This document shows positions 1 through 64,000 of a stretch of 64,000 nucleotides of DNA, piece after piece. Source of the stretch: Aplectana chamaeleonis. Its lineage: Eukaryota; Nematoda; Chromadorea; Rhabditida; Cosmocercidae. Made by a program: the position numbers and the translations under genes. Under the pieces are notes generated by a model. That model searched no databases and was not told the origin of the DNA. It saw only the letters and a program-made list of their open reading frames with translations. Every line of letters starts with the position of its first letter. The stretch's first letter is position 1. Where the stretch lies: contig JAPDOI010001765.1 in assembly GCA_029168955.1 (NCBI GenBank), forward strand, positions 79,859 through 143,858. The letters are read 5' to 3'.

Positions 1-263
1 GCCTCTGCCAGAACCAGGGGGCGGAGCCGATGGCGGCCAAGGTTATTTCCCTCGCGGTGGGCTCTCACGCTATCAGCACCATGCGTCAAACTACTCGGGT
101 CCAGGAACACACCTACAACTCCCGCACCCAGGAACACACTACGAATTTCATGCTCCAAGGTCACACTCTTGGCAAGGAGGAGTTTCAACCAAGCTTTGTT
201 TTATCCAGTCCTCTCTTACACTGCTGCTTACCCTTACACCCCCACGAACGGTATTTTCGAGTA
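1..263. other. Unassigned leader before LINE copy 1
   Basis: This stretch contains two imperfect repeats of a CAGGAACACAC motif near 102-136. It may be 5' sequence of the first LINE copy, but the second copy has no matching segment here, so no assignment is made. Confidence 0.3.
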
Positions 264-562
264 TTGTGCTTCTCTGGGCCTAATTCCGGCCCGCAATCGC
301 GTCACGACACGCTTTGCGGCGCTGGAGTCAGTCGAGTTTACATCGCCAAAGCCGACTCGATATGGCTTTCTTATACAGTCTTCCCCAATCTTTTTAGTTT
401 CCAGTTTCAAACCCTCGTAGAGTCAACAGATCGGCGGCTGCGGCGCTGGATACAATTCCGACTCGAGCGCGCGTCCGCAAAGCGCGTCCGTCGGGAACGA
501 TTGTCGAGGCTCGACGATTGCGAAACCGAATTCTGGCCCAGAGAAGCACAGTACAACTTCCA
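264..562. mobile_element. Fold-back insertion at the head of LINE copy 1
   Basis: The two ends are inverted copies. GTGCTTCTCTGGGCC near 266 is matched by GGCCCAGAGAAGCAC near 536, and the inner parts (CACGCTTTGCGG against CCGCAAAGCG) also pair. The same block, with its left end lost, sits at the same place in the second LINE copy at 3338-3571. The insertion therefore probably predates duplication of the LINE. No transposase is encoded, and the superfamily is unknown. Confidence 0.6.
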
Positions 563-589
563 ATACATCGCCCCCTAGAAAACTCCAAT

Positions 590-3200
590 TTTTCTTTTCA
601 GCATTTACATTTCCCCTACCACCTCCCGCCTGTTTAATCGAACAGTACTCCCTTTCATCATCGGTTGTTTTTTCCTGGTACGATTTTAATGCTCATACAT
701 TCTGCTCGTCTCTTTGATTCTGATGCTAGAGGAAATGACGTCGAAGAATGGGCAGAGAAAGTGCGACCTGGGGCCGGATTCATCCAATGCGGCAGTGCTG
801 GGTAGGAGTAAAAAAAAAAAAAAGTGGAAGAGCGTCCAGCAAAGTTTGATGATTGACACCTGCAAAAGCGAAAAGATCGCTAACCGACAGCGCCTTGTCT
901 ACCCAGCTAATAGGCTGGGGCAAACTGAGACACTGCTCCGGTAAGGATAACAGGACTCTCACGGGGTAATCATCAAAGTGCCGACTGACGCCTTTGACTC
1001 CCTACCAAATCAGGCACATTGATGAATCTGACCGTACAATCCGCCCCTGGCTCATCCTGAACGATGATCAGGCCCACTTGTCTCTCTTGTCAAGGGCCGA
1101 TCTTCTAGCCCAAGACGCCAACATAACTCTTTTGGCTCTTCCAACTTTTCCAACGCTTGTCTACCTCAGCTAATTCTTCCAGTAATCATAGTCCGTCTTT
1201 GTCCAGCAATCATAGTCCGTCTTTGTGCACATGGATATTTCTAGCTCCTCATTCTGGTGTTCGACAACATTCTCATCTTCACTTAGGCCAAAGCAGACTG
1301 GTGCCTGTTCAGTGAGGTTGCGCTACGCTCATTCTGGCGGCTGATTACCCGTGGAATGGCAATGTGCACCAAAAAGGCACACGCTTGCTTCAATGCAACT
1401 CGCAGGGCCATAAAGCGGCTTTTCCTGTTGTGGTCCGCGTATAGAAGTTCTATCCAAATGTCACCAGAGATATTCTCCAGAAAATAAGGACCCGAGAGAT
1501 AGTGACAGGACAGCCGACCAGTATAGCACCCTGTCGTCGCCTGTCTTTGCCGAGCTTGATGACAAGATCAGGAAGGATCTGACATAGCACATGCACAAAA
1601 AGCAAGAAATAGCGCAAAAGTTCACTGGGCAGTTAGATTCTGAGACGAACAGTGCAGCTACGTGGGAGGTTTTACGCTGAAGCTCTCCACGTAGAGAGCT
1701 CACCCGCCACCGTCTCTACAATGAAATTCGACAAACAGGTGTATTCAAACAAGGAAAGGAGAGTCGTTTATGCGCTCTGCATGAACACTTTCTTCATCAA
1801 TGAGTACTCGGCTGCCAAGGCTCGCGAAATAGAGTGACGGCAATAGAGCTGTACCGCGCTCCGCTTATGAGCACGACCGAAGCGTTCACTGCGACGCAAG
1901 TTGAAAAAGATAATAAAGGATACGCCGAGAACTCCCAAAGCTGTTGATCCGGGAGGCATTTTTTCCTGCTGTACTGAAGAAGCTTCCGACTAGAAACCTC
2001 CTTCCGCTTTCCGTCGCCATTATTGATCGATTAATACTTCGTTCAGCTGCTGTACTATTCCCGGCAAAACTGGAACACAGCTTACGTCATCCCGTCTTAC
2101 AAGTCTGGCAAACCTCAGTCGTCTGTGAAGGGGATATCATCGTCCCATTAGTCTCTGATGTCACTATTCGCTAAGGTAGCCTGTTTTGAGAAGCTCTAGT
2201 GTAAAGAATTTAGTAAGAGCACAACGAGAAAAAATTGTTTCACTACGGGTTCAGATGGCTGCTTTTCAGGAAAACGACAGCGCTACTTAGAACAGTACCA
2301 GCTATGCAATCGACGGGTTCAACGCTAAGAAGCCATCCTAAGAACTGGAGCGATCGCAGCTAGATTTCGTTCTGCGCTTGGGACACGGTTAATCTCGGAG
2401 TCCTGTCAGCAAACCCTGTTGAAGTCCTCCAATACCACCGTGGCAGAAACGATGGATATCGGCCTTTTTACCAGGTCGATGTGCATAAGTCATGCTCCAC
2501 AACCAGTCTCCAACAGTATTCCTATCGCACCTGGAGGTTCCGCAAGGCGGTGTTCTCTCGCCAGCCCTCTTCAGTCTGCACCTCGATTATATGCCTGAAC
2601 TGCTGCCATAAGATATTAAGATTGTCGCGTACGCCGACGAGAGCGGGTGGTTGGGTTCAAACGCTTGAAGAGCTTCATCGACGACAAGATGCTAAAGATC
2701 TCCTGGCATCCAACCCGATCAACAGTATCCAGTCCTCACAGCAGACCATCCGTCCCGAGCAGCACAGTGCTCATCCGGATGTTGAGTGTGGATGGAGACT
2801 GTCTGGTTTCCGTTGCTAGTCTTCTCCGCAAAACTGCTCACTCGTCTCGTGCTTGATCTGTCGCTAAAGCTTCACAAGAATATCAAACAGAAGCAGGCAG
2901 TCGTGAAAGCGATGCTCCAATGTTCTCAGGGCCCTGAGCGGTAAAATGGTGTAGCAGCAAGGGAATCATTCTCACTGGAACGTATAAGGCGATTCTTCAG
3001 CCCGCCTTGGAATATGCCGCACTGGTATGGCAGCATCTCGTCTCAGAATCCTCATGGACTAAGATGCAATGCAGTACAGAATGCCGCTCTTCGTATCGCC
3101 ACCGGATGTGCAAGGAGGTTCTCCGATTAATGACCTGCATGCTGAATCCAAAACCGTTTTTTGCCAGTTACGGAGCACTGCCAGTTCCATGCTTTAGCAT
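590..3200 (+). pseudogene. Jockey-like LINE, copy 1 (decayed)
   Basis: This is a degenerate non-LTR retrotransposon ORF2, recognised by base-level similarity to the better preserved copy at 3600-6797. Pieces of the AP-endonuclease region lie near 680-770 and 1050-1110. Reverse-transcriptase sequence follows at about 1870-2700, including a polymerase motif reading YADE at 2630-2641. A C-terminal segment matching copy 2 (AALVWQHLVSES region) lies at about 2870-3190. The frame is broken dozens of times by small insertions, several of them local duplications such as CAATCATAGTCCGTCTTTGT around 1180-1225. A 274-bp insertion occupies 772-1045. The copy ends in a TCAC microsatellite at about 3200. 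It cannot encode a functional protein. The unusual density of one-base insertions could be decay or assembly error. Confidence 0.8.
772..1045. mobile_element. Small insertion with CCTGG duplication in LINE copy 1
   Basis: Copy 2 reads continuously across this point (GCGACCTGG then TCATCCT near 3770-3785), whereas copy 1 carries 274 extra bases. CCTGG is present at 767-771 and again at 1046-1050, consistent with a 5-bp target duplication. The ends are imperfect inverted repeats (CCGGATTCATCCAATG against CATTGATGAATCTGACCG). An internal A14 run lies near 811-824. It is non-autonomous and the family is unknown. Confidence 0.6.
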
Positions 3201-3224
3201 CTCACTCACTCACTCACTCACTCA
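3199..3224. repeat. (TCAC)n microsatellite
   Basis: About six units of a CACT tetranucleotide mark the 3' truncation point of LINE copy 1. Confidence 0.85.
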
Positions 3225-3337
3225 TCTCCTGGCTGGCGGCTGGCAGAGCAGGATGACTCCCTGCCTCTCTGCCCAGTACACCTGCTGTAGGTGCCGGCAT
3301 AGGAGCTCTTGTGGCCTGAACGATGCGCTTCCATTCA

Positions 3338-3571
3338 GTCACGACACGCTTTGCGGCGCTGGAGTCAGTCGAGTTTACATCGCCAAAGCCGACTCGATTT
3401 GGCTTTCTTATACAGTCGTCCCCAATCTGTTTAGTTTCCAGTTTCCAAACCCCTCCTAGAGTCAACAGATCAGCGGCTGCGGCGCTGGATACAATTCCGA
3501 CTCGAAAGCGCGCGTCCGCAAAGCGTGTCGAGACGCGATTGCGAACCGGAATTTGGCCCAGAGAAGCAGAG
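3338..3571. mobile_element. Fold-back insertion remnant heading LINE copy 2
   Basis: This block is homologous to 297-562, starting at GTCACGACACGCTTTGCGG and ending in GGCCCAGAGAAGC. The outer left arm is missing. It sits just upstream of endonuclease sequence in both LINE copies. Confidence 0.6.
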
Positions 3572-3679
3572 TACCTTCCAATCCATCGCCACCTGAAAAC
3601 TCCAATTTTTCTTTTCAACACATACATTTCCCCTACCACCTCCTGCCTGTTTAACGAGTGCTCCCTCTCATCATCGGTT

Positions 3680-3850
3680 AATTTTGCTGGTGATTTTAAT
3701 GCTCATACATTCTGCTCGTCTCTTGATTCTGATGCTAGAGAAAATGACGTCGAAGAATGGGCAGAGAAGTGCGACCTGGTCATCCTAAACGATGATCAGC
3801 CCACTTGTCCCTCTGTCAAGGGCCGATCTTCTAGCCCAGACATAACTCTT
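3680..3850 (+). pseudogene. AP-endonuclease fragment of LINE copy 2
   Basis: The frame reads FAGDFNAHTFCSSLDSDA, then DVEEWAEKCDLVILND, then SSPDITLFSSN. GDFN-H and the S-PD-T motif are characteristic of the exonuclease-endonuclease-phosphatase fold that nicks target DNA for LINE insertion. The N-terminal half of the domain, including the catalytic Asn and Glu, is not visible because the fold-back block replaces or displaces it. The fragment is non-functional. Confidence 0.8.
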
Positions 3851-4478
3851 TTCTCTTCCAACCTTTCCAACGCTTGTCTACCTCAACAACTTTGTCCAGT
3901 AATCATAGTCCGTCTTTGTGCACATGGAATCCTCTAGCTCCTTATTCTGGTGTTCGACAACGTTCTTATCTTAATTTAGAACAAGCAGACTGGTGCCTGT
4001 TCAGTGAGGTTGCGCTACGCCTAGCGGCTGATTACCCGTGGAATGGCAATGTGCACCAAAAGGAGCACAGCTTGTTCAATGCAATTCGCAGGGCCATAAA
4101 GCGGCTATTCCTGTTGGCCGCGTATAGAAGTTCTATCCAAATGTCACCAGAGATATTCTCCAGAAAATAAGGACGAGAGATGCCAGGACAGCAGCCGACC
4201 ATATAGACCCTGTCGTCGCTCAGCTTGATGACAAGATCAGGAAGGATCTAGACATGCACAAGAAAGAAAAATGGGAAAAGCTCACTGGGCAGTTAGATTT
4301 TGAGACGAACAGTGCAGCTACGTGGGAGGTTTTACGGAAGCTCTCGGGTAAGAGCTCACCTGCTACCGTCTCTACAATGGAATTCGACAACGGTGTATTC
4401 AAATAAGGGAAGGAAGTCGCTTATGCGCTCGCGAACACTTTCTTCATCACGAGTACTAAGCAAGGTTCGCAGAATAGA

Positions 4479-5250
4479 GTGACGGTAATAGAGCTGTGCC
4501 GCCTTCCGCTTATGAGCACGACCGAAGCGTTCACTGCGACGCAAGTTGAAAAGATAATAAAGGATACGCGGAACTCCGAAGCTGTTGGTCCGGAAGGCAT
4601 TTTTCCTGCTGTACTGAAGAAGCTTCCGACTGAAACTCTTCCGCTCGTCATTGACATGATTAATACTTCGTTCAGCTGCTGTACTATTCCGCAAAACTGG
4701 AACACAGCCTACGTCATCCCGTTGTACAAGCCTGGCAAACCTCAGTCGCCTGTGAAGGGATATCGTCCCATTAGTCTGATGTCACTATTCGCTAAGGTAG
4801 CCGAGAAGCTCAGTGTAAAGAATTTAGTAGAGCACAACGAGAAAGAATTGTTTCACTACGGGTTCAGAAGGCTGCTTTTCAAGAACGACGGCGCTACTAG
4901 AAAGTACTAGCTATGCAATCGACGGGTTCAACGCCAAAAAGCCATTAAGAACTGTAGCGATCGCATTAGATTTCACCAAGGCTTTCGACACGGTTAACCT
5001 CGGAGTCCTGCCAAGAAACTTGTTGAAGTCCTCAATACCACCGTGGCAGAAACGATGGATATCTGCCTTTTAATGGTCGATGTGCAAGAGTCATGCTCCA
5101 CAACCATGTCTCCAACAGTATTCCTGTCGCAGCTGGAGTTCCGCAAGGCGGTGTTCTATCGCCAGCCCTCTTCAGTCTGTACCTCGATTATATGCCTGAA
5201 CTCCCATAAGATATTAAGATTGTCGCGTACGCCGACGAGATAGTAACAAT
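4479..5250 (+). pseudogene. Reverse transcriptase domain of LINE copy 2
   Basis: The finger region reads EAVGPEGIFPAVLKKLP, then YVIPLYKPGKP and KGYRPISLMSLFAKVAEKL. After a frameshift near 4890, motif A reads ALDFTKAFDTV (first Asp codon 4969-4971). Motif B reads AAGVPQGGVLSP (about 5129-5164), and motif C reads AYADEI with YADE at 5228-5239. Most LINEs have F/YADD, so the second Asp is Glu here, and the same GAC GAG codons occur in copy 1. At least two frameshifts separate these motifs. Confidence 0.88.
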
Positions 5251-6225
5251 CATGTGTCGAGACCTGGACATACAAATTGCCGCCAACAAAATCAACGAGT
5301 ACTTGGTCAAGCTGAAGAGCTTCATCGACGACAAGATGCTAAAGATCTTGGCATCCAAATCAACAGTATCCGTCCTCACAACAGACCCATCCGAGCACAG
5401 TGCTCATCCGGATGTTGAGTGGGATGGAGACCGTTCGCCTGCTGCTAGCTTTCCGAAACTGCTCAGTCTCGTGCTTGATCTGTCGCTAAAGCTTCACAAG
5501 AATATCAAACAGAAGCAGGCATTCGTGAAAGCGATGCTCAATGTTCTCGGGGCCCTAGGCGGTACTTCATGGGGTAGCAGCAAGGGAACTATTCTCACAA
5601 CGTATAAGGCGATTCTTCAGCCCGCCTTGGAATATGCCGCACCGGTATGGCAGCATCTCGTCTCAGAATTCTCCTGGACTAAGATGCAACGAGTACAGAA
5701 TGCCGCTCTTGGTATCGCCACCGGATGTGCAAGGAGTTCCCCGATTGAGGACCTGCATGCTGAATCCTATACCGTTTTTGCCAGTTAAGGAGCACTGCCA
5801 GTTCCATGCCCAGGAATTTAGCATCAATACCATAAAACAACCAAAACACCCGTCTTGGAGAGTGCTTAACCCCATCAAAGAGAGAGAGACATAAGGAAGC
5901 CATTCGCCGATGCTCCGAGCAAAGTCAATTTGCAAAGATGGCACGACCCACAGCAAGAACGACTCCGTCTGTTGCGCGAGGAGCACACTCAGTTTGTACG
6001 GTGTCATCCTGAAAAGGCGGCCACGAATCCTGTACTAGGAGCAGTCCCGGCTCCAGACTGCATGTCCGAGTCTCAACTTGGAAGGAGGGCTAGTTGCACA
6101 CTCGCATTGCTTCGCTGTGGTCACTCCTCAATGCCTATGTCCTACGTCAGCAAGATTGACAGCAGGAAATCTGATGTCTGCCCGGACTGCGGTTCCCTAT
6201 GCTATAACACAGGACATTTGTTTAA

Positions 6226-6711
6226 AGGCACTGTTCGCGATAAACTTCATCCTGGAATTTTCATTGACAAACGCTTCTCGTGGCTCTCAGAAGCAGAACA
6301 GCGTCGAAGAAACGGGATGAAACGCTACCCAGGAGCCGCAAAACGGCTTAGAAATGTGGGCAAACCCCGCAATTGTGGGCAAGTCCCGCCTCTTCCCGCC
6401 CCTCGACGTGAAGAAAGGAACACTCGAAATCGTGAGTTGAGCGATGGTTTCCGATCAAAAGCCCCGTTCTTCCCTTCATTCGCAACTTCTCTCTTTACTC
6501 AGGTCATCTCGCACACATTGGCTGCAAAAGACGGAAGTTACAAGCTTCGGACAACTCGTCCACCATTTTCCCTAGCTCAATTTTTGAGGGACCATAACTC
6601 CATTCCCAGAAGGTCTTGTACGATTCCAGAAGCATCATTGGAATCAGAATGGGACCGGTTTCAAGATAGGCAAAAAAAACAGAAAAGCGATTTTTATCGC
6701 GAACAGTGCAT
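6226..6711. mobile_element. TTAA miniature element, family I, copy a
   Basis: The element is 486 bp long and bounded by inverted ends (AGGCACTGTTCGCGATAAA; TTTATCGCGAACAGTGCAT). It is flanked by TTAA at 6222-6225 and 6712-6715. Removing it and one TTAA restores the LINE codons for HLFNCP, which proves the boundaries. It carries an open frame on the + strand that runs in from the LINE and stops at the right end. That frame is also largely open in the inverted copy at 31334-31819. A TTAA duplication is known for piggyBac and Kolobok elements, and the superfamily here is not decided. Confidence 0.92.
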
Positions 6712-6797
6712 TTAATTGTCCGGAGAGACCAACCACGCTGACCACAACGGACCTATGGACGAATCCAGTACTGGCCGCCCAGTTTCTTCGCCTATGA

Positions 6798-7204
6798 CAA
6801 AACCCTCTAAGTGGCTGCAAAGGAGAGGAAGAGATGCGAAGAAGTCGGGGAGGGCAGTTTACGACATTAGAGAAGCTATAGTAGGTCAAACGCACGTATC
6901 ATGGTGTCGCCAACTTTTGTCCCGATTTTACGTGATTTCTCCTGTGATTTCTCAATCGCGTGCTCAACTGGAATGAAAGGCGCCTCACGTCATAGAGTGC
7001 AGCATTCGGCCCAAAAGTGCCGGCCCTGCAAGGGGACTTTGGCGCGCGCTCCCCCTTTTGAGGGGCAGGCATCGGTGACGGAGGGTTCCCCCTGTACCTG
7101 CGCTAGCCCCCTCCATTGTATGAGTATGGGAAAGTTTTTGAATCCGTTTTTCCAACTCCGTTCTACTTCTAATGAATACCACATTTTTTTCTTATTGAAA
7201 ACTC
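6798..7204. other. Unassigned, includes LINE 3' tail
   Basis: The first part probably is the LINE 3' untranslated region. A GC-rich block around 7015-7115 is not recognised. Confidence 0.3.
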
Positions 7205-7233
7205 AAGAATGAATTTTATCGTGAACAGTGCCT
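7205..7233. mobile_element. Solo right end of a family I TTAA element
   Basis: The bases TTTTATCGTGAACAGTGCCT are followed by TTAA at 7234-7237 and match the right end of the family I elements. I could not find the matching left end, so this is a truncated copy. Confidence 0.6.
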
Positions 7234-7237
7234 TTAA

Positions 7238-8100
7238 TAGTACGCGCAAGTTCAGGAAGTACTCGCATGTAAAAGCAAAAGCAAATGACTTCCAGGACAA
7301 TCACTAAAATCACAGGTAACTCGTGTAGAATCTGAGTAGCTGCAGAGATGGAAGACGGGCGATGCTTGTTTTCTTCGATTTCCCAGTCTCTCCTAGTAAT
7401 ACTGTAGGTTTTTCTACAAAAAGAGCAGAATCGCAAATCTCCTTTGAACTTTTTCATGAGAATTATCAGAACATTGGGACCTCCTTCATCGGAAATGACC
7501 TCAGTGGAAGCGGTCAGCAATTTTCTCCGGTCAAATGTCCCAATGAAGAAATCTAACGAGAACTTTTCCCGCGCACGCCTGCTTGATAATTACTCAGCTT
7601 AGGAAATATTCAGAACACAGTTGGGATCCCACCTGTGCCTCCACCAGTTAATATGACGCATATTACGGCTACATCAATCAGTACAAGCAGGGAAGCAGTT
7701 ATCTGAAATGAATCGCAGTATGAAACACAAAATTTGGAGAGCTCATACTTCAGCGATTAAGGTACAATCGTGATGAAGTTTCATCTTGCGTTCGTCGGGC
7801 AATCTGCTGAAAATGGGCATTCCTTTTCCTCGCCGTAGTCGATTTAATGGTATGCAGAATTGATTTGACACTTACCTACAACGCCGCTCGAAGAATGGGG
7901 GCGCGGCACTAGTTTTCGCGTTTTTAGCGCACTTGGAACTGAGCTTTTCATGGATCTCAAACAATAATTTAAAAACCCGATGAGGGTATCTAACGGTTCG
8001 ATGAATGTTAGTGTTTAGGTTTCAGCAGAAAAAATTTTGGGTTAAAATTCTTATTGTGCGTAGTTAGTGTAAAAATACTGTATGCGGCTGGACAGAGCTA
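7238..8100. other. No recognisable feature
   Basis: Both strands contain only short open frames without recognisable motifs. Nothing is supported here. Confidence 0.4.
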
Positions 8101-8132
8101 TATGCAGCGCGTTTCAAAAGTATAGACACACC
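8101..8132 (+). mobile_element. Possible solo Tc1-type terminal repeat
   Basis: The bases GCGTTTCAAAAGTATAGACA resemble the ends at 27183 and 31314, which begin CAGTGCGTTT next to TA. No matching partner was found near this copy. Confidence 0.35.
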
Positions 8133-8133
8133 C

Positions 8134-8367
8134 TCAAAAAGCCGTTAATGGAGCTGGATCCAATTTCGCAAGGAAGATATGATCACCGCTGAACTCACCT
8201 TGTCGGAAAACCCTAGATTGCAACATTTCGTATAAGCAGAGAGCATTTGCTTTATCGAGAAATTCATCTAAACCATTTATATTCATTAAAAATGCCCCAG
8301 CATGGCCACAGGAAATAGTGCCCGCCTGGAACAAAACTGTCGAAATAATCTTAGTAGTGTAATGCAT
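8134..8367 (-). other. Exon-like duplicated segment (minus copy)
   Basis: The minus strand has an open stretch preceded by TTGTTCCAG, a plausible splice acceptor, and interrupted by CAAG-GTGAGT, a strong splice donor match, after the residues QSRVFRQ. Sequence beyond the donor (DPAPLTAF in frame) is also conserved in an inverted copy at 9195-9390. The unit of duplication is therefore larger than an exon and may simply be a repeat. No function is recognised. Confidence 0.3.
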
Positions 8368-8748
8368 TCAGGCCCCTATGGGTGAGCCTGTAGGGAGTGC
8401 ATCAGGTCGGAGAAAGCAACGAGCAATGATTTCCTTCTATCGACTACCATTCTAGACCGAGCCCTTTGTTGCAGAAGTCGATAAATTGCCTGGAACCAAA
8501 ATGGTCGTCTTCCTCGAGCTGGGAACAAATCCACCCATACCGTGGAATGTTCGCGCAACCGGCTTCTTCAGTTATTCAAAATTTCGCTATAGTTGGGGTA
8601 ACCCCGAAACAGAGAGCTGCGGACACCTCAGCGGCCTGCGCTGCGTCGTGTGCGCCCATGAGAAATGTGGTGATCGATCGGCTCACACGACAGGCGCGCC
8701 GGCTGCTGAGTGGTTCGCAGCCATCTGTTCCGCGGCTACAACCTATAG
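8368..8748. other. No recognisable feature
   Basis: There are short open frames on both strands, none with a recognisable domain. Confidence 0.35.
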
Positions 8749-8985
8749 TTGTACACGAACGAAATTTTCGAAAAATTTTCGAAAGATTTTTCGAAATTTT
8801 TTCGTTCGTTTTCGTTCGTTCGAAATTTCGTCGAACGAAATTTTTTCAAAATTTGTTCGTTCGAAATTTCGTCGAACAAAGTTTTTTCAAATTTCGTTCG
8901 TTCGAAATTTTTCGAACGAAAATTTTTCAATTTTCGTTCGTTCGAAATGTTTTCGAACGGAATTTTTTCATTTTTCGAAATCAGA
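8749..8985. repeat. TTCGTTCGAAATTT tandem palindromic array, copy 1
   Basis: About seven imperfect units of roughly 33-36 bp are built from TTCGTTCGAAATTTCG and its complement CGAACGAAATTTTTTC. The array starts at the anchor CTATAGTTGTACACGAACG. A second array with the same anchor, in opposite orientation, lies at 27609-28068. Long open frames in every phase are by-products of the composition. Confidence 0.85.
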
Positions 8986-9194
8986 ATAGCCCTGGTGACT
9001 GTCGGCTTCCCTCGAAGACGGCAGAGTTGCTCACCGATTCTCGGGCTGGACATACCCACTCGACTCACAACATGTAACTGGACTCGCTAGGTCTATGAAA
9101 GGCGGTCACCGCTAGGCATGTAGGCTGTGAGTGGTGAAATCCTCTCCCTACCCACACAAAACTTGAGCCAAAGAACCCTTTCAAGCCTGAACCA
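8986..9194. other. No recognisable feature
   Basis: Single-copy-looking sequence between the array and the duplicated segment. Confidence 0.3.
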
Positions 9195-9390
9195 GTGTTT
9201 CCTTCCATTTCTGAAAGTGCGTCTATTCTTTTGAGAATTGATTCTTGTGATTTGATGACAAAATCTACGTATTTTTTGACTCTCACGACTGCAATGTTAT
9301 ACGCTAGAGTTTACCGGCAAGGTGAGTGCAACGATCATCATAGCTTCCGAGGTAAATTTGATCCAGCCCCAATAACAGCTTATCTGTGGG
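9195..9390 (+). other. Exon-like duplicated segment (plus copy)
   Basis: The plus strand reads ARVYRQGE followed by DPAPITAY in one frame, matching SRVFRQGE and DPAPLTAF of the inverted segment at 8134-8367. CAAG-GTGAGT is again present inside the match. The upstream parts of the two copies barely agree. Origin and function are unknown. Confidence 0.3.
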
Positions 9391-9468
9391 AGGGGGGGTG
9401 GTGGTTTCGTCTCTATACTTTTGCGATGCGCTGGATACTCGGTGAAGATCTGGACTGAAATGCAGTAA

Positions 9469-9773
9469 AGGTGCCGAGTTGATCGCAATACGCTTGGCTT
9501 CGAAGGAGATTGAACCAGCATTTTCCCTTTCCGGGGAGCGCTGCTCTCACCCAGCTGCTCGGTCAATCTTCACCGATTGCTTCGGACGGTATTCCTGTTT
9601 CATCTCGTTATGCTTGTGAAAAGATGATTGCTTCGGTGCAGATTTACCGAGCAGTTGAGTGAGAGCGGCGCTGGGGCTTCGGTGGTGCAGTGCTGTAAGG
9701 CGCTCCCCCGAAAAGGGAATATGCTGGTTCAATCTCGCCCGGAGACAAGCGTTTTGCGATCAACTCAGCACCT
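9469..9773. repeat. Inverted pair of tRNA-derived (SINE-like) segments
   Basis: The left arm (9469-9578) and right arm (9630-9773) are inverted copies beginning AGGTGCCGAGTTGATCGCAA and ending CTCAGCACCT. The right arm, read on the plus strand, has TGGTGCAGTGCTGTAAGGCG followed 36 bases later by GGTTCAATCTC. These resemble the A and B boxes of a tRNA-type RNA polymerase III promoter. The left arm lacks a stretch of about 27 bases that contains the A box. No complete cloverleaf can be drawn, so this is a SINE-like relic and not a tRNA gene. Confidence 0.5.
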
Positions 9774-11460
9774 TGTGTTAACATACCATAACGTGTGCTG
9801 CGACGTTAAACAACATTTACTGCAAAAAAACAACCAAAAATCGTGTAGTGCACTGAACTTCATCCGTGTTTTACCCATGGTTTGAGATCAATCGATTCCC
9901 ACACGATGTGCTTAACCATGATGAGTGAAACGTGGTTGGCGCTCCGTGAATCCCAGCCCTGGGAATCACATTCTGAACTTTTTCTTTCAGATCTTAACCT
10001 CAACAAGCATTTTATGGTTTGATATTCCCCGCCCCTGGATTCCAAATGATTTTTCCAGATCTAAAAAAAGTTGACTGCAAAGAAGGTTGCTACACAAGGA
10101 CGCGAGAAGGTGCCCCGCGCTCGTTCTGACCAGAGCTAGTGTTATGATCCACCTCGTTTTGATCGAAATTCGCTTTTGTCTTCCGACCGGCATGTAAATT
10201 CTGTCCGAATAAGACTGGCGAACCATGCGGACGGCGTGCGTTGTGGGCGCCCGTCGCATGTGCCACTCTTGAAAGGATGTTCAAACGGCTGTCACCCCCC
10301 CCCCCCTTTGTGGCAGATCTAATTGATCGACGCAGTTGGCTTGCTGACAGCCGCTGCCGGCCCCGCTCCTAGAGAATGGGTGTGGGACAAGGCTAGCCGT
10401 CGTTTCGCGTGCTCGTCCGTCCGTCTTGGATAACTTGCTTCAAACTCAACTAAGTGCGAAACTAGGGCGATATTCATGATCCTGGCGTCGAGGGCTATCC
10501 AGTGGTATAGCCATTGACGGAGATCCGTTAAGAACTACCAAAGTTTTGCAATCAACCATCTTTGTACATACGGTACACACAGGGCAACGCAGACATAGAC
10601 GGTCTTTTAAAATTGATGTCATCAGCATCCAGCCTTAGTCGGGACCGTTGACATGGATACTTTCATTGAAGTGGAAATTTCGTTAACACTTGATATCGCC
10701 CACAGATAACTGCGAGAGCTGCAAAGCACAAAAATGGGCTAACAGTACACAATAGGGCCGGTTCAGAAAATAACAAATGCTGTTCAACAGCCGGCTAAGG
10801 TGACCTCAAAAACTGTTCAGATAAATTTCTCGTTGCTATCGATGATAACTATTTGTCAGTTGTTGTCTTCAAGGTTCCGCTTTGAAGCATACACTCAAGT
10901 TCGGGGACAAATTCAGTGTGAGCTATTGCGTGCACGCGTTTGGAGCACGCGACGCGTCGATTCTTTCCAGCTTCCTCGCCTCATCAGCTGATTGGCTGAG
11001 TTGTTCCTCATTTTTAAAGGTTTTGTGTCGACCGCTTTTATTCCCTATATGTTATCATGTCCAGGTGAGCTTCGTTTGCCGAAGTTTTTATGGCAGCGAA
11101 AGCGGTAAACGGAGAGAGTGCTTCAATTTTATGTAAGCCTAACAACTATTCGTTTTGAGGTAGAATTTTTGAAATGCGTCCACAAGCTGTACTGTGAGGA
11201 CTCGTCAGCGCGTTAATGGACAACTTACCGCTCAGAAGAAAGGAAAGGCTTAACTAACCACATTTCCAGCGGTAACTCGAGAGTGATCTCCAGATATACG
11301 GTACCGTTAAAAAGTCTCACCGCTTTGGTTTTTCGACCGTAACTCATTTTTTAGGAGAGCAATCAGCTTCATTTTCTATGACAACTTCAACACAATAATA
11401 GATCAAATATAACCAAAAACCAACTCTAAACCAACAACTAAAGTCATGAACAAAAAAAAA
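9774..11460. other. No recognisable feature; C12 run
   Basis: Short unsupported open frames only. A run of twelve C lies at about 10295-10306. Confidence 0.4.
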
Positions 11461-11520
11461 CAATTTATGACGAGTGAGCCTAATAAGGGAAATTATTTTG
11501 AAAGTACATAAATTCTGGAA
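11461..11520 (+). repeat. Dispersed repeat, inverted partner at 16930-16995
   Basis: TTTATGACGAGTGAGCCTAA and the following 35 bases match the reverse complement of 16930-16995 with scattered substitutions. Each copy reads as M-LIRE-ILK-HK in one frame. This is probably part of a dispersed repeat. Confidence 0.5.
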
Positions 11521-11569
11521 AAAGACTAAAGAGCGAAATGATACTTTGCTTATGAGCAGCTTACAGCTA

Positions 11570-12068
11570 ATATTGGTAGCCATAACGTTGGCATCGATGA
11601 CTGCCGGACACCTTATAGGAATAGAAGCAACAAGGTTGGAGAGACTCGAGACAGGGGAAGACTTGCAGGCCTGCTCGGGTTGTGCAAGTTTTTCAGTCGC
11701 AGTTCGAGCAGTTTTGCCCAAAAGTGCCCGTCCCAATACCGCCCAGAGGTGTTCGATTGGGATTAGATCCGGGGATTGACTCGGTCAGTCCATTACGAGG
11801 CTGCGGCGCTGGTCAAGCCAATCCTTGACAGACCAAAAGCCTGCATCGGATCATTTTGGAGTCTTGCTGGAAGACAAAGTCCCTAGGCATGGCAACTTGG
11901 CCAAGTTTGATCGTATGATTCTTCAATCTGCCCTTGTACAACTTCTTATCCATAGTAACATCTGTGCGGTTCAGGGGACAGACACCATTTGCATGAAAGT
12001 CTGAGGAGAGCCCCATACCTTCACTGGACTCCGCAACAGAGGCCTAAACTCATCTGACCAGATGTCCC
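11570..12068 (-). pseudogene. Tc1-like transposase fragment (minus)
   Basis: The minus strand reads from the first catalytic block (DIWSDEF near 12060) through VWGS, a degraded HANGVCPLNRTDVTMDKKLYK segment, then FVFQQDS (second Asp). The DDE C-terminus follows as PIEHLWAVLGRALLGKT and NLVASIPIRCPAVIDAN, ending near 11575. These are Tc1-family landmarks: VWG, FQQD and the IE-LW motif holding the third acidic residue. Part of the region between SDEF and VWG is missing, frames shift near 11810, and the stop found in the plus copy is lost. The fragment lies head to head with the plus-strand copy that starts at about 12070. Tc1 transposases cut and paste DNA at TA; this one is inactive. Confidence 0.8.
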
Positions 12069-12069
12069 A

Positions 12070-12957
12070 AGTATACTCTCATTGGTACAGACGGCATAAG
12101 CCACTTCGAACGCTCAATAGGTTCTAGGCTGCATCTTCGCTCTAAGTTTCCCATTGTTTAACATGGTCGAGGCGCCGTAATGGTATGGGGCTGCTTTCAC
12201 GCAAATGGTGGCAGTTCCCTGCACCGCATAGATGGCGCTATGGATAAGTTGGTTTGCAAGGGCGCATTGGGGAGCCATATGCGACTGGCCGAAACAATTT
12301 CCGGACCTTAAAGGCAGTGTTCACGATAAATTTCACTTCCGATATCTCCACGGTTTACGGAAGGTCTGGTGCCCTATATAGCAAGGCATGCTTAAAAGGA
12401 CACGAAAGACGCGTTTTTGAGCAAAAATAGGCCTTCTCTTGTTTACGTTGATTTTTGAGCGTGGAGGAATCGACCGCTAGAAGGGTGATACCTATCAGTG
12501 CAATTAAGCAAACAGCTCCTTTACCAGCACTTCCTTCACTTGATCATTCCTGTAATCTGAGTCTTCAATTGTTCCTTTCGAGGGGAGGATCTGGGGCACA
12601 GGGCGTGTCTGTGGCACCGAAACGCTTGTTTGCAGCAGTCATTTTGCAGCTCCTGGTTCGTTTTCTACCGTTCTTTCGACACAGGGAGTCTAGGATCCTT
12701 GTCGCCTATCATTTCACTGTGGAAAGTCAACGAGGATGATCATCGTGAACGCTGCCTTTAATCTAATCGAACATCTCTGGGCGGAATCGGGACGGGCACT
12801 TCTGGGCGAAACTGCTCCAATTGCGAGTGAAAAGATCGAACAACACGAGCAGGCGTGGAAGTCTTTCCCTGTCTCGAGTCTCTCCAACCTTGTTGCCTCT
12901 ATGCCTAGAAGGTGTCCGGAAGTGATCGATGCCAATGGTATGGCTACGAAGTATTAG
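12070..12957 (+). pseudogene. Tc1-like transposase fragment (plus), split by a TTAA element
   Basis: The plus strand reads HGRGAVMVWGCFHANGG and LHRIDGAMDKLVCKG, then SGPDL. After the 446-bp miniature element at 12312-12757 it resumes as NLIEHLWAESGRALLGETAP and continues through NLVASMPRRCPEVIDANGMA to TKY and a TAG stop at 12955-12957. The third acidic residue is the Glu at 12769-12771. The segment with the second Asp (FQQD) is deleted. Excising the inserted element and one TTAA leaves GAC CTT AAT CTA, reading D-L-N-L, which is normal Tc1 sequence. The N-terminal DNA-binding region is absent. Together with the minus copy this looks like a palindromic, internally rearranged Tc1 locus. Confidence 0.85.
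12312..12757. mobile_element. TTAA miniature element, family I, copy c
   Basis: The element is 446 bp long, with ends AGGCAGTGTTCACGATAAA and CATCGTGAACGCTGCCT, between TTAA copies at 12308-12311 and 12758-12761. Its removal restores the Tc1 transposase frame. It has no recognisable coding sequence. Confidence 0.92.
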
Positions 12958-12980
12958 GTGTGTACTACTTAAAAACAAAT

Positions 12981-13229
12981 AGCCTATCTTGGAAAAAGTA
13001 AGCCGGGTGGGCGACCGCACCGCGCGTTTAAAGTAGATCACATGTGAACTTTCTTAGTCTCGCCGACGAATTTTGAGCTTTTATATTGATATTTTATAAC
13101 CGATTGGACAGTATACTGTACGAAAAATTCCAAACAATAAAGGTCTTCGTGACTAAGAGAGCTGACTTACGATCCGCCTCAACCGCGCCGCGCGGTCACC
13201 CACCCGGCGTAGTTTTTCCGGAATAGGCT
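12981..13229. mobile_element. Small terminal-inverted-repeat element
   Basis: AGCCTATCTTGGAAAAAGTA and the next 25 bases (GCCGGGTGGGCGACCGC) recur inverted at 13183-13229. The element is about 249 bp long with arms of about 45 bp. Flanks AAAT and GTAA do not give a clear duplication. Non-coding. Confidence 0.75.
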
Positions 13230-13369
13230 GTAATATCGTCAGTCTCTCTCAAGTAGGAAGCCGCGCTCCACAATCGGGAGCGCAATCACTCAATCAATAG
13301 CCATGCTCCCTTTGTTTCTCCGCACGCGATTATTCTCAGGCAAACTCAAATGTTGACAGCGGGTTGAAG

Positions 13370-13515
13370 CACCTGTTTCTCGAGCAACCGGCGATAGCAG
13401 GTTCTTTCGGGAGGATAACATGGACCTGTTATCGACCTGCTATCGACCTGTCGATAGCAGGTTCACAGCAGGTTGACAAGGCAACACATCCTATCGCCGG
13501 TGAGCATTGATCGTC
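13370..13515. repeat. Palindrome cluster: GATAGCAGGT motif
   Basis: GGCGATAGCAGGTTC and its inverted forms (ACCTGCTATCGACCTG, GTCGATAGCAGGT) occur about five times within 140 bp. A related cluster with GGCGGTAGCAGGTCGACAG lies at 16635-16870. It may be the subterminal region of a DNA transposon. Confidence 0.55.
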
Positions 13516-14940
13516 CAAATCTCCGCATGCTCAACCAAATATTCAGTCGGTTGCGCAATTGAAGAATCTGCTTTTGTTTTGTTTATTTGTCTTTCGTGAA
13601 GCACACTTGTTTTTATGTGATAACGCGCAAATCAGGTCTTGTATTGACTGGAATTATTACTCAAATAGTGTTCTAGAGATTTTTGTAGTTTTCAACTACT
13701 TTATCGTCTCTTGGGATTTTACTATGAGTATTTTTTCGAACACCGGGTATATTTGGAGTCTTGGAACATCCTGTTTTGAATATTCGATTTCGTCGTGATT
13801 TTTTATTGTTTTGCTTCTCGCTTCATTGGAGATTTCATGTTTTTCGCCTCTCTGTATTCCGTTAATTCCGGAAATCGAAAAGTTCTTTGCATTCGTTTAG
13901 GCCAAGTGTCCGTTTTTCGAATATTTGTCTCAATTCAGCTTACATCTTAATTACCTGTCAGAAACGTTGTTCATTTGTACAAGTATATCACTTGAAAACC
14001 ATTCGAACTTCGAAATCGATTACTTGCTTCAATTTTTGTACAAATGTTCACACGTAAAACAATTGAATCGAGTATGTGATTTATTTTTGAACTTACTCGT
14101 TTATTTAAGAAATTCTAAAGAACTCACACCAGGTTTTCAAATCAATGGGAGATTTTATAAAGATCACAATCGAGAAATTATCCTAATTTCTCAGTAGATC
14201 TAGTTTTGATGATGTGATTACATAATAGACATGCACAATCGCCACTAGGTTTTGAATGAAGAAATGATGCAAATCTCGCGTTTTTAGAACGCCTTAGATG
14301 AATGAGTAATACGGATAGCCACTATAGAAAAATTTCTGATGAATAAGTTTCCTCGAATATATCCACTTCAAAATTAACGAATGCACGAATAAATTCGAAG
14401 AAGGCATTCTTAAAAATTTTGGATGAATTTTCGAATACAGCGTTTGCTAAATCTCGGAATGAGTGAATAAATTCGGCAAGGTCTCTCTTTTTTTGACTGA
14501 ACGATTGTTTCAGGAAACCTGTCTTCTATTTGAAGCAAATGAATGCTTGGAAAATATATTCGAATATTCGAATGAAAATTAGCTTTTTTCGACATACATA
14601 TTTCCGAAAAGATCCTGAATACTTTCTGCACATTCCTTTTCAATATCCAAACATATGAATTTAGTGACACAAAAATGGCCGACTACTCAGAAAATCGGAT
14701 ATTCAAGCTCTCCGAACAAACCGAATACTCCAGAACCTGACTGATTCAAATTTCTGAACGAATCGAAGGCTTGAAAAAGCAAATATCAAAATTCCCGAGC
14801 GAAACCAACATTCGAAAAAATCAGAAATTGGAATTTCCGCTTGAATCGAATATTATGTAGAATACTCAACTTTTCTAACTATCTGAATTTGTATCACACA
14901 GGCGCCCTTGGTCTGGGTCAGAAGTGCGTCGGCACGCTAC
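13516..14940. other. AT-rich unassigned stretch
   Basis: AT-rich sequence with many scattered TTCGAA/ATTCGAAT words, especially 14330-14830. Short open frames show no recognisable domain. Confidence 0.4.
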
Positions 14941-14944
14941 TTAA

Positions 14945-15360
14945 AGGCGCAGTCCAACCTCAGGGGTAGAATTTGATGTTGTAGTCCGCCCACCGTGTAC
15001 AAGCGCAAGATCTGAATTCGATCAGATGAGTGAGAAAATTCAGGGATAAAGTCGGCCCCACTCCCCATACCCTAGAAGCATAATCAAGCGTTTTGCTCCG
15101 AATAGGGGACCAAAATCATTGCAAACTGAAAAACTGATTAATGTGGCGATGCTCATAGGCAAAGAAACTATAGCAGAGCTCTTGGTTCCCTTTTCGAGGC
15201 GGTGTGCGCCGTTATGTAGGCTTTTGAGTATTGTGGGCGGGGCCGACTTTTTCCCTGTAGTTTCTCCCTTATTTGATCGATATCTCGCGCTTGGCAAGGT
15301 TGCTATTCACGGTGGACTGATCATAGTACGAAATTTCACCCCCGATATTGGACGATGCCT
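14945..15360. mobile_element. TTAA miniature element, family IV, copy k
   Basis: The left end is AGGCGCAGTCCAACCTCAGG after TTAA at 14941-14944. The right end, ATTGGACGATGCCT, is followed by TTAG, a decayed TTAA. The interior resembles the family IV copy at 25713-26185 (a GTCCGCCC block, then a Cs-rich GGCCCCACTCCCCAT block). Length 416 bp, non-coding. Confidence 0.75.
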
Positions 15361-16634
15361 TTAGAGATCTTTCATAGACCTGGTCATTTTGGCTCTGCCG
15401 GGGATTTTATATGTAGCTGCTTCCTGCGCGTGTCGCGCAGTAAAAAGTTTCATAGTCCACCGCTCATTCCGAGCGTCACGAGCATTCCGTGCTTGCGGTG
15501 AGGACTATGAAGGATACCTTACGCACAGAGATAGGATCAGCGGGCTTTCTCCCCTTAGTATCCTCCGTGAAAATTGAAGTTCTGATCATTCAAAGCGCGT
15601 GCGGAGCGCGTGATGCTGCTACCTCCGTCGACCTCTGCTCTTTCGCTATCTCTAACCTTCGCTCCGCACCTGCCCGCGCTGAAACCACTAGAATTTTATT
15701 GTTTTACAGTCTATGCATATCTTTTTTATCAAATATGGTATACCTTCAGAAGGCGCAACACTTCCTCTATCTAATAGCGTTACACGAAATTCCTACTTAT
15801 GTATTTTACATCGAAGTGTCGGGGACGGTTCAAGGGACCGAAAATATTTGGATACACCTCGTTCTCCCCTTTAAATCTATCGACACTGTTCAAGATCCAA
15901 GAACATTTGGACTTCGTGAGGGCTGATTCTTGTACCAAATCGAGTTCGCGGATTTTTTTTTCTCAATTTAGCGAGTATCGCTTTTCTTGAAATGTTTAGA
16001 AGGTACGATTCCCGTTATATCTCGATCATCCCACGTCTTCAAGCCAATCAACTTCAAATTTGATAATAATGCAATAGTTATAACTAGAAAAGACACTGTG
16101 AATAATACCTACATCCGCGAATCTGAGGTTTTGTGAGGGAAAATTCTCAGATAATGAAGATTAGCCAGGAGCTTCCGTTTCGAAGAAGTACCGGTAACTG
16201 CGATTTTCGCCCATTGGAGAAATTTTATTAACCTCTTTTAGTACCATAATCCTGCCCTTACATAGTCAAAAGTTCTATATATAAATGTTTTGCCTTAATT
16301 CTCTTGGTTTTTGTATCGTTGCTGCATATTTCTTGCTTAGAGTTTCGAAAAACCCGTTAAAGTCGAATTGGTTCGAAAGAAAATCAATTACTATTTTTTT
16401 CTTATGCCGGCCACTGAAAGCTGCGAAATACTTCAAATATTGAGTCGGTAAGAGTTGCACCTCGATAATAATTACGGCAGAAAAAAAACCGAAATGCCCA
16501 TGTTTGAGGGTAGTTGAGTATGGGGACGGCTACAATTACAGCTAGGTAAAGTAAAAATACAGCAATAGTTTCTGAATCCTGCGATGGTTCAGCTCGTTTA
16601 ACAGCCCCGAATTTTGAAGGTGACCACACTCATT
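15361..16634. other. No recognisable feature
   Basis: Open frames up to 145 codons (15489-15926) have no recognisable domain and low-complexity stretches, and are not called as genes. Confidence 0.35.
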
Positions 16635-16870
16635 AAAAATCCGGCGATAGGATGTCTACAGCAAAATCCATAATTCCGGCGGTAGCAGGTCGACAGCTAA
16701 ACCTTCCGAGGCTTCAGTTAAGTCATGCCGCCGTCTCGAAATCCGGCGTTAGGAGGTCTACACCTGGACCTTTCGGCGTGATACCAGGTTCTCTCGCGCT
16801 GAAATCACGCTTTTTTTCATGTCCTCAGCTGATGTGCTCTGTGATGACACCTCAGAAACCTGCTGTCGAC
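16635..16870. repeat. Palindrome cluster related to 13370-13515
   Basis: Three imperfect ATCCGGCG(A/T)TAGGA(T/G)GTCTAC units and inverted ACCTGCTGTCGAC words share the GGCGATAG and CAGGTCGA words of the earlier cluster. Confidence 0.5.
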
Positions 16871-16929
16871 ATTTGAGTTTGTCTGAGTTCCTGCCAAGCA
16901 GCGTCGCGCCCCCTCCCCCCGTACTCAGT

Positions 16930-16995
16930 GATTGACAATATTTATGTGCTTTCAAAATAGCTTCCCTTATTAGCCTCACTCGTCATAAATAGCTC
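16930..16995 (-). repeat. Dispersed repeat, inverted partner of 11461-11520
   Basis: The segment ending CTCACTCGTCATAAATAG is the reverse complement of the sequence at 11461-11520 with scattered differences. Confidence 0.5.
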
Positions 16996-16999
16996 TTCT

Positions 17000-17343
17000 G
17001 ATCATAGCTTTGATAAATCATGACTTCAAACCGTCATCACAATTAACTCCTATTCAATAAAATGAACCCAACATAATTTAGTGCCTTATAGTCGTAAGCA
17101 CAATGAGCAAGATCTTACTGATTGCGGGGAGAAACTTACTTTACTGTTGCAGAGGTGATCAATATTGGGAGGTGGTGGTGTTACAGTAACGGTGGGTTTC
17201 ATCCCGCAACGTACCCTTTGCAGTCTCGCAATTTTGATCCCTATAAAATTGAGGAAAAAGAGGATATATACGAGAAGATTGACGGGAACATCGAATCGAC
17301 AGCGAATCGTATCAGTGCCTCTAACTTACGTATATTTTTCCTC
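17000..17343. other. No recognisable feature
   Basis: Open frames are present on the plus strand, without motifs. A TTGCAG splice-acceptor-like word occurs near 17148. Confidence 0.3.
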
Positions 17344-17346
17344 TAA

Positions 17347-17500
17347 GGCTCCGTCCATAGCAGATGACCAGCGTCAAGGCGTCGGACGACTGGCTGGCTG
17401 CAGTGGTCGCTGGGGAGTCAGATCAATAACAAATGCTGAAGATGCAAACCCCCAGCGTCACATTACGGTCAACGGTAGGACGTCTGCTATGGACGGAGCC
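17347..17500. mobile_element. TAA miniature element (PIF/Harbinger-like)
   Basis: The ends are GGCTCCGTCCATAGCAGA and TCTGCTATGGACGGAGCC, perfect over 18 bp, and the interior is also largely palindromic (CCAGCGTC near the left, CCCAGCGTCA near the right). TAA flanks both sides (17344-17346, 17501-17503). A 3-bp TWA duplication plus G-rich ends fit PIF/Harbinger derivatives. Length 154 bp. Confidence 0.85.
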
Positions 17501-17503
17501 TAA

Positions 17504-17998
17504 CGGAGACAATTTAACTGAATCAAAGGGGAATTGAGAAAATGAGAAAGTGCTCAAGAGAGGAGAGATAATGTCCGCAGGTAGTTAGGAGAATAGACGG
17601 ATTGAATTTCAGTCCTCCCAATATCTGTCATCATAATAAAGGGGAAAGATGATCGACCGTTTGTCTAACCGTTGGGACAGATGTGCATTCGGTGTGCATT
17701 CCGCGTTTGTACACTCTTTTCGAGAAGAGACACGCTCTATGTAACTCTAGAAGGGTTTCAATAGGATTGTGTAAGACGCAATTGGAAATTGGAAGGGCCA
17801 CCAGAAGGAATCCTCAGAATCGCTGTCTTCCGTTTCGATCGAGACCTGTTCGAAAGATTGCTTTCTCGTGCATTAGTTCTCGAAATTTCGACTACCAACT
17901 ACAAGAGTAGACTCGTTAGTGATGGCATACCGCTCCGCGTGAGCGAAATGACTCGACGGCACACACTCAAACATAATGTTGAATATTTCATACATGTA
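17504..17998. other. No recognisable feature
   Basis: No coding or repeat signal that can be supported. Confidence 0.35.
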
Positions 17999-18165
17999 CA
18001 TATGGTTTCCGTATTATATTTAGTCTGACGCATGGACTAGGCGGGTGGCTGTGCGGTGTTGGCGGCATCACCGGCCAACAAGGTTTCGATCGCGCGCCGC
18101 GATCTACCGTCGCAGCCCCGTCCATTTACAAGACGAAATTGATTTCGTGACCTTTACATAAACAT
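17999..18165 (+). repeat. tRNA-like repeat, copy 1
   Basis: The unit begins ATATGGTTTCCGTATTATAT. It contains an ATGGAC...GTCCAT-closed block with GTGGCTGTGCGG and GGTTTCGATCG, which loosely resemble RNA polymerase III A and B boxes. A second copy in the same orientation is at 24609-24762. A GATCGCG...CGCGATC hairpin sits inside. Possibly a SINE or a small structured RNA. No cloverleaf is complete. Confidence 0.5.
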
Positions 18166-19542
18166 AGTCGGCATGAATCCTTGTGATACTCTGCATTCCC
18201 TATTGAAGGTTGCGCTTGGCCAGGGTTTTTCGCTTACTGCGAGTGACTAAATATGTTTAGAAAAGCTAATTGGGAACCCCTTGCTTACGGTTCCTGGACG
18301 CGAAGCGACGCTTTCGTCGGGTCTAAGAATAAATCCTTACAGCTTGGTTACATACTATTGCGTCCCTATAACAAAAACACGTCTTGATTCTCAATCGATA
18401 TGATCGAAAAAGTATTATGTGGAAGACTCCGTTGCAGCGAAACTAGCAATAAGGCAATTTGAAAGCGCGTAAACGATTGTCGGCGTTATTCAATCGACTC
18501 CGTAAGGTCGAATGGTATTCTGAAGCAGAGACATACAAAACAAATCGATCCGGACGGGAACAACTGAAATGATGGGCGATGACAACTGCACTCGTCTATG
18601 TCGATCGTTTCAATAAATTTTTTTCGACTGTCGCTGTTGACAAGCTATAGTGGTTGAATCTGACCAGAGGCGAGCTGCAATGACTTGCGATAAAAACTAT
18701 ACCCTCATGCCGATCTTACCAAGACGATAAAATATGTCCCAGTAATATGTCCAACATGCTGCACTCATAGTTATTCATATCTTTTATAGAATTCTCTGCC
18801 GGCCACTTGTTTGAAGTTTTAGTGGTTGCAACTTGTACCGAATATGCATCGACAGATCCAGAATTCTTGAGAAGATTATCGTACCAGGATTTAGGACGCC
18901 ACAACAGTTTTGCACGATCTGTCATGCCGTTGATGTGATTCTCTCATAGATTGCACTGTTGATTCAAAGTCACGTCACAGAGCGAAAAAGGTTCTCTTTC
19001 TCTTGCAGCTACGAAGTTTTGGAGAAGGAAGCAAAGTAAATTGATGACACACACGGAAAGAAGGAAGGCGAAATATGCAAGAAAACCTTATATGGTTTGT
19101 AAGCTCTAGAATACTTCGTCTCATCCTAACTTATTCAGTGTTGCGTAGAACAAGCTCGCCCAAGCCAAACAGTAATAAAATTCCAAGTGATCACAAGGTG
19201 TAGGCAAAACCAAACCTCTCCAGCCGCTTCGCGGCTGGAGCGATGAAGGGCATCATTCACGATGGAAATCGTTTCCGAGTTTTTCATATACAATGGGAGC
19301 TCTAGTACTATATAATAGCTATGTTTAAAAAAACCGCGAAAAAAAACACAGAAAACTTCTTTTTTCAAACCGAAATTCTCTCGTTCGACTTTTTAGAAAG
19401 GAAGAGTCGATTGCTACGAATTGCTGTGTTGACCCATGATCTCTCACTCGAACGGAGTTCGTCTTTCTTTCAGATGATCTATGGGGAAGGAAAGGTTCAC
19501 TGATGTATGTAGACAAGTCATTCATCACGTAATCGTATAATT
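18166..19542. other. No recognisable feature
   Basis: Short unsupported open frames only. A CCAGCCGC-TTCG-GCGGCTGG hairpin lies near 19218-19238. Confidence 0.35.
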
Positions 19543-19579
19543 AAAGATTATAATAATAAAGAAAAGATCATAAAGGAGG
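19543..19579 (+). repeat. 37-bp direct repeat, left copy
   Basis: The segment beginning AAAGATTATAATAAT and ending CATAAAGGAGG recurs at 20910-20946 with one mismatch. The pair brackets the transposon at 19639-20843 but lies 59 and 66 bp outside it. Confidence 0.85.
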
Positions 19580-19638
19580 GATCAATGGATATAGTCACGG
19601 ATGAAAGACCCGTTGAAAATATAATTGAGCCACACTAA

Positions 19639-20843
19639 CAATTGACGACCCTCCGGGGGAGGAGAGGTCTTGAAAAAAGTTCATCTGAGAGTTGTGGGGG
19701 ATGGATAGAGTAACAATAATCTATGTTCGATTTTTCCTAAGGGCCTTCCGATATTCCAGAAAAAAAAAGAAAATTTCTTTGAAACTACCTGTAACCCCCG
19801 TACTCGGAGCAACTGGAGTGAGTTCATATGCTTGGCACACATTTAGTTACAATAAAATTGCCCTATGCAAGGTTTGACGGTTTGATTCTGGCCCATTCGT
19901 GAAATATAAGCCGTTTCCGAGCTCAGTGTGCATTTCATTCCTCCTATCACTTGATTAAATTTGCCATAACCACTGTGCAGTGATGGTCGAGAGGATAACG
20001 ATTGGGAAGGCTAAACTACGAAGGGATGCTGGGTTGCGGGATTGATTCCCGCAGCGAATCTTCTGGAAAATTGTTTTGCATTTATTCGATTGTTTATACA
20101 CGTGGTTTCTTGTTTTCCAATCTTGCTGAATTTGCAATTTATATCGCGTGAATCCATGTAGTATACGAGCATTTCCTCACCTGATTCAAAAATTATTCTT
20201 CTCACCTTCTTGTGCTAGCATTTCGGTTTCATTGAGAAATACTGCAATGTTAACATCTTGTAACTTTGTTTAACTTTTCTCGAGCCAAAAAAAAACACCT
20301 TTCCTGAACACATAGAAGCCGTTTGCGAATAATCGTAGAAAAACCGTTACCATTGCAAGAAGCAAAGCGATGAACCCTTTGGTAAAAATTATCATCATGG
20401 GCGCAGTTTTCATTTTCAGAAGGCGACAATCGGTTGCCCAATACACCTGCTGACCCTTCATCGAAAACTACTAAACTTGGCCCGATCACGCAGAATTTTT
20501 TTCGATTATTTGGAGTTCGAGAGTGAGTTAGCAAGTATACGGCGACAAAAAAAAGTCGAAATTTTTTTTCTCTCCATAATGATCCAAATAAAGCATATTG
20601 AGGTAGATGGGTGCTAGATATTGTAGCCAGCCAGTTTTCTCTTCTGAAAAACCGAAAACGCAGCCATGGTGGACGTTTGAAGAGAATGAGCCCGCTAATT
20701 TTTCATGTTTTTCCAATTTTTCGCTCTACCGGATGGCCCTTAGGAAAAACCAAACATAGATTATTGTTACTCTATCCATCCCCCACAACTCTCAGAGGAA
20801 CTTTTTTCAGGACGTCTCCTCCCCCGGGCGGGGTCGTCCCTTG
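19639..20843. mobile_element. CAAGGGACGACC element 1 (3-bp duplication)
   Basis: Inverted ends of about 125 bp run from CAATTGACGACCCTCCGGGG on the left to CGTCCCTTG on the right. They include the shared block GGGGGATGGATAGAGTAACA near 19698 and its complement near 20762. TAA lies on both sides (19636-19638, 20844-20846). The related element at 35180-36746 has the same ends. Total 1205 bp with no recognisable transposase, so it is non-autonomous. The duplication size suggests PIF/Harbinger or a CACTA-like group. Confidence 0.85.
19985..20075 (+). other. tRNA-like segment inside element 1
   Basis: TGGTCGAGAGG fits the A-box consensus, and TGCGGGATTGATTCCCGCA forms a five-pair arm with a seven-base loop where the B box should be. 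The acceptor ends do not pair and no convincing anticodon arm is visible, so this is a tRNA relic or SINE head. Confidence 0.45.
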
Positions 20844-20909
20844 TAAGGTCTTTATTTTTGATAGGTCGACGAAACGCTGCTGCTGGGCTCGACAAATCTC
20901 CTGCGAAAG

Positions 20910-20946
20910 AAAGATTATAATAATATAGAAAAGATCATAAAGGAGG
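20910..20946 (+). repeat. 37-bp direct repeat, right copy
   Basis: It matches 19543-19579 at 36 of 37 positions, in the same orientation. Confidence 0.85.
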
Positions 20947-21110
20947 AGCAACAATTGGGGTCATGAAGAGGAGCAGCAATTGGGGGAAGAAAAGCGGCAG
21001 TTGGGGCCACAGTTAGGAGCAGCTGTTGGGGAGACGAATGGAGCAGTTGGGGCGATTGTAGCAGCACGTAAGGCGACTATAGAGAGCAGCGGTTGGGGCA
21101 GTGAGCGGAG
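20947..21110 (+). repeat. Degenerate GAGCAGTTGGGG tandem array
   Basis: The word AGCAG(C/-)(A/T)(A/-)TTGGGG recurs about six times at irregular spacing of 22-36 bp. It is an old, diverged minisatellite. Confidence 0.6.
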
Positions 21111-21412
21111 CAAGAGGGCACAACGTGCTGTCCTGTTCAGCAGTTGTGGGAACGAAAGGGGCTTACACCTTAACGAGTAACTGCGTTAGTAATTCCCTTG
21201 AGCTGCCTTACTAGTATCTGAGCCAGTGCACAACGCAGCTCCTAAGAATTCGTTTCATGCTAAGTCTGGACAAAGTTCTGTGAAGAACACGGTCACTTCT
21301 GAAATAAAGATAGAGCACACAAAACTATTTTGTAGAGAAAACAAGCACAGAAAAGCAAATGGTGACGGAGGCATAATAATCCGACGAGGGCAGACGTCAT
21401 ATATTGAATAGC
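21111..21412. other. No recognisable feature
   Basis: Nothing supported. Confidence 0.35.
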
Positions 21413-22075
21413 CATTTCGAGCAGGACCTCTCAGATAGAGACATCACACTTCCCGCGGTACCACTAGCCGACGTTCCGTAACCCCTCCCGCGGAAGGCCA
21501 ATAGATCGGTCGCGGGAAATCGGCAGCGCGTTTCGTTTACTGCCCGTACACGTTGAACAAGCACTCTGCGGCCCATCTGTAATCGCGTTATTTGATGACT
21601 GGCAGAAGACAATCCAAAAGCTGTCTGAGGCACACTTTAAAATCACCCTTTAGATAAAGATCTGTTGGAACAAAATTTCAAAAATCCCCTTCTGTGCTCT
21701 TCATCTTCAACTGCCTCTGACAAGTAAGTAGTAAGCTTACACACGGTTGCTTACTACACTCACTAGCGCTAGCAGCCTTTTCATCCGCAGATGCCATCAA
21801 CTGACAATTGCTCACCTGCTCAGAGCCAGCGTCGCATACAGCGCGGGTTTCGGAAAGAGTCTCAACATGGCGTTCTCTGCTCAGCAATTGCTCATTGGCT
21901 CCACTCTAGTATGTGGTGCAGTGATGATTCCAATGTGGGAGTCGATGAGTGAGTGTTCGATGACCCCCAGGAATAGCCGACTGCCCGCCGACACTCCGCG
22001 GGAAGACTGGGAAACCTTTCTCTCCGCGGGAAGTGGGGCGCTGTGCCACGCCCACAAAATTGGGGCCGCGCGAAG
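21413..22075. repeat. CCGCGGGAA motif cluster
   Basis: CCCGCGG-type words occur in both orientations at about 21453, 21488, 21511, 21995 and 22023, clustered toward the two ends of the stretch. CAATTGCTCA words recur near 21805 and 21885. The arrangement resembles subterminal repeats of a DNA transposon, but exact termini were not found. Confidence 0.4.
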
Positions 22076-22080
22076 TCGAC

Positions 22081-22796
22081 TACTCAGAAAAATCACAACA
22101 AGTTACTTGTAATATAAATGTGACTTGCTTGAATGTCTCAAGTAACTTACATTTATATTACATGTAACATACATTTATATTACATGTAACATACCTTTAT
22201 ATTACATGTAAGTTACACTTATGTTACATGTAACTTACATTTGAATTTTCACTATGGGTGGCCACCACGAGACGCAGACGACACGCGACACAGAGGGCGT
22301 GTTCCAGGCCACACACTCCGCCAAAAGAAAGCTGTGCAGGGCCTTCCCTGCTGGTATGGGGTCAAGTGCCTCAAACTTGGGTAATTGAACCAACAGCAAC
22401 GCCAGTTGTATGGCTGACCCCGCGAGTGCGTCGTACATCAGCCTTGGAAACATCTTCTTGGTCGATTTAAGTTACTTGCGACTTATAATGTGCCATTTAA
22501 GTTACATGTAACTTATCTGAGGCGCACTGCACGCAGTACCCTCTCAGAAACTGAAACTAATTTACTTGTAACATATCTAAGCTGATTTAAGTTACTTGCG
22601 ACTCATCTCAAGTCATTTAAGTTACATGTAGCATATCGGAGGCGCAGCGCACGCAGTATCCCACCGATATGTTACATGTAACTTAAATGACCTGAGATAA
22701 GTCGCAAGTAACTTACATCGGCTCTGATATGTTACAAGTAACTTGTTTTCGGCCTTTTATGTTACAAGTAACTTGTTTTCATTTTTCTGAGTAGCC
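22081..22796. mobile_element. GTTACATGTAAC palindrome-rich element
   Basis: The inverted ends read TACTCAGAAAAATCACAACA on the left, with the complement of TACTCAGAAAAATGAAAACA on the right. The interior is packed with GTTACATGTAAC, GTTACTTGTAA and GTTACTTGCGACTTA palindromic words. Around 22363-22391 it contains a module reading QVPQTWVIEP that also occurs in the CACGTG-rich element at 34049-34080. No transposase is recognised. Outer boundaries may lie a little beyond the stated ends. Confidence 0.75.
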
Positions 22797-24608
22797 CGAC
22801 TTGGCCGGCGAGAAGTGGGCTATTTTTATCTGAGCTCTTATACCGCAAACAATCGATGTCAGTCACAGACCCAACAGCGAAAAAATTCAGTCGACTAAGG
22901 GTTGCTGACTTTGCACCGAATGAAACTTTTTGGTTCTTTTTTCAATTTGGTTGTAATACTCTGCACAAAAAAAATCCGACATTCGACTTGAAAAATTCGA
23001 CAATTATATTTCATCGCGAACACTGCCTCCGGAGTACTTTCTCTTTCAGTGTTTGCCAGTTGCGGACGTCAATCACAAATTATGACTGCTGAGAACAATG
23101 TTCAAACAGGAAAGACTGTTCGCCCCTGTCCAACTTCTTAATCCGGATCCCTTTAACAATTTCCAGGACTTTGAAAACAACTATTGTCTTAGCGCATCCA
23201 GCTGCGAGCCGAGAAACACCTCGAAGTGATGCAAGTTAAGGAAATTTGCTACTGATCCGCTCACTTTCTGGAAAATTTCTTTGTTGAACAACAATCTTAC
23301 AGGCTAGAAAGGAAAAATTTTGGGTCGCAGAAAAAAAAGAAACTCATCAAAAGGCCAAAGATTTGAAAATGTCGAGCCCGTTGGCTACTCCTACACCAAA
23401 TATTGCAGAGCTCTACGGAACCCTTTCAGCTTCACCCTACTTCTAGAATCTATTGCAAGAAGAACTCGTAGGTTGATTCAATGTCATTCCAGAAATCGTA
23501 GAAATGGAAGACACCAACGAATACAAAAAGTCACTATGTTATCAAATTTATCTAATTAGGCAACAAAGATTTAGCGATCGATTTCTATTGGGAGCGACAT
23601 GACATTTCCATAGAAAAGCTGAAGGAAAAGTAGGCTGCATTATCATATTATCCGAACAACAAAATGGATGAGCCGCAAACAATAATGGTATGCACGCGAT
23701 GGACGACGCGTCACGAACACGCGGCATTCATATCCTGCCCGACGGACCAACAGCACTGTCATCAGTGCTGTTAAAGGGATGCGGAAGCAACAGAAGTGCT
23801 CTGCAGTAGCTATGAGGGACATCCCCATCATATCACGAAAAATTAAGCAATAGAAAAATAATAAATCAAAAAAATATCATCGTCTCACTTCTATCGATTA
23901 GTCGTGAGCTTGGTATAGCTTTGGCTACAATATATTTGGTGAAAATACGCAACCGCACCACAGCCTTTCTCAGTTGGGGTAGACTATGAGACTTGTGGAG
24001 GAGAGGATCCACCATATATGTACATAGGAGATTTTGATGAATTGTAGGCTGAACCCTGATTGGTTACTCTCCGAGTTTATGGAGTCGAGGGCCTCTGAAA
24101 TGGAGAGTTGTTAGCTCTATTTGTTCCTCTGCAATGTATAATGTACCTAGATGTTCATTTTCGTGGGGCATGAGCGGAGATGTTTAACGACCCACATCTG
24201 TTAGAAATGCGAAAAATTCAAGTTTTACCGATTTGTCGTCTAGCACGCAGCACCTCATCTGGTAGACCGCACGATGTATTCATAGTCTGCATTGGTTCCG
24301 GAATTAGATTCGTGTGTTGCAACTTTACTATAAGATTTTGCGGTTCTTCAATCTCGCAACTGCTGCTCTGCCCTGTGTAAAGCAAATCTTGCTTAGATGA
24401 GTCCGGGCGATGCGGTCGCTCACGGCAAAACATAACAAAGATAAAAAAACGTTGACAGGATAAGCCCGTTATGTCGAATTTCGACCGGCTCAGAATGGTG
24501 TAGAGGCTAAGTAAACGATTTGGCTGTATCCTGTGGAATTTCAGTGGAAATGATACTTTGATGTGAACATGTCGTGTTTTACAAGCAGTTCTGTGTGGAG
24601 GGCGATAT
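22797..24608. other. Largely unassigned; solo TTAA-element end at 23009-23028
   Basis: TTTCATCGCGAACACTGCCT at 23009-23028 matches the right end of family I miniature elements but lacks a flanking TTAA and a left partner. The rest shows only short unsupported open frames. Confidence 0.45.
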
Positions 24609-24762
24609 ATATGGTTTCCGTATTATATTTAGTCTGACGAATGGACCAGGCGGCTGGCCGTACGGTGTTGGCGGTAGGCCAACGGGGTTTCGATCGGCGA
24701 TCTAAGGTCGCAGCCCAGTCCATTCGCCAGCTTTAATTTGTTACGTGAGCTTCACATATCTG
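24609..24762 (+). repeat. tRNA-like repeat, copy 2
   Basis: Same unit and orientation as 17999-18165. It keeps the ATGGAC...GTCCAT closing pair and GGTTTCGATCG but has lost about 15 internal bases. Confidence 0.5.
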
Positions 24763-25163
24763 CTTTGGAAAGAGCAAAGCTGTGTGTAGGGCGAATTAAG
24801 CTTGTTTTGGCACAGCGGGGCGAGCAATGCTAAACGGGCGGGTTGCATGTTCCGCTTATATGGGGCACCCCAAGCTGGGTTTTACACAGATACCTTAAAA
24901 TGCGTCTTACAAAAGAGAGATAGAGTTTCTGTCAGAGGATCCACGGAAAATAGGTCGCGTATGAGCCGAGCATGCACCCAACAAACTCTTTTTAGGAAGA
25001 GCTTTCTACTCGTCCGTGCTTTGCCCTCATCCAGGTCTGCTGAGACCAGTGGTGTTCTTCTGGATCGTGTGTGAACTTCACGTTTCCGAAAAAAAAAACG
25101 CCTGCTGTCTTGGGGCTTTGGAGCCGGATGTTGGACAAGCTCCCCGCAACGTGAAGCAACTCG
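24763..25163. other. No recognisable feature
   Basis: Nothing supported. Confidence 0.35.
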
Positions 25164-25167
25164 TTAA

Positions 25168-25708
25168 AGGCAGTGGTCGCGCTCAAATATGCTCGTCTTC
25201 TTTCCCTCTCTGAACCCTTATCTGGGTATAGAGTAGTAGAACCTATAAGAAAAAAGCGCGAAAAAAACGCTGTTCTAGGCCAAATTTGAAGCCTGAACTT
25301 TCTTGTCTTTTGATGGTGGACGAGTCGATCCCACATCATCGGCATCGATGATCTCTAGTATCAAAAACATCAGCTGCCTCGAAACTGAATTTCAATCAAT
25401 AAACCTTCGGATTTATGTGCACATCTGGTCAAAAACATTGATTGAAGTGCTTGCTTTCATTGTTCAACTGTTTTATTAGGTAAACTTACATTTATTTCTT
25501 CCTCTGAGTGTCGATGATTTTCGACTGCTCGGCATAAGACAGACTATTATCTTTCTGTGCACGTGTGCACGAACTAAAGTTTAGGGTCTTAATAACTCTA
25601 ATTCTAGCCCGTTTTTCACCGCGCTACCTTCATAGTTTTTGAGCTGTTTTTGATCTGAGCTGATTTTTGTAGCTTTTTCGATAACGTCTTTCATCGTGAC
25701 CACTGCCT
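25168..25708. mobile_element. TTAA miniature element, family II, copy g
   Basis: The ends are AGGCAGTGGTCGCGCTCAAA and CATCGTGACCACTGCCT. TTAA lies at 25164-25167 and 25709-25712. A second copy at 42685-43229 is alike in length (541 against 545 bp) and sequence. The right TTAA is shared with the next element. Confidence 0.9.
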
Positions 25709-25712
25709 TTAA

Positions 25713-26185
25713 AGGCACAGTCAAAGCTCAGAGGTAATTTTTGATATTATACTCCGCCCGCTGTGTAGAGCAACCCTGCCAAGCGCAAAATCTCAATTCG
25801 CTTAATTAAGCAAGAAAAAGCGAGGAAAAAGTTGACCACGCCCCCATGAAAGAAAAATTAGTGACGCCCACTGGCAAGCTTCCGACCCAAATAGGGAAGA
25901 GAAGCGTGATTGATTTCATTCAAAATCTATGTTATTCCATTAGTTTCCGGCCTGGCTTTGTATTGTGACCTGCTTCAAAACGATGGCTGCGAATAGCGAG
26001 GAAAAATAGGCTCGGGACAACTCGTCCGCAAACTTCTCGCCGTTCAAATTTGCAATCTTTGAGGGGCCATAACTCCGTTCGTAATGAGTTCTTAGCGACT
26101 CTGGAGACACCATTGTGATCAGCGTAGAATTTTCTTCAAGACAAGCAGGAAAACAAAATATCGATTTTGAGGTTGGACTGTGCCT
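25713..26185. mobile_element. TTAA miniature element, family IV, copy l
   Basis: The left end AGGCACAGTCAAAGCTCAG directly abuts the TTAA that ends the previous element. The right end GGTTGGACTGTGCCT is followed by ATAG, a decayed TTAA. It is related to 14945-15360. Length 473 bp. Confidence 0.82.
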
Positions 26186-26334
26186 ATAGAGAAGAGCCCA
26201 GGGAATGCGTCGAGAAACACCGGAATTTCTAGATGTTGGTGTTAAACAAAGAGTGACTTCAGAAAAAACATAACTCATCGACCGGATGCAGTAGCGGCTT
26301 TTTGTCATTTATTTATAGGATAACTATCAAATTA

Positions 26335-27162
26335 TTAGATTGATGCAAAAGTTTCCGGACTTTTCACGACTTTGAATAAAAAACATTTATTTCTGAAACA
26401 AACAAGGCTCACCCAACAAAATAACTTTCATCACATTCACGGATCCTTCGCCACTGATTGGGCAGATCATGAATTCTCGACGCGTCGAACTCTGGCTGTT
26501 TCGAGGCGGAGTATTCTTTCAAGGCCATTTTGACTTTGTCATCATAAGTGATCTGTTTTCCATTCACGCGGAACAGCTGGTACTCGGAAGGGGCACGATG
26601 TGGGCTATATGGAGGGTGAGGAAGAACTTCTCAGCACAGGTCCAGCAGTTTCTGTCGGGTTATCCGAGATACTTTTGGCCGAGCATTGTCGCGAAGAAGG
26701 CGAACAGTGGACCTGTGGCTGTACTCATGAAACTACGGGAGCCCCCCGGGAAGGTTTTGAGAACCAGCCGATGTAAGCAACGAGCGGACTTTGGACCCTC
26801 CCGGGATGCTCTCGTTGTTACATGAATACGGCCATTGGACCGGGGCTCGGAAATTCTTCCTCGCCCCCTATATAGCCCAGATCTTGCCCCTTCCGAGTAC
26901 CATCTGCTCCGCCCGATGCAGCACTTCCTCGATGGAAAACAGTTCAGACGCGATGACGAAGTCAAAATGGCCTTAGAAGAATACTCCGACTCGAAACAGC
27001 CATAGTTCTGCGCGTTGGGAATTCATGATCTGCCCAAACGGTGGCGAAGGATCCTTGAATGTGATGAAAATTATTTTGTTGGGTGAGCCTAGTTTGTTTT
27101 TGAAATAAATGAAATTTTTATTCAAAGTCGTGAAAAGTCCGCAAACTTTTGCATCAACCTAA
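26335..27162. mobile_element. Palindromic mariner derivative with two transposase C-termini
   Basis: Both ends are mariner-type repeats (TTAGATTGATGCAAAAGT; ACTTTTGCATCAACCTAA). Translating outward from the centre gives the transposase C-terminus on both strands. The minus strand (about 26700 to 26410) reads RDNARPKVSRITRQKLLDLC, a stop, EVLPHPPYSPHRAPSEY, and on to LPNQWRRIRECDESYFVG. The plus strand (about 26860 to 27090) reads YSPDLAPSEYHLL, GKQFRRDDEVKMALEEYSD, a stop, then LPKRWRRILECDENYFVG. In both arms the third catalytic residue is Glu (APSE) where mariner normally has Asp, and the Asp-to-Glu spacing is 34 residues. The N-terminal half is absent, so the element is non-autonomous. It probably arose as an inverted-duplication deletion derivative. 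Confidence 0.85.
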
Positions 27163-27182
27163 CAATTGTTGTCACTAGCAAT

Positions 27183-27212
27183 ACAGTGCGTTTCAAAACT
27201 ATAAAGACACCC
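27183..27212 (+). mobile_element. Tc1-type terminal repeat (left-facing end)
   Basis: TA followed by CAGTGCGTTTCAAAACTATA is a Tc1-type end. A similar inverted end lies at 31285-31314. If they pair, the host element has absorbed several insertions, but that pairing is only an inference. Confidence 0.4.
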
Positions 27213-27608
27213 TATTTTCTCGAAATTCTCAAACTCACAATTCGTATGGAGAAGAAACTAATGCAGTATACTGAGCACCCTCAGTATACGTACTCTGCCA
27301 TAATCATGACTTTACTTGTATTTTCTATTATATATTTTTTTGAGGCCTTCACTGAAGCATGTATTATTCCTATTCACTACAGTTCAACTTGAATTAATGC
27401 TCTCTACCAAAGATCACGATCAAGACGACGTGTTGCAAGAACCTAGACACTCCATTAGAGAAACCGCTGCATATTTGAGGTATTTCATCAATAGCATCGG
27501 CAAACTTGTGTATTCTCAGGCTGTTCGTAGAACCAAGAGAACTAGAGAAATACCGAGAATGTTGAAATCATGACGAAATTGGCGGATATGTTGGCAGTAT
27601 AGTGGTAC
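27213..27608. other. No recognisable feature
   Basis: Two overlapping open frames of 68-85 codons lack recognisable motifs. Confidence 0.3.
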
Positions 27609-28068
27609 AATTTCGAAAAAAATGTAGAACGAACGGAAATTGAAAACTTTTCCTTCGAAAAAATCCCGAACGAACGAAAAATGAAAAAAAAATCGTTTTT
27701 TTTTAATTTTTCGTTCGTTCGAAAATTCGTCAAACGAAATTTTTTCAGATTCCGTTCGTTTGGATTTTCGTCGAACGAAATTTGTCGAAATATCGTTCGT
27801 TCGAAATTTTTTCGAACGAATTTTTTTCAAACGTCGTTCGTTCGAAATTCGATTTTTCGGACTTTTTTCGAAATTCGTTCGTTCGGAATTCTTCGGAACA
27901 AATTTCGAAAAAAGTTCGAAGTTTCCGACAAATTTCGAAAAAAGTTCGAAACTTTCAACGAGTTTCGAAAAAAATACGAAATTTCGAAAACAATCGAAAT
28001 TTCGCTTAGTTTCGAACTTCGTTCGTTCGACCCCCGAAATTTCGAAATTTTCGTTCGTGTACAACTAT
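27609..28068. repeat. TTCGTTCGAAATTT tandem palindromic array, copy 2
   Basis: Same word set as 8749-8985 but longer and inverted, ending at the shared anchor CGTTCGTGTACAACTATAG. Units vary between about 30 and 40 bp. Its open frames of up to 182 codons are compositional. Confidence 0.85.
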
Positions 28069-28626
28069 AGTTGGCAGCTGTCGAGTAGCACTGCCACCTT
28101 CGCGCAGGTCCGAGCCAATCTCCAGCCTGATTTTTCCAGGGCGATTGTCTGAAGGTGAATCAAACCAATCGGAAACATTTTCAGAGATGCTAGAAGAAGG
28201 TCTACACTGCCGGAACGACATGGCAATGCGGCTCAGTTTTACACCACTAAGAGGGATCTTGGCAGTCAAATTTGTGAAGACGTCATCCTTGAATTTGTCC
28301 TCATCCTGTCCATTACCAGCCCCATGGGTTCTACTCTGACTGAATTAGTGATAATGTAGACGACTCCATTGACTTTCCCCGCTTCCAACGTCATTTGAAG
28401 AAGATGCTGTTCTTGTCCCTTGGCATCGAATTTTTGTTACTTGCTCAATGACGCTTGGTAGGCCCGATTGGTTCTAGGATATGGTCTTCAAAACCTCTAC
28501 GTTAAGCTGATTGGTTGCATACAATATTCGAATATTTGAAAAGAATATGCCGACTCAACTTCGCGGTGACATCAAATCGGGAGTGAATGATATTCTTGTT
28601 GCCTATGAGAGCCTCTCTCGTTTCGC
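28069..28626. other. No recognisable feature
   Basis: Nothing supported. Confidence 0.35.
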
Positions 28627-28629
28627 TTA

Positions 28630-29644
28630 GGGGGGAACCTTACTTGGAGCGATGTTATCGCAGTCAGAAGGGTGATGTAGCACTGGTCGCCGCGCGCGAC
28701 AAAGGAATCGAGAAGTCGCGGTTAGGTCAGCCGTCGCACGCGGCGTTTGCGTGGCAGCTGCTCCGCGCGACGACATCGCGCTCACATCGCGTCTAAACCA
28801 TAGTTTTTTGCGCGATGCCTGCTGTTTAGCGCTCGTTCGCGATTCCATCACATCGCAGCGCCCTGCACTGCGATGTGGGGACATCGCGGGAGCTTTTTCT
28901 TGACATTTCGTGGTTTCCTCCTCTTGTTTCAATCTTTCCCTCTTCTTTCTTTTATTCCCTTTTCGTTCTGTGTCTCCTTGAGCTCGGTTAAACCATTCAC
29001 GACCGCACGCGTCGCCTACCACTTCGAACCGCACGCTCTTAAAAATCGAAATCTCTGTCAGAAGGTCGAATTTCGAAGCTTTCTGGTGTGCAATGTATTA
29101 CCCTTTCCTAAACTCGACTGCGGAAGTCGTGGTCCGTCGGCAGCTCCGCTATAGCACTACGCTCAAATTTTTTGCGAAAATAGCTGAGGCTCAATCGGAA
29201 AAACTGTTGCGAAAACATTTTTCGAGCACATTATTAAGTATTTTTCCTTTCACTGCCGTTTCTCAGCTCACTCAGGGGGAAACTTCAATTCAAATCACGT
29301 TCTGTTTATCTGGAAACGTGCCACGACCATGACTAAACCTACCATGACTCTGAAACATCGTGTTTTTTCAATTTAAACGTTTTTATTTACATATTATTCA
29401 ACAGAAGACTTAAACGTCTAATTCATTTTTCCCTTTTATGCGCAGAAACTTTGCGAAACCGAAACGACAGCGAAAATAAGCTTGAAAACTTTCAAAACCC
29501 TGACCTTTCATATTTGTGCATGTTTGTATGAGGACCCGAAATGGTTTCTCTTTAGCGCGATGCGATGTGTTGGCGCGATGTACATCGCAGAGCAAATCAC
29601 ATCGCGCACGATTTTCGTGGCGCGATGTAAGTAAGGTTCCCCCC
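28630..29644. mobile_element. TTA element with CGCGATGT subterminal repeats
   Basis: Ends GGGGGGAACCTTACTT and AAGTAAGGTTCCCCCC are perfect over 16 bp, and TTA flanks both sides (28627-28629, 29645-29647). Both subterminal regions are full of ACATCGCG/CGCGATGT words. PIF/Harbinger-like by its TTA duplication and G-rich ends. Length 1015 bp, with no recognisable transposase. An open frame at 28873-29154 is hydrophobic and unsupported. Confidence 0.85.
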
Positions 29645-29749
29645 TTATTTGCAAAGTCATATTATCTAGTTTCTCTCCTAGCTGTCACATAACCTGGACA
29701 CGAGTTCCATAGAACTTATCTGATTCAGAGAGATTGATCCAGGTTAGAA

Positions 29750-29992
29750 GCATCAACTCAGACAAATAGTCGCCCGGAGCGGGATCGGAGAGCGACTCGA
29801 ACGACGCTGTCTCTCCGCTTGGAGCGATCTGCTCGATCGACAGAAGCCGCTCTCCGGGCGACAGCAGTCCCGTTCGGATCGATCTTCGGTCCCAACTGGC
29901 ACTGCGGTCCCTGTCCGGGCGATTCTCGAAATTTTCTTAACTTCTATTTTTCTTTCATTTCCACCTCTTCTGGAGAGGATTAGGCCTCTTAA
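29750..29992. repeat. CTCCGGGCGACAG motif cluster (left part)
   Basis: CGCCCGGAGCGGGATCGGAG, TCTCCGCTTGGAGCGATC and CTCTCCGGGCGACAG form repeated palindromic words. Related words (GTCGCCCTGAGAGCGACCGG, GGAGCGGGTCCCGCTCC) lie at 30760-30930. The two parts may be one element split by the insertion at 29993-30453. Confidence 0.4.
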
Positions 29993-30453
29993 AGGCAGCA
30001 TACACGCTCGTAAACGTGGTTGGGATAACAATGTGAATCAAACCGTATGGCTTACAACATAATGCCTACGCATTTTGAAGTGTCAAAAATGACCCACAAT
30101 GCCGCTACATAAGTTAGAAGTTGGCCCCGCCCTGTACTTTCACGCCCCCTGCATTTGCGCTTTTGCTCCAAAGCAGGTTTGCTCGGTCATCTTCGCCGTC
30201 AGTGACGTGTGTGGTTCACTTATTAGGCAACCTGCCGACAGTACCGACGGTGAATATGACCCAGCAACCTTGCGTTGCAGGAAAAGGGCAAAAACAGGGG
30301 GCGTGAAAATACAGGGCGGGGCAAACTTCTAACTCATGTAGCGGCATTGTGGGTCGTTTTTGACACTTCAAAATGCGTAGGCGTTGTAATCTGGGCCATA
30401 CCATTCTATTTCCTTAGTTATCTCAATCAAGTTTACGAGCGTGTATGCTGCCT
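29993..30453. mobile_element. TTAA miniature element, family III, copy i (fold-back)
   Basis: The ends AGGCAGCATACACGCTCG and CGAGCGTGTATGCTGCCT lie between TTAA copies at 29989-29992 and 30454-30457. Almost the whole 461 bp is one palindrome. For example, ACGCATTTTGAAGTGTCAAA near 30068 returns inverted near 30358-30377. Such elements can form a long hairpin. Confidence 0.9.
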
Positions 30454-30701
30454 TTAAGAGGATAAGGTACTTGTTACAGCCTGTGAGCCAGGAGGTTAAT
30501 TCTGCCACAGGCCGCAACAAGGATACCATCTCAGCATGGTCCGCAATGAGGAAACTATCCCCACCGCGGGCCATGGGGAACCCCTCGGCCGCCAAAAATT
30601 GTCTTCCTTAGAGTGACCCGAGGTCACCTCTCAAGAGTGGCCTCGAAAGGCCAATTACCCGTTTACACAAGACGAGCCGCCTTTTATGACCGTTTAAGTG
30701 G

Positions 30702-30750
30702 TTGTTCTTTGAGTGATAACGTGGCCCGCACGTTATCACTCAAAGAACAA
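30702..30750. repeat. Perfect 22-bp inverted repeat, 5-nt loop
   Basis: The arm 30702-30723 (TTGTTCTTTGAGTGATAACG...) is exactly complementary to 30729-30750, and the loop is GCCCG. It lies between the family III element and the GC-rich cluster. Its perfection, against the decayed surroundings, is notable. Confidence 0.85.
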
Positions 30751-30759
30751 TATATCCCG

Positions 30760-30930
30760 CGTCTCTCCATCTCTGGCGATGGCACAGTTGTCGCCCTGAG
30801 AGCGACCGGAGAGCGGACGACGCTGATATTCCTACCGGACATGGACCGCGGTGCCAATTCGCCCCTCGGCCGCTGTCCGGGACGTCATTATTGAGAGGAG
30901 CGGGTCCCGCTCCGAGAGATGGTTTGTCGG
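30760..30930. repeat. CTCCGGGCGACAG motif cluster (right part)
   Basis: See 29750-29992. The palindrome GGAGCGGGTCCCGCTCC at about 30897-30914 is the clearest unit. Confidence 0.4.
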
Positions 30931-31284
30931 AGAAAGAACCTTTGATGACCTTACAAGGCAAATCTTGATTTATGAACGAGAGGATGGCCAAGGCTGACAT
31001 GGAAGTTCTGTAATTTCATGTGAAACCCTAATTTTGGAGCTGATTTTTGCCGTGGAGGTCCCACTACACTTTGATTTGCAGCGAAGGATAACTGACTCGC
31101 AGTATTGCCTTTATAGTTTTGAAACAGTGTAAAAAGAGAAAAATTTCGTAAAAATCGCAAAAAATAAATCCTGCAGAGGAACCCGTTGTGGACTAGTGTA
31201 TAAAGAAGAAAACAAGTCGCCAAATGAAGAAATGGTGGCAGCAGCCTTATATCCGTTTAGTTATCCTGAGAAAGTAGGATGCCT
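30931..31284. other. No recognisable feature
   Basis: Contains a second Tc1-end-like word (TATAGTTTTGAAACAGTG near 31110). Otherwise nothing is supported. Confidence 0.3.
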
Positions 31285-31314
31285 TTATAGGTATAAAACG
31301 CACTGTAGAAGGCA
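31285..31314 (-). mobile_element. Tc1-type terminal repeat (right-facing end)
   Basis: CCTATAAA-type sequence ending in AAAACGCACTG and then TA is the inverted counterpart of the end at 27183. Confidence 0.4.
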
Positions 31315-31333
31315 GCATGTTTGGTACTGTTGA

Positions 31334-31819
31334 AGGCAGTGTTCACGATAAAATTCCCTTCTCTGTTTTTTCACCTATCTTGCAAACGGTCCCATTATGA
31401 TTCCAATGATGTCTCTGGAATCGTACAAGACCTTCTGGGAGCGGAGTTATGGTCCCTCAAAAATGGAGCTAAGGAAGCATGGTGGACGAGTTGTACGAGG
31501 CTTGTAACTTCCGTTTTTGCAGCCAAAGTATGCGAGCTGGCCTGAGTAAAGAGAGAAGTTGATAATGAAGAGAAGAACGGGGTTTTTGATAAGAAACCAT
31601 CGTTCATCTCACGATCTCGAGTGTTCCATTGTTCACGTCGAGGGGCGGAAAGGGGCCGGACATGCCCATAGCAGCGGAGCTTGCCCACTTTTCTAAGCCG
31701 TTTTGCGGCTCCTGGGTAGCTTTTCGTCCCGTTTCTTCGACGCTGTTCTGCTTCTGAGAGCCACGAGAAGCGTTTGTCAATGAAAATTCCAGGATGAAGT
31801 TTATAAAAGAACAGTGCCT
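31334..31819. mobile_element. TTAA miniature element, family I, copy e
   Basis: The element is 486 bp, exactly the length of copy a and in the opposite orientation. Its left end is AGGCAGTGTTCACGATAAA after TTGA, a decayed TTAA. Its right end is AGAACAGTGCCT before TTAA at 31820-31823. On the minus strand the frame matching copy a (KLHPGIFIDKRFSWLSEAEQ) stays open for over 100 codons with many amino acid differences. The right TTAA is shared with the next element. Confidence 0.9.
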
Positions 31820-31823
31820 TTAA

Positions 31824-32455
31824 AGGCAGCAGACACGCTCGCAAACATGGTCGAGATATCATCGTAAAGAGGCCTGCACTGGCCCTAACATGTCGCGAAC
31901 GACGTTTGAAGCGCTGAAAATCATTCAGGATGACAATATTTTAGCAATCATGTCTCTCACGCCCGTATTTTCACACCCCTTCCTGTAACATAATGAAAAG
32001 TTAAACTTGAGGAAACATGTGATAATTGAGAGTGATAGCTCTATCAAAAGGGAGTGCAAGAGAGGAACAGCTCGATTTACCTGGATATTACATGTTTGCG
32101 CACCGATGAAATCCTCCATTTTCAGAAGTCAGCCGGAGCAAAGCCGGCATTCTCGAAAGTGGACGAGAGTTAATCGGTATGCAGACGTGTTATACTCAAG
32201 TAAATTGAGCTGTTTCTCTCGTGCACTCCCTTTTGATAGTGCTATCATTCTCAATTATCACATGTTTTCACAAGATTAACTTTTCATTCTGTTACTCAAA
32301 GGGGTATGAAAATACGGGCGTGCAAAACATGATTGCTCAAATATTGTCATCCTGGATCGTTTTCAGCGCTTCAGACGTCGTTCACGACATGGTAGGGACC
32401 GTGCAGGCCTATCCATGCTAATATTTCGACATGTTTGCGAGCGTGTATGCTGCCT
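31824..32455. mobile_element. TTAA miniature element, family III, copy j (fold-back)
   Basis: The ends are AGGCAGCAGACACGCTCG and CGAGCGTGTATGCTGCCT. The left TTAA is shared with copy e, and the right TTAA is at 32456-32459. Arms of roughly 260 bp are inverted copies of each other; GTGATAATTGAGAGTGATAG near 32020 returns inverted near 32238-32258. Length 632 bp. Confidence 0.9.
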
Positions 32456-32459
32456 TTAA

Positions 32460-33569
32460 GAAGCAAGATGATGTGGAACACTAAGCAAAGCAAGTTTCAA
32501 CGTTTTTTTTTCAGAACGTCCTTACTATTTTCACTTTCGATATTACGCATATCGGTCGTTATTGCTATGGGCATACGGTCGTCTCGGCATGCGTGCAAGT
32601 CACGAGCAGCCTGCGTGTGTTCGTAATGCTATAATGACGGCCTCTCATTGCCGATCGGACTGTACGTGGAATTCCACATTTTTTTCGAACGCAACATCTC
32701 AAAGTATTTGGCTCTCAAAGTATGAAGTTCAGGACACAAGTGAGCACGCCATAAATAGACAAGAAACTTACAGCGAGTGGAGCAGTTTTTCCAGATGCGC
32801 ATTATAGATGATCTGTAAATTGATAAAGAGGTAGAGAAATGTTTGTGCGAGGAGAAAATATTTCTGAAAAATCCCGTTAGAGAAAATAGTGATCAAAATA
32901 CAATAATTAGCTCCTGACAGTGTTTTTAGTAACATTACAAGAAGAGCCGGGTAGCACCAAATAGCGAGTGAGAGAGCAAAGTTGGAGAAATGTCGGAGCT
33001 CAAAGCCCTTCCTCGGAGTTATTCTCAGCAGCCTTGTTTTTCTGTGCTTTCCAAATAATGTCAGCGTCTCTGGAATCAATTCGTAGGTCCGTAAAACGAC
33101 TACCGAGAACTTCCTCAACTATCCGTAAACGTCGTCCTGAAATTGGAGATTCAGGTCAGACTTCTTAGAAATGTTCATCGGCTGGACCTCTGTAATTTTC
33201 AGCACCATCCTTGCCCTGCTCAATTCACCAAGCCTCACTGCATTGCTGTGCATTGTCGCCGTCATGGCGTAGAGGGGCTAGGTCGTGTGATGACTGAAAA
33301 ATTGTAAGTAGTGATAGAAAATTCGAATAACGTGAACTCACTGCAAAACCTCCTCGCAGCAACAAACTTTATTCAGTGCGTTCTTCGCCTCGCATATCGA
33401 GGTTGCTCCATATGGGCTTGCCTTGTCTACGTCATCTTGGCAAGTGCTTCACAAGGCGACCGCGCGGAAGGCATCGTACTTGTTACTTTTTATCGCAATG
33501 CATCGCCGCTGTATAGCTTGGAGTGGTGCACGCACGCATTTTTGGAACTTTAGTTCGTCCTAAATGTTG
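32460..33569. other. No recognisable feature
   Basis: Open frames of 60-116 codons on both strands lack recognisable domains. Confidence 0.35.
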
Positions 33570-34345
33570 ATCTATAGCACGTGCTCGTCTATTCAAAACG
33601 TAGTTCGAACTCTCGGCCATTTATGGATGTCGGCAACATGTTGAATGTTGAATGTTGAAGACAGTATGGATGGAGAACAAAACCTCTGAACAATTTTCGA
33701 CTGCGCGTAACAAGTGCGTTCTTATATGATCCATCAACATAGATACTCAGAAAACCACCGCATTCAATGCGTGTGGAATATGCATTCAACTCTAGTGACC
33801 ACACCCATCGAAAGGCTTTTTAGCAGGCGCACGTGCTCCAGACAGCAGCACGTGCTGCGAAATTTCACCGCAGGAGCACGTGCTGCAAAAGTTTATAGCA
33901 GGAACACGTGCTGCAGGATAGCCCAGCGTTATCGTAGCAGCACACCGTCACGCGACGCTACCGGAACACCCACATGCGACGCGGCCAACTCGCTGAGCAC
34001 CACCTGGGGCTGCCAGCGGTTGGACGAGGTCTCCAGCGGCTGGGTGTGCCAAGTACCGCAAACTTGGGTAATTAAACCTGCGACGCTATCGGCATCTCAG
34101 TACTGCCTCAAGAATGCGTCGTGTGCTTTCCTTTTTCGGAAAATCGCGTTTGATTTGGTGGGGCACGTGCTGTAATTTGACACACAATAGGAGCACGTGC
34201 TCTCCTAGCAGAACGTCCTCTTACTGTGCTCGAAACCGCATCGTCTTCGAGTTGAATGCATATTAAACACGCATTGAATGCGGCGATTGTGTGAGTATGT
34301 CGAAGCAGTCCTTGCGCTTTCCTCCATAAAACGTTCCAATCATAG
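33570..34345. mobile_element. CACGTG palindrome-rich element
   Basis: Seven CACGTG palindromes, mostly within AGCACGTGCT, occur between 33579 and 34205. Inverted arms CCGCATTCAATGCGTGT (near 33757) and ACACGCATTGAATGCGG (near 34264) plus GCATTCAACTC/GAGTTGAATGC define the element core. The centre holds the QVPQTWVIKP module at 34049-34080. CACGTG is the core E-box, but here it is more likely a transposase-binding or structural repeat. Exact termini are uncertain. Confidence 0.65.
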
Positions 34346-35176
34346 TACATACATTCACGCATAGTTACGTGTTCAACGTCGATAACTTTTGTAGCTTATT
34401 ACCTAGCCATTACATGAGGCGGCATCCGTCAGAGTAATGAGGAATGACACTCCCGAATCCAACCTATCGCTTGACTTGAGCCAGGAGAGAACTGATGGCT
34501 CTACTCTCATCCGAGGGGAGAGAAACCACAGGCAACCCCAGCTGCGAGATCCATCTCAGTAATAGCCGAAAGCTTTCTGCCTCCATTTGGCTGATAACAC
34601 CACCCAAAGTGTATTTGATCGCTTTTGGAGTTACGCAGCTGTCCTGTATGCAGGACCACTTTAGTCCGCATATTCGCTAAGACCACCTATCCAATCAGAG
34701 CTGTGTACGCTCGGCAATCAAAGGCCCCGCCCGTAACAACATGAATACCAGTCTAAAGCACTAAAGGACGTCAAAATAAAGTAGGACCTCTCGTCCTTGT
34801 ATCATAGATTTTACCCCATAGCGTTTCTTGATTAGCTCTGAAAAAAACTTTGAACAGAGTTGTAGACTTACTGGATTGCAAGTTTCGTCCAGCCAAACTC
34901 CCGAAAAATTATTTTGAAAATATGACTGAGTTTAGCTGCTTCGCTCGTCGCTGTATTTCCCTAAATCTTTTCGAAATTTTCGCCGACGGGAGTTCATACC
35001 GAAAGCTGCAATGCATAAGAAATCTGAGTCTTCAATGCGGTTACCAATGTAGCGACGTTTCCAAGAAAGTTCATTCGCTGGAGTGATCTACTCTATGTGG
35101 GTGATTTTCCCAGCGCTTGGACGCTAAGCAACGGCAAAGGCCGCACCCAAATTTAACCATCCTGTTTCAATAGCCC
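34346..35176. other. No recognisable feature
   Basis: Nothing supported. Confidence 0.35.
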
Positions 35177-35179
35177 TCA

Positions 35180-36746
35180 CAAGGGACGACCCCCCGGGGG
35201 AGGAGACGTCATGAAAAAAGTTCTCCTGAATGTTGTGGAGGATGGATAGAGTAACAGTTCTGCATTTTCGGTTTTACCTGAGGACCAATCGGTAGATCAA
35301 AAAATGCCAAAAACAAGTAGAATTAATGGAAATGAACACTATGGAGGTATTTTTTGAGTTTTCGGACGCGAAAATCGGCTGAAACTCATAACCAACGACT
35401 GTCTAGACAAAAATATTTTCCGACCTTTTTTCACCCTGACATGTCTAGAAAACCGCAAAAAAATTTCTGGATAAAATCATTTTTAGTGTTGCTCGATGGA
35501 GGGTGTACAGATATGCAAGCCAACCGACTACCATTTCTCAAAAATGAAAGTCACAGCCATGATAGCCATTTGGAAAAATGGGACTATCTACTTCGTATCT
35601 TACCGATTTTTGCTTTAGTCTTGCTGGTATGCGTGCAATCGACTTTCAAACCTTCGCAAAGCTTCATTAGACAAGTTATATACAGACAGGGACGGTACTG
35701 ACAACACAATATTTCAACAAGAAGCCAAGGAACTAGCAAGTGTGGCTGCGGTCTATGAAACAACCGAAACAAAGCCGTTTGTCGCACCAGCAGCAGCGCA
35801 CAAAAGCTAATGATGTACAATCGCCTATCTCCTGGCAAGGGACGTTTCCACTGGATCTTCACAGTCAACCGTTCCGAGGAGAGCTTCCTGAAGGATTCCC
35901 CGAAATGCATCTGCAATCTCCTTTTTCCGACGAGTAGGAGCGGAATGATCGGGAGGGAAATGAGTGAGAAGACGGGCAATAACCCGAGAAGGTGAGAACA
36001 TTTTCCCCCGGAGGAAGCAATAATTTTTCGTGACGCTGTAGAGATCCACGTGGTGAATTTTAGCTCACAATCAGATCCATGGCTCTCGGTTCGATAATTA
36101 TGATCTCACGCACGATTGTGGGTATATTCATTCACGGAGCCTCAACCCTTCCGTAACGGAGCCCAAATATTTTCTTTCGCAACATCTCATAATCACTTCT
36201 CAAAATGACTAGGTACTAACGTTTGGAAAACGTTAAAAAATCACAAACAAACAGAATAAATTCAAAAAATCAGATCGGAGAACAATGATAGAGAATCAAA
36301 TTACTAGAGGCCACTCACATTGTGTTGAAATTGCTCGATGAGATTCGAACTCTCATTCCAAGTGCTGCATATGATTCCGCGTCGCTATCCATTCGGACAT
36401 CAGTGCATGCAGCCTATGGCCGATGATTTCAAACTAGTGATCGGAGACCTGCGACAAGCGGCGAGCTCACAGAATGGTCGTAGCTCACGAATGAGCCGGA
36501 TTCATGTCGCCAAAGTTTTCACAGAGCATTCCTCTTGTTAGTTAAAAAAATTTCAGCAGTCAAGTATATTTCGTGTGGCTTGATTAGAATGTTACAGCCA
36601 GTTCCACCTTGTTTTTGGCACTTTTTGATCTACCGAATGGCCCTTAGGTAAAACCTAAAATGCAGAACTGTTACCCTATCCAGCCTCCACAACATTCATG
36701 AGAACTTTTTTTCAGGACGTCTCCTCCCCCGGCGGGTCGTCCCTTG
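35180..36746. mobile_element. CAAGGGACGACC element 2 (3-bp duplication)
   Basis: Inverted ends of about 125 bp start CAAGGGACGACCCCCCGGGG and finish CGTCCCTTG. They are shared with element 1 at 19639-20843, including the GATGGATAGAGTAACAG block. TCA flanks both sides (35177-35179, 36747-36749). Length 1567 bp, and the interior differs from element 1. No transposase recognised. Confidence 0.85.
36338..36415 (-). other. tRNA-like segment inside element 2
   Basis: On the minus strand, TGTCCGAATGGATAGCG resembles an A box, and 30-odd bases later GAGAGTTCGAATCTC gives a good B box with a stem of six pairs. The acceptor and anticodon arms are not convincing. Probably a tRNA relic. Confidence 0.5.
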
Positions 36747-36850
36747 TCAGTTCCGCGTTGTCCACCTTGTACCCACACCCCACACTCTAAACAAAATTTG
36801 AATAGAATCTTAAGCATGACAGTGTGAACAAGAAAGTAAATTATCCTTAA

Positions 36851-37332
36851 AGGCAGTGTTCACGATAATCTTCAATTTTGTGATTATTCGCTATATTGAT
36901 AAGTGGCCCCCGGGTGGAACTAAAATGACGTAGAAATTGAGAAAAACGCACCAGAAGTACACGAAATCCTTAAGTATCACTCGGCCTCTTAAGTATCACA
37001 GGAAGTGTTTGTTGTGACAATGAAATTTTTTGTGGACCCGTCCTTTGCAATTCTCTACTCTTCATTGCTCAGTTCTTTCCTTAGGGCCCCAACTAATCCT
37101 GCTTTCCATAAAATATTCTTCTATTTCGGTTGACCCAATTTACCACCGATGACAACCACCATGAACATGTTCATCCAATCGGTCAACTAGTCCATGTTAT
37201 AGAACAATGTCACTGAAATACGACGTTTTAATGCATTTCTCGCCGTTTCTTCTCATTTTTGGCAACACTTGAAGGCCAAGGCATTGTTTTATGTGAAAAA
37301 CTCGGGGACGAAAATCATCGTGAACACTGCCT
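36851..37332. mobile_element. TTAA miniature element, family I, copy f
   Basis: The ends are AGGCAGTGTTCACGATAA and ATCATCGTGAACACTGCCT. TTAA lies at 36847-36850 and 37333-37336. Length 482 bp, with no coding content. Confidence 0.92.
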
Positions 37333-37507
37333 TTAAGGCGTTTGCTTTTTTTAATGGGACATCATAAGTAGAACAGCTTGACGACGAGTTTGTTTCTTCT
37401 TCACGACGAAACTACAAACACTTCCTCCTTCTTGGATGTAAACAAACTTTCTTTCGAAGCTAGCTTAACATCGGCAGTTGGGGAAAACCGCTGTTGCAAC
37501 AGGGACC

Positions 37508-38264
37508 ACGAGGCTTCGGCACCTTGGCAAATCGGTTGTTCTGCTCTGAGAGAATCCCCCGCGATCGTTCACGGAGAGAATCCCCTCGGTTTCTGGTAGG
37601 GGCCGAGAGGATACTAGCGTGGAACTATCGCGGAACGATCGCGAAATTCTGCCAGCTTCAAACCGAGAGCGTACCGCATTCGTTCATCGATGCTCCCACG
37701 ATGCTCCATTGCGGAACCGCGAGGAATCGAGCATGGGCCTATCACGGAACGATCGCGAGATCTTACCAGTTTCAACCTGAGGGCGAATCGCGTCTATACA
37801 TTGATGTATTCGGGGCATTACATCGCGGATCCGCGATGAACCGAGCCTGGAACTATCGCGGGACGGTCGCGAGATTCTGCCAGCCTCTTGATGGCCTTTC
37901 GATATTTCACCCGAGCGAGTGTTGCCTGTCAGATCAACACAAAGCTACAAGGTATTGCCCTCGCCGTACTTCGCGCTGCTTTACAAATCTGCACATCATG
38001 AGAACGCGGGACCAGGGGGAAATGATCACGGTACCATCGCGGATCGCGAGTGCACCACGGTACTAGCGCGGTAAACCTCTAGACGATCGCAGTACCATCA
38101 CAGCACGAGAACGAGAATGCCGAAGGATGAGTTAATTGAGTAACTATCGCGGAACGAACGCGGATCGCGGGACTAGGGGGAGACGAACACGGTACTAGCG
38201 CGGATCACGGAAGCATCACGGTACTAGCGCGAAAGATTCTCTCAGACTGGGTGCTGAAACATAG
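37508..38264. mobile_element. Element rich in ATCGCGGAACGATCGCG words
   Basis: Inverted ends around CTCTGAGAGAATC (37544) and GATTCTCTCAGAC (38240) enclose many ACTATCGCGGAACGATCGCG and GGTACTAGCGCGG words in both orientations. The plus-strand open frame 37494-38066 follows these words and shows no recognisable domain, so it is not called. Confidence 0.6.
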
Positions 38265-38866
38265 GTAATGCGCAACTTCGGTTGTAAACCTAATTCCGAA
38301 AGGTGTGCTCTGTCTAGCGCCCCTTATTCTTCCTCAACAAGATCAGAAGTCTCATATGAGATTTGATCATGGTCTTGCAAACTGCTCTCGTCACGCTCAT
38401 CCAAAAACTCATCGTCCATTTCATCCGAATCGCGTGATTCATTATCGGCAGCATCATCAACACCTTCGAAACTCTCCTGCCCCCACCATTTACTCCATTA
38501 ATTTGATGGCGCTCATGAGCACGTAGAAGTTTTTGTATATTTGCTTTGCATACTTTTTACTAGCTAGTTGTTCTGAAAAACCTGTGTATGGATAATAATA
38601 TAATAATTGTCTCCCAACGACGATATAGTAATTGGAGATTTGTTCTCATATTTTTATTACTATGCATATATGAAGATTGAAGTGTGTATGTTAACATGCT
38701 GCTAATACAATGAGGTACTATGTACTGTTTATTCAAATATGGATGTTTTCAAAGACTTGCCTTCAGTAAATGGTTTGTTTTTCACCGTTTTGCCTCAACT
38801 TTGTTCCGAAAATATCCGAAGTTATCCGAAATTATCCGACCGGATATCCGTATCCGAATCATTGGA
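38265..38866. other. No recognisable feature
   Basis: AT-rich. Nothing supported. Confidence 0.35.
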
Positions 38867-38867
38867 A

Positions 38868-38995
38868 AAATGGCATTATCTGAATCGATCCAATATCCGA
38901 AAATTTGAAAAAGCGCATTATCTGAATCGAACCAATATCCGGAAAATTTTAAATCGGCATTATCCGAATCGATCCATTATCCAAAAATTGTCTTT
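38868..38995 (+). repeat. 42-bp minisatellite, three units
   Basis: The three units carry CATTATCTGAATCGATCCAA, then TATCCGAAAATTTG, and repeat every 42 bp, giving a 14-residue peptide period (HYLNRSNIRK) in one frame. Degenerate ATCCGAA words continue upstream to about 38810. Confidence 0.75.
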
Positions 38996-39163
38996 GGATA
39001 ACAAGTATAATGCAGAGGCTCTGACGAAGGTGCTGAAACGCTGTGTGCACTGACTGGACGGAATTCGTCCTCACGAACTCGGCAGTTGCCAAACACGAAG
39101 CGCTAGAGTGGAATTGCTTAATCGATTTCTACAGGAGTTAAAAAGTTAAAGTAGAAATCTACA

Positions 39164-39781
39164 GGAGTTGAAAAGTTTCGGCAGTTGAAAAAGGAGCTCG
39201 AAGTGGAGGCTAGAGTTGCGAGGAAGCTCAAGCAGGGACCGACAGGATTCGCGGGCCAGAAATCAGCCCTACTGATGGAAAGAGATGGGCCGAGAGGTGG
39301 CCTTATCACTAAAGTCACGAAATCTTTCGCCAAGGTGAAAGAAGCTTTGAAGGGGTGGTCGACGTTTTCTGTATGGGTGATCGTGTGGCCGATCGAGAGC
39401 AGTGGGCAGAGAGATATCGTCAAGGATATCGTGAAGATGGCGAAAAAACACTTGGAATCGGGAGGACGAATTGTGACGGTTTGGACGCCGATCACAGCTC
39501 AAAAACAAAGGAAGTGGATCTCCATGATGCAGTCATGGAAAGCTTTGAACGATGCGTGCCTGAGATTTGGAGGGACTGAACAAGTCATCGTCACAGCCAG
39601 CAACGTCAAGAGAGACGGCAAGGTGTTCATCGAGGCAGGTATCCCGGAGGCCGCAGTTCAGTTCTACAACGGATACCCCGGCGTAGCTGCTGCGAAAATG
39701 TTGTATGCTGTAGTTTGTGGGAAAGCGACTAGTTTCAGCTTCGGTCAATCGAACGCTCGACGAGGGCACCGAGCTCGTTGA
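39164..39781 (+). CDS. Uncharacterised protein, probable exon or element gene
   Basis: An uninterrupted frame runs from a TAG at 39152-39154 to the TGA at 39779-39781, encoding about 205 residues. No ATG lies near the start. TCTACAG before 39164 resembles a splice acceptor, so this may be a terminal exon; the duplicated TTTCTACAGGAGTT at 39125-39138 offers an alternative. The protein begins with a basic, charged helix (KKELEVEARVARKLKQ), followed by VWVIVWPIESSG, then ESGGRIVTVWTPITAQKQRK, a possible globular core, and ends in a basic tail. No signal peptide or membrane segment is seen. Codon use and the lack of low complexity make it more gene-like than anything else in the window. I do not recognise the family; a retroelement Gag-like protein or a lineage-restricted gene are both possible. 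AATAAA lies at 40256-40261 downstream. Confidence 0.55.
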   Translation, partial: GVEKFRQLKKELEVEARVARKLKQGPTGFAGQKSALLMERDGPRGGLITKVTKSFAKVKEALKGWSTFSVWVIVWPIESSGQRDIVKDIVKMAKKHLESGGRIVTVWTPITAQKQRKWISMMQSWKALNDACLRFGGTEQVIVTASNVKRDGKVFIEAGIPEAAVQFYNGYPGVAAAKMLYAVVCGKATSFSFGQSNARRGHRAR

Positions 39782-39960
39782 AAGGGGGGAAGGGCATGTC
39801 GGGAAAAGAAGAAGGCTTACCTTTCCAGGAGAGGATGCCGCTAAAACGTAGAGCCCTTTAGGTGGAGTTGGTGTCGACGGTTGATGGTGTGGTCAAATGC
39901 CTGGCCACAGAATCAATGATCGGGCGCATGAAAGATCACGCGCGGCGGTGGCGCGTATAA

Positions 39961-40098
39961 GGCCCTAGTTATACACCAGTGTTTCACCGCCGCTGGCTTC
40001 CGCGGCATGTCTGCTATTGGTCAGTTTCAAAATCTGACCAATCGCAGACGTCCCCCAAAAAACCAGCTGCACCGAATCGCCGATGTATAACTAGGGCA
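39961..40098. mobile_element. TAA miniature element (hairpin)
   Basis: The ends are GGCCCTAGTTATACA and TGTATAACTAGGGCA, with an inner palindrome around GATTGGTCAGATTTT-type sequence (40016-40050). TAA flanks both sides (39958-39960, 40099-40101). Length 138 bp, and it could fold as one hairpin. PIF/Harbinger-like by duplication. It lies in the probable 3' region of the frame ending at 39781. Confidence 0.82.
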
Positions 40099-40101
40099 TA
40101 A

Positions 40102-40606
40102 AGGCAAGCCAGAGAATGTGCGAGAAGTCTCTCAACCATCGACTGCTGTAGCTGGGTCCAACTGCCCCTAGACCGATTCCGTTGGACGTTAGGCCTTCGT
40201 GACTTGGTTAGGGTGGCCTTTGTGGCCAATCTCGGTGTTTAGGAATTTTAGGGTGAATAAAGCTAGTGTAAATCGTCTCGTGTCCGGTGTAGCTCTACAT
40301 TTCGGTGGCCACCTCTCATCTCATCACTTCTCTCCTTCTGTACCTGGTCTACCCAGTGATCCATAGTTTTTATCATTTGCACTGATTAATTTTCATATAT
40401 TGTAATATTTGTTTGCAACATAAATTTTTATCATTTCGCTGGTTGCATTCGTGTTGATATTGGTTTCATCCAAAACTTCCTGTATAGCTGGTTTCCAATT
40501 TCCTTACTGGATATCCGGGCAACATTTATGGTTTCGAAGCAGACTCTGATTATCCGAGAGCCGCTAAAAATGTATATGAATGTGCACTTAATAGTTTATA
40601 CCAGAA
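40102..40606. other. Unassigned; AATAAA at 40256-40261
   Basis: AATAAA is a possible polyadenylation signal about 475 bp after the uncharacterised frame. Nothing else is supported. Confidence 0.35.
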
Positions 40607-41623
40607 TGTTCAATAAGTTTTGTCGTTCGATAAGAAAAACAAAATTTCATGGTTCAAAATACACTTAGTTTTTCAGTATGGTCTCCCTGAACATTAATAC
40701 ACTTGCTCCAACGATTCTCCAATCTGTGGATCCCATCCCTGGAGTGACAATCCGAGAGATCTGCAAATTACGCTTCAACAGCCGTTATGACCTCTTCATT
40801 TGATGAAAAACGCTTGCCACGCATAAATTTTTTGAGTTCTAGAAACAACTGGAAGTCACTGGGGGCCAAATCTGGTGAATGCGGTGGATGCTCCAACAAT
40901 TCGAATCTTAATTCATGGATTTTAGCCATTGTCGAAATGCTCTTGTAACACGGTGCATTGTCCTGATGAAAAAGGATTTTTCTTCTGCAAAGCGGGTCTT
41001 TTTCACGATTTTTTCCTTCAACTGGTCCAGAAGGTTGCAATAATATTCAGAATTAATTATTTTAAAAGTTTGCAAGTAATCCACAAGCAAAATTCCTTTC
41101 GTATCCCAGAAAACTGATGCCATAACCTTCTTGGCCGGAGCCCGGACACGAACTCTTTTCCAAGCCGAACAATTAGGTTCACACCACTCTGTAGCCTTTT
41201 GTTTTGATTCAGGATCATGGTGATAGACCCAAGTCTCATCCATAGTGATGAATCGACGCACAAAATCCACTTCATCCTTCTCAAAATTCTTCAAATGTTC
41301 CTGAGAAAGTCGCATTCAAATGTGTTTTTGTTCCATTGTTAGCGGTTTGCGGCACCCATTGTGCACACAGCTTTCTAAAACCCAAAATTTCACTTAAAAT
41401 ATGGCTCACATTGCGTAATGAGATGTGTAGAGCCTCTACTAAATTATCCAATTTCTTCCATTGCTGTGACACGGCGAGACTAAATGGCTTGTAAACAAAG
41501 AATGAATTGACAGACTGAAATGAAACTTCACATACGTTCATATGAAGAGTGTACCAATAAAACAAAAGAATTTCGGCCTAGTAGCAACGCCCTCTCCTAT
41601 CGAACGACAACACTTATTGAACA
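40607..41623 (-). pseudogene. Mariner element with broken transposase
   Basis: Terminal repeats TGTTCAATAAGTTTTGTCG (left) and CGACAACACTTATTGAACA (right) enclose 1017 bp. On the minus strand the transposase reads NVSHILSEILGFRKLCAQWV, then ITMDETWVYHHDPESKQ (first Asp), VMASVFWDTKGILLVDYL, HQDNAPCYKS (second Asp) and SPDLAPSDFQLFLELKKF (third Asp). Exactly 34 residues separate the second and third Asp, the D34D signature of mariner. It is inactive: there is a frameshift near 41345, an in-frame stop just after QKHI, another frameshift near 41000, and the N-terminal DNA-binding region is mostly deleted. Full-length mariners are about 1.3 kb, so some 300 bp are missing. No TA duplication is clear at the ends. 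Confidence 0.92.
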
Positions 41624-41629
41624 ACTCCG

Positions 41630-42363
41630 CCAACGCGTAGCTAGATGCCTCTCACGGAAACCAGGGATGCCCACGGTTTCGGAGGCATCTAGTCTAATTT
41701 TGACACGAACATTTACGTGAATAACGGTAAGTTTAGCCTTAGTTGGTGAAATTTTAGCTACAACGCCAGCATATTCTACGTAAATTCTCGCTACAGCACG
41801 CGCATATTCTACGCTTATTCTCGGTGCAGCTCCCGGTCGATCGACCCACCCTGTGTTGATCCGTACTAGAAAGATCCCCGCTGCGATCGAGCGCATCGCC
41901 GTTTCTTCCCCACGGCCTGCAGCATACCAGCGGCCGAAATTATCCCTAGCAAGGTCTTCCAGAGAGCGACGCGGGGTACCCTCCACGACCACCCACAGAA
42001 AGTTAAGTTATCCGTGGATTGACTGGGCCAACACTGTTCGAACGGCATCCCTGTGTTCCGCGTAGTCAGCGCGGGTTTGAGATTGCGTTTCAACACAGGA
42101 CGTCGTTCAATCCGTAGATTCTCGCTACAAAATTGTAGCGAGAATATACGGATTGAGAGCAGATTGAGATCAGAGAGAGCACTGGCTCGAATTCAGCCTT
42201 CGTTTTTACGTACATCGAATACGCGCAGAATTTTCACCCTTGTAGCCTCGACGCAAGAATATGCAGGTTTTAGCTATCGTAGCTAAAACCCGTAAATTCT
42301 CGCTACATGGAATGGGGCGGCGTTTCAGGCCGCGCCCTCGGAGGCATCTAGCTACGCGTTGGC
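41630..42363. mobile_element. Inverted-repeat element with GTAGCGAGAAT words
   Basis: The ends GCCAACGCGTAGCTAGATGC and GCATCTAGCTACGCGTTGGC are perfect over 20 bp. The interior repeats ATTCTCGCTACA and TGTAGCGAGAATAT, including a palindrome at about 42118-42147. The left end lies six bases from the mariner end at 41623. Length 734 bp, no transposase recognised. Confidence 0.8.
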
Positions 42364-42384
42364 AGAGAACCTGGTATCAAACGA

Positions 42385-43275
42385 GAAAATGATGTCAAAT
42401 TGACCTACACGGAGCTACAAATACAGCATCAAATAAGAGTGTTTTTATGAAATCTCGTGAAAAAGTAGAAGTCCTTTTTTGGAAACCGTTGCACTCTTCT
42501 TCTTAAAATACCAAACCGGTTTGTTTTCGCTGTTTATAAGTGTTGGCCGAAAAAATCACTCTCACAAAACATTGATCTTTTTTTGAAGGCTGTTTCGACT
42601 CCACTTTCCTCTTGTTCCCTTTTTGTTGGAACGCTTGTGACACGAACCAAACCACTTCTGCTTGAAAGACCCCTTTTGGATTAAAAGCAGTGGTCGCGGT
42701 CAAATATGATTGTGTTCTTTTTCTCTCTAAACCCTTTTCTGGGTCTCGAGTAGTAGGACCTATAAGAAAAAATCGCCAAAAAACTACTGTTTTGGGCCAA
42801 ATTTGAAGCCTGAACTTTCTTGTCTTTTGATGGTGGACGAGCCCACTCCACATCATCGGCGATGACCTCTTATATCAAGAACATCAGCTGGTTTGAAATT
42901 GAATTTCAATCAATGAACCTTTGGATTTATGTACACATCTAGTCAGAAACATTGGCTGGAGTGGTTTCTTTCATTGCTCAACTGTTTCTATTGGGTAAAC
43001 TTGCATTTATTTCTTCCTCTGAATGTCGATGATTTTTGACCGCTCGGCATGAGACTGCGATCTTTTGGTCGGCGCTGTGCACGTGTGCACGAACTCTCTT
43101 CTTTGGGCCCTAAAAACTCTAATTGTAGCCCGTTTTTCACCGCGCTACCTTCATAGTTTTTCTGCTGTTTTTGATCCAAGCTGATTTTTGTAGTTTTTTC
43201 CATAACGTTTTTCATCGTGACCACTGCCTTTAAATTGTTCACTTTTTCTTGTCATTACGACGTAATATCCCTGAA
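42385..43275 (+). repeat. Third copy of the 43.5-44.0 kb repeat, split by a TTAA element
   Basis: 42385-42680 resembles 43772-43990 (ATGATGTCAAATTG, GGTTTGTTTTCGCTGTTTA, GAACCAAACCAC, GACCCCTTTT). 43234-43275 continues with TTGTTCACTTTTTCTTG as in 44003-44020. The family II element at 42685-43229 sits exactly at the break. Confidence 0.8.
42685..43229. mobile_element. TTAA miniature element, family II, copy h
   Basis: The ends are AAGCAGTGGTCGCGGTCAAA and CATCGTGACCACTGCCT between TTAA at 42681-42684 and 43230-43233. Homologous over its length to 25168-25708. Length 545 bp. Confidence 0.9.
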
Positions 43276-43500
43276 AAATCTTCAATAACTTTAAAATTGC
43301 ATGGAATGATATGACAATCATTAAGTAATCAAATTGCTGCGCACGCTCTTTTTTTCAGAATATTGAAAATCTGAAATTTTATGGAGGGACGCACGCTGTC
43401 CAATTTTTGAAGTGAAGAACTTTAGCGGTAATAGGCCCGATTAAGTAATGAAACTCGTCTAAAAATGTGTTTTATGTGCTTGAAATTTGACTACTATCTG

Positions 43501-44003
43501 AATTCTGTATAAAAGGGGTCCTCCAAGCAAAGGTGGTTTGGTTCGCGTTACAAATATTTCAACAAAAAGGGAACAATAGGAAAGTGGAATGAGGAGAGTC
43601 TACAAAAAATGAGCAATATCATCTAAAAACTCTTTTCTTTGTCGAAACTTCTAAACAGCGAAAACAAACCGTTGCGGTTCTCTATGAGGAAGCACTTTTG
43701 GCTCCATAAAGGACTATGATTATGTGAGTGCCGATAAAATATGCATGTGTGCCTAATAACCATCATTAAAATAGGAGATGATGTCAAATTGTTTAAGGAA
43801 ACCATTCAATTCTTCCTCGTTAAGTACCACAACGGTTTGTTTTCGCTGTTTAGAAGTTTCGACAAAGAAAAGAGTTTTTAGATGATATCGCTCATTTTTT
43901 GTAGACTCTCCTCATTCCACTTTCCTATTGCTCCCTTTTTGTTGAAATATTTGTAGCGCGAACCAAACCACCTTTGCTTGGAAGACCCCTTTTTTACAGA
44001 ATT
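43501..44003. repeat. Fold-back repeat, 192-bp arms
   Basis: The left arm 43501-43692 and right arm 43812-44003 are inverted copies with few differences, separated by about 119 bp. Shared landmarks are CAAGCAAAGGTGGTTTGGTTC and the complement of GGTTTGTTTTCGCTGTTTAG. The transcript of either strand would form a long hairpin. Confidence 0.88.
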
Positions 44004-45185
44004 GTTCACTTTTTCTTGATATTACGCAGTAATATCATATGCAAGCATTTCGAAAGAAGACCTCTTCATCTCCGCGCTGGATCAGTCCTCTTTCTGTGGT
44101 CACAAGAATCATTGACCCAAACTGATATGAAACTATGTCAGAAAATCACCCGATGTGGCTGACAAGACCGATGTTCACATGATATTAGCTAAGAAATGAA
44201 TGATATCCATGATATCGTTCCACATAATTCATTCATATTGATCGCGTCAGCCACAGCTGGCTGCACCGCGTGTTTTTTGCAACCTCCATGTTTTTCATAC
44301 GTATCGAACGGGTCGGATAAGAACGTAAAGGCCAACCGAACATTGCTCGACACGAAGAGGTAGCGTCACGGCTCTTGTAAAGAAAACTTATGATAGCAAT
44401 TTGATAAAGGGTAGGGTATAAAAGAAGTGGAGAGCGGTGTGTCTTCATTCACACTAGCGAGACCTAGCGAAGTTTTCGCTCACAGAAACTTTTGCATGAG
44501 CCAACTACCTGAGACGGATTAGTTTGTTAGAACGGTGGTGACTGACTTCCGCCTACCCGAAAGTACTCTCCTGAGCAGAGCAAGGTGCCGTACATTTACA
44601 GCAGGCCGTGGGTATATCAAAATGTGGGATCATAAAGCAAAACATAAGAAGCCAGCGGTAAATCGTCATTTGCTACCGGCACAAAATTCAGAACCCCTTC
44701 TGTACTTCCTTCCCTTACGTCGCTACCCACTGCCCTTTCTTCCAATTTGTAAAGTTCACAAGCGATTATTCTCGCTTTACCGTCTCTATCATGATAAGGA
44801 AAAACGCATTCTCATATTATATGATGTTTCCCTAGTTGAACAACATCATGCCCTTGTTCTCAATGAATGAAATTAGTAGGTGGTTGTTTATGTTTTTGTG
44901 GTGCAGATTTTGATAAGCTCAGACTTGCAACATATATAAAACTGGTTTTTGGAAGTTAGGGATTCGAAATGACTGAGCGGTTGCAATGAGTGGCGAACAA
45001 AGAAGGTGCGGAAGTGGAGCTGCTGCTTGTATCCTAAAACTGGAAAAAAATGTCGCAGGAGTTCTGCGCCAATCTCAGAACGCGTCCCGCGCTTCTCAAG
45101 ATTCATATTTTCCTATCTATTTCCTCTCCACAAAAGGTTAAGATTTAGCATTAAAAACTGAAAAATCTTTTTTCAAATTCTACAC
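44004..45185. other. No recognisable feature
   Basis: An open frame of 111 codons at 44535-44870 has no recognisable domain and is not called. Confidence 0.35.
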
Positions 45186-47150
45186 TCTTGGTGACGTCCT
45201 GCACACTCCCACTGCGGTCCTGCTAACTTTCGATGACCTGCACACTCCCACTCGGGACCTGTGCATTTTCTACGACGCCCTGCACACTCCAACTGGGGAC
45301 CTGCGCACTCTCTATGACGTCCTGCTTACTCCCGTTGGGTTCTTCACATTTTCTATGACGCCCTCCACGCTACCATTTGGGTCCTGCACACTTTTTATGG
45401 CGTGCTGCACACTTCCGTTGGGGTCCTGCACATTCCTACTTAGGACCTGCGCACTTTCTATGACGTCCTGCACACTCCGATTAGGATCCTGCACACTTTC
45501 TATGACGCCCTGCACACTCCCACTGGGGTCCTGCACACTCCAATTAGGGTCCTGCACACTTTCTATGACGCCCTGCACACTCCCACTGAGGTCCTGCACA
45601 CTTTCTATGACGCCCCGAACACTTCCGCTGGGGTCCTGCACATTCCTACTTAGGACCTGCGCACTTTCAATGACGTCCTGCACACTCCGATTAGGGTCCT
45701 GCACACTTTCTATGACGCCCTGCACGCTCCCACTGAGGTCCTGCAACACTTTCTATGACGTCCTGCACACTCCCACTGGGGTCCTGCACATTCCTACTTA
45801 GGACCTGCGCACTTTCTATGACGTCCTGCACACTTCGATTAGGGTCCTGCACACTTTCTATGACGCCCTGAACACTCCCACTGGGGTCCTGCACATTCCT
45901 ACTTAGGACCTGCGCACTTTCTATGACGTCCTGCACACTCCGATTAGGGTCCTGCACACTTTCTATGACGCCCTGCACACTCCCGCTGAGGTCCTGCACA
46001 CTTTCTATGACGTCCTGCACACTCCCACTGGGGTCCTGCACATTCCTACTTAGGACCTGCGCACTTTCTATGGCGTCCTGCACACTCCAATTAGGGTCCT
46101 GCACACTTTCTATGACGCCCTGCACACTCCCACTGAGGTCCTGCACACTTTCTATGACGCGCTGAACACTTCCGCTGGGGTCCTGCACATTCCTACTTAG
46201 GACCTGCGCACTTTCAATGACGTCCTGCACACTCCGATTAGGGTCCTGCACACTTTCTATGACGCCCTGCACGCTCCCACTGAGGTCCTGCAACACTTTC
46301 TATGACGTCCTGCACACTCCCACTGGGGTCCTGCACATTCCTACTTAGGACCTGCGCACTTTCTATGACGTCCTGCACACTTCGATTAAAGGGTCCTACA
46401 CACTTTCTATGACGCCCTGAACACTCCCACTGGGGTCCTGCACATTCCTACTTAGGACCTGCGCACTTTCTATGACGTCCTGCACACTTCGATTAGGGTC
46501 CTGCACACTTTCTATGACGCCCTGAACACTCCCACTGAGGTCCTGCACACTTTCTATGACGCCCTGCACACTCCCACTGGGGTCCTGCACATTCCTACGT
46601 AGGACCTGCGCACTTTCTATGACGTCCTGCACACTCCGATTATGGTCCTGCACACTTTCTATGACGCCCTGCACACTCCCACTGAGGTCCTGCACACTTT
46701 CTATGACGTCCTGCACACTTCCGCTGGGGTCCTGCACATTCCTACTTAGGACCTGCGCACTTTCTATGACGTCCTGCACACTCCGATTAGGGTCCTGCAC
46801 ACTTTCTATGACGCCCTGCACACTCCCACTGGGGTCCTGCACACTTTCTATGACGTCCTGCACACTTCCGCTGGGGTCCTGCACATTCCTACTTAGGACC
46901 TGCGCACTTTTTATGACGTCCTGCACACTCCGATTAGGGTCCTGCACACTTTCTATGACGCCCTGCACACCTCCCACTGGGGTCCTGCACACTTTCTATG
47001 ACGTCCTGCACACTTCCGCTGGGGTCCTGCACATTCCTACTTAGGACCTGCGCACTTTTATGACGTCCTGCACACTCCGATTAGGGTCCTGCACACTTAC
47101 TATGACGTCTTGCACACCCTCACTGGGGTCCTGCACACCTTTATGACGCC
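45186..47150 (-). repeat. 21-bp-based minisatellite with higher-order units
   Basis: About 93 units of roughly 21 bp alternate among variants such as GTCCTGCACACTTTCTATGAC, GTCCTGCACACTCCGATTAGG and GTCCTGCACATTCCTACTTA. They are organised in blocks of about 105 bp that recur along the array. Both strands stay open for up to about 200 codons because the period is a multiple of three (for example NVQDPSGSVQDVIES on the minus strand). These are compositional frames and not genes. Confidence 0.92.
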
Positions 47151-47576
47151 CTGCATTTTTTGCATCGCTAGACGACTCGCAGAAGTTATCATGGCCCACG
47201 GCCAAAAGTGCGCTCCACGGACAAACTCGGTTGGCCCGAGGCACGTAAGAGGTGAGTCGGGCTGATTTTTTGGTAATCGATGAATGTCGCACCTACCTAA
47301 ATGTTGGTACCATTTCATACAAGTTTTGATCGGCCATTCCAAAGATATCGGGGACACATGCACACACATACACACACACACACATCGGGACATAACTGCT
47401 TTAAGTATGAGGATACCGTCCTTCTCCAGGGGGCAGCAGTTCAGGATCTTCCTAGAGTAGATATGTAATAGGAAAACAGCACCACCGGTTGTCAAGATAT
47501 AACAAAGCAGGAGTACAAATTTAGAAAATTGTAGAGCCGCGACGCAACCGCGTCGTGTCGAATAATGTTCGGTTGA
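47151..47576. other. Unassigned; CA microsatellite 47353-47384
   Basis: A short (CA)n run is present. Nothing else is supported. Confidence 0.4.
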
Positions 47577-48250
47577 CCTTTACGTTCTTATACGGGTCGG
47601 CCACGGTGGTTTTCTAAGCCAACTCTGAGGCCCCCGTCATAGTCGGTGGATCTTCTGAGTCCCACCGGGTCGATACGCATCGAATTCGTAGAAGACGGGT
47701 GCAAAAAAATCAACCCACTGAGTCCGACTGCGACCGTCAGATGCCCACCGCAATCCCCCCGGTCGATACTGATAGTTCTCATGCGTACAAGGGCGGGGCC
47801 AATGCACCGACTGAGTCCGACTGAGTCCCACTGAGTCCCACAGAAATCATCCTCACCCCACCCGGTCGATATAGGTGTTTTTCACGTGATTTGGGTGTAT
47901 TTTTTTCGGCCGACTGCGAGCTGCCGAGTCCCGCCGCATCTCGACTCTCGCCGTCTGCGCTCTGCCCCACGTACTGCTGATACGGAAATGAGATTCAGAC
48001 ATGTTGAAAACAAGAAAAATCAGCCACCAAACACATTCCGATTCACAACTGAAGTGATAATCGTCACTATCAATTGCGTGTTTCGCAGAGGAGTTGGTTG
48101 GCGCTGGGGGCAACCGGACTCAGTGGGACTCAGCAGGTTTTTCCACCCCGGACTCATTCGGACTCAGTCGGACTCAGCAGGTTTTTCGACGAAGTCTGAC
48201 CGGGGCCTGACAGGGGCCTTAGGCCCCGGTTATAGTTGGTCGATCAGATG
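47577..48250. mobile_element. GACTGAGTCC palindrome-rich element (probable)
   Basis: CCGACTGAGTCCCACTGAG words lie in the left half (47640-47845) and inverted GGACTCAGTGGGACTCAGCA words in the right half (48115-48190). GGTCGATA words recur. Termini are not resolved. The motif includes TGAGTC, an AP-1-like half, but in this setting is more likely an element-internal repeat. Confidence 0.5.
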
Positions 48251-48426
48251 TATCCAGCCCGCTCGATAATCATGAAAGCCTACTGGCCAACAGCCGGATG
48301 CAGACTCTGCTCGCAGTTCTCCGCTTTGGAATGAGACTAACTCAAAACCTGCACAGTCAGAAACTACCTTCCATTCCATCTGGGCACTTTCACATCAGTG
48401 GAGCGGAGCGGTTTTCCATACTCATT

Positions 48427-49079
48427 ATTTCCAAAAGTTTAGCTTCCTGGCAAAAGTAATGATTTGGCAGTGTTATAACTACAAGAAATATAGAAGTTGA
48501 CAAAATAAAATAAAAAAACGTCTTGAAATATCTTTGGAAATGATTTGGCACAAAATAACCAGAACTAATGAAAAACTGGGAAATGTAGTGAAATAACCAA
48601 AACCGGATTTGGCGGTCATTCATAGGCCAACTTTTGATAAGTAGTGACTGGCGTGGGATTAAATTCTACAAGCTTCTCCGTTAAACTTATCAAAGCGAAA
48701 TCAAGCGCGCATCGGATTTGAGCATTACGTTCACATAGCTTGACCCACCCTGATTTCCGTATTACATCTTCAATGAAACGTTTTACGGTTTCCTTTGCGC
48801 GCTTGATTTCGCTTTGATAAGTTTAACGGAGAAGCTTGTAGAATTTAATCCCACGCCAGTCACTATTTATCAAAAGTTGGCCTATGAATGCCCGCCAACT
48901 CCGGCTTTGCTTATTTCACTTCATTTCCCAGTTTTCATTAGTTCTGGTTATTTTGTGCCAAATCATTTCCAAAGATATTTCAAGACGTTTTTTTATTTTA
49001 TTTTGTCAACTTCTATATTTCTTGTAGTTATAACATTGCCAAATCATTACTTTTGCCAGGAAGCTAAACTTTTGGAAAT
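48427..49079. repeat. Fold-back repeat, about 284-bp arms
   Basis: The left arm 48427-48711 and right arm 48796-49079 are inverted copies differing at only a few positions, with an 84-bp spacer. The outer edges are ATTTCCAAAAGTTTAGC and GCTAAACTTTTGGAAAT. No flanking duplication is evident. The similarity suggests a recent origin or gene conversion between arms. Confidence 0.92.
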
Positions 49080-49082
49080 TTC

Positions 49083-49265
49083 ATATATTTTTACCGAAGG
49101 TCCCCTTTCTGACCTGATTTTTGCTTAGCGACTCTCACTCTGGAGAGGAAAAACCGTTTATGAAAGCTTTCCCTCACGGTAAATAATTAAATCATTACCG
49201 ATCGGTGTGGTCAGACGACTATAACTCCTAAAAATTGTGACCCGCAGACATGAAAAAGGACCCAA
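49083..49265. other. No recognisable feature
   Basis: Short spacer between the fold-back repeat and the next array. Confidence 0.3.
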
Positions 49266-49441
49266 TCTTTCCTACTGAGGTCCCGCACACTTTCTTTAGC
49301 GTCCTGTGCACTCCCACTGGGGCCCGCACACTTTTTACGGCGTCCTGAGAATTCCCACAAGGGGCCCGCACACTTTCTGCGGCGTCTTGCGCACTTCCAC
49401 TGGGGGCCCGCACACTTTGTACGGCGTCCTGCGCACTCCTC
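49266..49441 (-). repeat. Short relative of the 45-47 kb minisatellite
   Basis: About eight 21-22-bp units with GGCCCGCACACTTT, GGCGTCCTG and CACTCCCACTGGGG words clearly relate to the array at 45186-47150. Confidence 0.8.
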
Positions 49442-50280
49442 AAATCCTATTCACACCAACCGTCTCAAAGAGGACACAATCCTGGGCGGAAGACTATCAT
49501 TGGCTGTGTTGATTTTCATTAGTTCATTTTCAAAGTTCAGTGAGCGTCGGATGGTTAACAATAACATGTTTACATGTTCTTACCCATCTTGGCCGTCAAT
49601 TTTGAGGTTCCGCTAAAATTGAGCTTTCAGCTCCTAAATTGTATTGGAGCTAGCTGCATCCACTTCCGCCTCCTGCCAAAAAATTTACTTCCTAGCTAAA
49701 TTTTAAGTGTTGCAACATGATCGTGAATGCCGTCTGATAAAAAGGAGAGGAACAGTTTTTCGACCAAAATCACGTGGTTTTCGCCATTTTTCTCGAGCGC
49801 CAAGGAACCATTTCTAACCATCTTTGGTTGTATACCCCAGCTTTTTACGCTCTTTCCAAAGAAGACAAAACCGCATTTCCACATTCACTCCGAACGCCGA
49901 TTTCGTAATCGCAGAGTTGCGCGTGGGCGAGATAAAGCCAAATCTGGTGAGCGCTTCGCGCACCTACAATTTCGTTTCCGCCGCCCCATTCCTTCGCAGA
50001 ACAGCCGCCTCGATTCCATGAATTTGATATGAAAATGCTCTGCTGAGAGATAATTCGAGTAGAGATAATTCTAGCAATTTGTTTTCGAATTCAGATGCTG
50101 ATAAGCAAGTACCATTTATTGCAGAAAAAAATCAGTAGGCTGGTGAAGAAGAATGAGGGAGCACTCAAAATGAGGTTGTGTGAATGACCTCAGCGCGTTA
50201 CGAAACTGAAAAGCAGCCTGTCAACATGACCTACATAACATCTCAAGCTTTCTGCACGCCATGCTCGTCATCCTTATAAT
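49442..50280. other. No recognisable feature
   Basis: Two overlapping plus-strand frames at 49727-50032 lack recognisable domains. Confidence 0.35.
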
Positions 50281-50580
50281 TTTAAAAAGTTTCGCAAGGT
50301 GTTCTCAGACTCCTGCGCTAATTCCGATGCATCCAGCCCACTATCTCAGACGACTAGCGCAAAGCTCACGACTCTTGCTCATTCTTTGGGGTACCCTGCA
50401 TGGTTTCTCGGATAGCTACCATCGTGTCTGGGCTCCTGCTCACTCTCCGGGGTGTCTTGCACAATTTTACGGATGACCAGTTACGGGTCCGAGACTACTA
50501 ATTACTCTACGGGGTGGTATGCACAACTTCTCGAATAACAGCAACGGGTCCCAAACACCTGCCCACTATCCGGGCTTCCA
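50281..50580 (+). repeat. Degenerate 61-62-bp tandem array
   Basis: Units share CTGCTCACTCTCCGGGGTG, TTGCAC and ACGGGTCC. GGGG landmarks fall at 50388, 50449 and 50511, a period of 61-62 bp. The words recall the CCTGCACACT minisatellite. Confidence 0.6.
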
Positions 50581-53500
50581 CGGCGTCCCGTTGGCGTCAT
50601 CACAAGCCCGAAGCACTTTTCGCGACGTTCCGATGACGTCATCAAAAGCTCGAAGCACTTTCCACGACGTCCCGATGACGTCATCAGAAGTCCGAAGCAC
50701 TTTTCACGACGTCCCGATGACGTCATCAGAAGCCCGAAGCACTTTTCGCGACGTCCCGATGACGTCATCAGAAGCCCGAAGCACTTTTCACGACGTCTCG
50801 ATGACGTCATCAGAAGCCCGAAGCACTTTTCGCGACGTCCCGATAATACCATCAGAAGCCCGAAACACTTTTCACGACGTCCCGATGACGTCATCAGAAG
50901 CCGGAAAACTTTTCACGACGTCCCGATGTCGTCATCAGAAGCCCGGAAACTTTTCACGACGTCCCGATGACGTCATCAGAACCGAAGCACTTTCACGACG
51001 TCCCAATGACGTCATCAAAGCCCGGAGCACTTTTTCGCGACGTTCCGATGACGTCATCAAAGCTCGAAGCACTTTTCGACGTCCCGATGACGTCATCAGA
51101 AGTCGAAGCACTTTTCACGACGTTCCGATGACGTCATCAGAAGCCCAAGCACTTATCACGACGTCCCGTTGACGTCATCAAGCCCGAAGCACTTTTCACG
51201 ACGTCCCGATGACGTCATCAAAGCCAAGCACTTTTGCGAAGTCCGATGACGTCATCAGGTAAGCCCGAAGCACTTTTCACGACGTCCCAATGACGTCATC
51301 AGAAGCCCGGAGCACTTTCGCGACGTTCCGATGACGTCATCAAAAGCTCGAAGCACTTTTCGACGTCCCGATGACGTCATCAGAAGTCCGAAGCACTTTT
51401 CACGACGTCCCGATACGTCATCAGAAGCGAAACACTTCTTTCACGACGTCCCGATGACGTCATCAAGCCAGAAACTTTTCACGACGTCCCGATGTCGTCA
51501 TCAGAAGCCCGGAAACTTTCACGACGTCCCGATAATACCATCAGAAGCCCGAAACACTTTTCACGACGTCCCGATGACGTCATCAGAAGCCCGAAGCACT
51601 TTTCCCGACGTCCCGATGACGTCATCAAAAGCCCGAAGCACTTTTTGCGAAGTCCCGATGACGTCATCAGAAGCCCGAAGCACTTTTCACGACGTCCCAA
51701 TGACGTCATCAGAAGCCCGGAGCACTTTTCGCGACGTTCCAGACGACGTCATCAAAAGCTCGAAGCACTTTCACGACGTCCCGATGACGTCATCAGAAGT
51801 CCGAAGCACTTTTCACGACGTTCCGATGAGCGCTCATCAGAAGCCCGGAAGCTTACTTAATCACGATCGTCCCGCGATTGACGTCATCAAGCCCGAAGCA
51901 CTCTTTCACGACGTCCCGATGACGTCATCAAAAGCCCGAAGCACTTTTTTGCGACGTCCCGATAATACCATCAGAAGCCCGAAACACTCTTTCACGACGT
52001 CCCGATGAGCGTCAATCAAAGCCCGGAAGAACTTTTCACGACGTCCCGGATGACGTCATCAGAAGCCCGAAGCGCACTTTTTGGCGAAGTCCCGATGACG
52101 TCATCAGAAGCCCGAAGCTTACTTTTCACGACGTCCCGATGACGTCATCAGAAGCCCGAAGCACTCTTTCAGCGACGTCCCGATGGAGCGTCATCAGAAG
52201 CCCAAAGCACTCTTTCGCGACGTCCCGATGACGTCATCAGAAGCCCGAAGTACTTTTTCACGACGTCCCGATGACGTCATCAGAAGCCCGAAGCACTTTT
52301 CGCGACGTCCCGATCGTCGTCTGGGCGACTTTGCGTGTCCCGATCTCTCTGCCTTCATCAGAAGCCCGGAAAACCTTTCGCGACGTCCCGATCTCGTCAT
52401 CAGAAGCCCGAAAACTTTTTCACGACGTCCCGATGTAACCGTCATCAGAAGCCCGGAAAACTTCTTTCACGACGTCCCGATGACGTGCATCAGAAGCCCG
52501 AAAGCGCTTACTTCTTCACGACGTCCCAATGACGTCATCAGAAGCCCGAGCACTTTTCGCGACGTTCCGATGACGATCATCAAAAGCTCGAAAGCACTCT
52601 TCACGACGTCCCGATGACGTCATCAGAAGCCCGAAGCACTTTCGCACGACGTGTTCCCGATCTCGTCATCAGAAGCCCGGAAGACTTTTTCACGACGTCC
52701 CACGATGTCGTCGCATCAGAAGCCCGGAAAACTTTTCACGACGTCCTGATGAGCGTCATCAGAGAAGCCCAGAGCACTTTTCGCGACGTTCCGATGAGCG
52801 CTCATCAAAACTCGAAGCTTACTTTTCACGACGTCCCGATGACGTCATCAGAAGCCCGAAGCACTTTTCGCGACGTCCCGATGACGTCATCAAAGCCCGG
52901 AACGCACTTTTCACGACGTCCCGATGACGTCATCAGAATGGCTCCGAAGCACTTTTCGCGACGTCCCGATCTCGTCATCAGAAGCCCGGAAAACTTCTTC
53001 ACGACATCCCAGATGTCATCATCAGAAGCCCGGAAAACTTTTCACGACGTCCCGATGACGCTCATCAGAAGCCCGAAGCACTTTTCACGACGTCCCAATG
53101 ACGCGTCATCACCAAGCCCGGAGCGCACTCTTTCGCGACGTTCCGATGACGTCATCAAAAGCCCGAAGCACTTTTCACGACGTCCCAGAATGACGTCATC
53201 AGAAGTCCGAAGCTTACTTTTCACGACGTTCCCGATGACGTCATCAGAAGCCCGAAGCACTTTTCGCGACGTCCCGATGACGTCATCAGAAATGCGAAGC
53301 ACTTTTCACGACGTCTCGATGACGTCATGTCAGAAGCCCGAAGCACTTTTCGCGACGATCCCGATAATACCATCAGAAGCCCGAAACACTTTTCACGACG
53401 TCACGATGACGTCATCAGAAGCCCGGAAGCACTTTTCGCGACGTCCCGATGACGTCATCAGAAGCCCGAAGAACTTTTCACGACGTCCCGATGACGCTGT

Positions 53501-56500
53501 CATCAAAAAGCCCGGAAGCACTTTTGCGACGTCCCGATAATACCATCAGAAGCCCGGAAACACTTTTCACGACGTCCCGATGACGTCATCAGAAGCTCCG
53601 AAAAAGAACTTTTCACGACGGTCCCGATGTCGTCATCAGAAGCCCGGAAAACTTTTCACGACGTCCCGATGACGTCATCAGAAGCCCGAAGCACTTTTCA
53701 CGACGTCCCAATGACGTCATCAGAAGCCCGGAGCACTTTTTCGCGACGTTCCGATGACGTCATCAAAAAGCTCGAAGCACTTTTCACGACGTCCCGATGA
53801 CGTCATCAGAAGCCCGAAGCGCTTTTTCACGACGTTCCGATGAGCGTCATCAAAGCTCGAAGCACTTTTCACGACGTCCCCGATGTGACGTCGCCATAAA
53901 AAGCTCGAAGCACTTTTTCACGACGTCCCGATGACGTCATCAGAAGCCAGAAGCACTTTTCGCGATCAAAGTCCCGATCTCGTCATCAGAAGCCCGGAAG
54001 AAGCTTTTCACGACGTCCCGATGTCGTCATCAGAAGCCCGGAAAACTTTTCACGACGTCCCGATGACGCTCATCAGAAGCCCAGGAGCACTTTTCGCGAC
54101 GTTCCGGATGACGTCATCAAAAACTCGAAGCACTTTTCACGACGTCCCGATGACGTCATCAGAAGCCCGAAGCACTTTTTCGCGACGTCCCGATGACGTC
54201 ATCAGAAGCCCGAAGCACTTTTCGCGACGTCCCGATGACGTCATCAGAAGCCCGAAGCACTTTTCGCGACGTCCCGATCTCTGTCATCAGAAGCCCGGAA
54301 AACTTTTCACGACATCCCGATGTCGTCATCGGAAAGCCCGGAAAGCTTTTCACGACGTCCCGATGACGTCATCAGAAGCCCGAAACGCACTTTTCACGAC
54401 GTCCCAACGTGACGTCATCACAGAAGCCCGGAGCACTTTTTCGCGACGGTTCCCGATGACGTCATCAAAAAGCTCCAGAAGCACTTTTCACGACGTCCCG
54501 ATGACGTCATCAGAAGTCCGAAGCACTTTCATCGACGTTCCGATGACGTCATCAGAAGCCCGAAGCACTTTCGCGACGTCCCGATGACGTCATCAGAAGC
54601 CGAAGCTTACTTTCACGACGTCTCGATGACGTCATCAAAAGCCCGAAGCACTTTTCGCGACGTCCCGATAATACCATCAGAAGCCCGAAACACTTTTCAC
54701 GACGTCCCGATGACGTCATCAGAAGCCCGAAGAACTTTTCTACTTGACGTCCCGATGACGTCACTGCAAAAGCCCGAAGCACTTTTTGCGACGTCCTGAT
54801 AATACCATCAAGCCCGGAAACACTTTTCACGACGTCCCGATGACGTCACTGTCAGAGCCGCGAAGAACTTTTCGACGTCCCGATGTCGTCATCAGAAGCC
54901 CGGAAAACTTTTTCACGACGTCCCGATGACGTCATCAGAAGCCCAGAAGCACTTTTCACGACGTCCCAATGACGTCATCAAATGCCCAGACGCACTTTTC
55001 GCGACGTTCCGATGACGTCATGCAAAGCTCGAAGCACTTTTCACGACGTCCCGATGACGCTCATCAAGCCCGAAGCACTTTTCGCACGACGTCCCGATCT
55101 CGTCATCAGAAGCCCGCGAAAACTTTTCACGACGTCTCGATGACGTCATCAGAAAGCCCGGAAGCACTTTTCGCGACGTCCCGATCTCGTCATCAGAAGC
55201 CCGGAAAACTTTTCACGACATCCCGATGTCGTCATCAGAAGTCCGAAGCACTTTTCACGTACGTTCCGATGACGTAATCAGAAGCCCGAAGCACTTTTCG
55301 CGATGTCCCGATGACGTCATCAGAAGCCCGAAGCACTTTTCTCACGACGTCTCGATGACGTCATCAGAAGCCCGGAAGCACTTTTCGCGACGATCCCGAT
55401 AATACCATCAAGAAGCCGAAACACTTTTCACGACGTCCCGATGACGTCATCAGAAGCCGGAAAACTTTTCACACGACGTCCCGATGTCGTCATCAGAGCC
55501 CGAAGCACTTTTCACGACGTTCCGATGACGTCATCAGAAGCCGAAGCGACTTATCACGACGTCCCGTTGACGTCATCAGAAGCCCGAAGCACTTTCTTTC
55601 ACGACGTCCCGATGACGTCATCAAAAGCCCGAAGCACTTTTTGCGACGCGTCCCGATGACGTCAATCAGAAGCCCGAAGCACTTTCACGACGTCTCGATG
55701 GCGTCATCAGAAGCCGAAGCACTTTTCGCGACGTCCCGATAATACCATCAGAAGCCCGAAACGCTTTCACGACGTCCCGATGAAGCGTCGTAATCAGAAA
55801 GCTCCGGAAAACTTCTTCGCGACGTCCCGATGTCGTCGCTCGTATAGCCCGGAAAACTTTTTCACGACGTCCCGATGACGTCATCAGAAGCCCGGAAGCA
55901 CTTTTTCGCGACGTCCCGATAATGTACCATCAGAAGCCCAGAAACACTTTTCACGACGTTCCGATGACGTCATCAGAAGCCCGGAAAACTTTCACGACGT
56001 CCCGATGTCGTCATCAAGCCCGAAAACTTTTTCGACGACGTCCCGATGACGTCATCAGAAGCCCGGAAACACTTTTTACACGACGTCCCAATGACGTCAT
56101 CAGAAGTCAAGCTTACTTTTCACGACGTTCCGATGACGTCATCAGAAGCCCGAAGCACTTTATCACGACGTCCCGTTGACGTCATCCAGAAGCCCGAATG
56201 ACACTTCTTCACGACGTCCCGATGACGTCATCAAAAGCCGAAGCACTTTTTGCGACGATCCCGATAATACCATCAGAAGCCCGAAACACTTTTCCACGAC
56301 GATCCCGATGAAGCGTCATCAGAAGCCCGAAAGAACTTTTCACGACGTCCCGATGACGTCATCAGAAGCCCGAAGCACTTTTCGCGAAGTCCCGATGACG
56401 TCATCAAGTAAGCCCGGAACGCACTTTCACGACGTCCCGATGACGTCAATCAAGCCCGAAGCCACTTTTTCACGACGTCCCGATGACATCATCAGAAGCC

Positions 56501-59500
56501 CGAAGCACTTTTCGCGACGTCCTTCCGATGACGTCATCAGAAGCCAAACGCACTTTTCACGACGTCCCGATGAAGGCGCTCATCAGAAGCCCGAAGCACT
56601 TTTCGCGACCATCCCGATCTCGTCATCAGAAGCCCGGAAAACTTTTCTACGACGTCCCGATGTCGTCATCAGAAGCCCGGAAGGCTTTTCACGACGTCCC
56701 GATGACGTCATCAGAAGCCCGAAGCACTTTTCACGACGTCTCGATGACGTCCCATCAGCCCGAAGCACTTTTTCGCGACGTCCCGATCTCTGTCATCAGA
56801 AGCCCGGAAAACTTTTCACGACGTCCCGGATGTCGTCATCAGAACCCGTAAAACTTTCCACGACGTCCCGATGACGTCATCAGAAGTCCAAGCACCTTTC
56901 ACGACGTTCCGATGACGTCATCAAAAGCTCGAAGCACTTTTCACGACGTCCCGATGACGTCATCAGAAGCCCGAAGCACTTTTCGCGACGTCCCGGATGA
57001 CGATCATCAGAAGCTCGAACGCACTTTTTCACGGCGTCTCTCGATGACGTCATCAAAAGCTCGAAGCACTTTTCACGACGTCCAGATGACGTCATCAGGG
57101 AAAGCCCGAAGCACTTTTTCGCGACGTCCCGATCTCGTCATCAGGAAGCCCGGAAGAACTTTCACGACGTCCCGATGTCGTCATCAGAAGCCCGGAAGCA
57201 CTTTTCGACGTCCCGATGACGCTCATCAAAAGCCCGAAGCACTTTTCGCGGTCGGGTCCCGATAACGTCATCAGAAGCCCGGAAAACTTTCACGACGCGT
57301 CCCGATATCAATCGTCGAAGCCAGGCTTTCACGACGTCCCGATGACGTCATCAGAAGCCCGAAGCACTTTCTCACGACGTCCTGATGACGTCATCAGAAG
57401 CCCGGAAGCACTTTCGCGACGGTCCCGATGACGTCATCAAATGCCCGAAGCACTTTTCGCGACGTCCCGATGACGTCATCAGAAGCCCGGAAGCACTTTT
57501 TCACGACGTCCCGATGACGTCCATCCAAGCACTTTTCGCGACGTCCCGATCTCGTCATCAGAAGCCCGGGAAAACTTTTTCACGACATCCCGATGTCGTC
57601 ATCAGAAGCCCGGAAAACTTTTCACGATCGTCCCGATGACGTCATCAGAAGCCCGAAGCACTTTTTCTTACGACGTCCCGATGGCGTCATCAGAAGCCCG
57701 AAGCGACTTTTCGACGTTTCCGATGACGTCACCAGAAGCCCAAGCACTTTTTCGCGACGTCCCGATGATGTCATCAGAAGCCCGAAGCACTTTCACGACG
57801 TCCCGATGACGTCATCAGAAGCCCGAAGCGCCACTTTTCGCGACGTCCCGATCATAATACCATCAGAAGCCCGAAACACTTTCACGACGTCCCGATGACG
57901 TCATCAGAAGCCCGGAGAACTTTTCACGACGTCCCGATGAGCGTCATCAGAAGCTCGAAGCACTTTTCGCGACGTTCCGATATGACGCCATCAGAAGCCC
58001 GAGCGCACTCTTTCACGACGTCCCGATGACGTCATCAGAAGCCCGGAAGATCTCTTTCGCGACGTCCCGATGACGTCATCAGAAGCCCGGAAGCACTTTT
58101 CACGACGTCCCGATGACGTCATCAGAAGCTCCGAAGCACTTTTCGCGACGTCCTGATAGACGTCATCAGAAGCCCGGAAGCACTTTTCACGACGTTCCGA
58201 TGACGCTACTGTCATCAAAGCCCGAAGCACTTCTTCACGACGTCCCGATGACGTCATCAGAAGTCCGAAGCACTTTTCGCGACGTCCCGATAATACCATC
58301 AGAAGCCTGAAACACTTTTCTACGACGCGTCCCGATGACGTCATCAGAAGCCCGAAGAACTTTTCACGACGTCCCGATGACGTCATCAGAAGCCCGGAAG
58401 CACGTTTCACGACGTCCCGATAATACCATCAGAAGTCCGAAGCACTTTTCACGACGTCCGATGAAGCGTCATCAGAAGCCCGGAGCACTTTTCGCGACGT
58501 CCCGATGACGTCATCAAGAAGCTTTCCGGAAAACTTTTCACGACGTCCCGATGACGTCATCAGAAGTCCGGAAGCACTTTTCGCGACGTCCCGATGACGT
58601 CATCAGAAGCCCGAAAGCACTTTTCACGACGTCCCGATGACGTCATCAGAAGCCCGAAGCACTTTTCCAGACGTCCCGATGACGTCATCAGAAGCCCGAA
58701 GCACTTTTGCGACGTCCCGATGACGTCATGCAGAAGCCCGAAGCACTTTTTCACGACGTCCCGATGCCGACGTCATCAGAAGCCCGGAAGCACTTTTCAC
58801 GACGTCCCGATGGCAGCCTGCATCAGAAGCCCGAAACACTTTTCACGACGTCCCGATGGCGATCATCAGAAGCCCGGAAAACTTTTCACGACGTCCCGAT
58901 GACGTCGTCAGAAGCCCGGAAAACTTTCTGACGTCCCGATGACGTCATCAGAAGCCCGTAAGCACTTTTCGCGACGTCCCGATAATACCATCAGAAGCCC
59001 GAAACACGCTTTTCACGACGTCCCGATGAGCGTCATCAAAGCCAGGAAGCACTTTTCTGACGTCCCGATGTCGTCATCAGAAGCCCGGAAGGCTTTTCAC
59101 GACGTCCCGATGAGCGTCATCAGAAGCCCGAAGCACTTTTCACGACGTCCCAATGACGTCATCAGAAGTCCGAAGCACTTTTCACGACGTTCCGATGACG
59201 TCATCAGAAGACCAAAGCACTATCACGACGTCCCGTTGACGTCATCAGAAGCCAAACGCACTGCGACGTCCCGATCGCGTCATCAAAGCCAAACGCACTT
59301 TGCGACGTCCCGATAATACCATCAGCGGCCCGAAACACTTTCACGACGTCCCGATGACGCGTCATCAGAAGCCCGAAGAACTTTTCACGACGTCCCGATG
59401 ACGTCATCAGAAGCCAAAGCACTTTTCGCGAAGTCCCGATGACGTCATCAGAAGCCCAAAGCACTTTTCACGACGCGTCCCGATGACGTCATCAGAAGCC

Positions 59501-62500
59501 CGAAGCCCACTTTTCTGACGTCACGATGACGTCATCAGAAGCCAGAAGCACTTTTCGCGACGTCCAGATGACGTCATCAGAAGCCCGAAGCACTTTTCAC
59601 GACGTCCGATGACTGTCATCAAAGCCCGAAGCGCTTTTCGCGACGTCCGATAATCGTCATCAGAAGCCCGGAAAGCTTTTCACGACGTCCCGATGTCGTC
59701 ATCAGAAGCCCGGAAGAACTTTCACGACGTCCCGATGGCGATCATCAAAGCCCGAAACACTTTTCACGACGTCTCGGTAACGTCATCAAGAAGCCCGAAG
59801 CACTTTCGCGACGTCCCGATGACGTCATCAGAAGCCCGGAAAACTTTCACGGCGATCCGATGTCTCGTCATCAGAAACGGAAAGCTTTTCACGACGTCCC
59901 GATGACGTCATCAGAAGCCCGAAGCACTTTTCACGACGTTCCGATGACGTCATCAAAAGCTCGAAGCACTTTTTCACGACGTCCAGGTGGCGTCATCAGA
60001 AGCCCGGAAGAAGCACTTTTCGCGACGTCCCGATGACGTCATCAGAAGCCCGGAAGCACTTTTCCTGGCGTCTCGATGACGTCATCAAAGCTTTCAAGCA
60101 CTTTTCACGACGTCAGATGACGTCATCAGAAGTAAGCACTTTTCACTGACGTCCCGATCTCGTCATCAGAAGCTGCACTTTCACGACGTCCCGATGTCGT
60201 CATCAGAAGCCCGGAAAACTTTTCACGACGTCCCGATGACGTCATCAAAGCCCGGAAGCACTTTCACGACGTCCCGATGACGTCATCAGAGCCCGAAGCA
60301 CTTTTCACGACGTTCCGATGACGTCATCAAAAGCTCGAAGCACTTTCACGACGCGTCCCGATGACGTCATCAAACCGTGGCACTTTTCGCGACGTCCCGA
60401 TGACGTCATCAGAAGCCAGAAAAGCACTTTTCACGGCGTCTCGGTGAGCGTCATCAAAAACTCGAAGCACTTTTCACGACGTCCAGATGACGTCATCAGA
60501 AGCCCGAAGCACTTTTCGCGACGTCCCGATCTCGTCATCAGAAGCCGGAAAACTTTTCACGACATCCCAATGTCGTCATCAAAGCCGAAGCGCACTACGA
60601 CGTCCCGATGACGTCATCAAAAGCCCGAAGCACTTTCGCGACGTCCCGATAATGACGTCATCAGAAGCCCGGAAACACTTTTCACGTTGTGTCGATGACG
60701 TCATCAGAAGTCCGAAGTACTTTTCACGACGTCCCGATGACGTCATCAGAAGCTCGAAGCACTTTTCACGACGTCCCGATGACGTCATCAGAAGCCCAAA
60801 GCACTTTTCACGACGTCCCGATGACGTCATCAGAAGCTCGAAGCACTCTTCACGGCGTCCCGATGACGTCATCAGAAGCTCGAAGCACTTTTGACGACGT
60901 CCCGATGACGTCAACAGAAGCTCGAAGCACTTTTGACGACGTCCCGATGACGTTATCCGAAGCTCGAAGAACTTTTGACGACGTCTCGATGACGTCATCA
61001 GAAGCTCGAAGCTTTTTTGACGACGTCCCGACGACGTCATCAGAAGCCCAAAGCACTTTTCACGACGTCCCGATGACGTCATCAGAAGCCCGAAGTACTT
61101 TTCACGACGTCCCGATGACGTCATCAGAAGCCCAAAGCACTTTTCACGACGTCCCGATGACGTCATCAGAAGCCCGAAGTACTTTTCACGACGTCCCGAT
61201 GACGTCATCAGAAGCTCGAAGCACTTTTCACGGCGTCCCGATGACGTCATCAGAAGCCCGGAAGCACTTTTCGACGTCCGATGACGTCATCAAAGCCCGA
61301 AGCACTTTTCACGACGTCCGATGACGTCATCAGAAGCCCGAAGCACTTTCGCGACGTCCCGATCTCGTCATCAGAAGCCCGGAGCACTTTTCGCGACGTC
61401 CCGATGTCGTCATCAGAAGCCCGGAAAACTTTTCACGACGTCCCGATGACGTCATCAGAAGCCCGAAGCACTTTTTCACGACGTCCCGATGACGTCATCA
61501 GAAGCCCGGAGCACTTTTCGCGACGTTCCGATGACGTCATCAAAGCCTGAAGCACTTTTCACGACGTCCCGATGACGTCATCAGAAGCCCGGAGCTTTTT
61601 TCGCGACGTCCCGATGACGTCATCAGAAGCCCGGAAAACTTTTCACGACGTCTCGATGACGTCATCAGAAGCCCGGAAGCACTTTTCGCGACGTCCCGAT
61701 GACGTCATCAGAAGCCCGAAGCACTTTTCACGACGTCCCGATGTCGTCGTCAGAAGCCCGAAGCACTTTTCACGACGTCCCGATGACCTCATCAAAAGCC
61801 CCAAGCACTTTTCGCGACGTCCCGATAATACCATCAGAAGCCCGGAAGCACTTTTCACGACTTCCCGATGACCTCATCAGAAGCCCGAAGCACTTATCAC
61901 GACTTCCCGTCGACGTCATCAGAAGCCCGAAGCACTTTTCGCGACGTCCCGATGACGTCATCAGAAGCCCGAAGCACTTTTCACAACGTCCCGAAGACGT
62001 CATCAGAAGCCCGGAAACTTTTCACGACGTCCCGATGACGTCATCAGAAGCCCGGAAAACTTTCACGACGTCCCGATGACGTCATCAGAAGCCCGAAGCA
62101 CTTTTCACGACGTCCCAATGACGTCATCAGAACCCCGGAAAACTTTTCACGACGTCCCGATGACGTCATCAGAAGCCAGAAGCACTTTTCACGACGTCCC
62201 AATGACGTCATCAGAAGCCCGAAGCACTTTTCGCGACGTCCCGATAATACCATCAGAAGCCCGAAACACTTTTCACGACGTCCCGATGGGGTCATCAGAA
62301 GCCCGGAGCACTTTTCACGACGTCCCGATGACGTCATCAGAAGCCCGGAAAACTTTTCGCGACGTCCCGATGACGTCATCAGAAGCCCGGAAGCACTTTT
62401 CACGACGTCCCGATGACGTCATCAGAAGCCCGGAAGCACTTTTCACGACGTCCCGATGACGTCATCAGAAGCCCGGAAGCACTTTTCACGACGTCCGATG

Positions 62501-64000
62501 ACGTCATCAAAGCCGAAGCACTTTTCGCGACGTCCCGATGACGTCATCAGAAGCCCGAAACACTTTTCTTCGCGACGTCCCGATGACGTCATCAGAAGCC
62601 CGAAGCTTTTCACGACGTCCCGATGACGTCATCAGAAGCCCGAAGCACTTTTCGCGACGTCCCGATAATACGTCATCAGAAGCCCGAACACTTTCACGAC
62701 GTCCCGATGACGTCATCAGAAGCCCGGAAAACTTTTCGACGTCCCGATGTCGTCATCAGAAGCCCGGAAAACTTTTTCACGACGTCCCGATGACGTCATC
62801 AAAGCCCGAAGCACTTTTCACGACGTCCCAATGACGTCATCAGAAGCCCGAAGCACTTTTCGCGACGTCCGATGACGTCATCAAAAAGCCCGAAGCACTT
62901 TCACGACGTCCCGATGACGTCATCAGAAGCCCGAAGCATTTTTCACGACGTCCCGATGACGTCATCAGCAGCCCGATGCATTTTTCACGACGTCCCGATG
63001 ACGTCATCAGAAGCCCGAAGAACTTTTCACGACGTCCCGATGACGTCATCAGAAGCCCGAAGCACTTTTCGCGACGTCCCGATGACGTCATCAGAAGCCC
63101 GAAGCACTTTTCGCGACGTCATGTTGACGCCATCAGAATCCGGAGCACTTTTCACGACGTCCCAATGACGTCATCAGAAGCGCGGAGCACTTTTAACGAC
63201 GTCCCGATGACGTCATCAGAAGCCCGAAGCACTTTTCACGACGTCCCGATGACGTCATCAAAAGCCCGAAGCACTTTTCACGACGTCCCGATGACGTCAT
63301 CAGAAGCTCGAAGCACTTTTCACGTCGATGACGTCATCAAAGCCCGAAGCACTTTTGCGACGTCCCGATGACGTCATCAGAAGCCCGAAGCACTTTTCAC
63401 GACGTCCCGATGACGTCATCAGAAGCCCGAAGCACTTTCACGACGTCCCGATGACGTCATCAGAAGCCCGAAGCACTTTTCACGACGTCCCGATGACGTC
63501 ATCAAAGCCCGAAGCACTTTTTCACGACGTCCCGATGACGTCATCAGAAGCCCGAAACACTTTCACGACGTCCCGATGACGTCATCAGAAGCCCGAAAAC
63601 TTTTCGACGTCCCGATGTCGTCATCAGAAGCCCGGAAAACTTTCACGACGTCCCGATGACGTCATCAGAAGCCCGAAGCACTTTCGCGACGTCCCGATGA
63701 CGTCATCAGAAGCCGAAGCACTTTTCGACGTCCCGATGACGTCATCAGAAGCCCGAAGAACTTTTCACGACGTCCCGATGACGTCATCAGAAGCCCGGAA
63801 GCACTTTTCGCGACGTCCCGATGACGTCATCAGAAGCCCGGAAGCACTTTCGACGTCCCGATGACGTCATCAAAGCCCGAAGCACTTTTCGCGACGTCCC
63901 GATGACGTCATCAGAAGCCCGAAGCACTTCTTTTCGCGACGTCCCGATGACGTCATCAGAAGCCAAGCACTTTTCGCGACGTCCCTCTCGTCATCAGAAG
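50581..64000 (+). repeat. 42-bp satellite with a CRE palindrome in most units
   Basis: About 310-320 head-to-tail units of roughly 42 bp contain TGACGTCATCAGAAGCCC, then GAAGCACTTTTCACG and ACGTCCC. TGACGTCA is the perfect CREB/ATF-type palindrome. Variant units recur: GATAATACCATCAG, GATGTCGTCATC, GATCTCGTCATC, AAAACTTTTC. They recur in similar order, suggesting diverged higher-order blocks. Units are clean at about 60690-61260 and 61560-62500, and very indel-rich at about 51800-60600. The array continues past the window. Open frames of up to 308 codons follow the 14-codon period and are not genes. Confidence 0.95.

Follow-up and report, generated by a model that had tools for sequence, protein, structure and literature searches.

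The DNA analyzed here, called the window throughout, is the final 64 kb of a 143.9-kb contig in a 1.04-Gb assembly of the nematode Aplectana chamaeleonis. It carries ten short elements with four types of ends, A to D. All ten were found where a sequence-only reading of the window had placed them, and their lengths add up to 4,968 bp, close to the 5.0 kb it had estimated. Among the A-type MITEs, 6226..6711 (+) lies inside a LINE reading frame and 12312..12757 (+) inside a Tc1-like transposase frame, both with TTAA on both flanks, as does 36851..37332 (+). The fourth, 31334..31819 (-), is of one family with 6226 (89% identity) in the opposite orientation, and has TTGA on its left. The B-type MITEs 25168..25708 (+) and 42685..43229 (+) also form one family (85%), each with TTAA on both flanks. 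The C-type MITE at 14945..15360 (+) has TTAA on the left and TTAG on the right; the other, 25713..26185 (+), shares the TTAA at 25709-25712 with the preceding B-type element and has ATAG on its right. Both D-type MITEs are near-palindromes: 29993..30453 (+) has TTAA on both flanks, and 31824..32455 (+) shares the TTAA at 31820-31823 with the A-type element ending at 31819.

Single ends are also present. A solo A-type end at 7188..7233 (-), TTAA followed by AGGCACTGTTCACGATAAAATTC, consists of 46 bp resembling the end of the 6226 element. Beyond it, the end at 23006..23028 (-) has the exact 18-base A-type repeat without a flanking TTAA, and a poorer one at 19248..19270 (+), TGAA followed by GGGCATCATTCACGATGGAAATC, has 5 mismatches in 23 against the repeat of the autonomous elements described below.

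The ends are far more frequent than expected. The two strands of the window together contain exact TTAAAGGC 16 times, while 100 first-order Markov simulations gave 1.77 on average and never more than 7. Fifteen of the copies are element ends and the other is the solo end at 7233. A scan for inverted pairs, in which two TTAA sites had to be separated by 100-3000 bp and agree at 10 or more of 14 inverted positions, returned 14 pairs, against 1 in the reversed control. Nine link ends of the listed elements or the solo end, and five are other repeats. The elements at 14945, 25713 and 31334 were missed because one flank of each is not TTAA. When the end patterns were loosened, the loosest A pattern had many matches in a tandem array after 50 kb of the window, and the reversed control gave 12 matches for A, 3 for B, 4 for C and 0 for D. 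Only TTAA-flanked and near-exact matches were therefore used. An Rfam search gave no match at gathering thresholds.

Target site and element ends

Two of the elements had been said to interrupt coding sequence whose frame is restored exactly on their removal, and both frames do close once the element and one TTAA are taken out, the LINE frame reading GHLF-NCPERP and the Tc1 frame PDL-NLIEHLW. Both empty sites bear out a 4-bp TTAA duplication, and the view of these elements as miniature transposons with that duplication was right. The statement that all of them share TTAA and start with AGGC needs some trimming. TTAA is present at 17 of the 20 ends but not at the right ends 15360 (TTAG) and 26185 (ATAG) or the left end 31334 (TTGA); AGGC is present at 18, but the right end 6711 starts ATGC and the left end 42685 starts AAGC. 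Nineteen ends thus start AG or AA, fitting RR...YY termini, the end at 6711 being the one that starts AT. The window ends read AGGCA or AGGCG, with C as the fourth base, and none of the 20 starts CCC.

Outside the window, 42 ends were found in 115.3 kb, a non-random sample of stretches fetched near transposase loci. Thirty-four directly follow TTAA, and TTAA flanks both sides of 13 of 15 convergent pairs, two pairs reusing a right end.

Neighboring elements may abut through a single TTAA. Over 163.6 kb, six TTAA sites have an outward-facing end on each side, two of these sites in the window (25709 and 31820), and five of the six junctions join different end types. If 28 elements had taken their places randomly from 498 TTAA sites, 1.44 such junctions would be expected (simulated P 0.0016). 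The test was set up after some junctions had been noticed, with ends called by five bases and in stretches fetched non-randomly around transposases, and the excess is best taken as a lead.

Relations among the families

The elements had been described as four otherwise unrelated families that share a four-base core and diverge right after AGGC, a description that the repeats themselves do not support. Set side by side, they look like a single sequence of roughly 20 bp in graded variants and are related along about that length, family C weakly. The A repeat AGGCASTGTTCRCGATRA and the B repeat AGGCAGTGGTCRCGMTSAAA differ at few positions, and CRCGMT at positions 11-16 is common to A, B and D in most copies. 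Similarity inside the elements is more uneven. The C-type elements at 14945 and 25713 have about 130 columns at their ends in common (67-68%), the near-palindromes at 29993 and 31824 share 26-38 bp of end, and the A-type elements at 12312 and 36851 have little in common with 6226 and 31334 beyond the terminal repeat. Internally, 6226 (A) and 25713 (C) share a 28-bp stretch at 89% (E 1.7e-4), and a further internal similarity between one A and one C element covers 68 columns at 74% (E 5.8e-4). Four unrelated families were therefore rejected, since the repeats form a graded series and A and C share internal sequence.

The elements are extremely numerous. The 6226 element has 41 genome matches at 92-100% identity among the best-scored 40 of 4,178 candidates, and a genome-wide count of exact A-type ends gave 38,536 (19,229 + 19,307), with 0 in the control. 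The A-type patterns had no match in viral-contig and genome-contig collections.

A transposase between similar ends

The Pfam profile PF20700 has four matches in the genome, and these loci are pieces of a transposase with the motifs AADGAYDSRGY, TTDRSRS and FDGWH. On contig C1640 a C2CH domain lies upstream of the transposase core. With this core as query, 132 matches at 28-100% identity were obtained (150 of 157 candidates scored), one of them inside the window, and at least four groups at the DNA level are seen among the copies listed. In the transposase-bearing elements, K1 to K4 below, the ends that were located (for K1 to K3) follow the form TTAA and then AGGCATCGT[AC]C[GA]CG[CA]TGAAA[AT]CC, and the enzyme is of the DDE type with a D/CxxH motif and a C2CH N-terminus. 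In K1 and K3 elements, the MITEs themselves excluded, the DGWH motif and conserved D residues lie between such ends; their acidic triad is putative, as read from the alignment and a structure model. Kolobok enzymes have a zinc finger after the C/DxxH motif, placed between the second D and the E; a conserved C/H pattern, CLMHVRDVH ... CxH, spotted by eye in the alignment here, may correspond to it.

Pfam assigned the core to PF20700 only, a family labeled 'Mutator-like', and for the N-terminal domain of the K1 enzyme the Pfam match is to the Lin-15B-like domain (E 6.1e-7). Protein relatives numbered 7 of 315 candidates, all from genera that we take to be strongylid. A profile search gave 46 relatives among 7,998 candidates scored, with 42 in the same presumed group and four from unnamed or other sources, including one trout entry. 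Taken alone, these relatives would probably place the host with the strongylids or close to them. A first structure model from 8 sequences was poor (pLDDT 39.7) and was discarded; a second was built from 38 of the 46 relatives. Foldseek returned 570 matches to the model at E 10 or better and none at E 0.001. A piggyBac enzyme is absent among the best 50 rows listed of the structure comparisons, which excludes nothing.

K1 is the only transposase element with both ends located. Its left end is at C1640 67692, TTAA followed by AGGCATCGTACGCGCTGAAAACC; the same repeat, inverted near C1640 78423, has lost its outer bases and TTAA there, and on C19 a sibling copy keeps this end intact, with its TTAA, at 2049034. 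The 10.7-kb span on C1640 contains sequence absent from the siblings. A supposed K1 end at L030:3443 was dropped, being explained by an insertion that a single copy carries. For K3, the contigs C2006 and C794 (about 97% identical) cease to match at TTAA followed by AGGCATCGTCCACGATGAAAACCG, and no second end was found at these loci. K2 has right ends at C1363:527515 (TTAA) and C16:524835 (TCAA), and its left ends were not found. No ends were found for K4, which may be a segmental duplication; a boundary at C965:76794 was rejected as having neither TTAA nor a terminal inverted repeat. Exact copies of the K1/K2 end number 2,084 genome-wide (0 in the control), and the first 100 places listed include many convergent pairs with a spacing of about 460-630 bp. 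Some MITEs therefore carry the autonomous end itself.

The sequence-only reading had proposed a genome-wide search with each terminal repeat for autonomous copies. Transposase elements with closely similar ends do lie in the genome, but none was found whose ends match one of the types A to D exactly. The autonomous repeat, scanned without a reversed control at up to 7 mismatches in 23, hits 20 window sites. Thirteen are among the elements' 20 ends, and the rest are the single ends at 7233, 19248 and 23028 and four sites without TTAA. Compared with the best of K1 to K3 beyond AGGC, 21 ends agree at 7-14 of 19 positions, 11.5 on average; shuffled ends average 5.0-6.3. For 18 of the 21, p is below 0.02, ends of one family not being independent. 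The weak matches are the left ends 14945 (7/19, p 0.27) and 25713 (9/19, p 0.07) and the right end 31819 (7/19, p 0.21); the right end 15360 shares AGGCATCGTCCA with K3. These matches, being above shuffled levels, tie families A, B and D to K-type ends, and C weakly.

A decayed Kolobok-type transposase lies in the window itself at 33152..34749 (-), in pieces 34749-34377 and 33547-33152 with internal stops, and was absent from the earlier reading. It matches the C1640 core at E 1.3e-6; searches in pieces gave E values down to 4e-23. Its core is nearest to K4 (44-51%), and its later part matches pieces of K1, K3 and K4 (39-51%).

Discussion

It is very likely that the window elements are non-autonomous Kolobok-type MITEs, which would be moved at TTAA by a swarm of related transposases. 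Kolobok elements are described as having a TTAA duplication, RR...YY ends and a DDD/E transposase with a C/DxxH motif (PMC9587614), and the long elements here resemble them in all of these features. The assignment is supported in this sense: it follows target, ends and enzyme motif as published. The transposase is predicted to join an N-terminal C2CH domain (THAP-like, Lin-15B-like) to an RNase-H-fold DDE core. It would bind the roughly 20-bp terminal repeat, most likely excise the element in a cut-and-paste fashion, and insert it at a TTAA that becomes duplicated.

TTAA had been noted as the target of both piggyBac and Kolobok, and of these two names only Kolobok fits the ends. It is highly improbable that these are piggyBac-type MITEs moved by host piggyBac transposases, although piggyBac duplicates TTAA as well and nine genomic loci match the piggyBac profile PF13843 (DDE_Tnp_1_7), several of which have open frames. 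The window ends start AGGC, whereas piggyBac ends start CCCTT, CCCAT or similar in the published description (PMC10813416). The one well-delimited host piggyBac (C4) has TTAACCCATTCACGACC, starting CCCAT, and at seven of the nine piggyBac loci, examined within about 1.5 kb, none of the best three inverted pairs of each starts AGGC. The AGGC-ended K-type elements encode a different transposase. We favor Kolobok over piggyBac because of the TTAA, the RR...YY ends and this type of enzyme, and because the well-delimited host piggyBac starts CCCAT; on the evidence from the ends and loci just given, and from the different enzyme of the K-type elements, piggyBac was rejected as the source. This already weakened reading would be revived by AGGCAGTG ends around a piggyBac gene. 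It is also quite unlikely that the transposase belongs to another or unnamed superfamily near hAT, Mutator or Sola3 and is Kolobok-like only in target and ends. hAT and Mutator elements make target duplications of about 8 bases or more, and Sola3 combines a TTAA duplication with a Sola transposase. The combination of TTAA, RR...YY ends and C/DxxH is the one published for Kolobok (PMC9587614).

The shared core had also been taken to suggest one transposase, or a group of close relatives, and the group fits better, given many diverged copies. That a single enzyme moves all families seems unlikely. The graded series of terminal repeats would agree with it, as would the abutting of different families through one TTAA, but the 132 transposase matches span 28-100% identity to one query, the copies listed form at least four DNA-level groups, and 3 of the 23 end positions already separate K1 from K3. 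Six Kolobok subfamilies of Xenopus, represented by ten full-length copies, start AG throughout (PMC6004289, Table 5). An AG start is general to Kolobok, and a short shared core therefore does not speak for a single enzyme. With so many diverged transposase copies in one genome, it is probable that several related enzymes each serve a set of MITEs and that these sets overlap; related Kolobok lineages acting as a swarm, and not one enzyme, would then move families A-D in trans.

A similar arrangement, related transposases serving overlapping MITE sets, has been suggested for the T2-MITEs of Xenopus (PMC6004289). The T2-MITE/XKol system as described there also has many TTAA MITE subfamilies starting AG or AGG, several Kolobok lineages in one genome, and C2CH/THAP domains. 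Its termini are AGGRR, whereas those here are AGGCA, and the fourth base does not fit. The CERP2/CELE2 MITEs and HIM-17 of Caenorhabditis offer a described likeness only, as nematode MITEs with a THAP-domain protein involved (PMC9757741). Kolobok itself has already been reported from nematodes (PMC9587614; PMC11118728), and among the matches listed from the open-licence literature we recognized no description of these families. These MITEs are mostly an ordinary addition to the known Kolobok kind, apart from being very abundant. They tie an extremely abundant nematode MITE class to a transposase superfamily in the same genome, and make it possible to ask how the number of transposase lineages compares with the number of MITE families that they serve; otherwise this is the nematode counterpart of the situation described in Xenopus. 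The Lin-15B-like match is a hint that the DNA-binding part of a nematode regulator may be connected with transposons.

Finally, it is conceivable, though doubtful, that a Kolobok swarm with overlapping specificity cross-mobilizes the MITE families and prefers TTAA sites beside elements of this same general kind, different families docking end to end via the shared TTAA. The piggyBac CMITEs of corals also show a TTAA duplication, families with different repeats and side-by-side elements, but their ends start CC[C/T]T (PMC2872659). The coral arrays, as described there, are like elements repeated, whereas here it is mostly unlike elements that share one TTAA.

In the stretches examined, adjoining TTAA-flanked elements meet at a single, common TTAA more often than random placement would give. 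Six such junctions occur in 163.6 kb, against 1.44 expected for 28 elements placed randomly among 498 TTAA sites. Two lie in the window (25709 and 31820), and the others are in stretches fetched from the same assembly near transposase loci (L013:2999, L015:1688, L018:9096 and L066:4265).

The N-terminal piece of the transposase of K1, one of the long Kolobok-type elements of this genome, matches the Pfam Lin-15B-like domain PF25375 (E 6.1e-7; copy on contig C1640, 73375-73665, within L015). The relative P0029, from Cylicocyclus, matches the same domain weakly (E 0.011). The DNA-binding domain of the Lin-15B regulator may have a link to transposons. Long open frames are present in piggyBac transposases on contigs C1258, C1260, C1273, C1275 and C1245, and clear ends were not found for these in the fetched flanks.

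The window also holds other inverted-repeat structures. The element at 26330-27167, with outer arms of 53 nt (94%) and inner arms of 180 nt (88%), looks by eye like a mariner relic. At 11573-12950, inverted arms of 186 nt (87%) lie 1 kb apart with a Tc1-like fragment between them, and the A-type miniature element 12312 is inserted within that fragment.

From ~50477 to 64000, at the end of contig C942, a unit of ~42 bp is repeated in a long tandem array, and both AAGCACTTTTCRCGACGTCCC and GATGACGTCATC fall within this unit. From ~44 kb onward the window is strongly skewed, with C far exceeding G.
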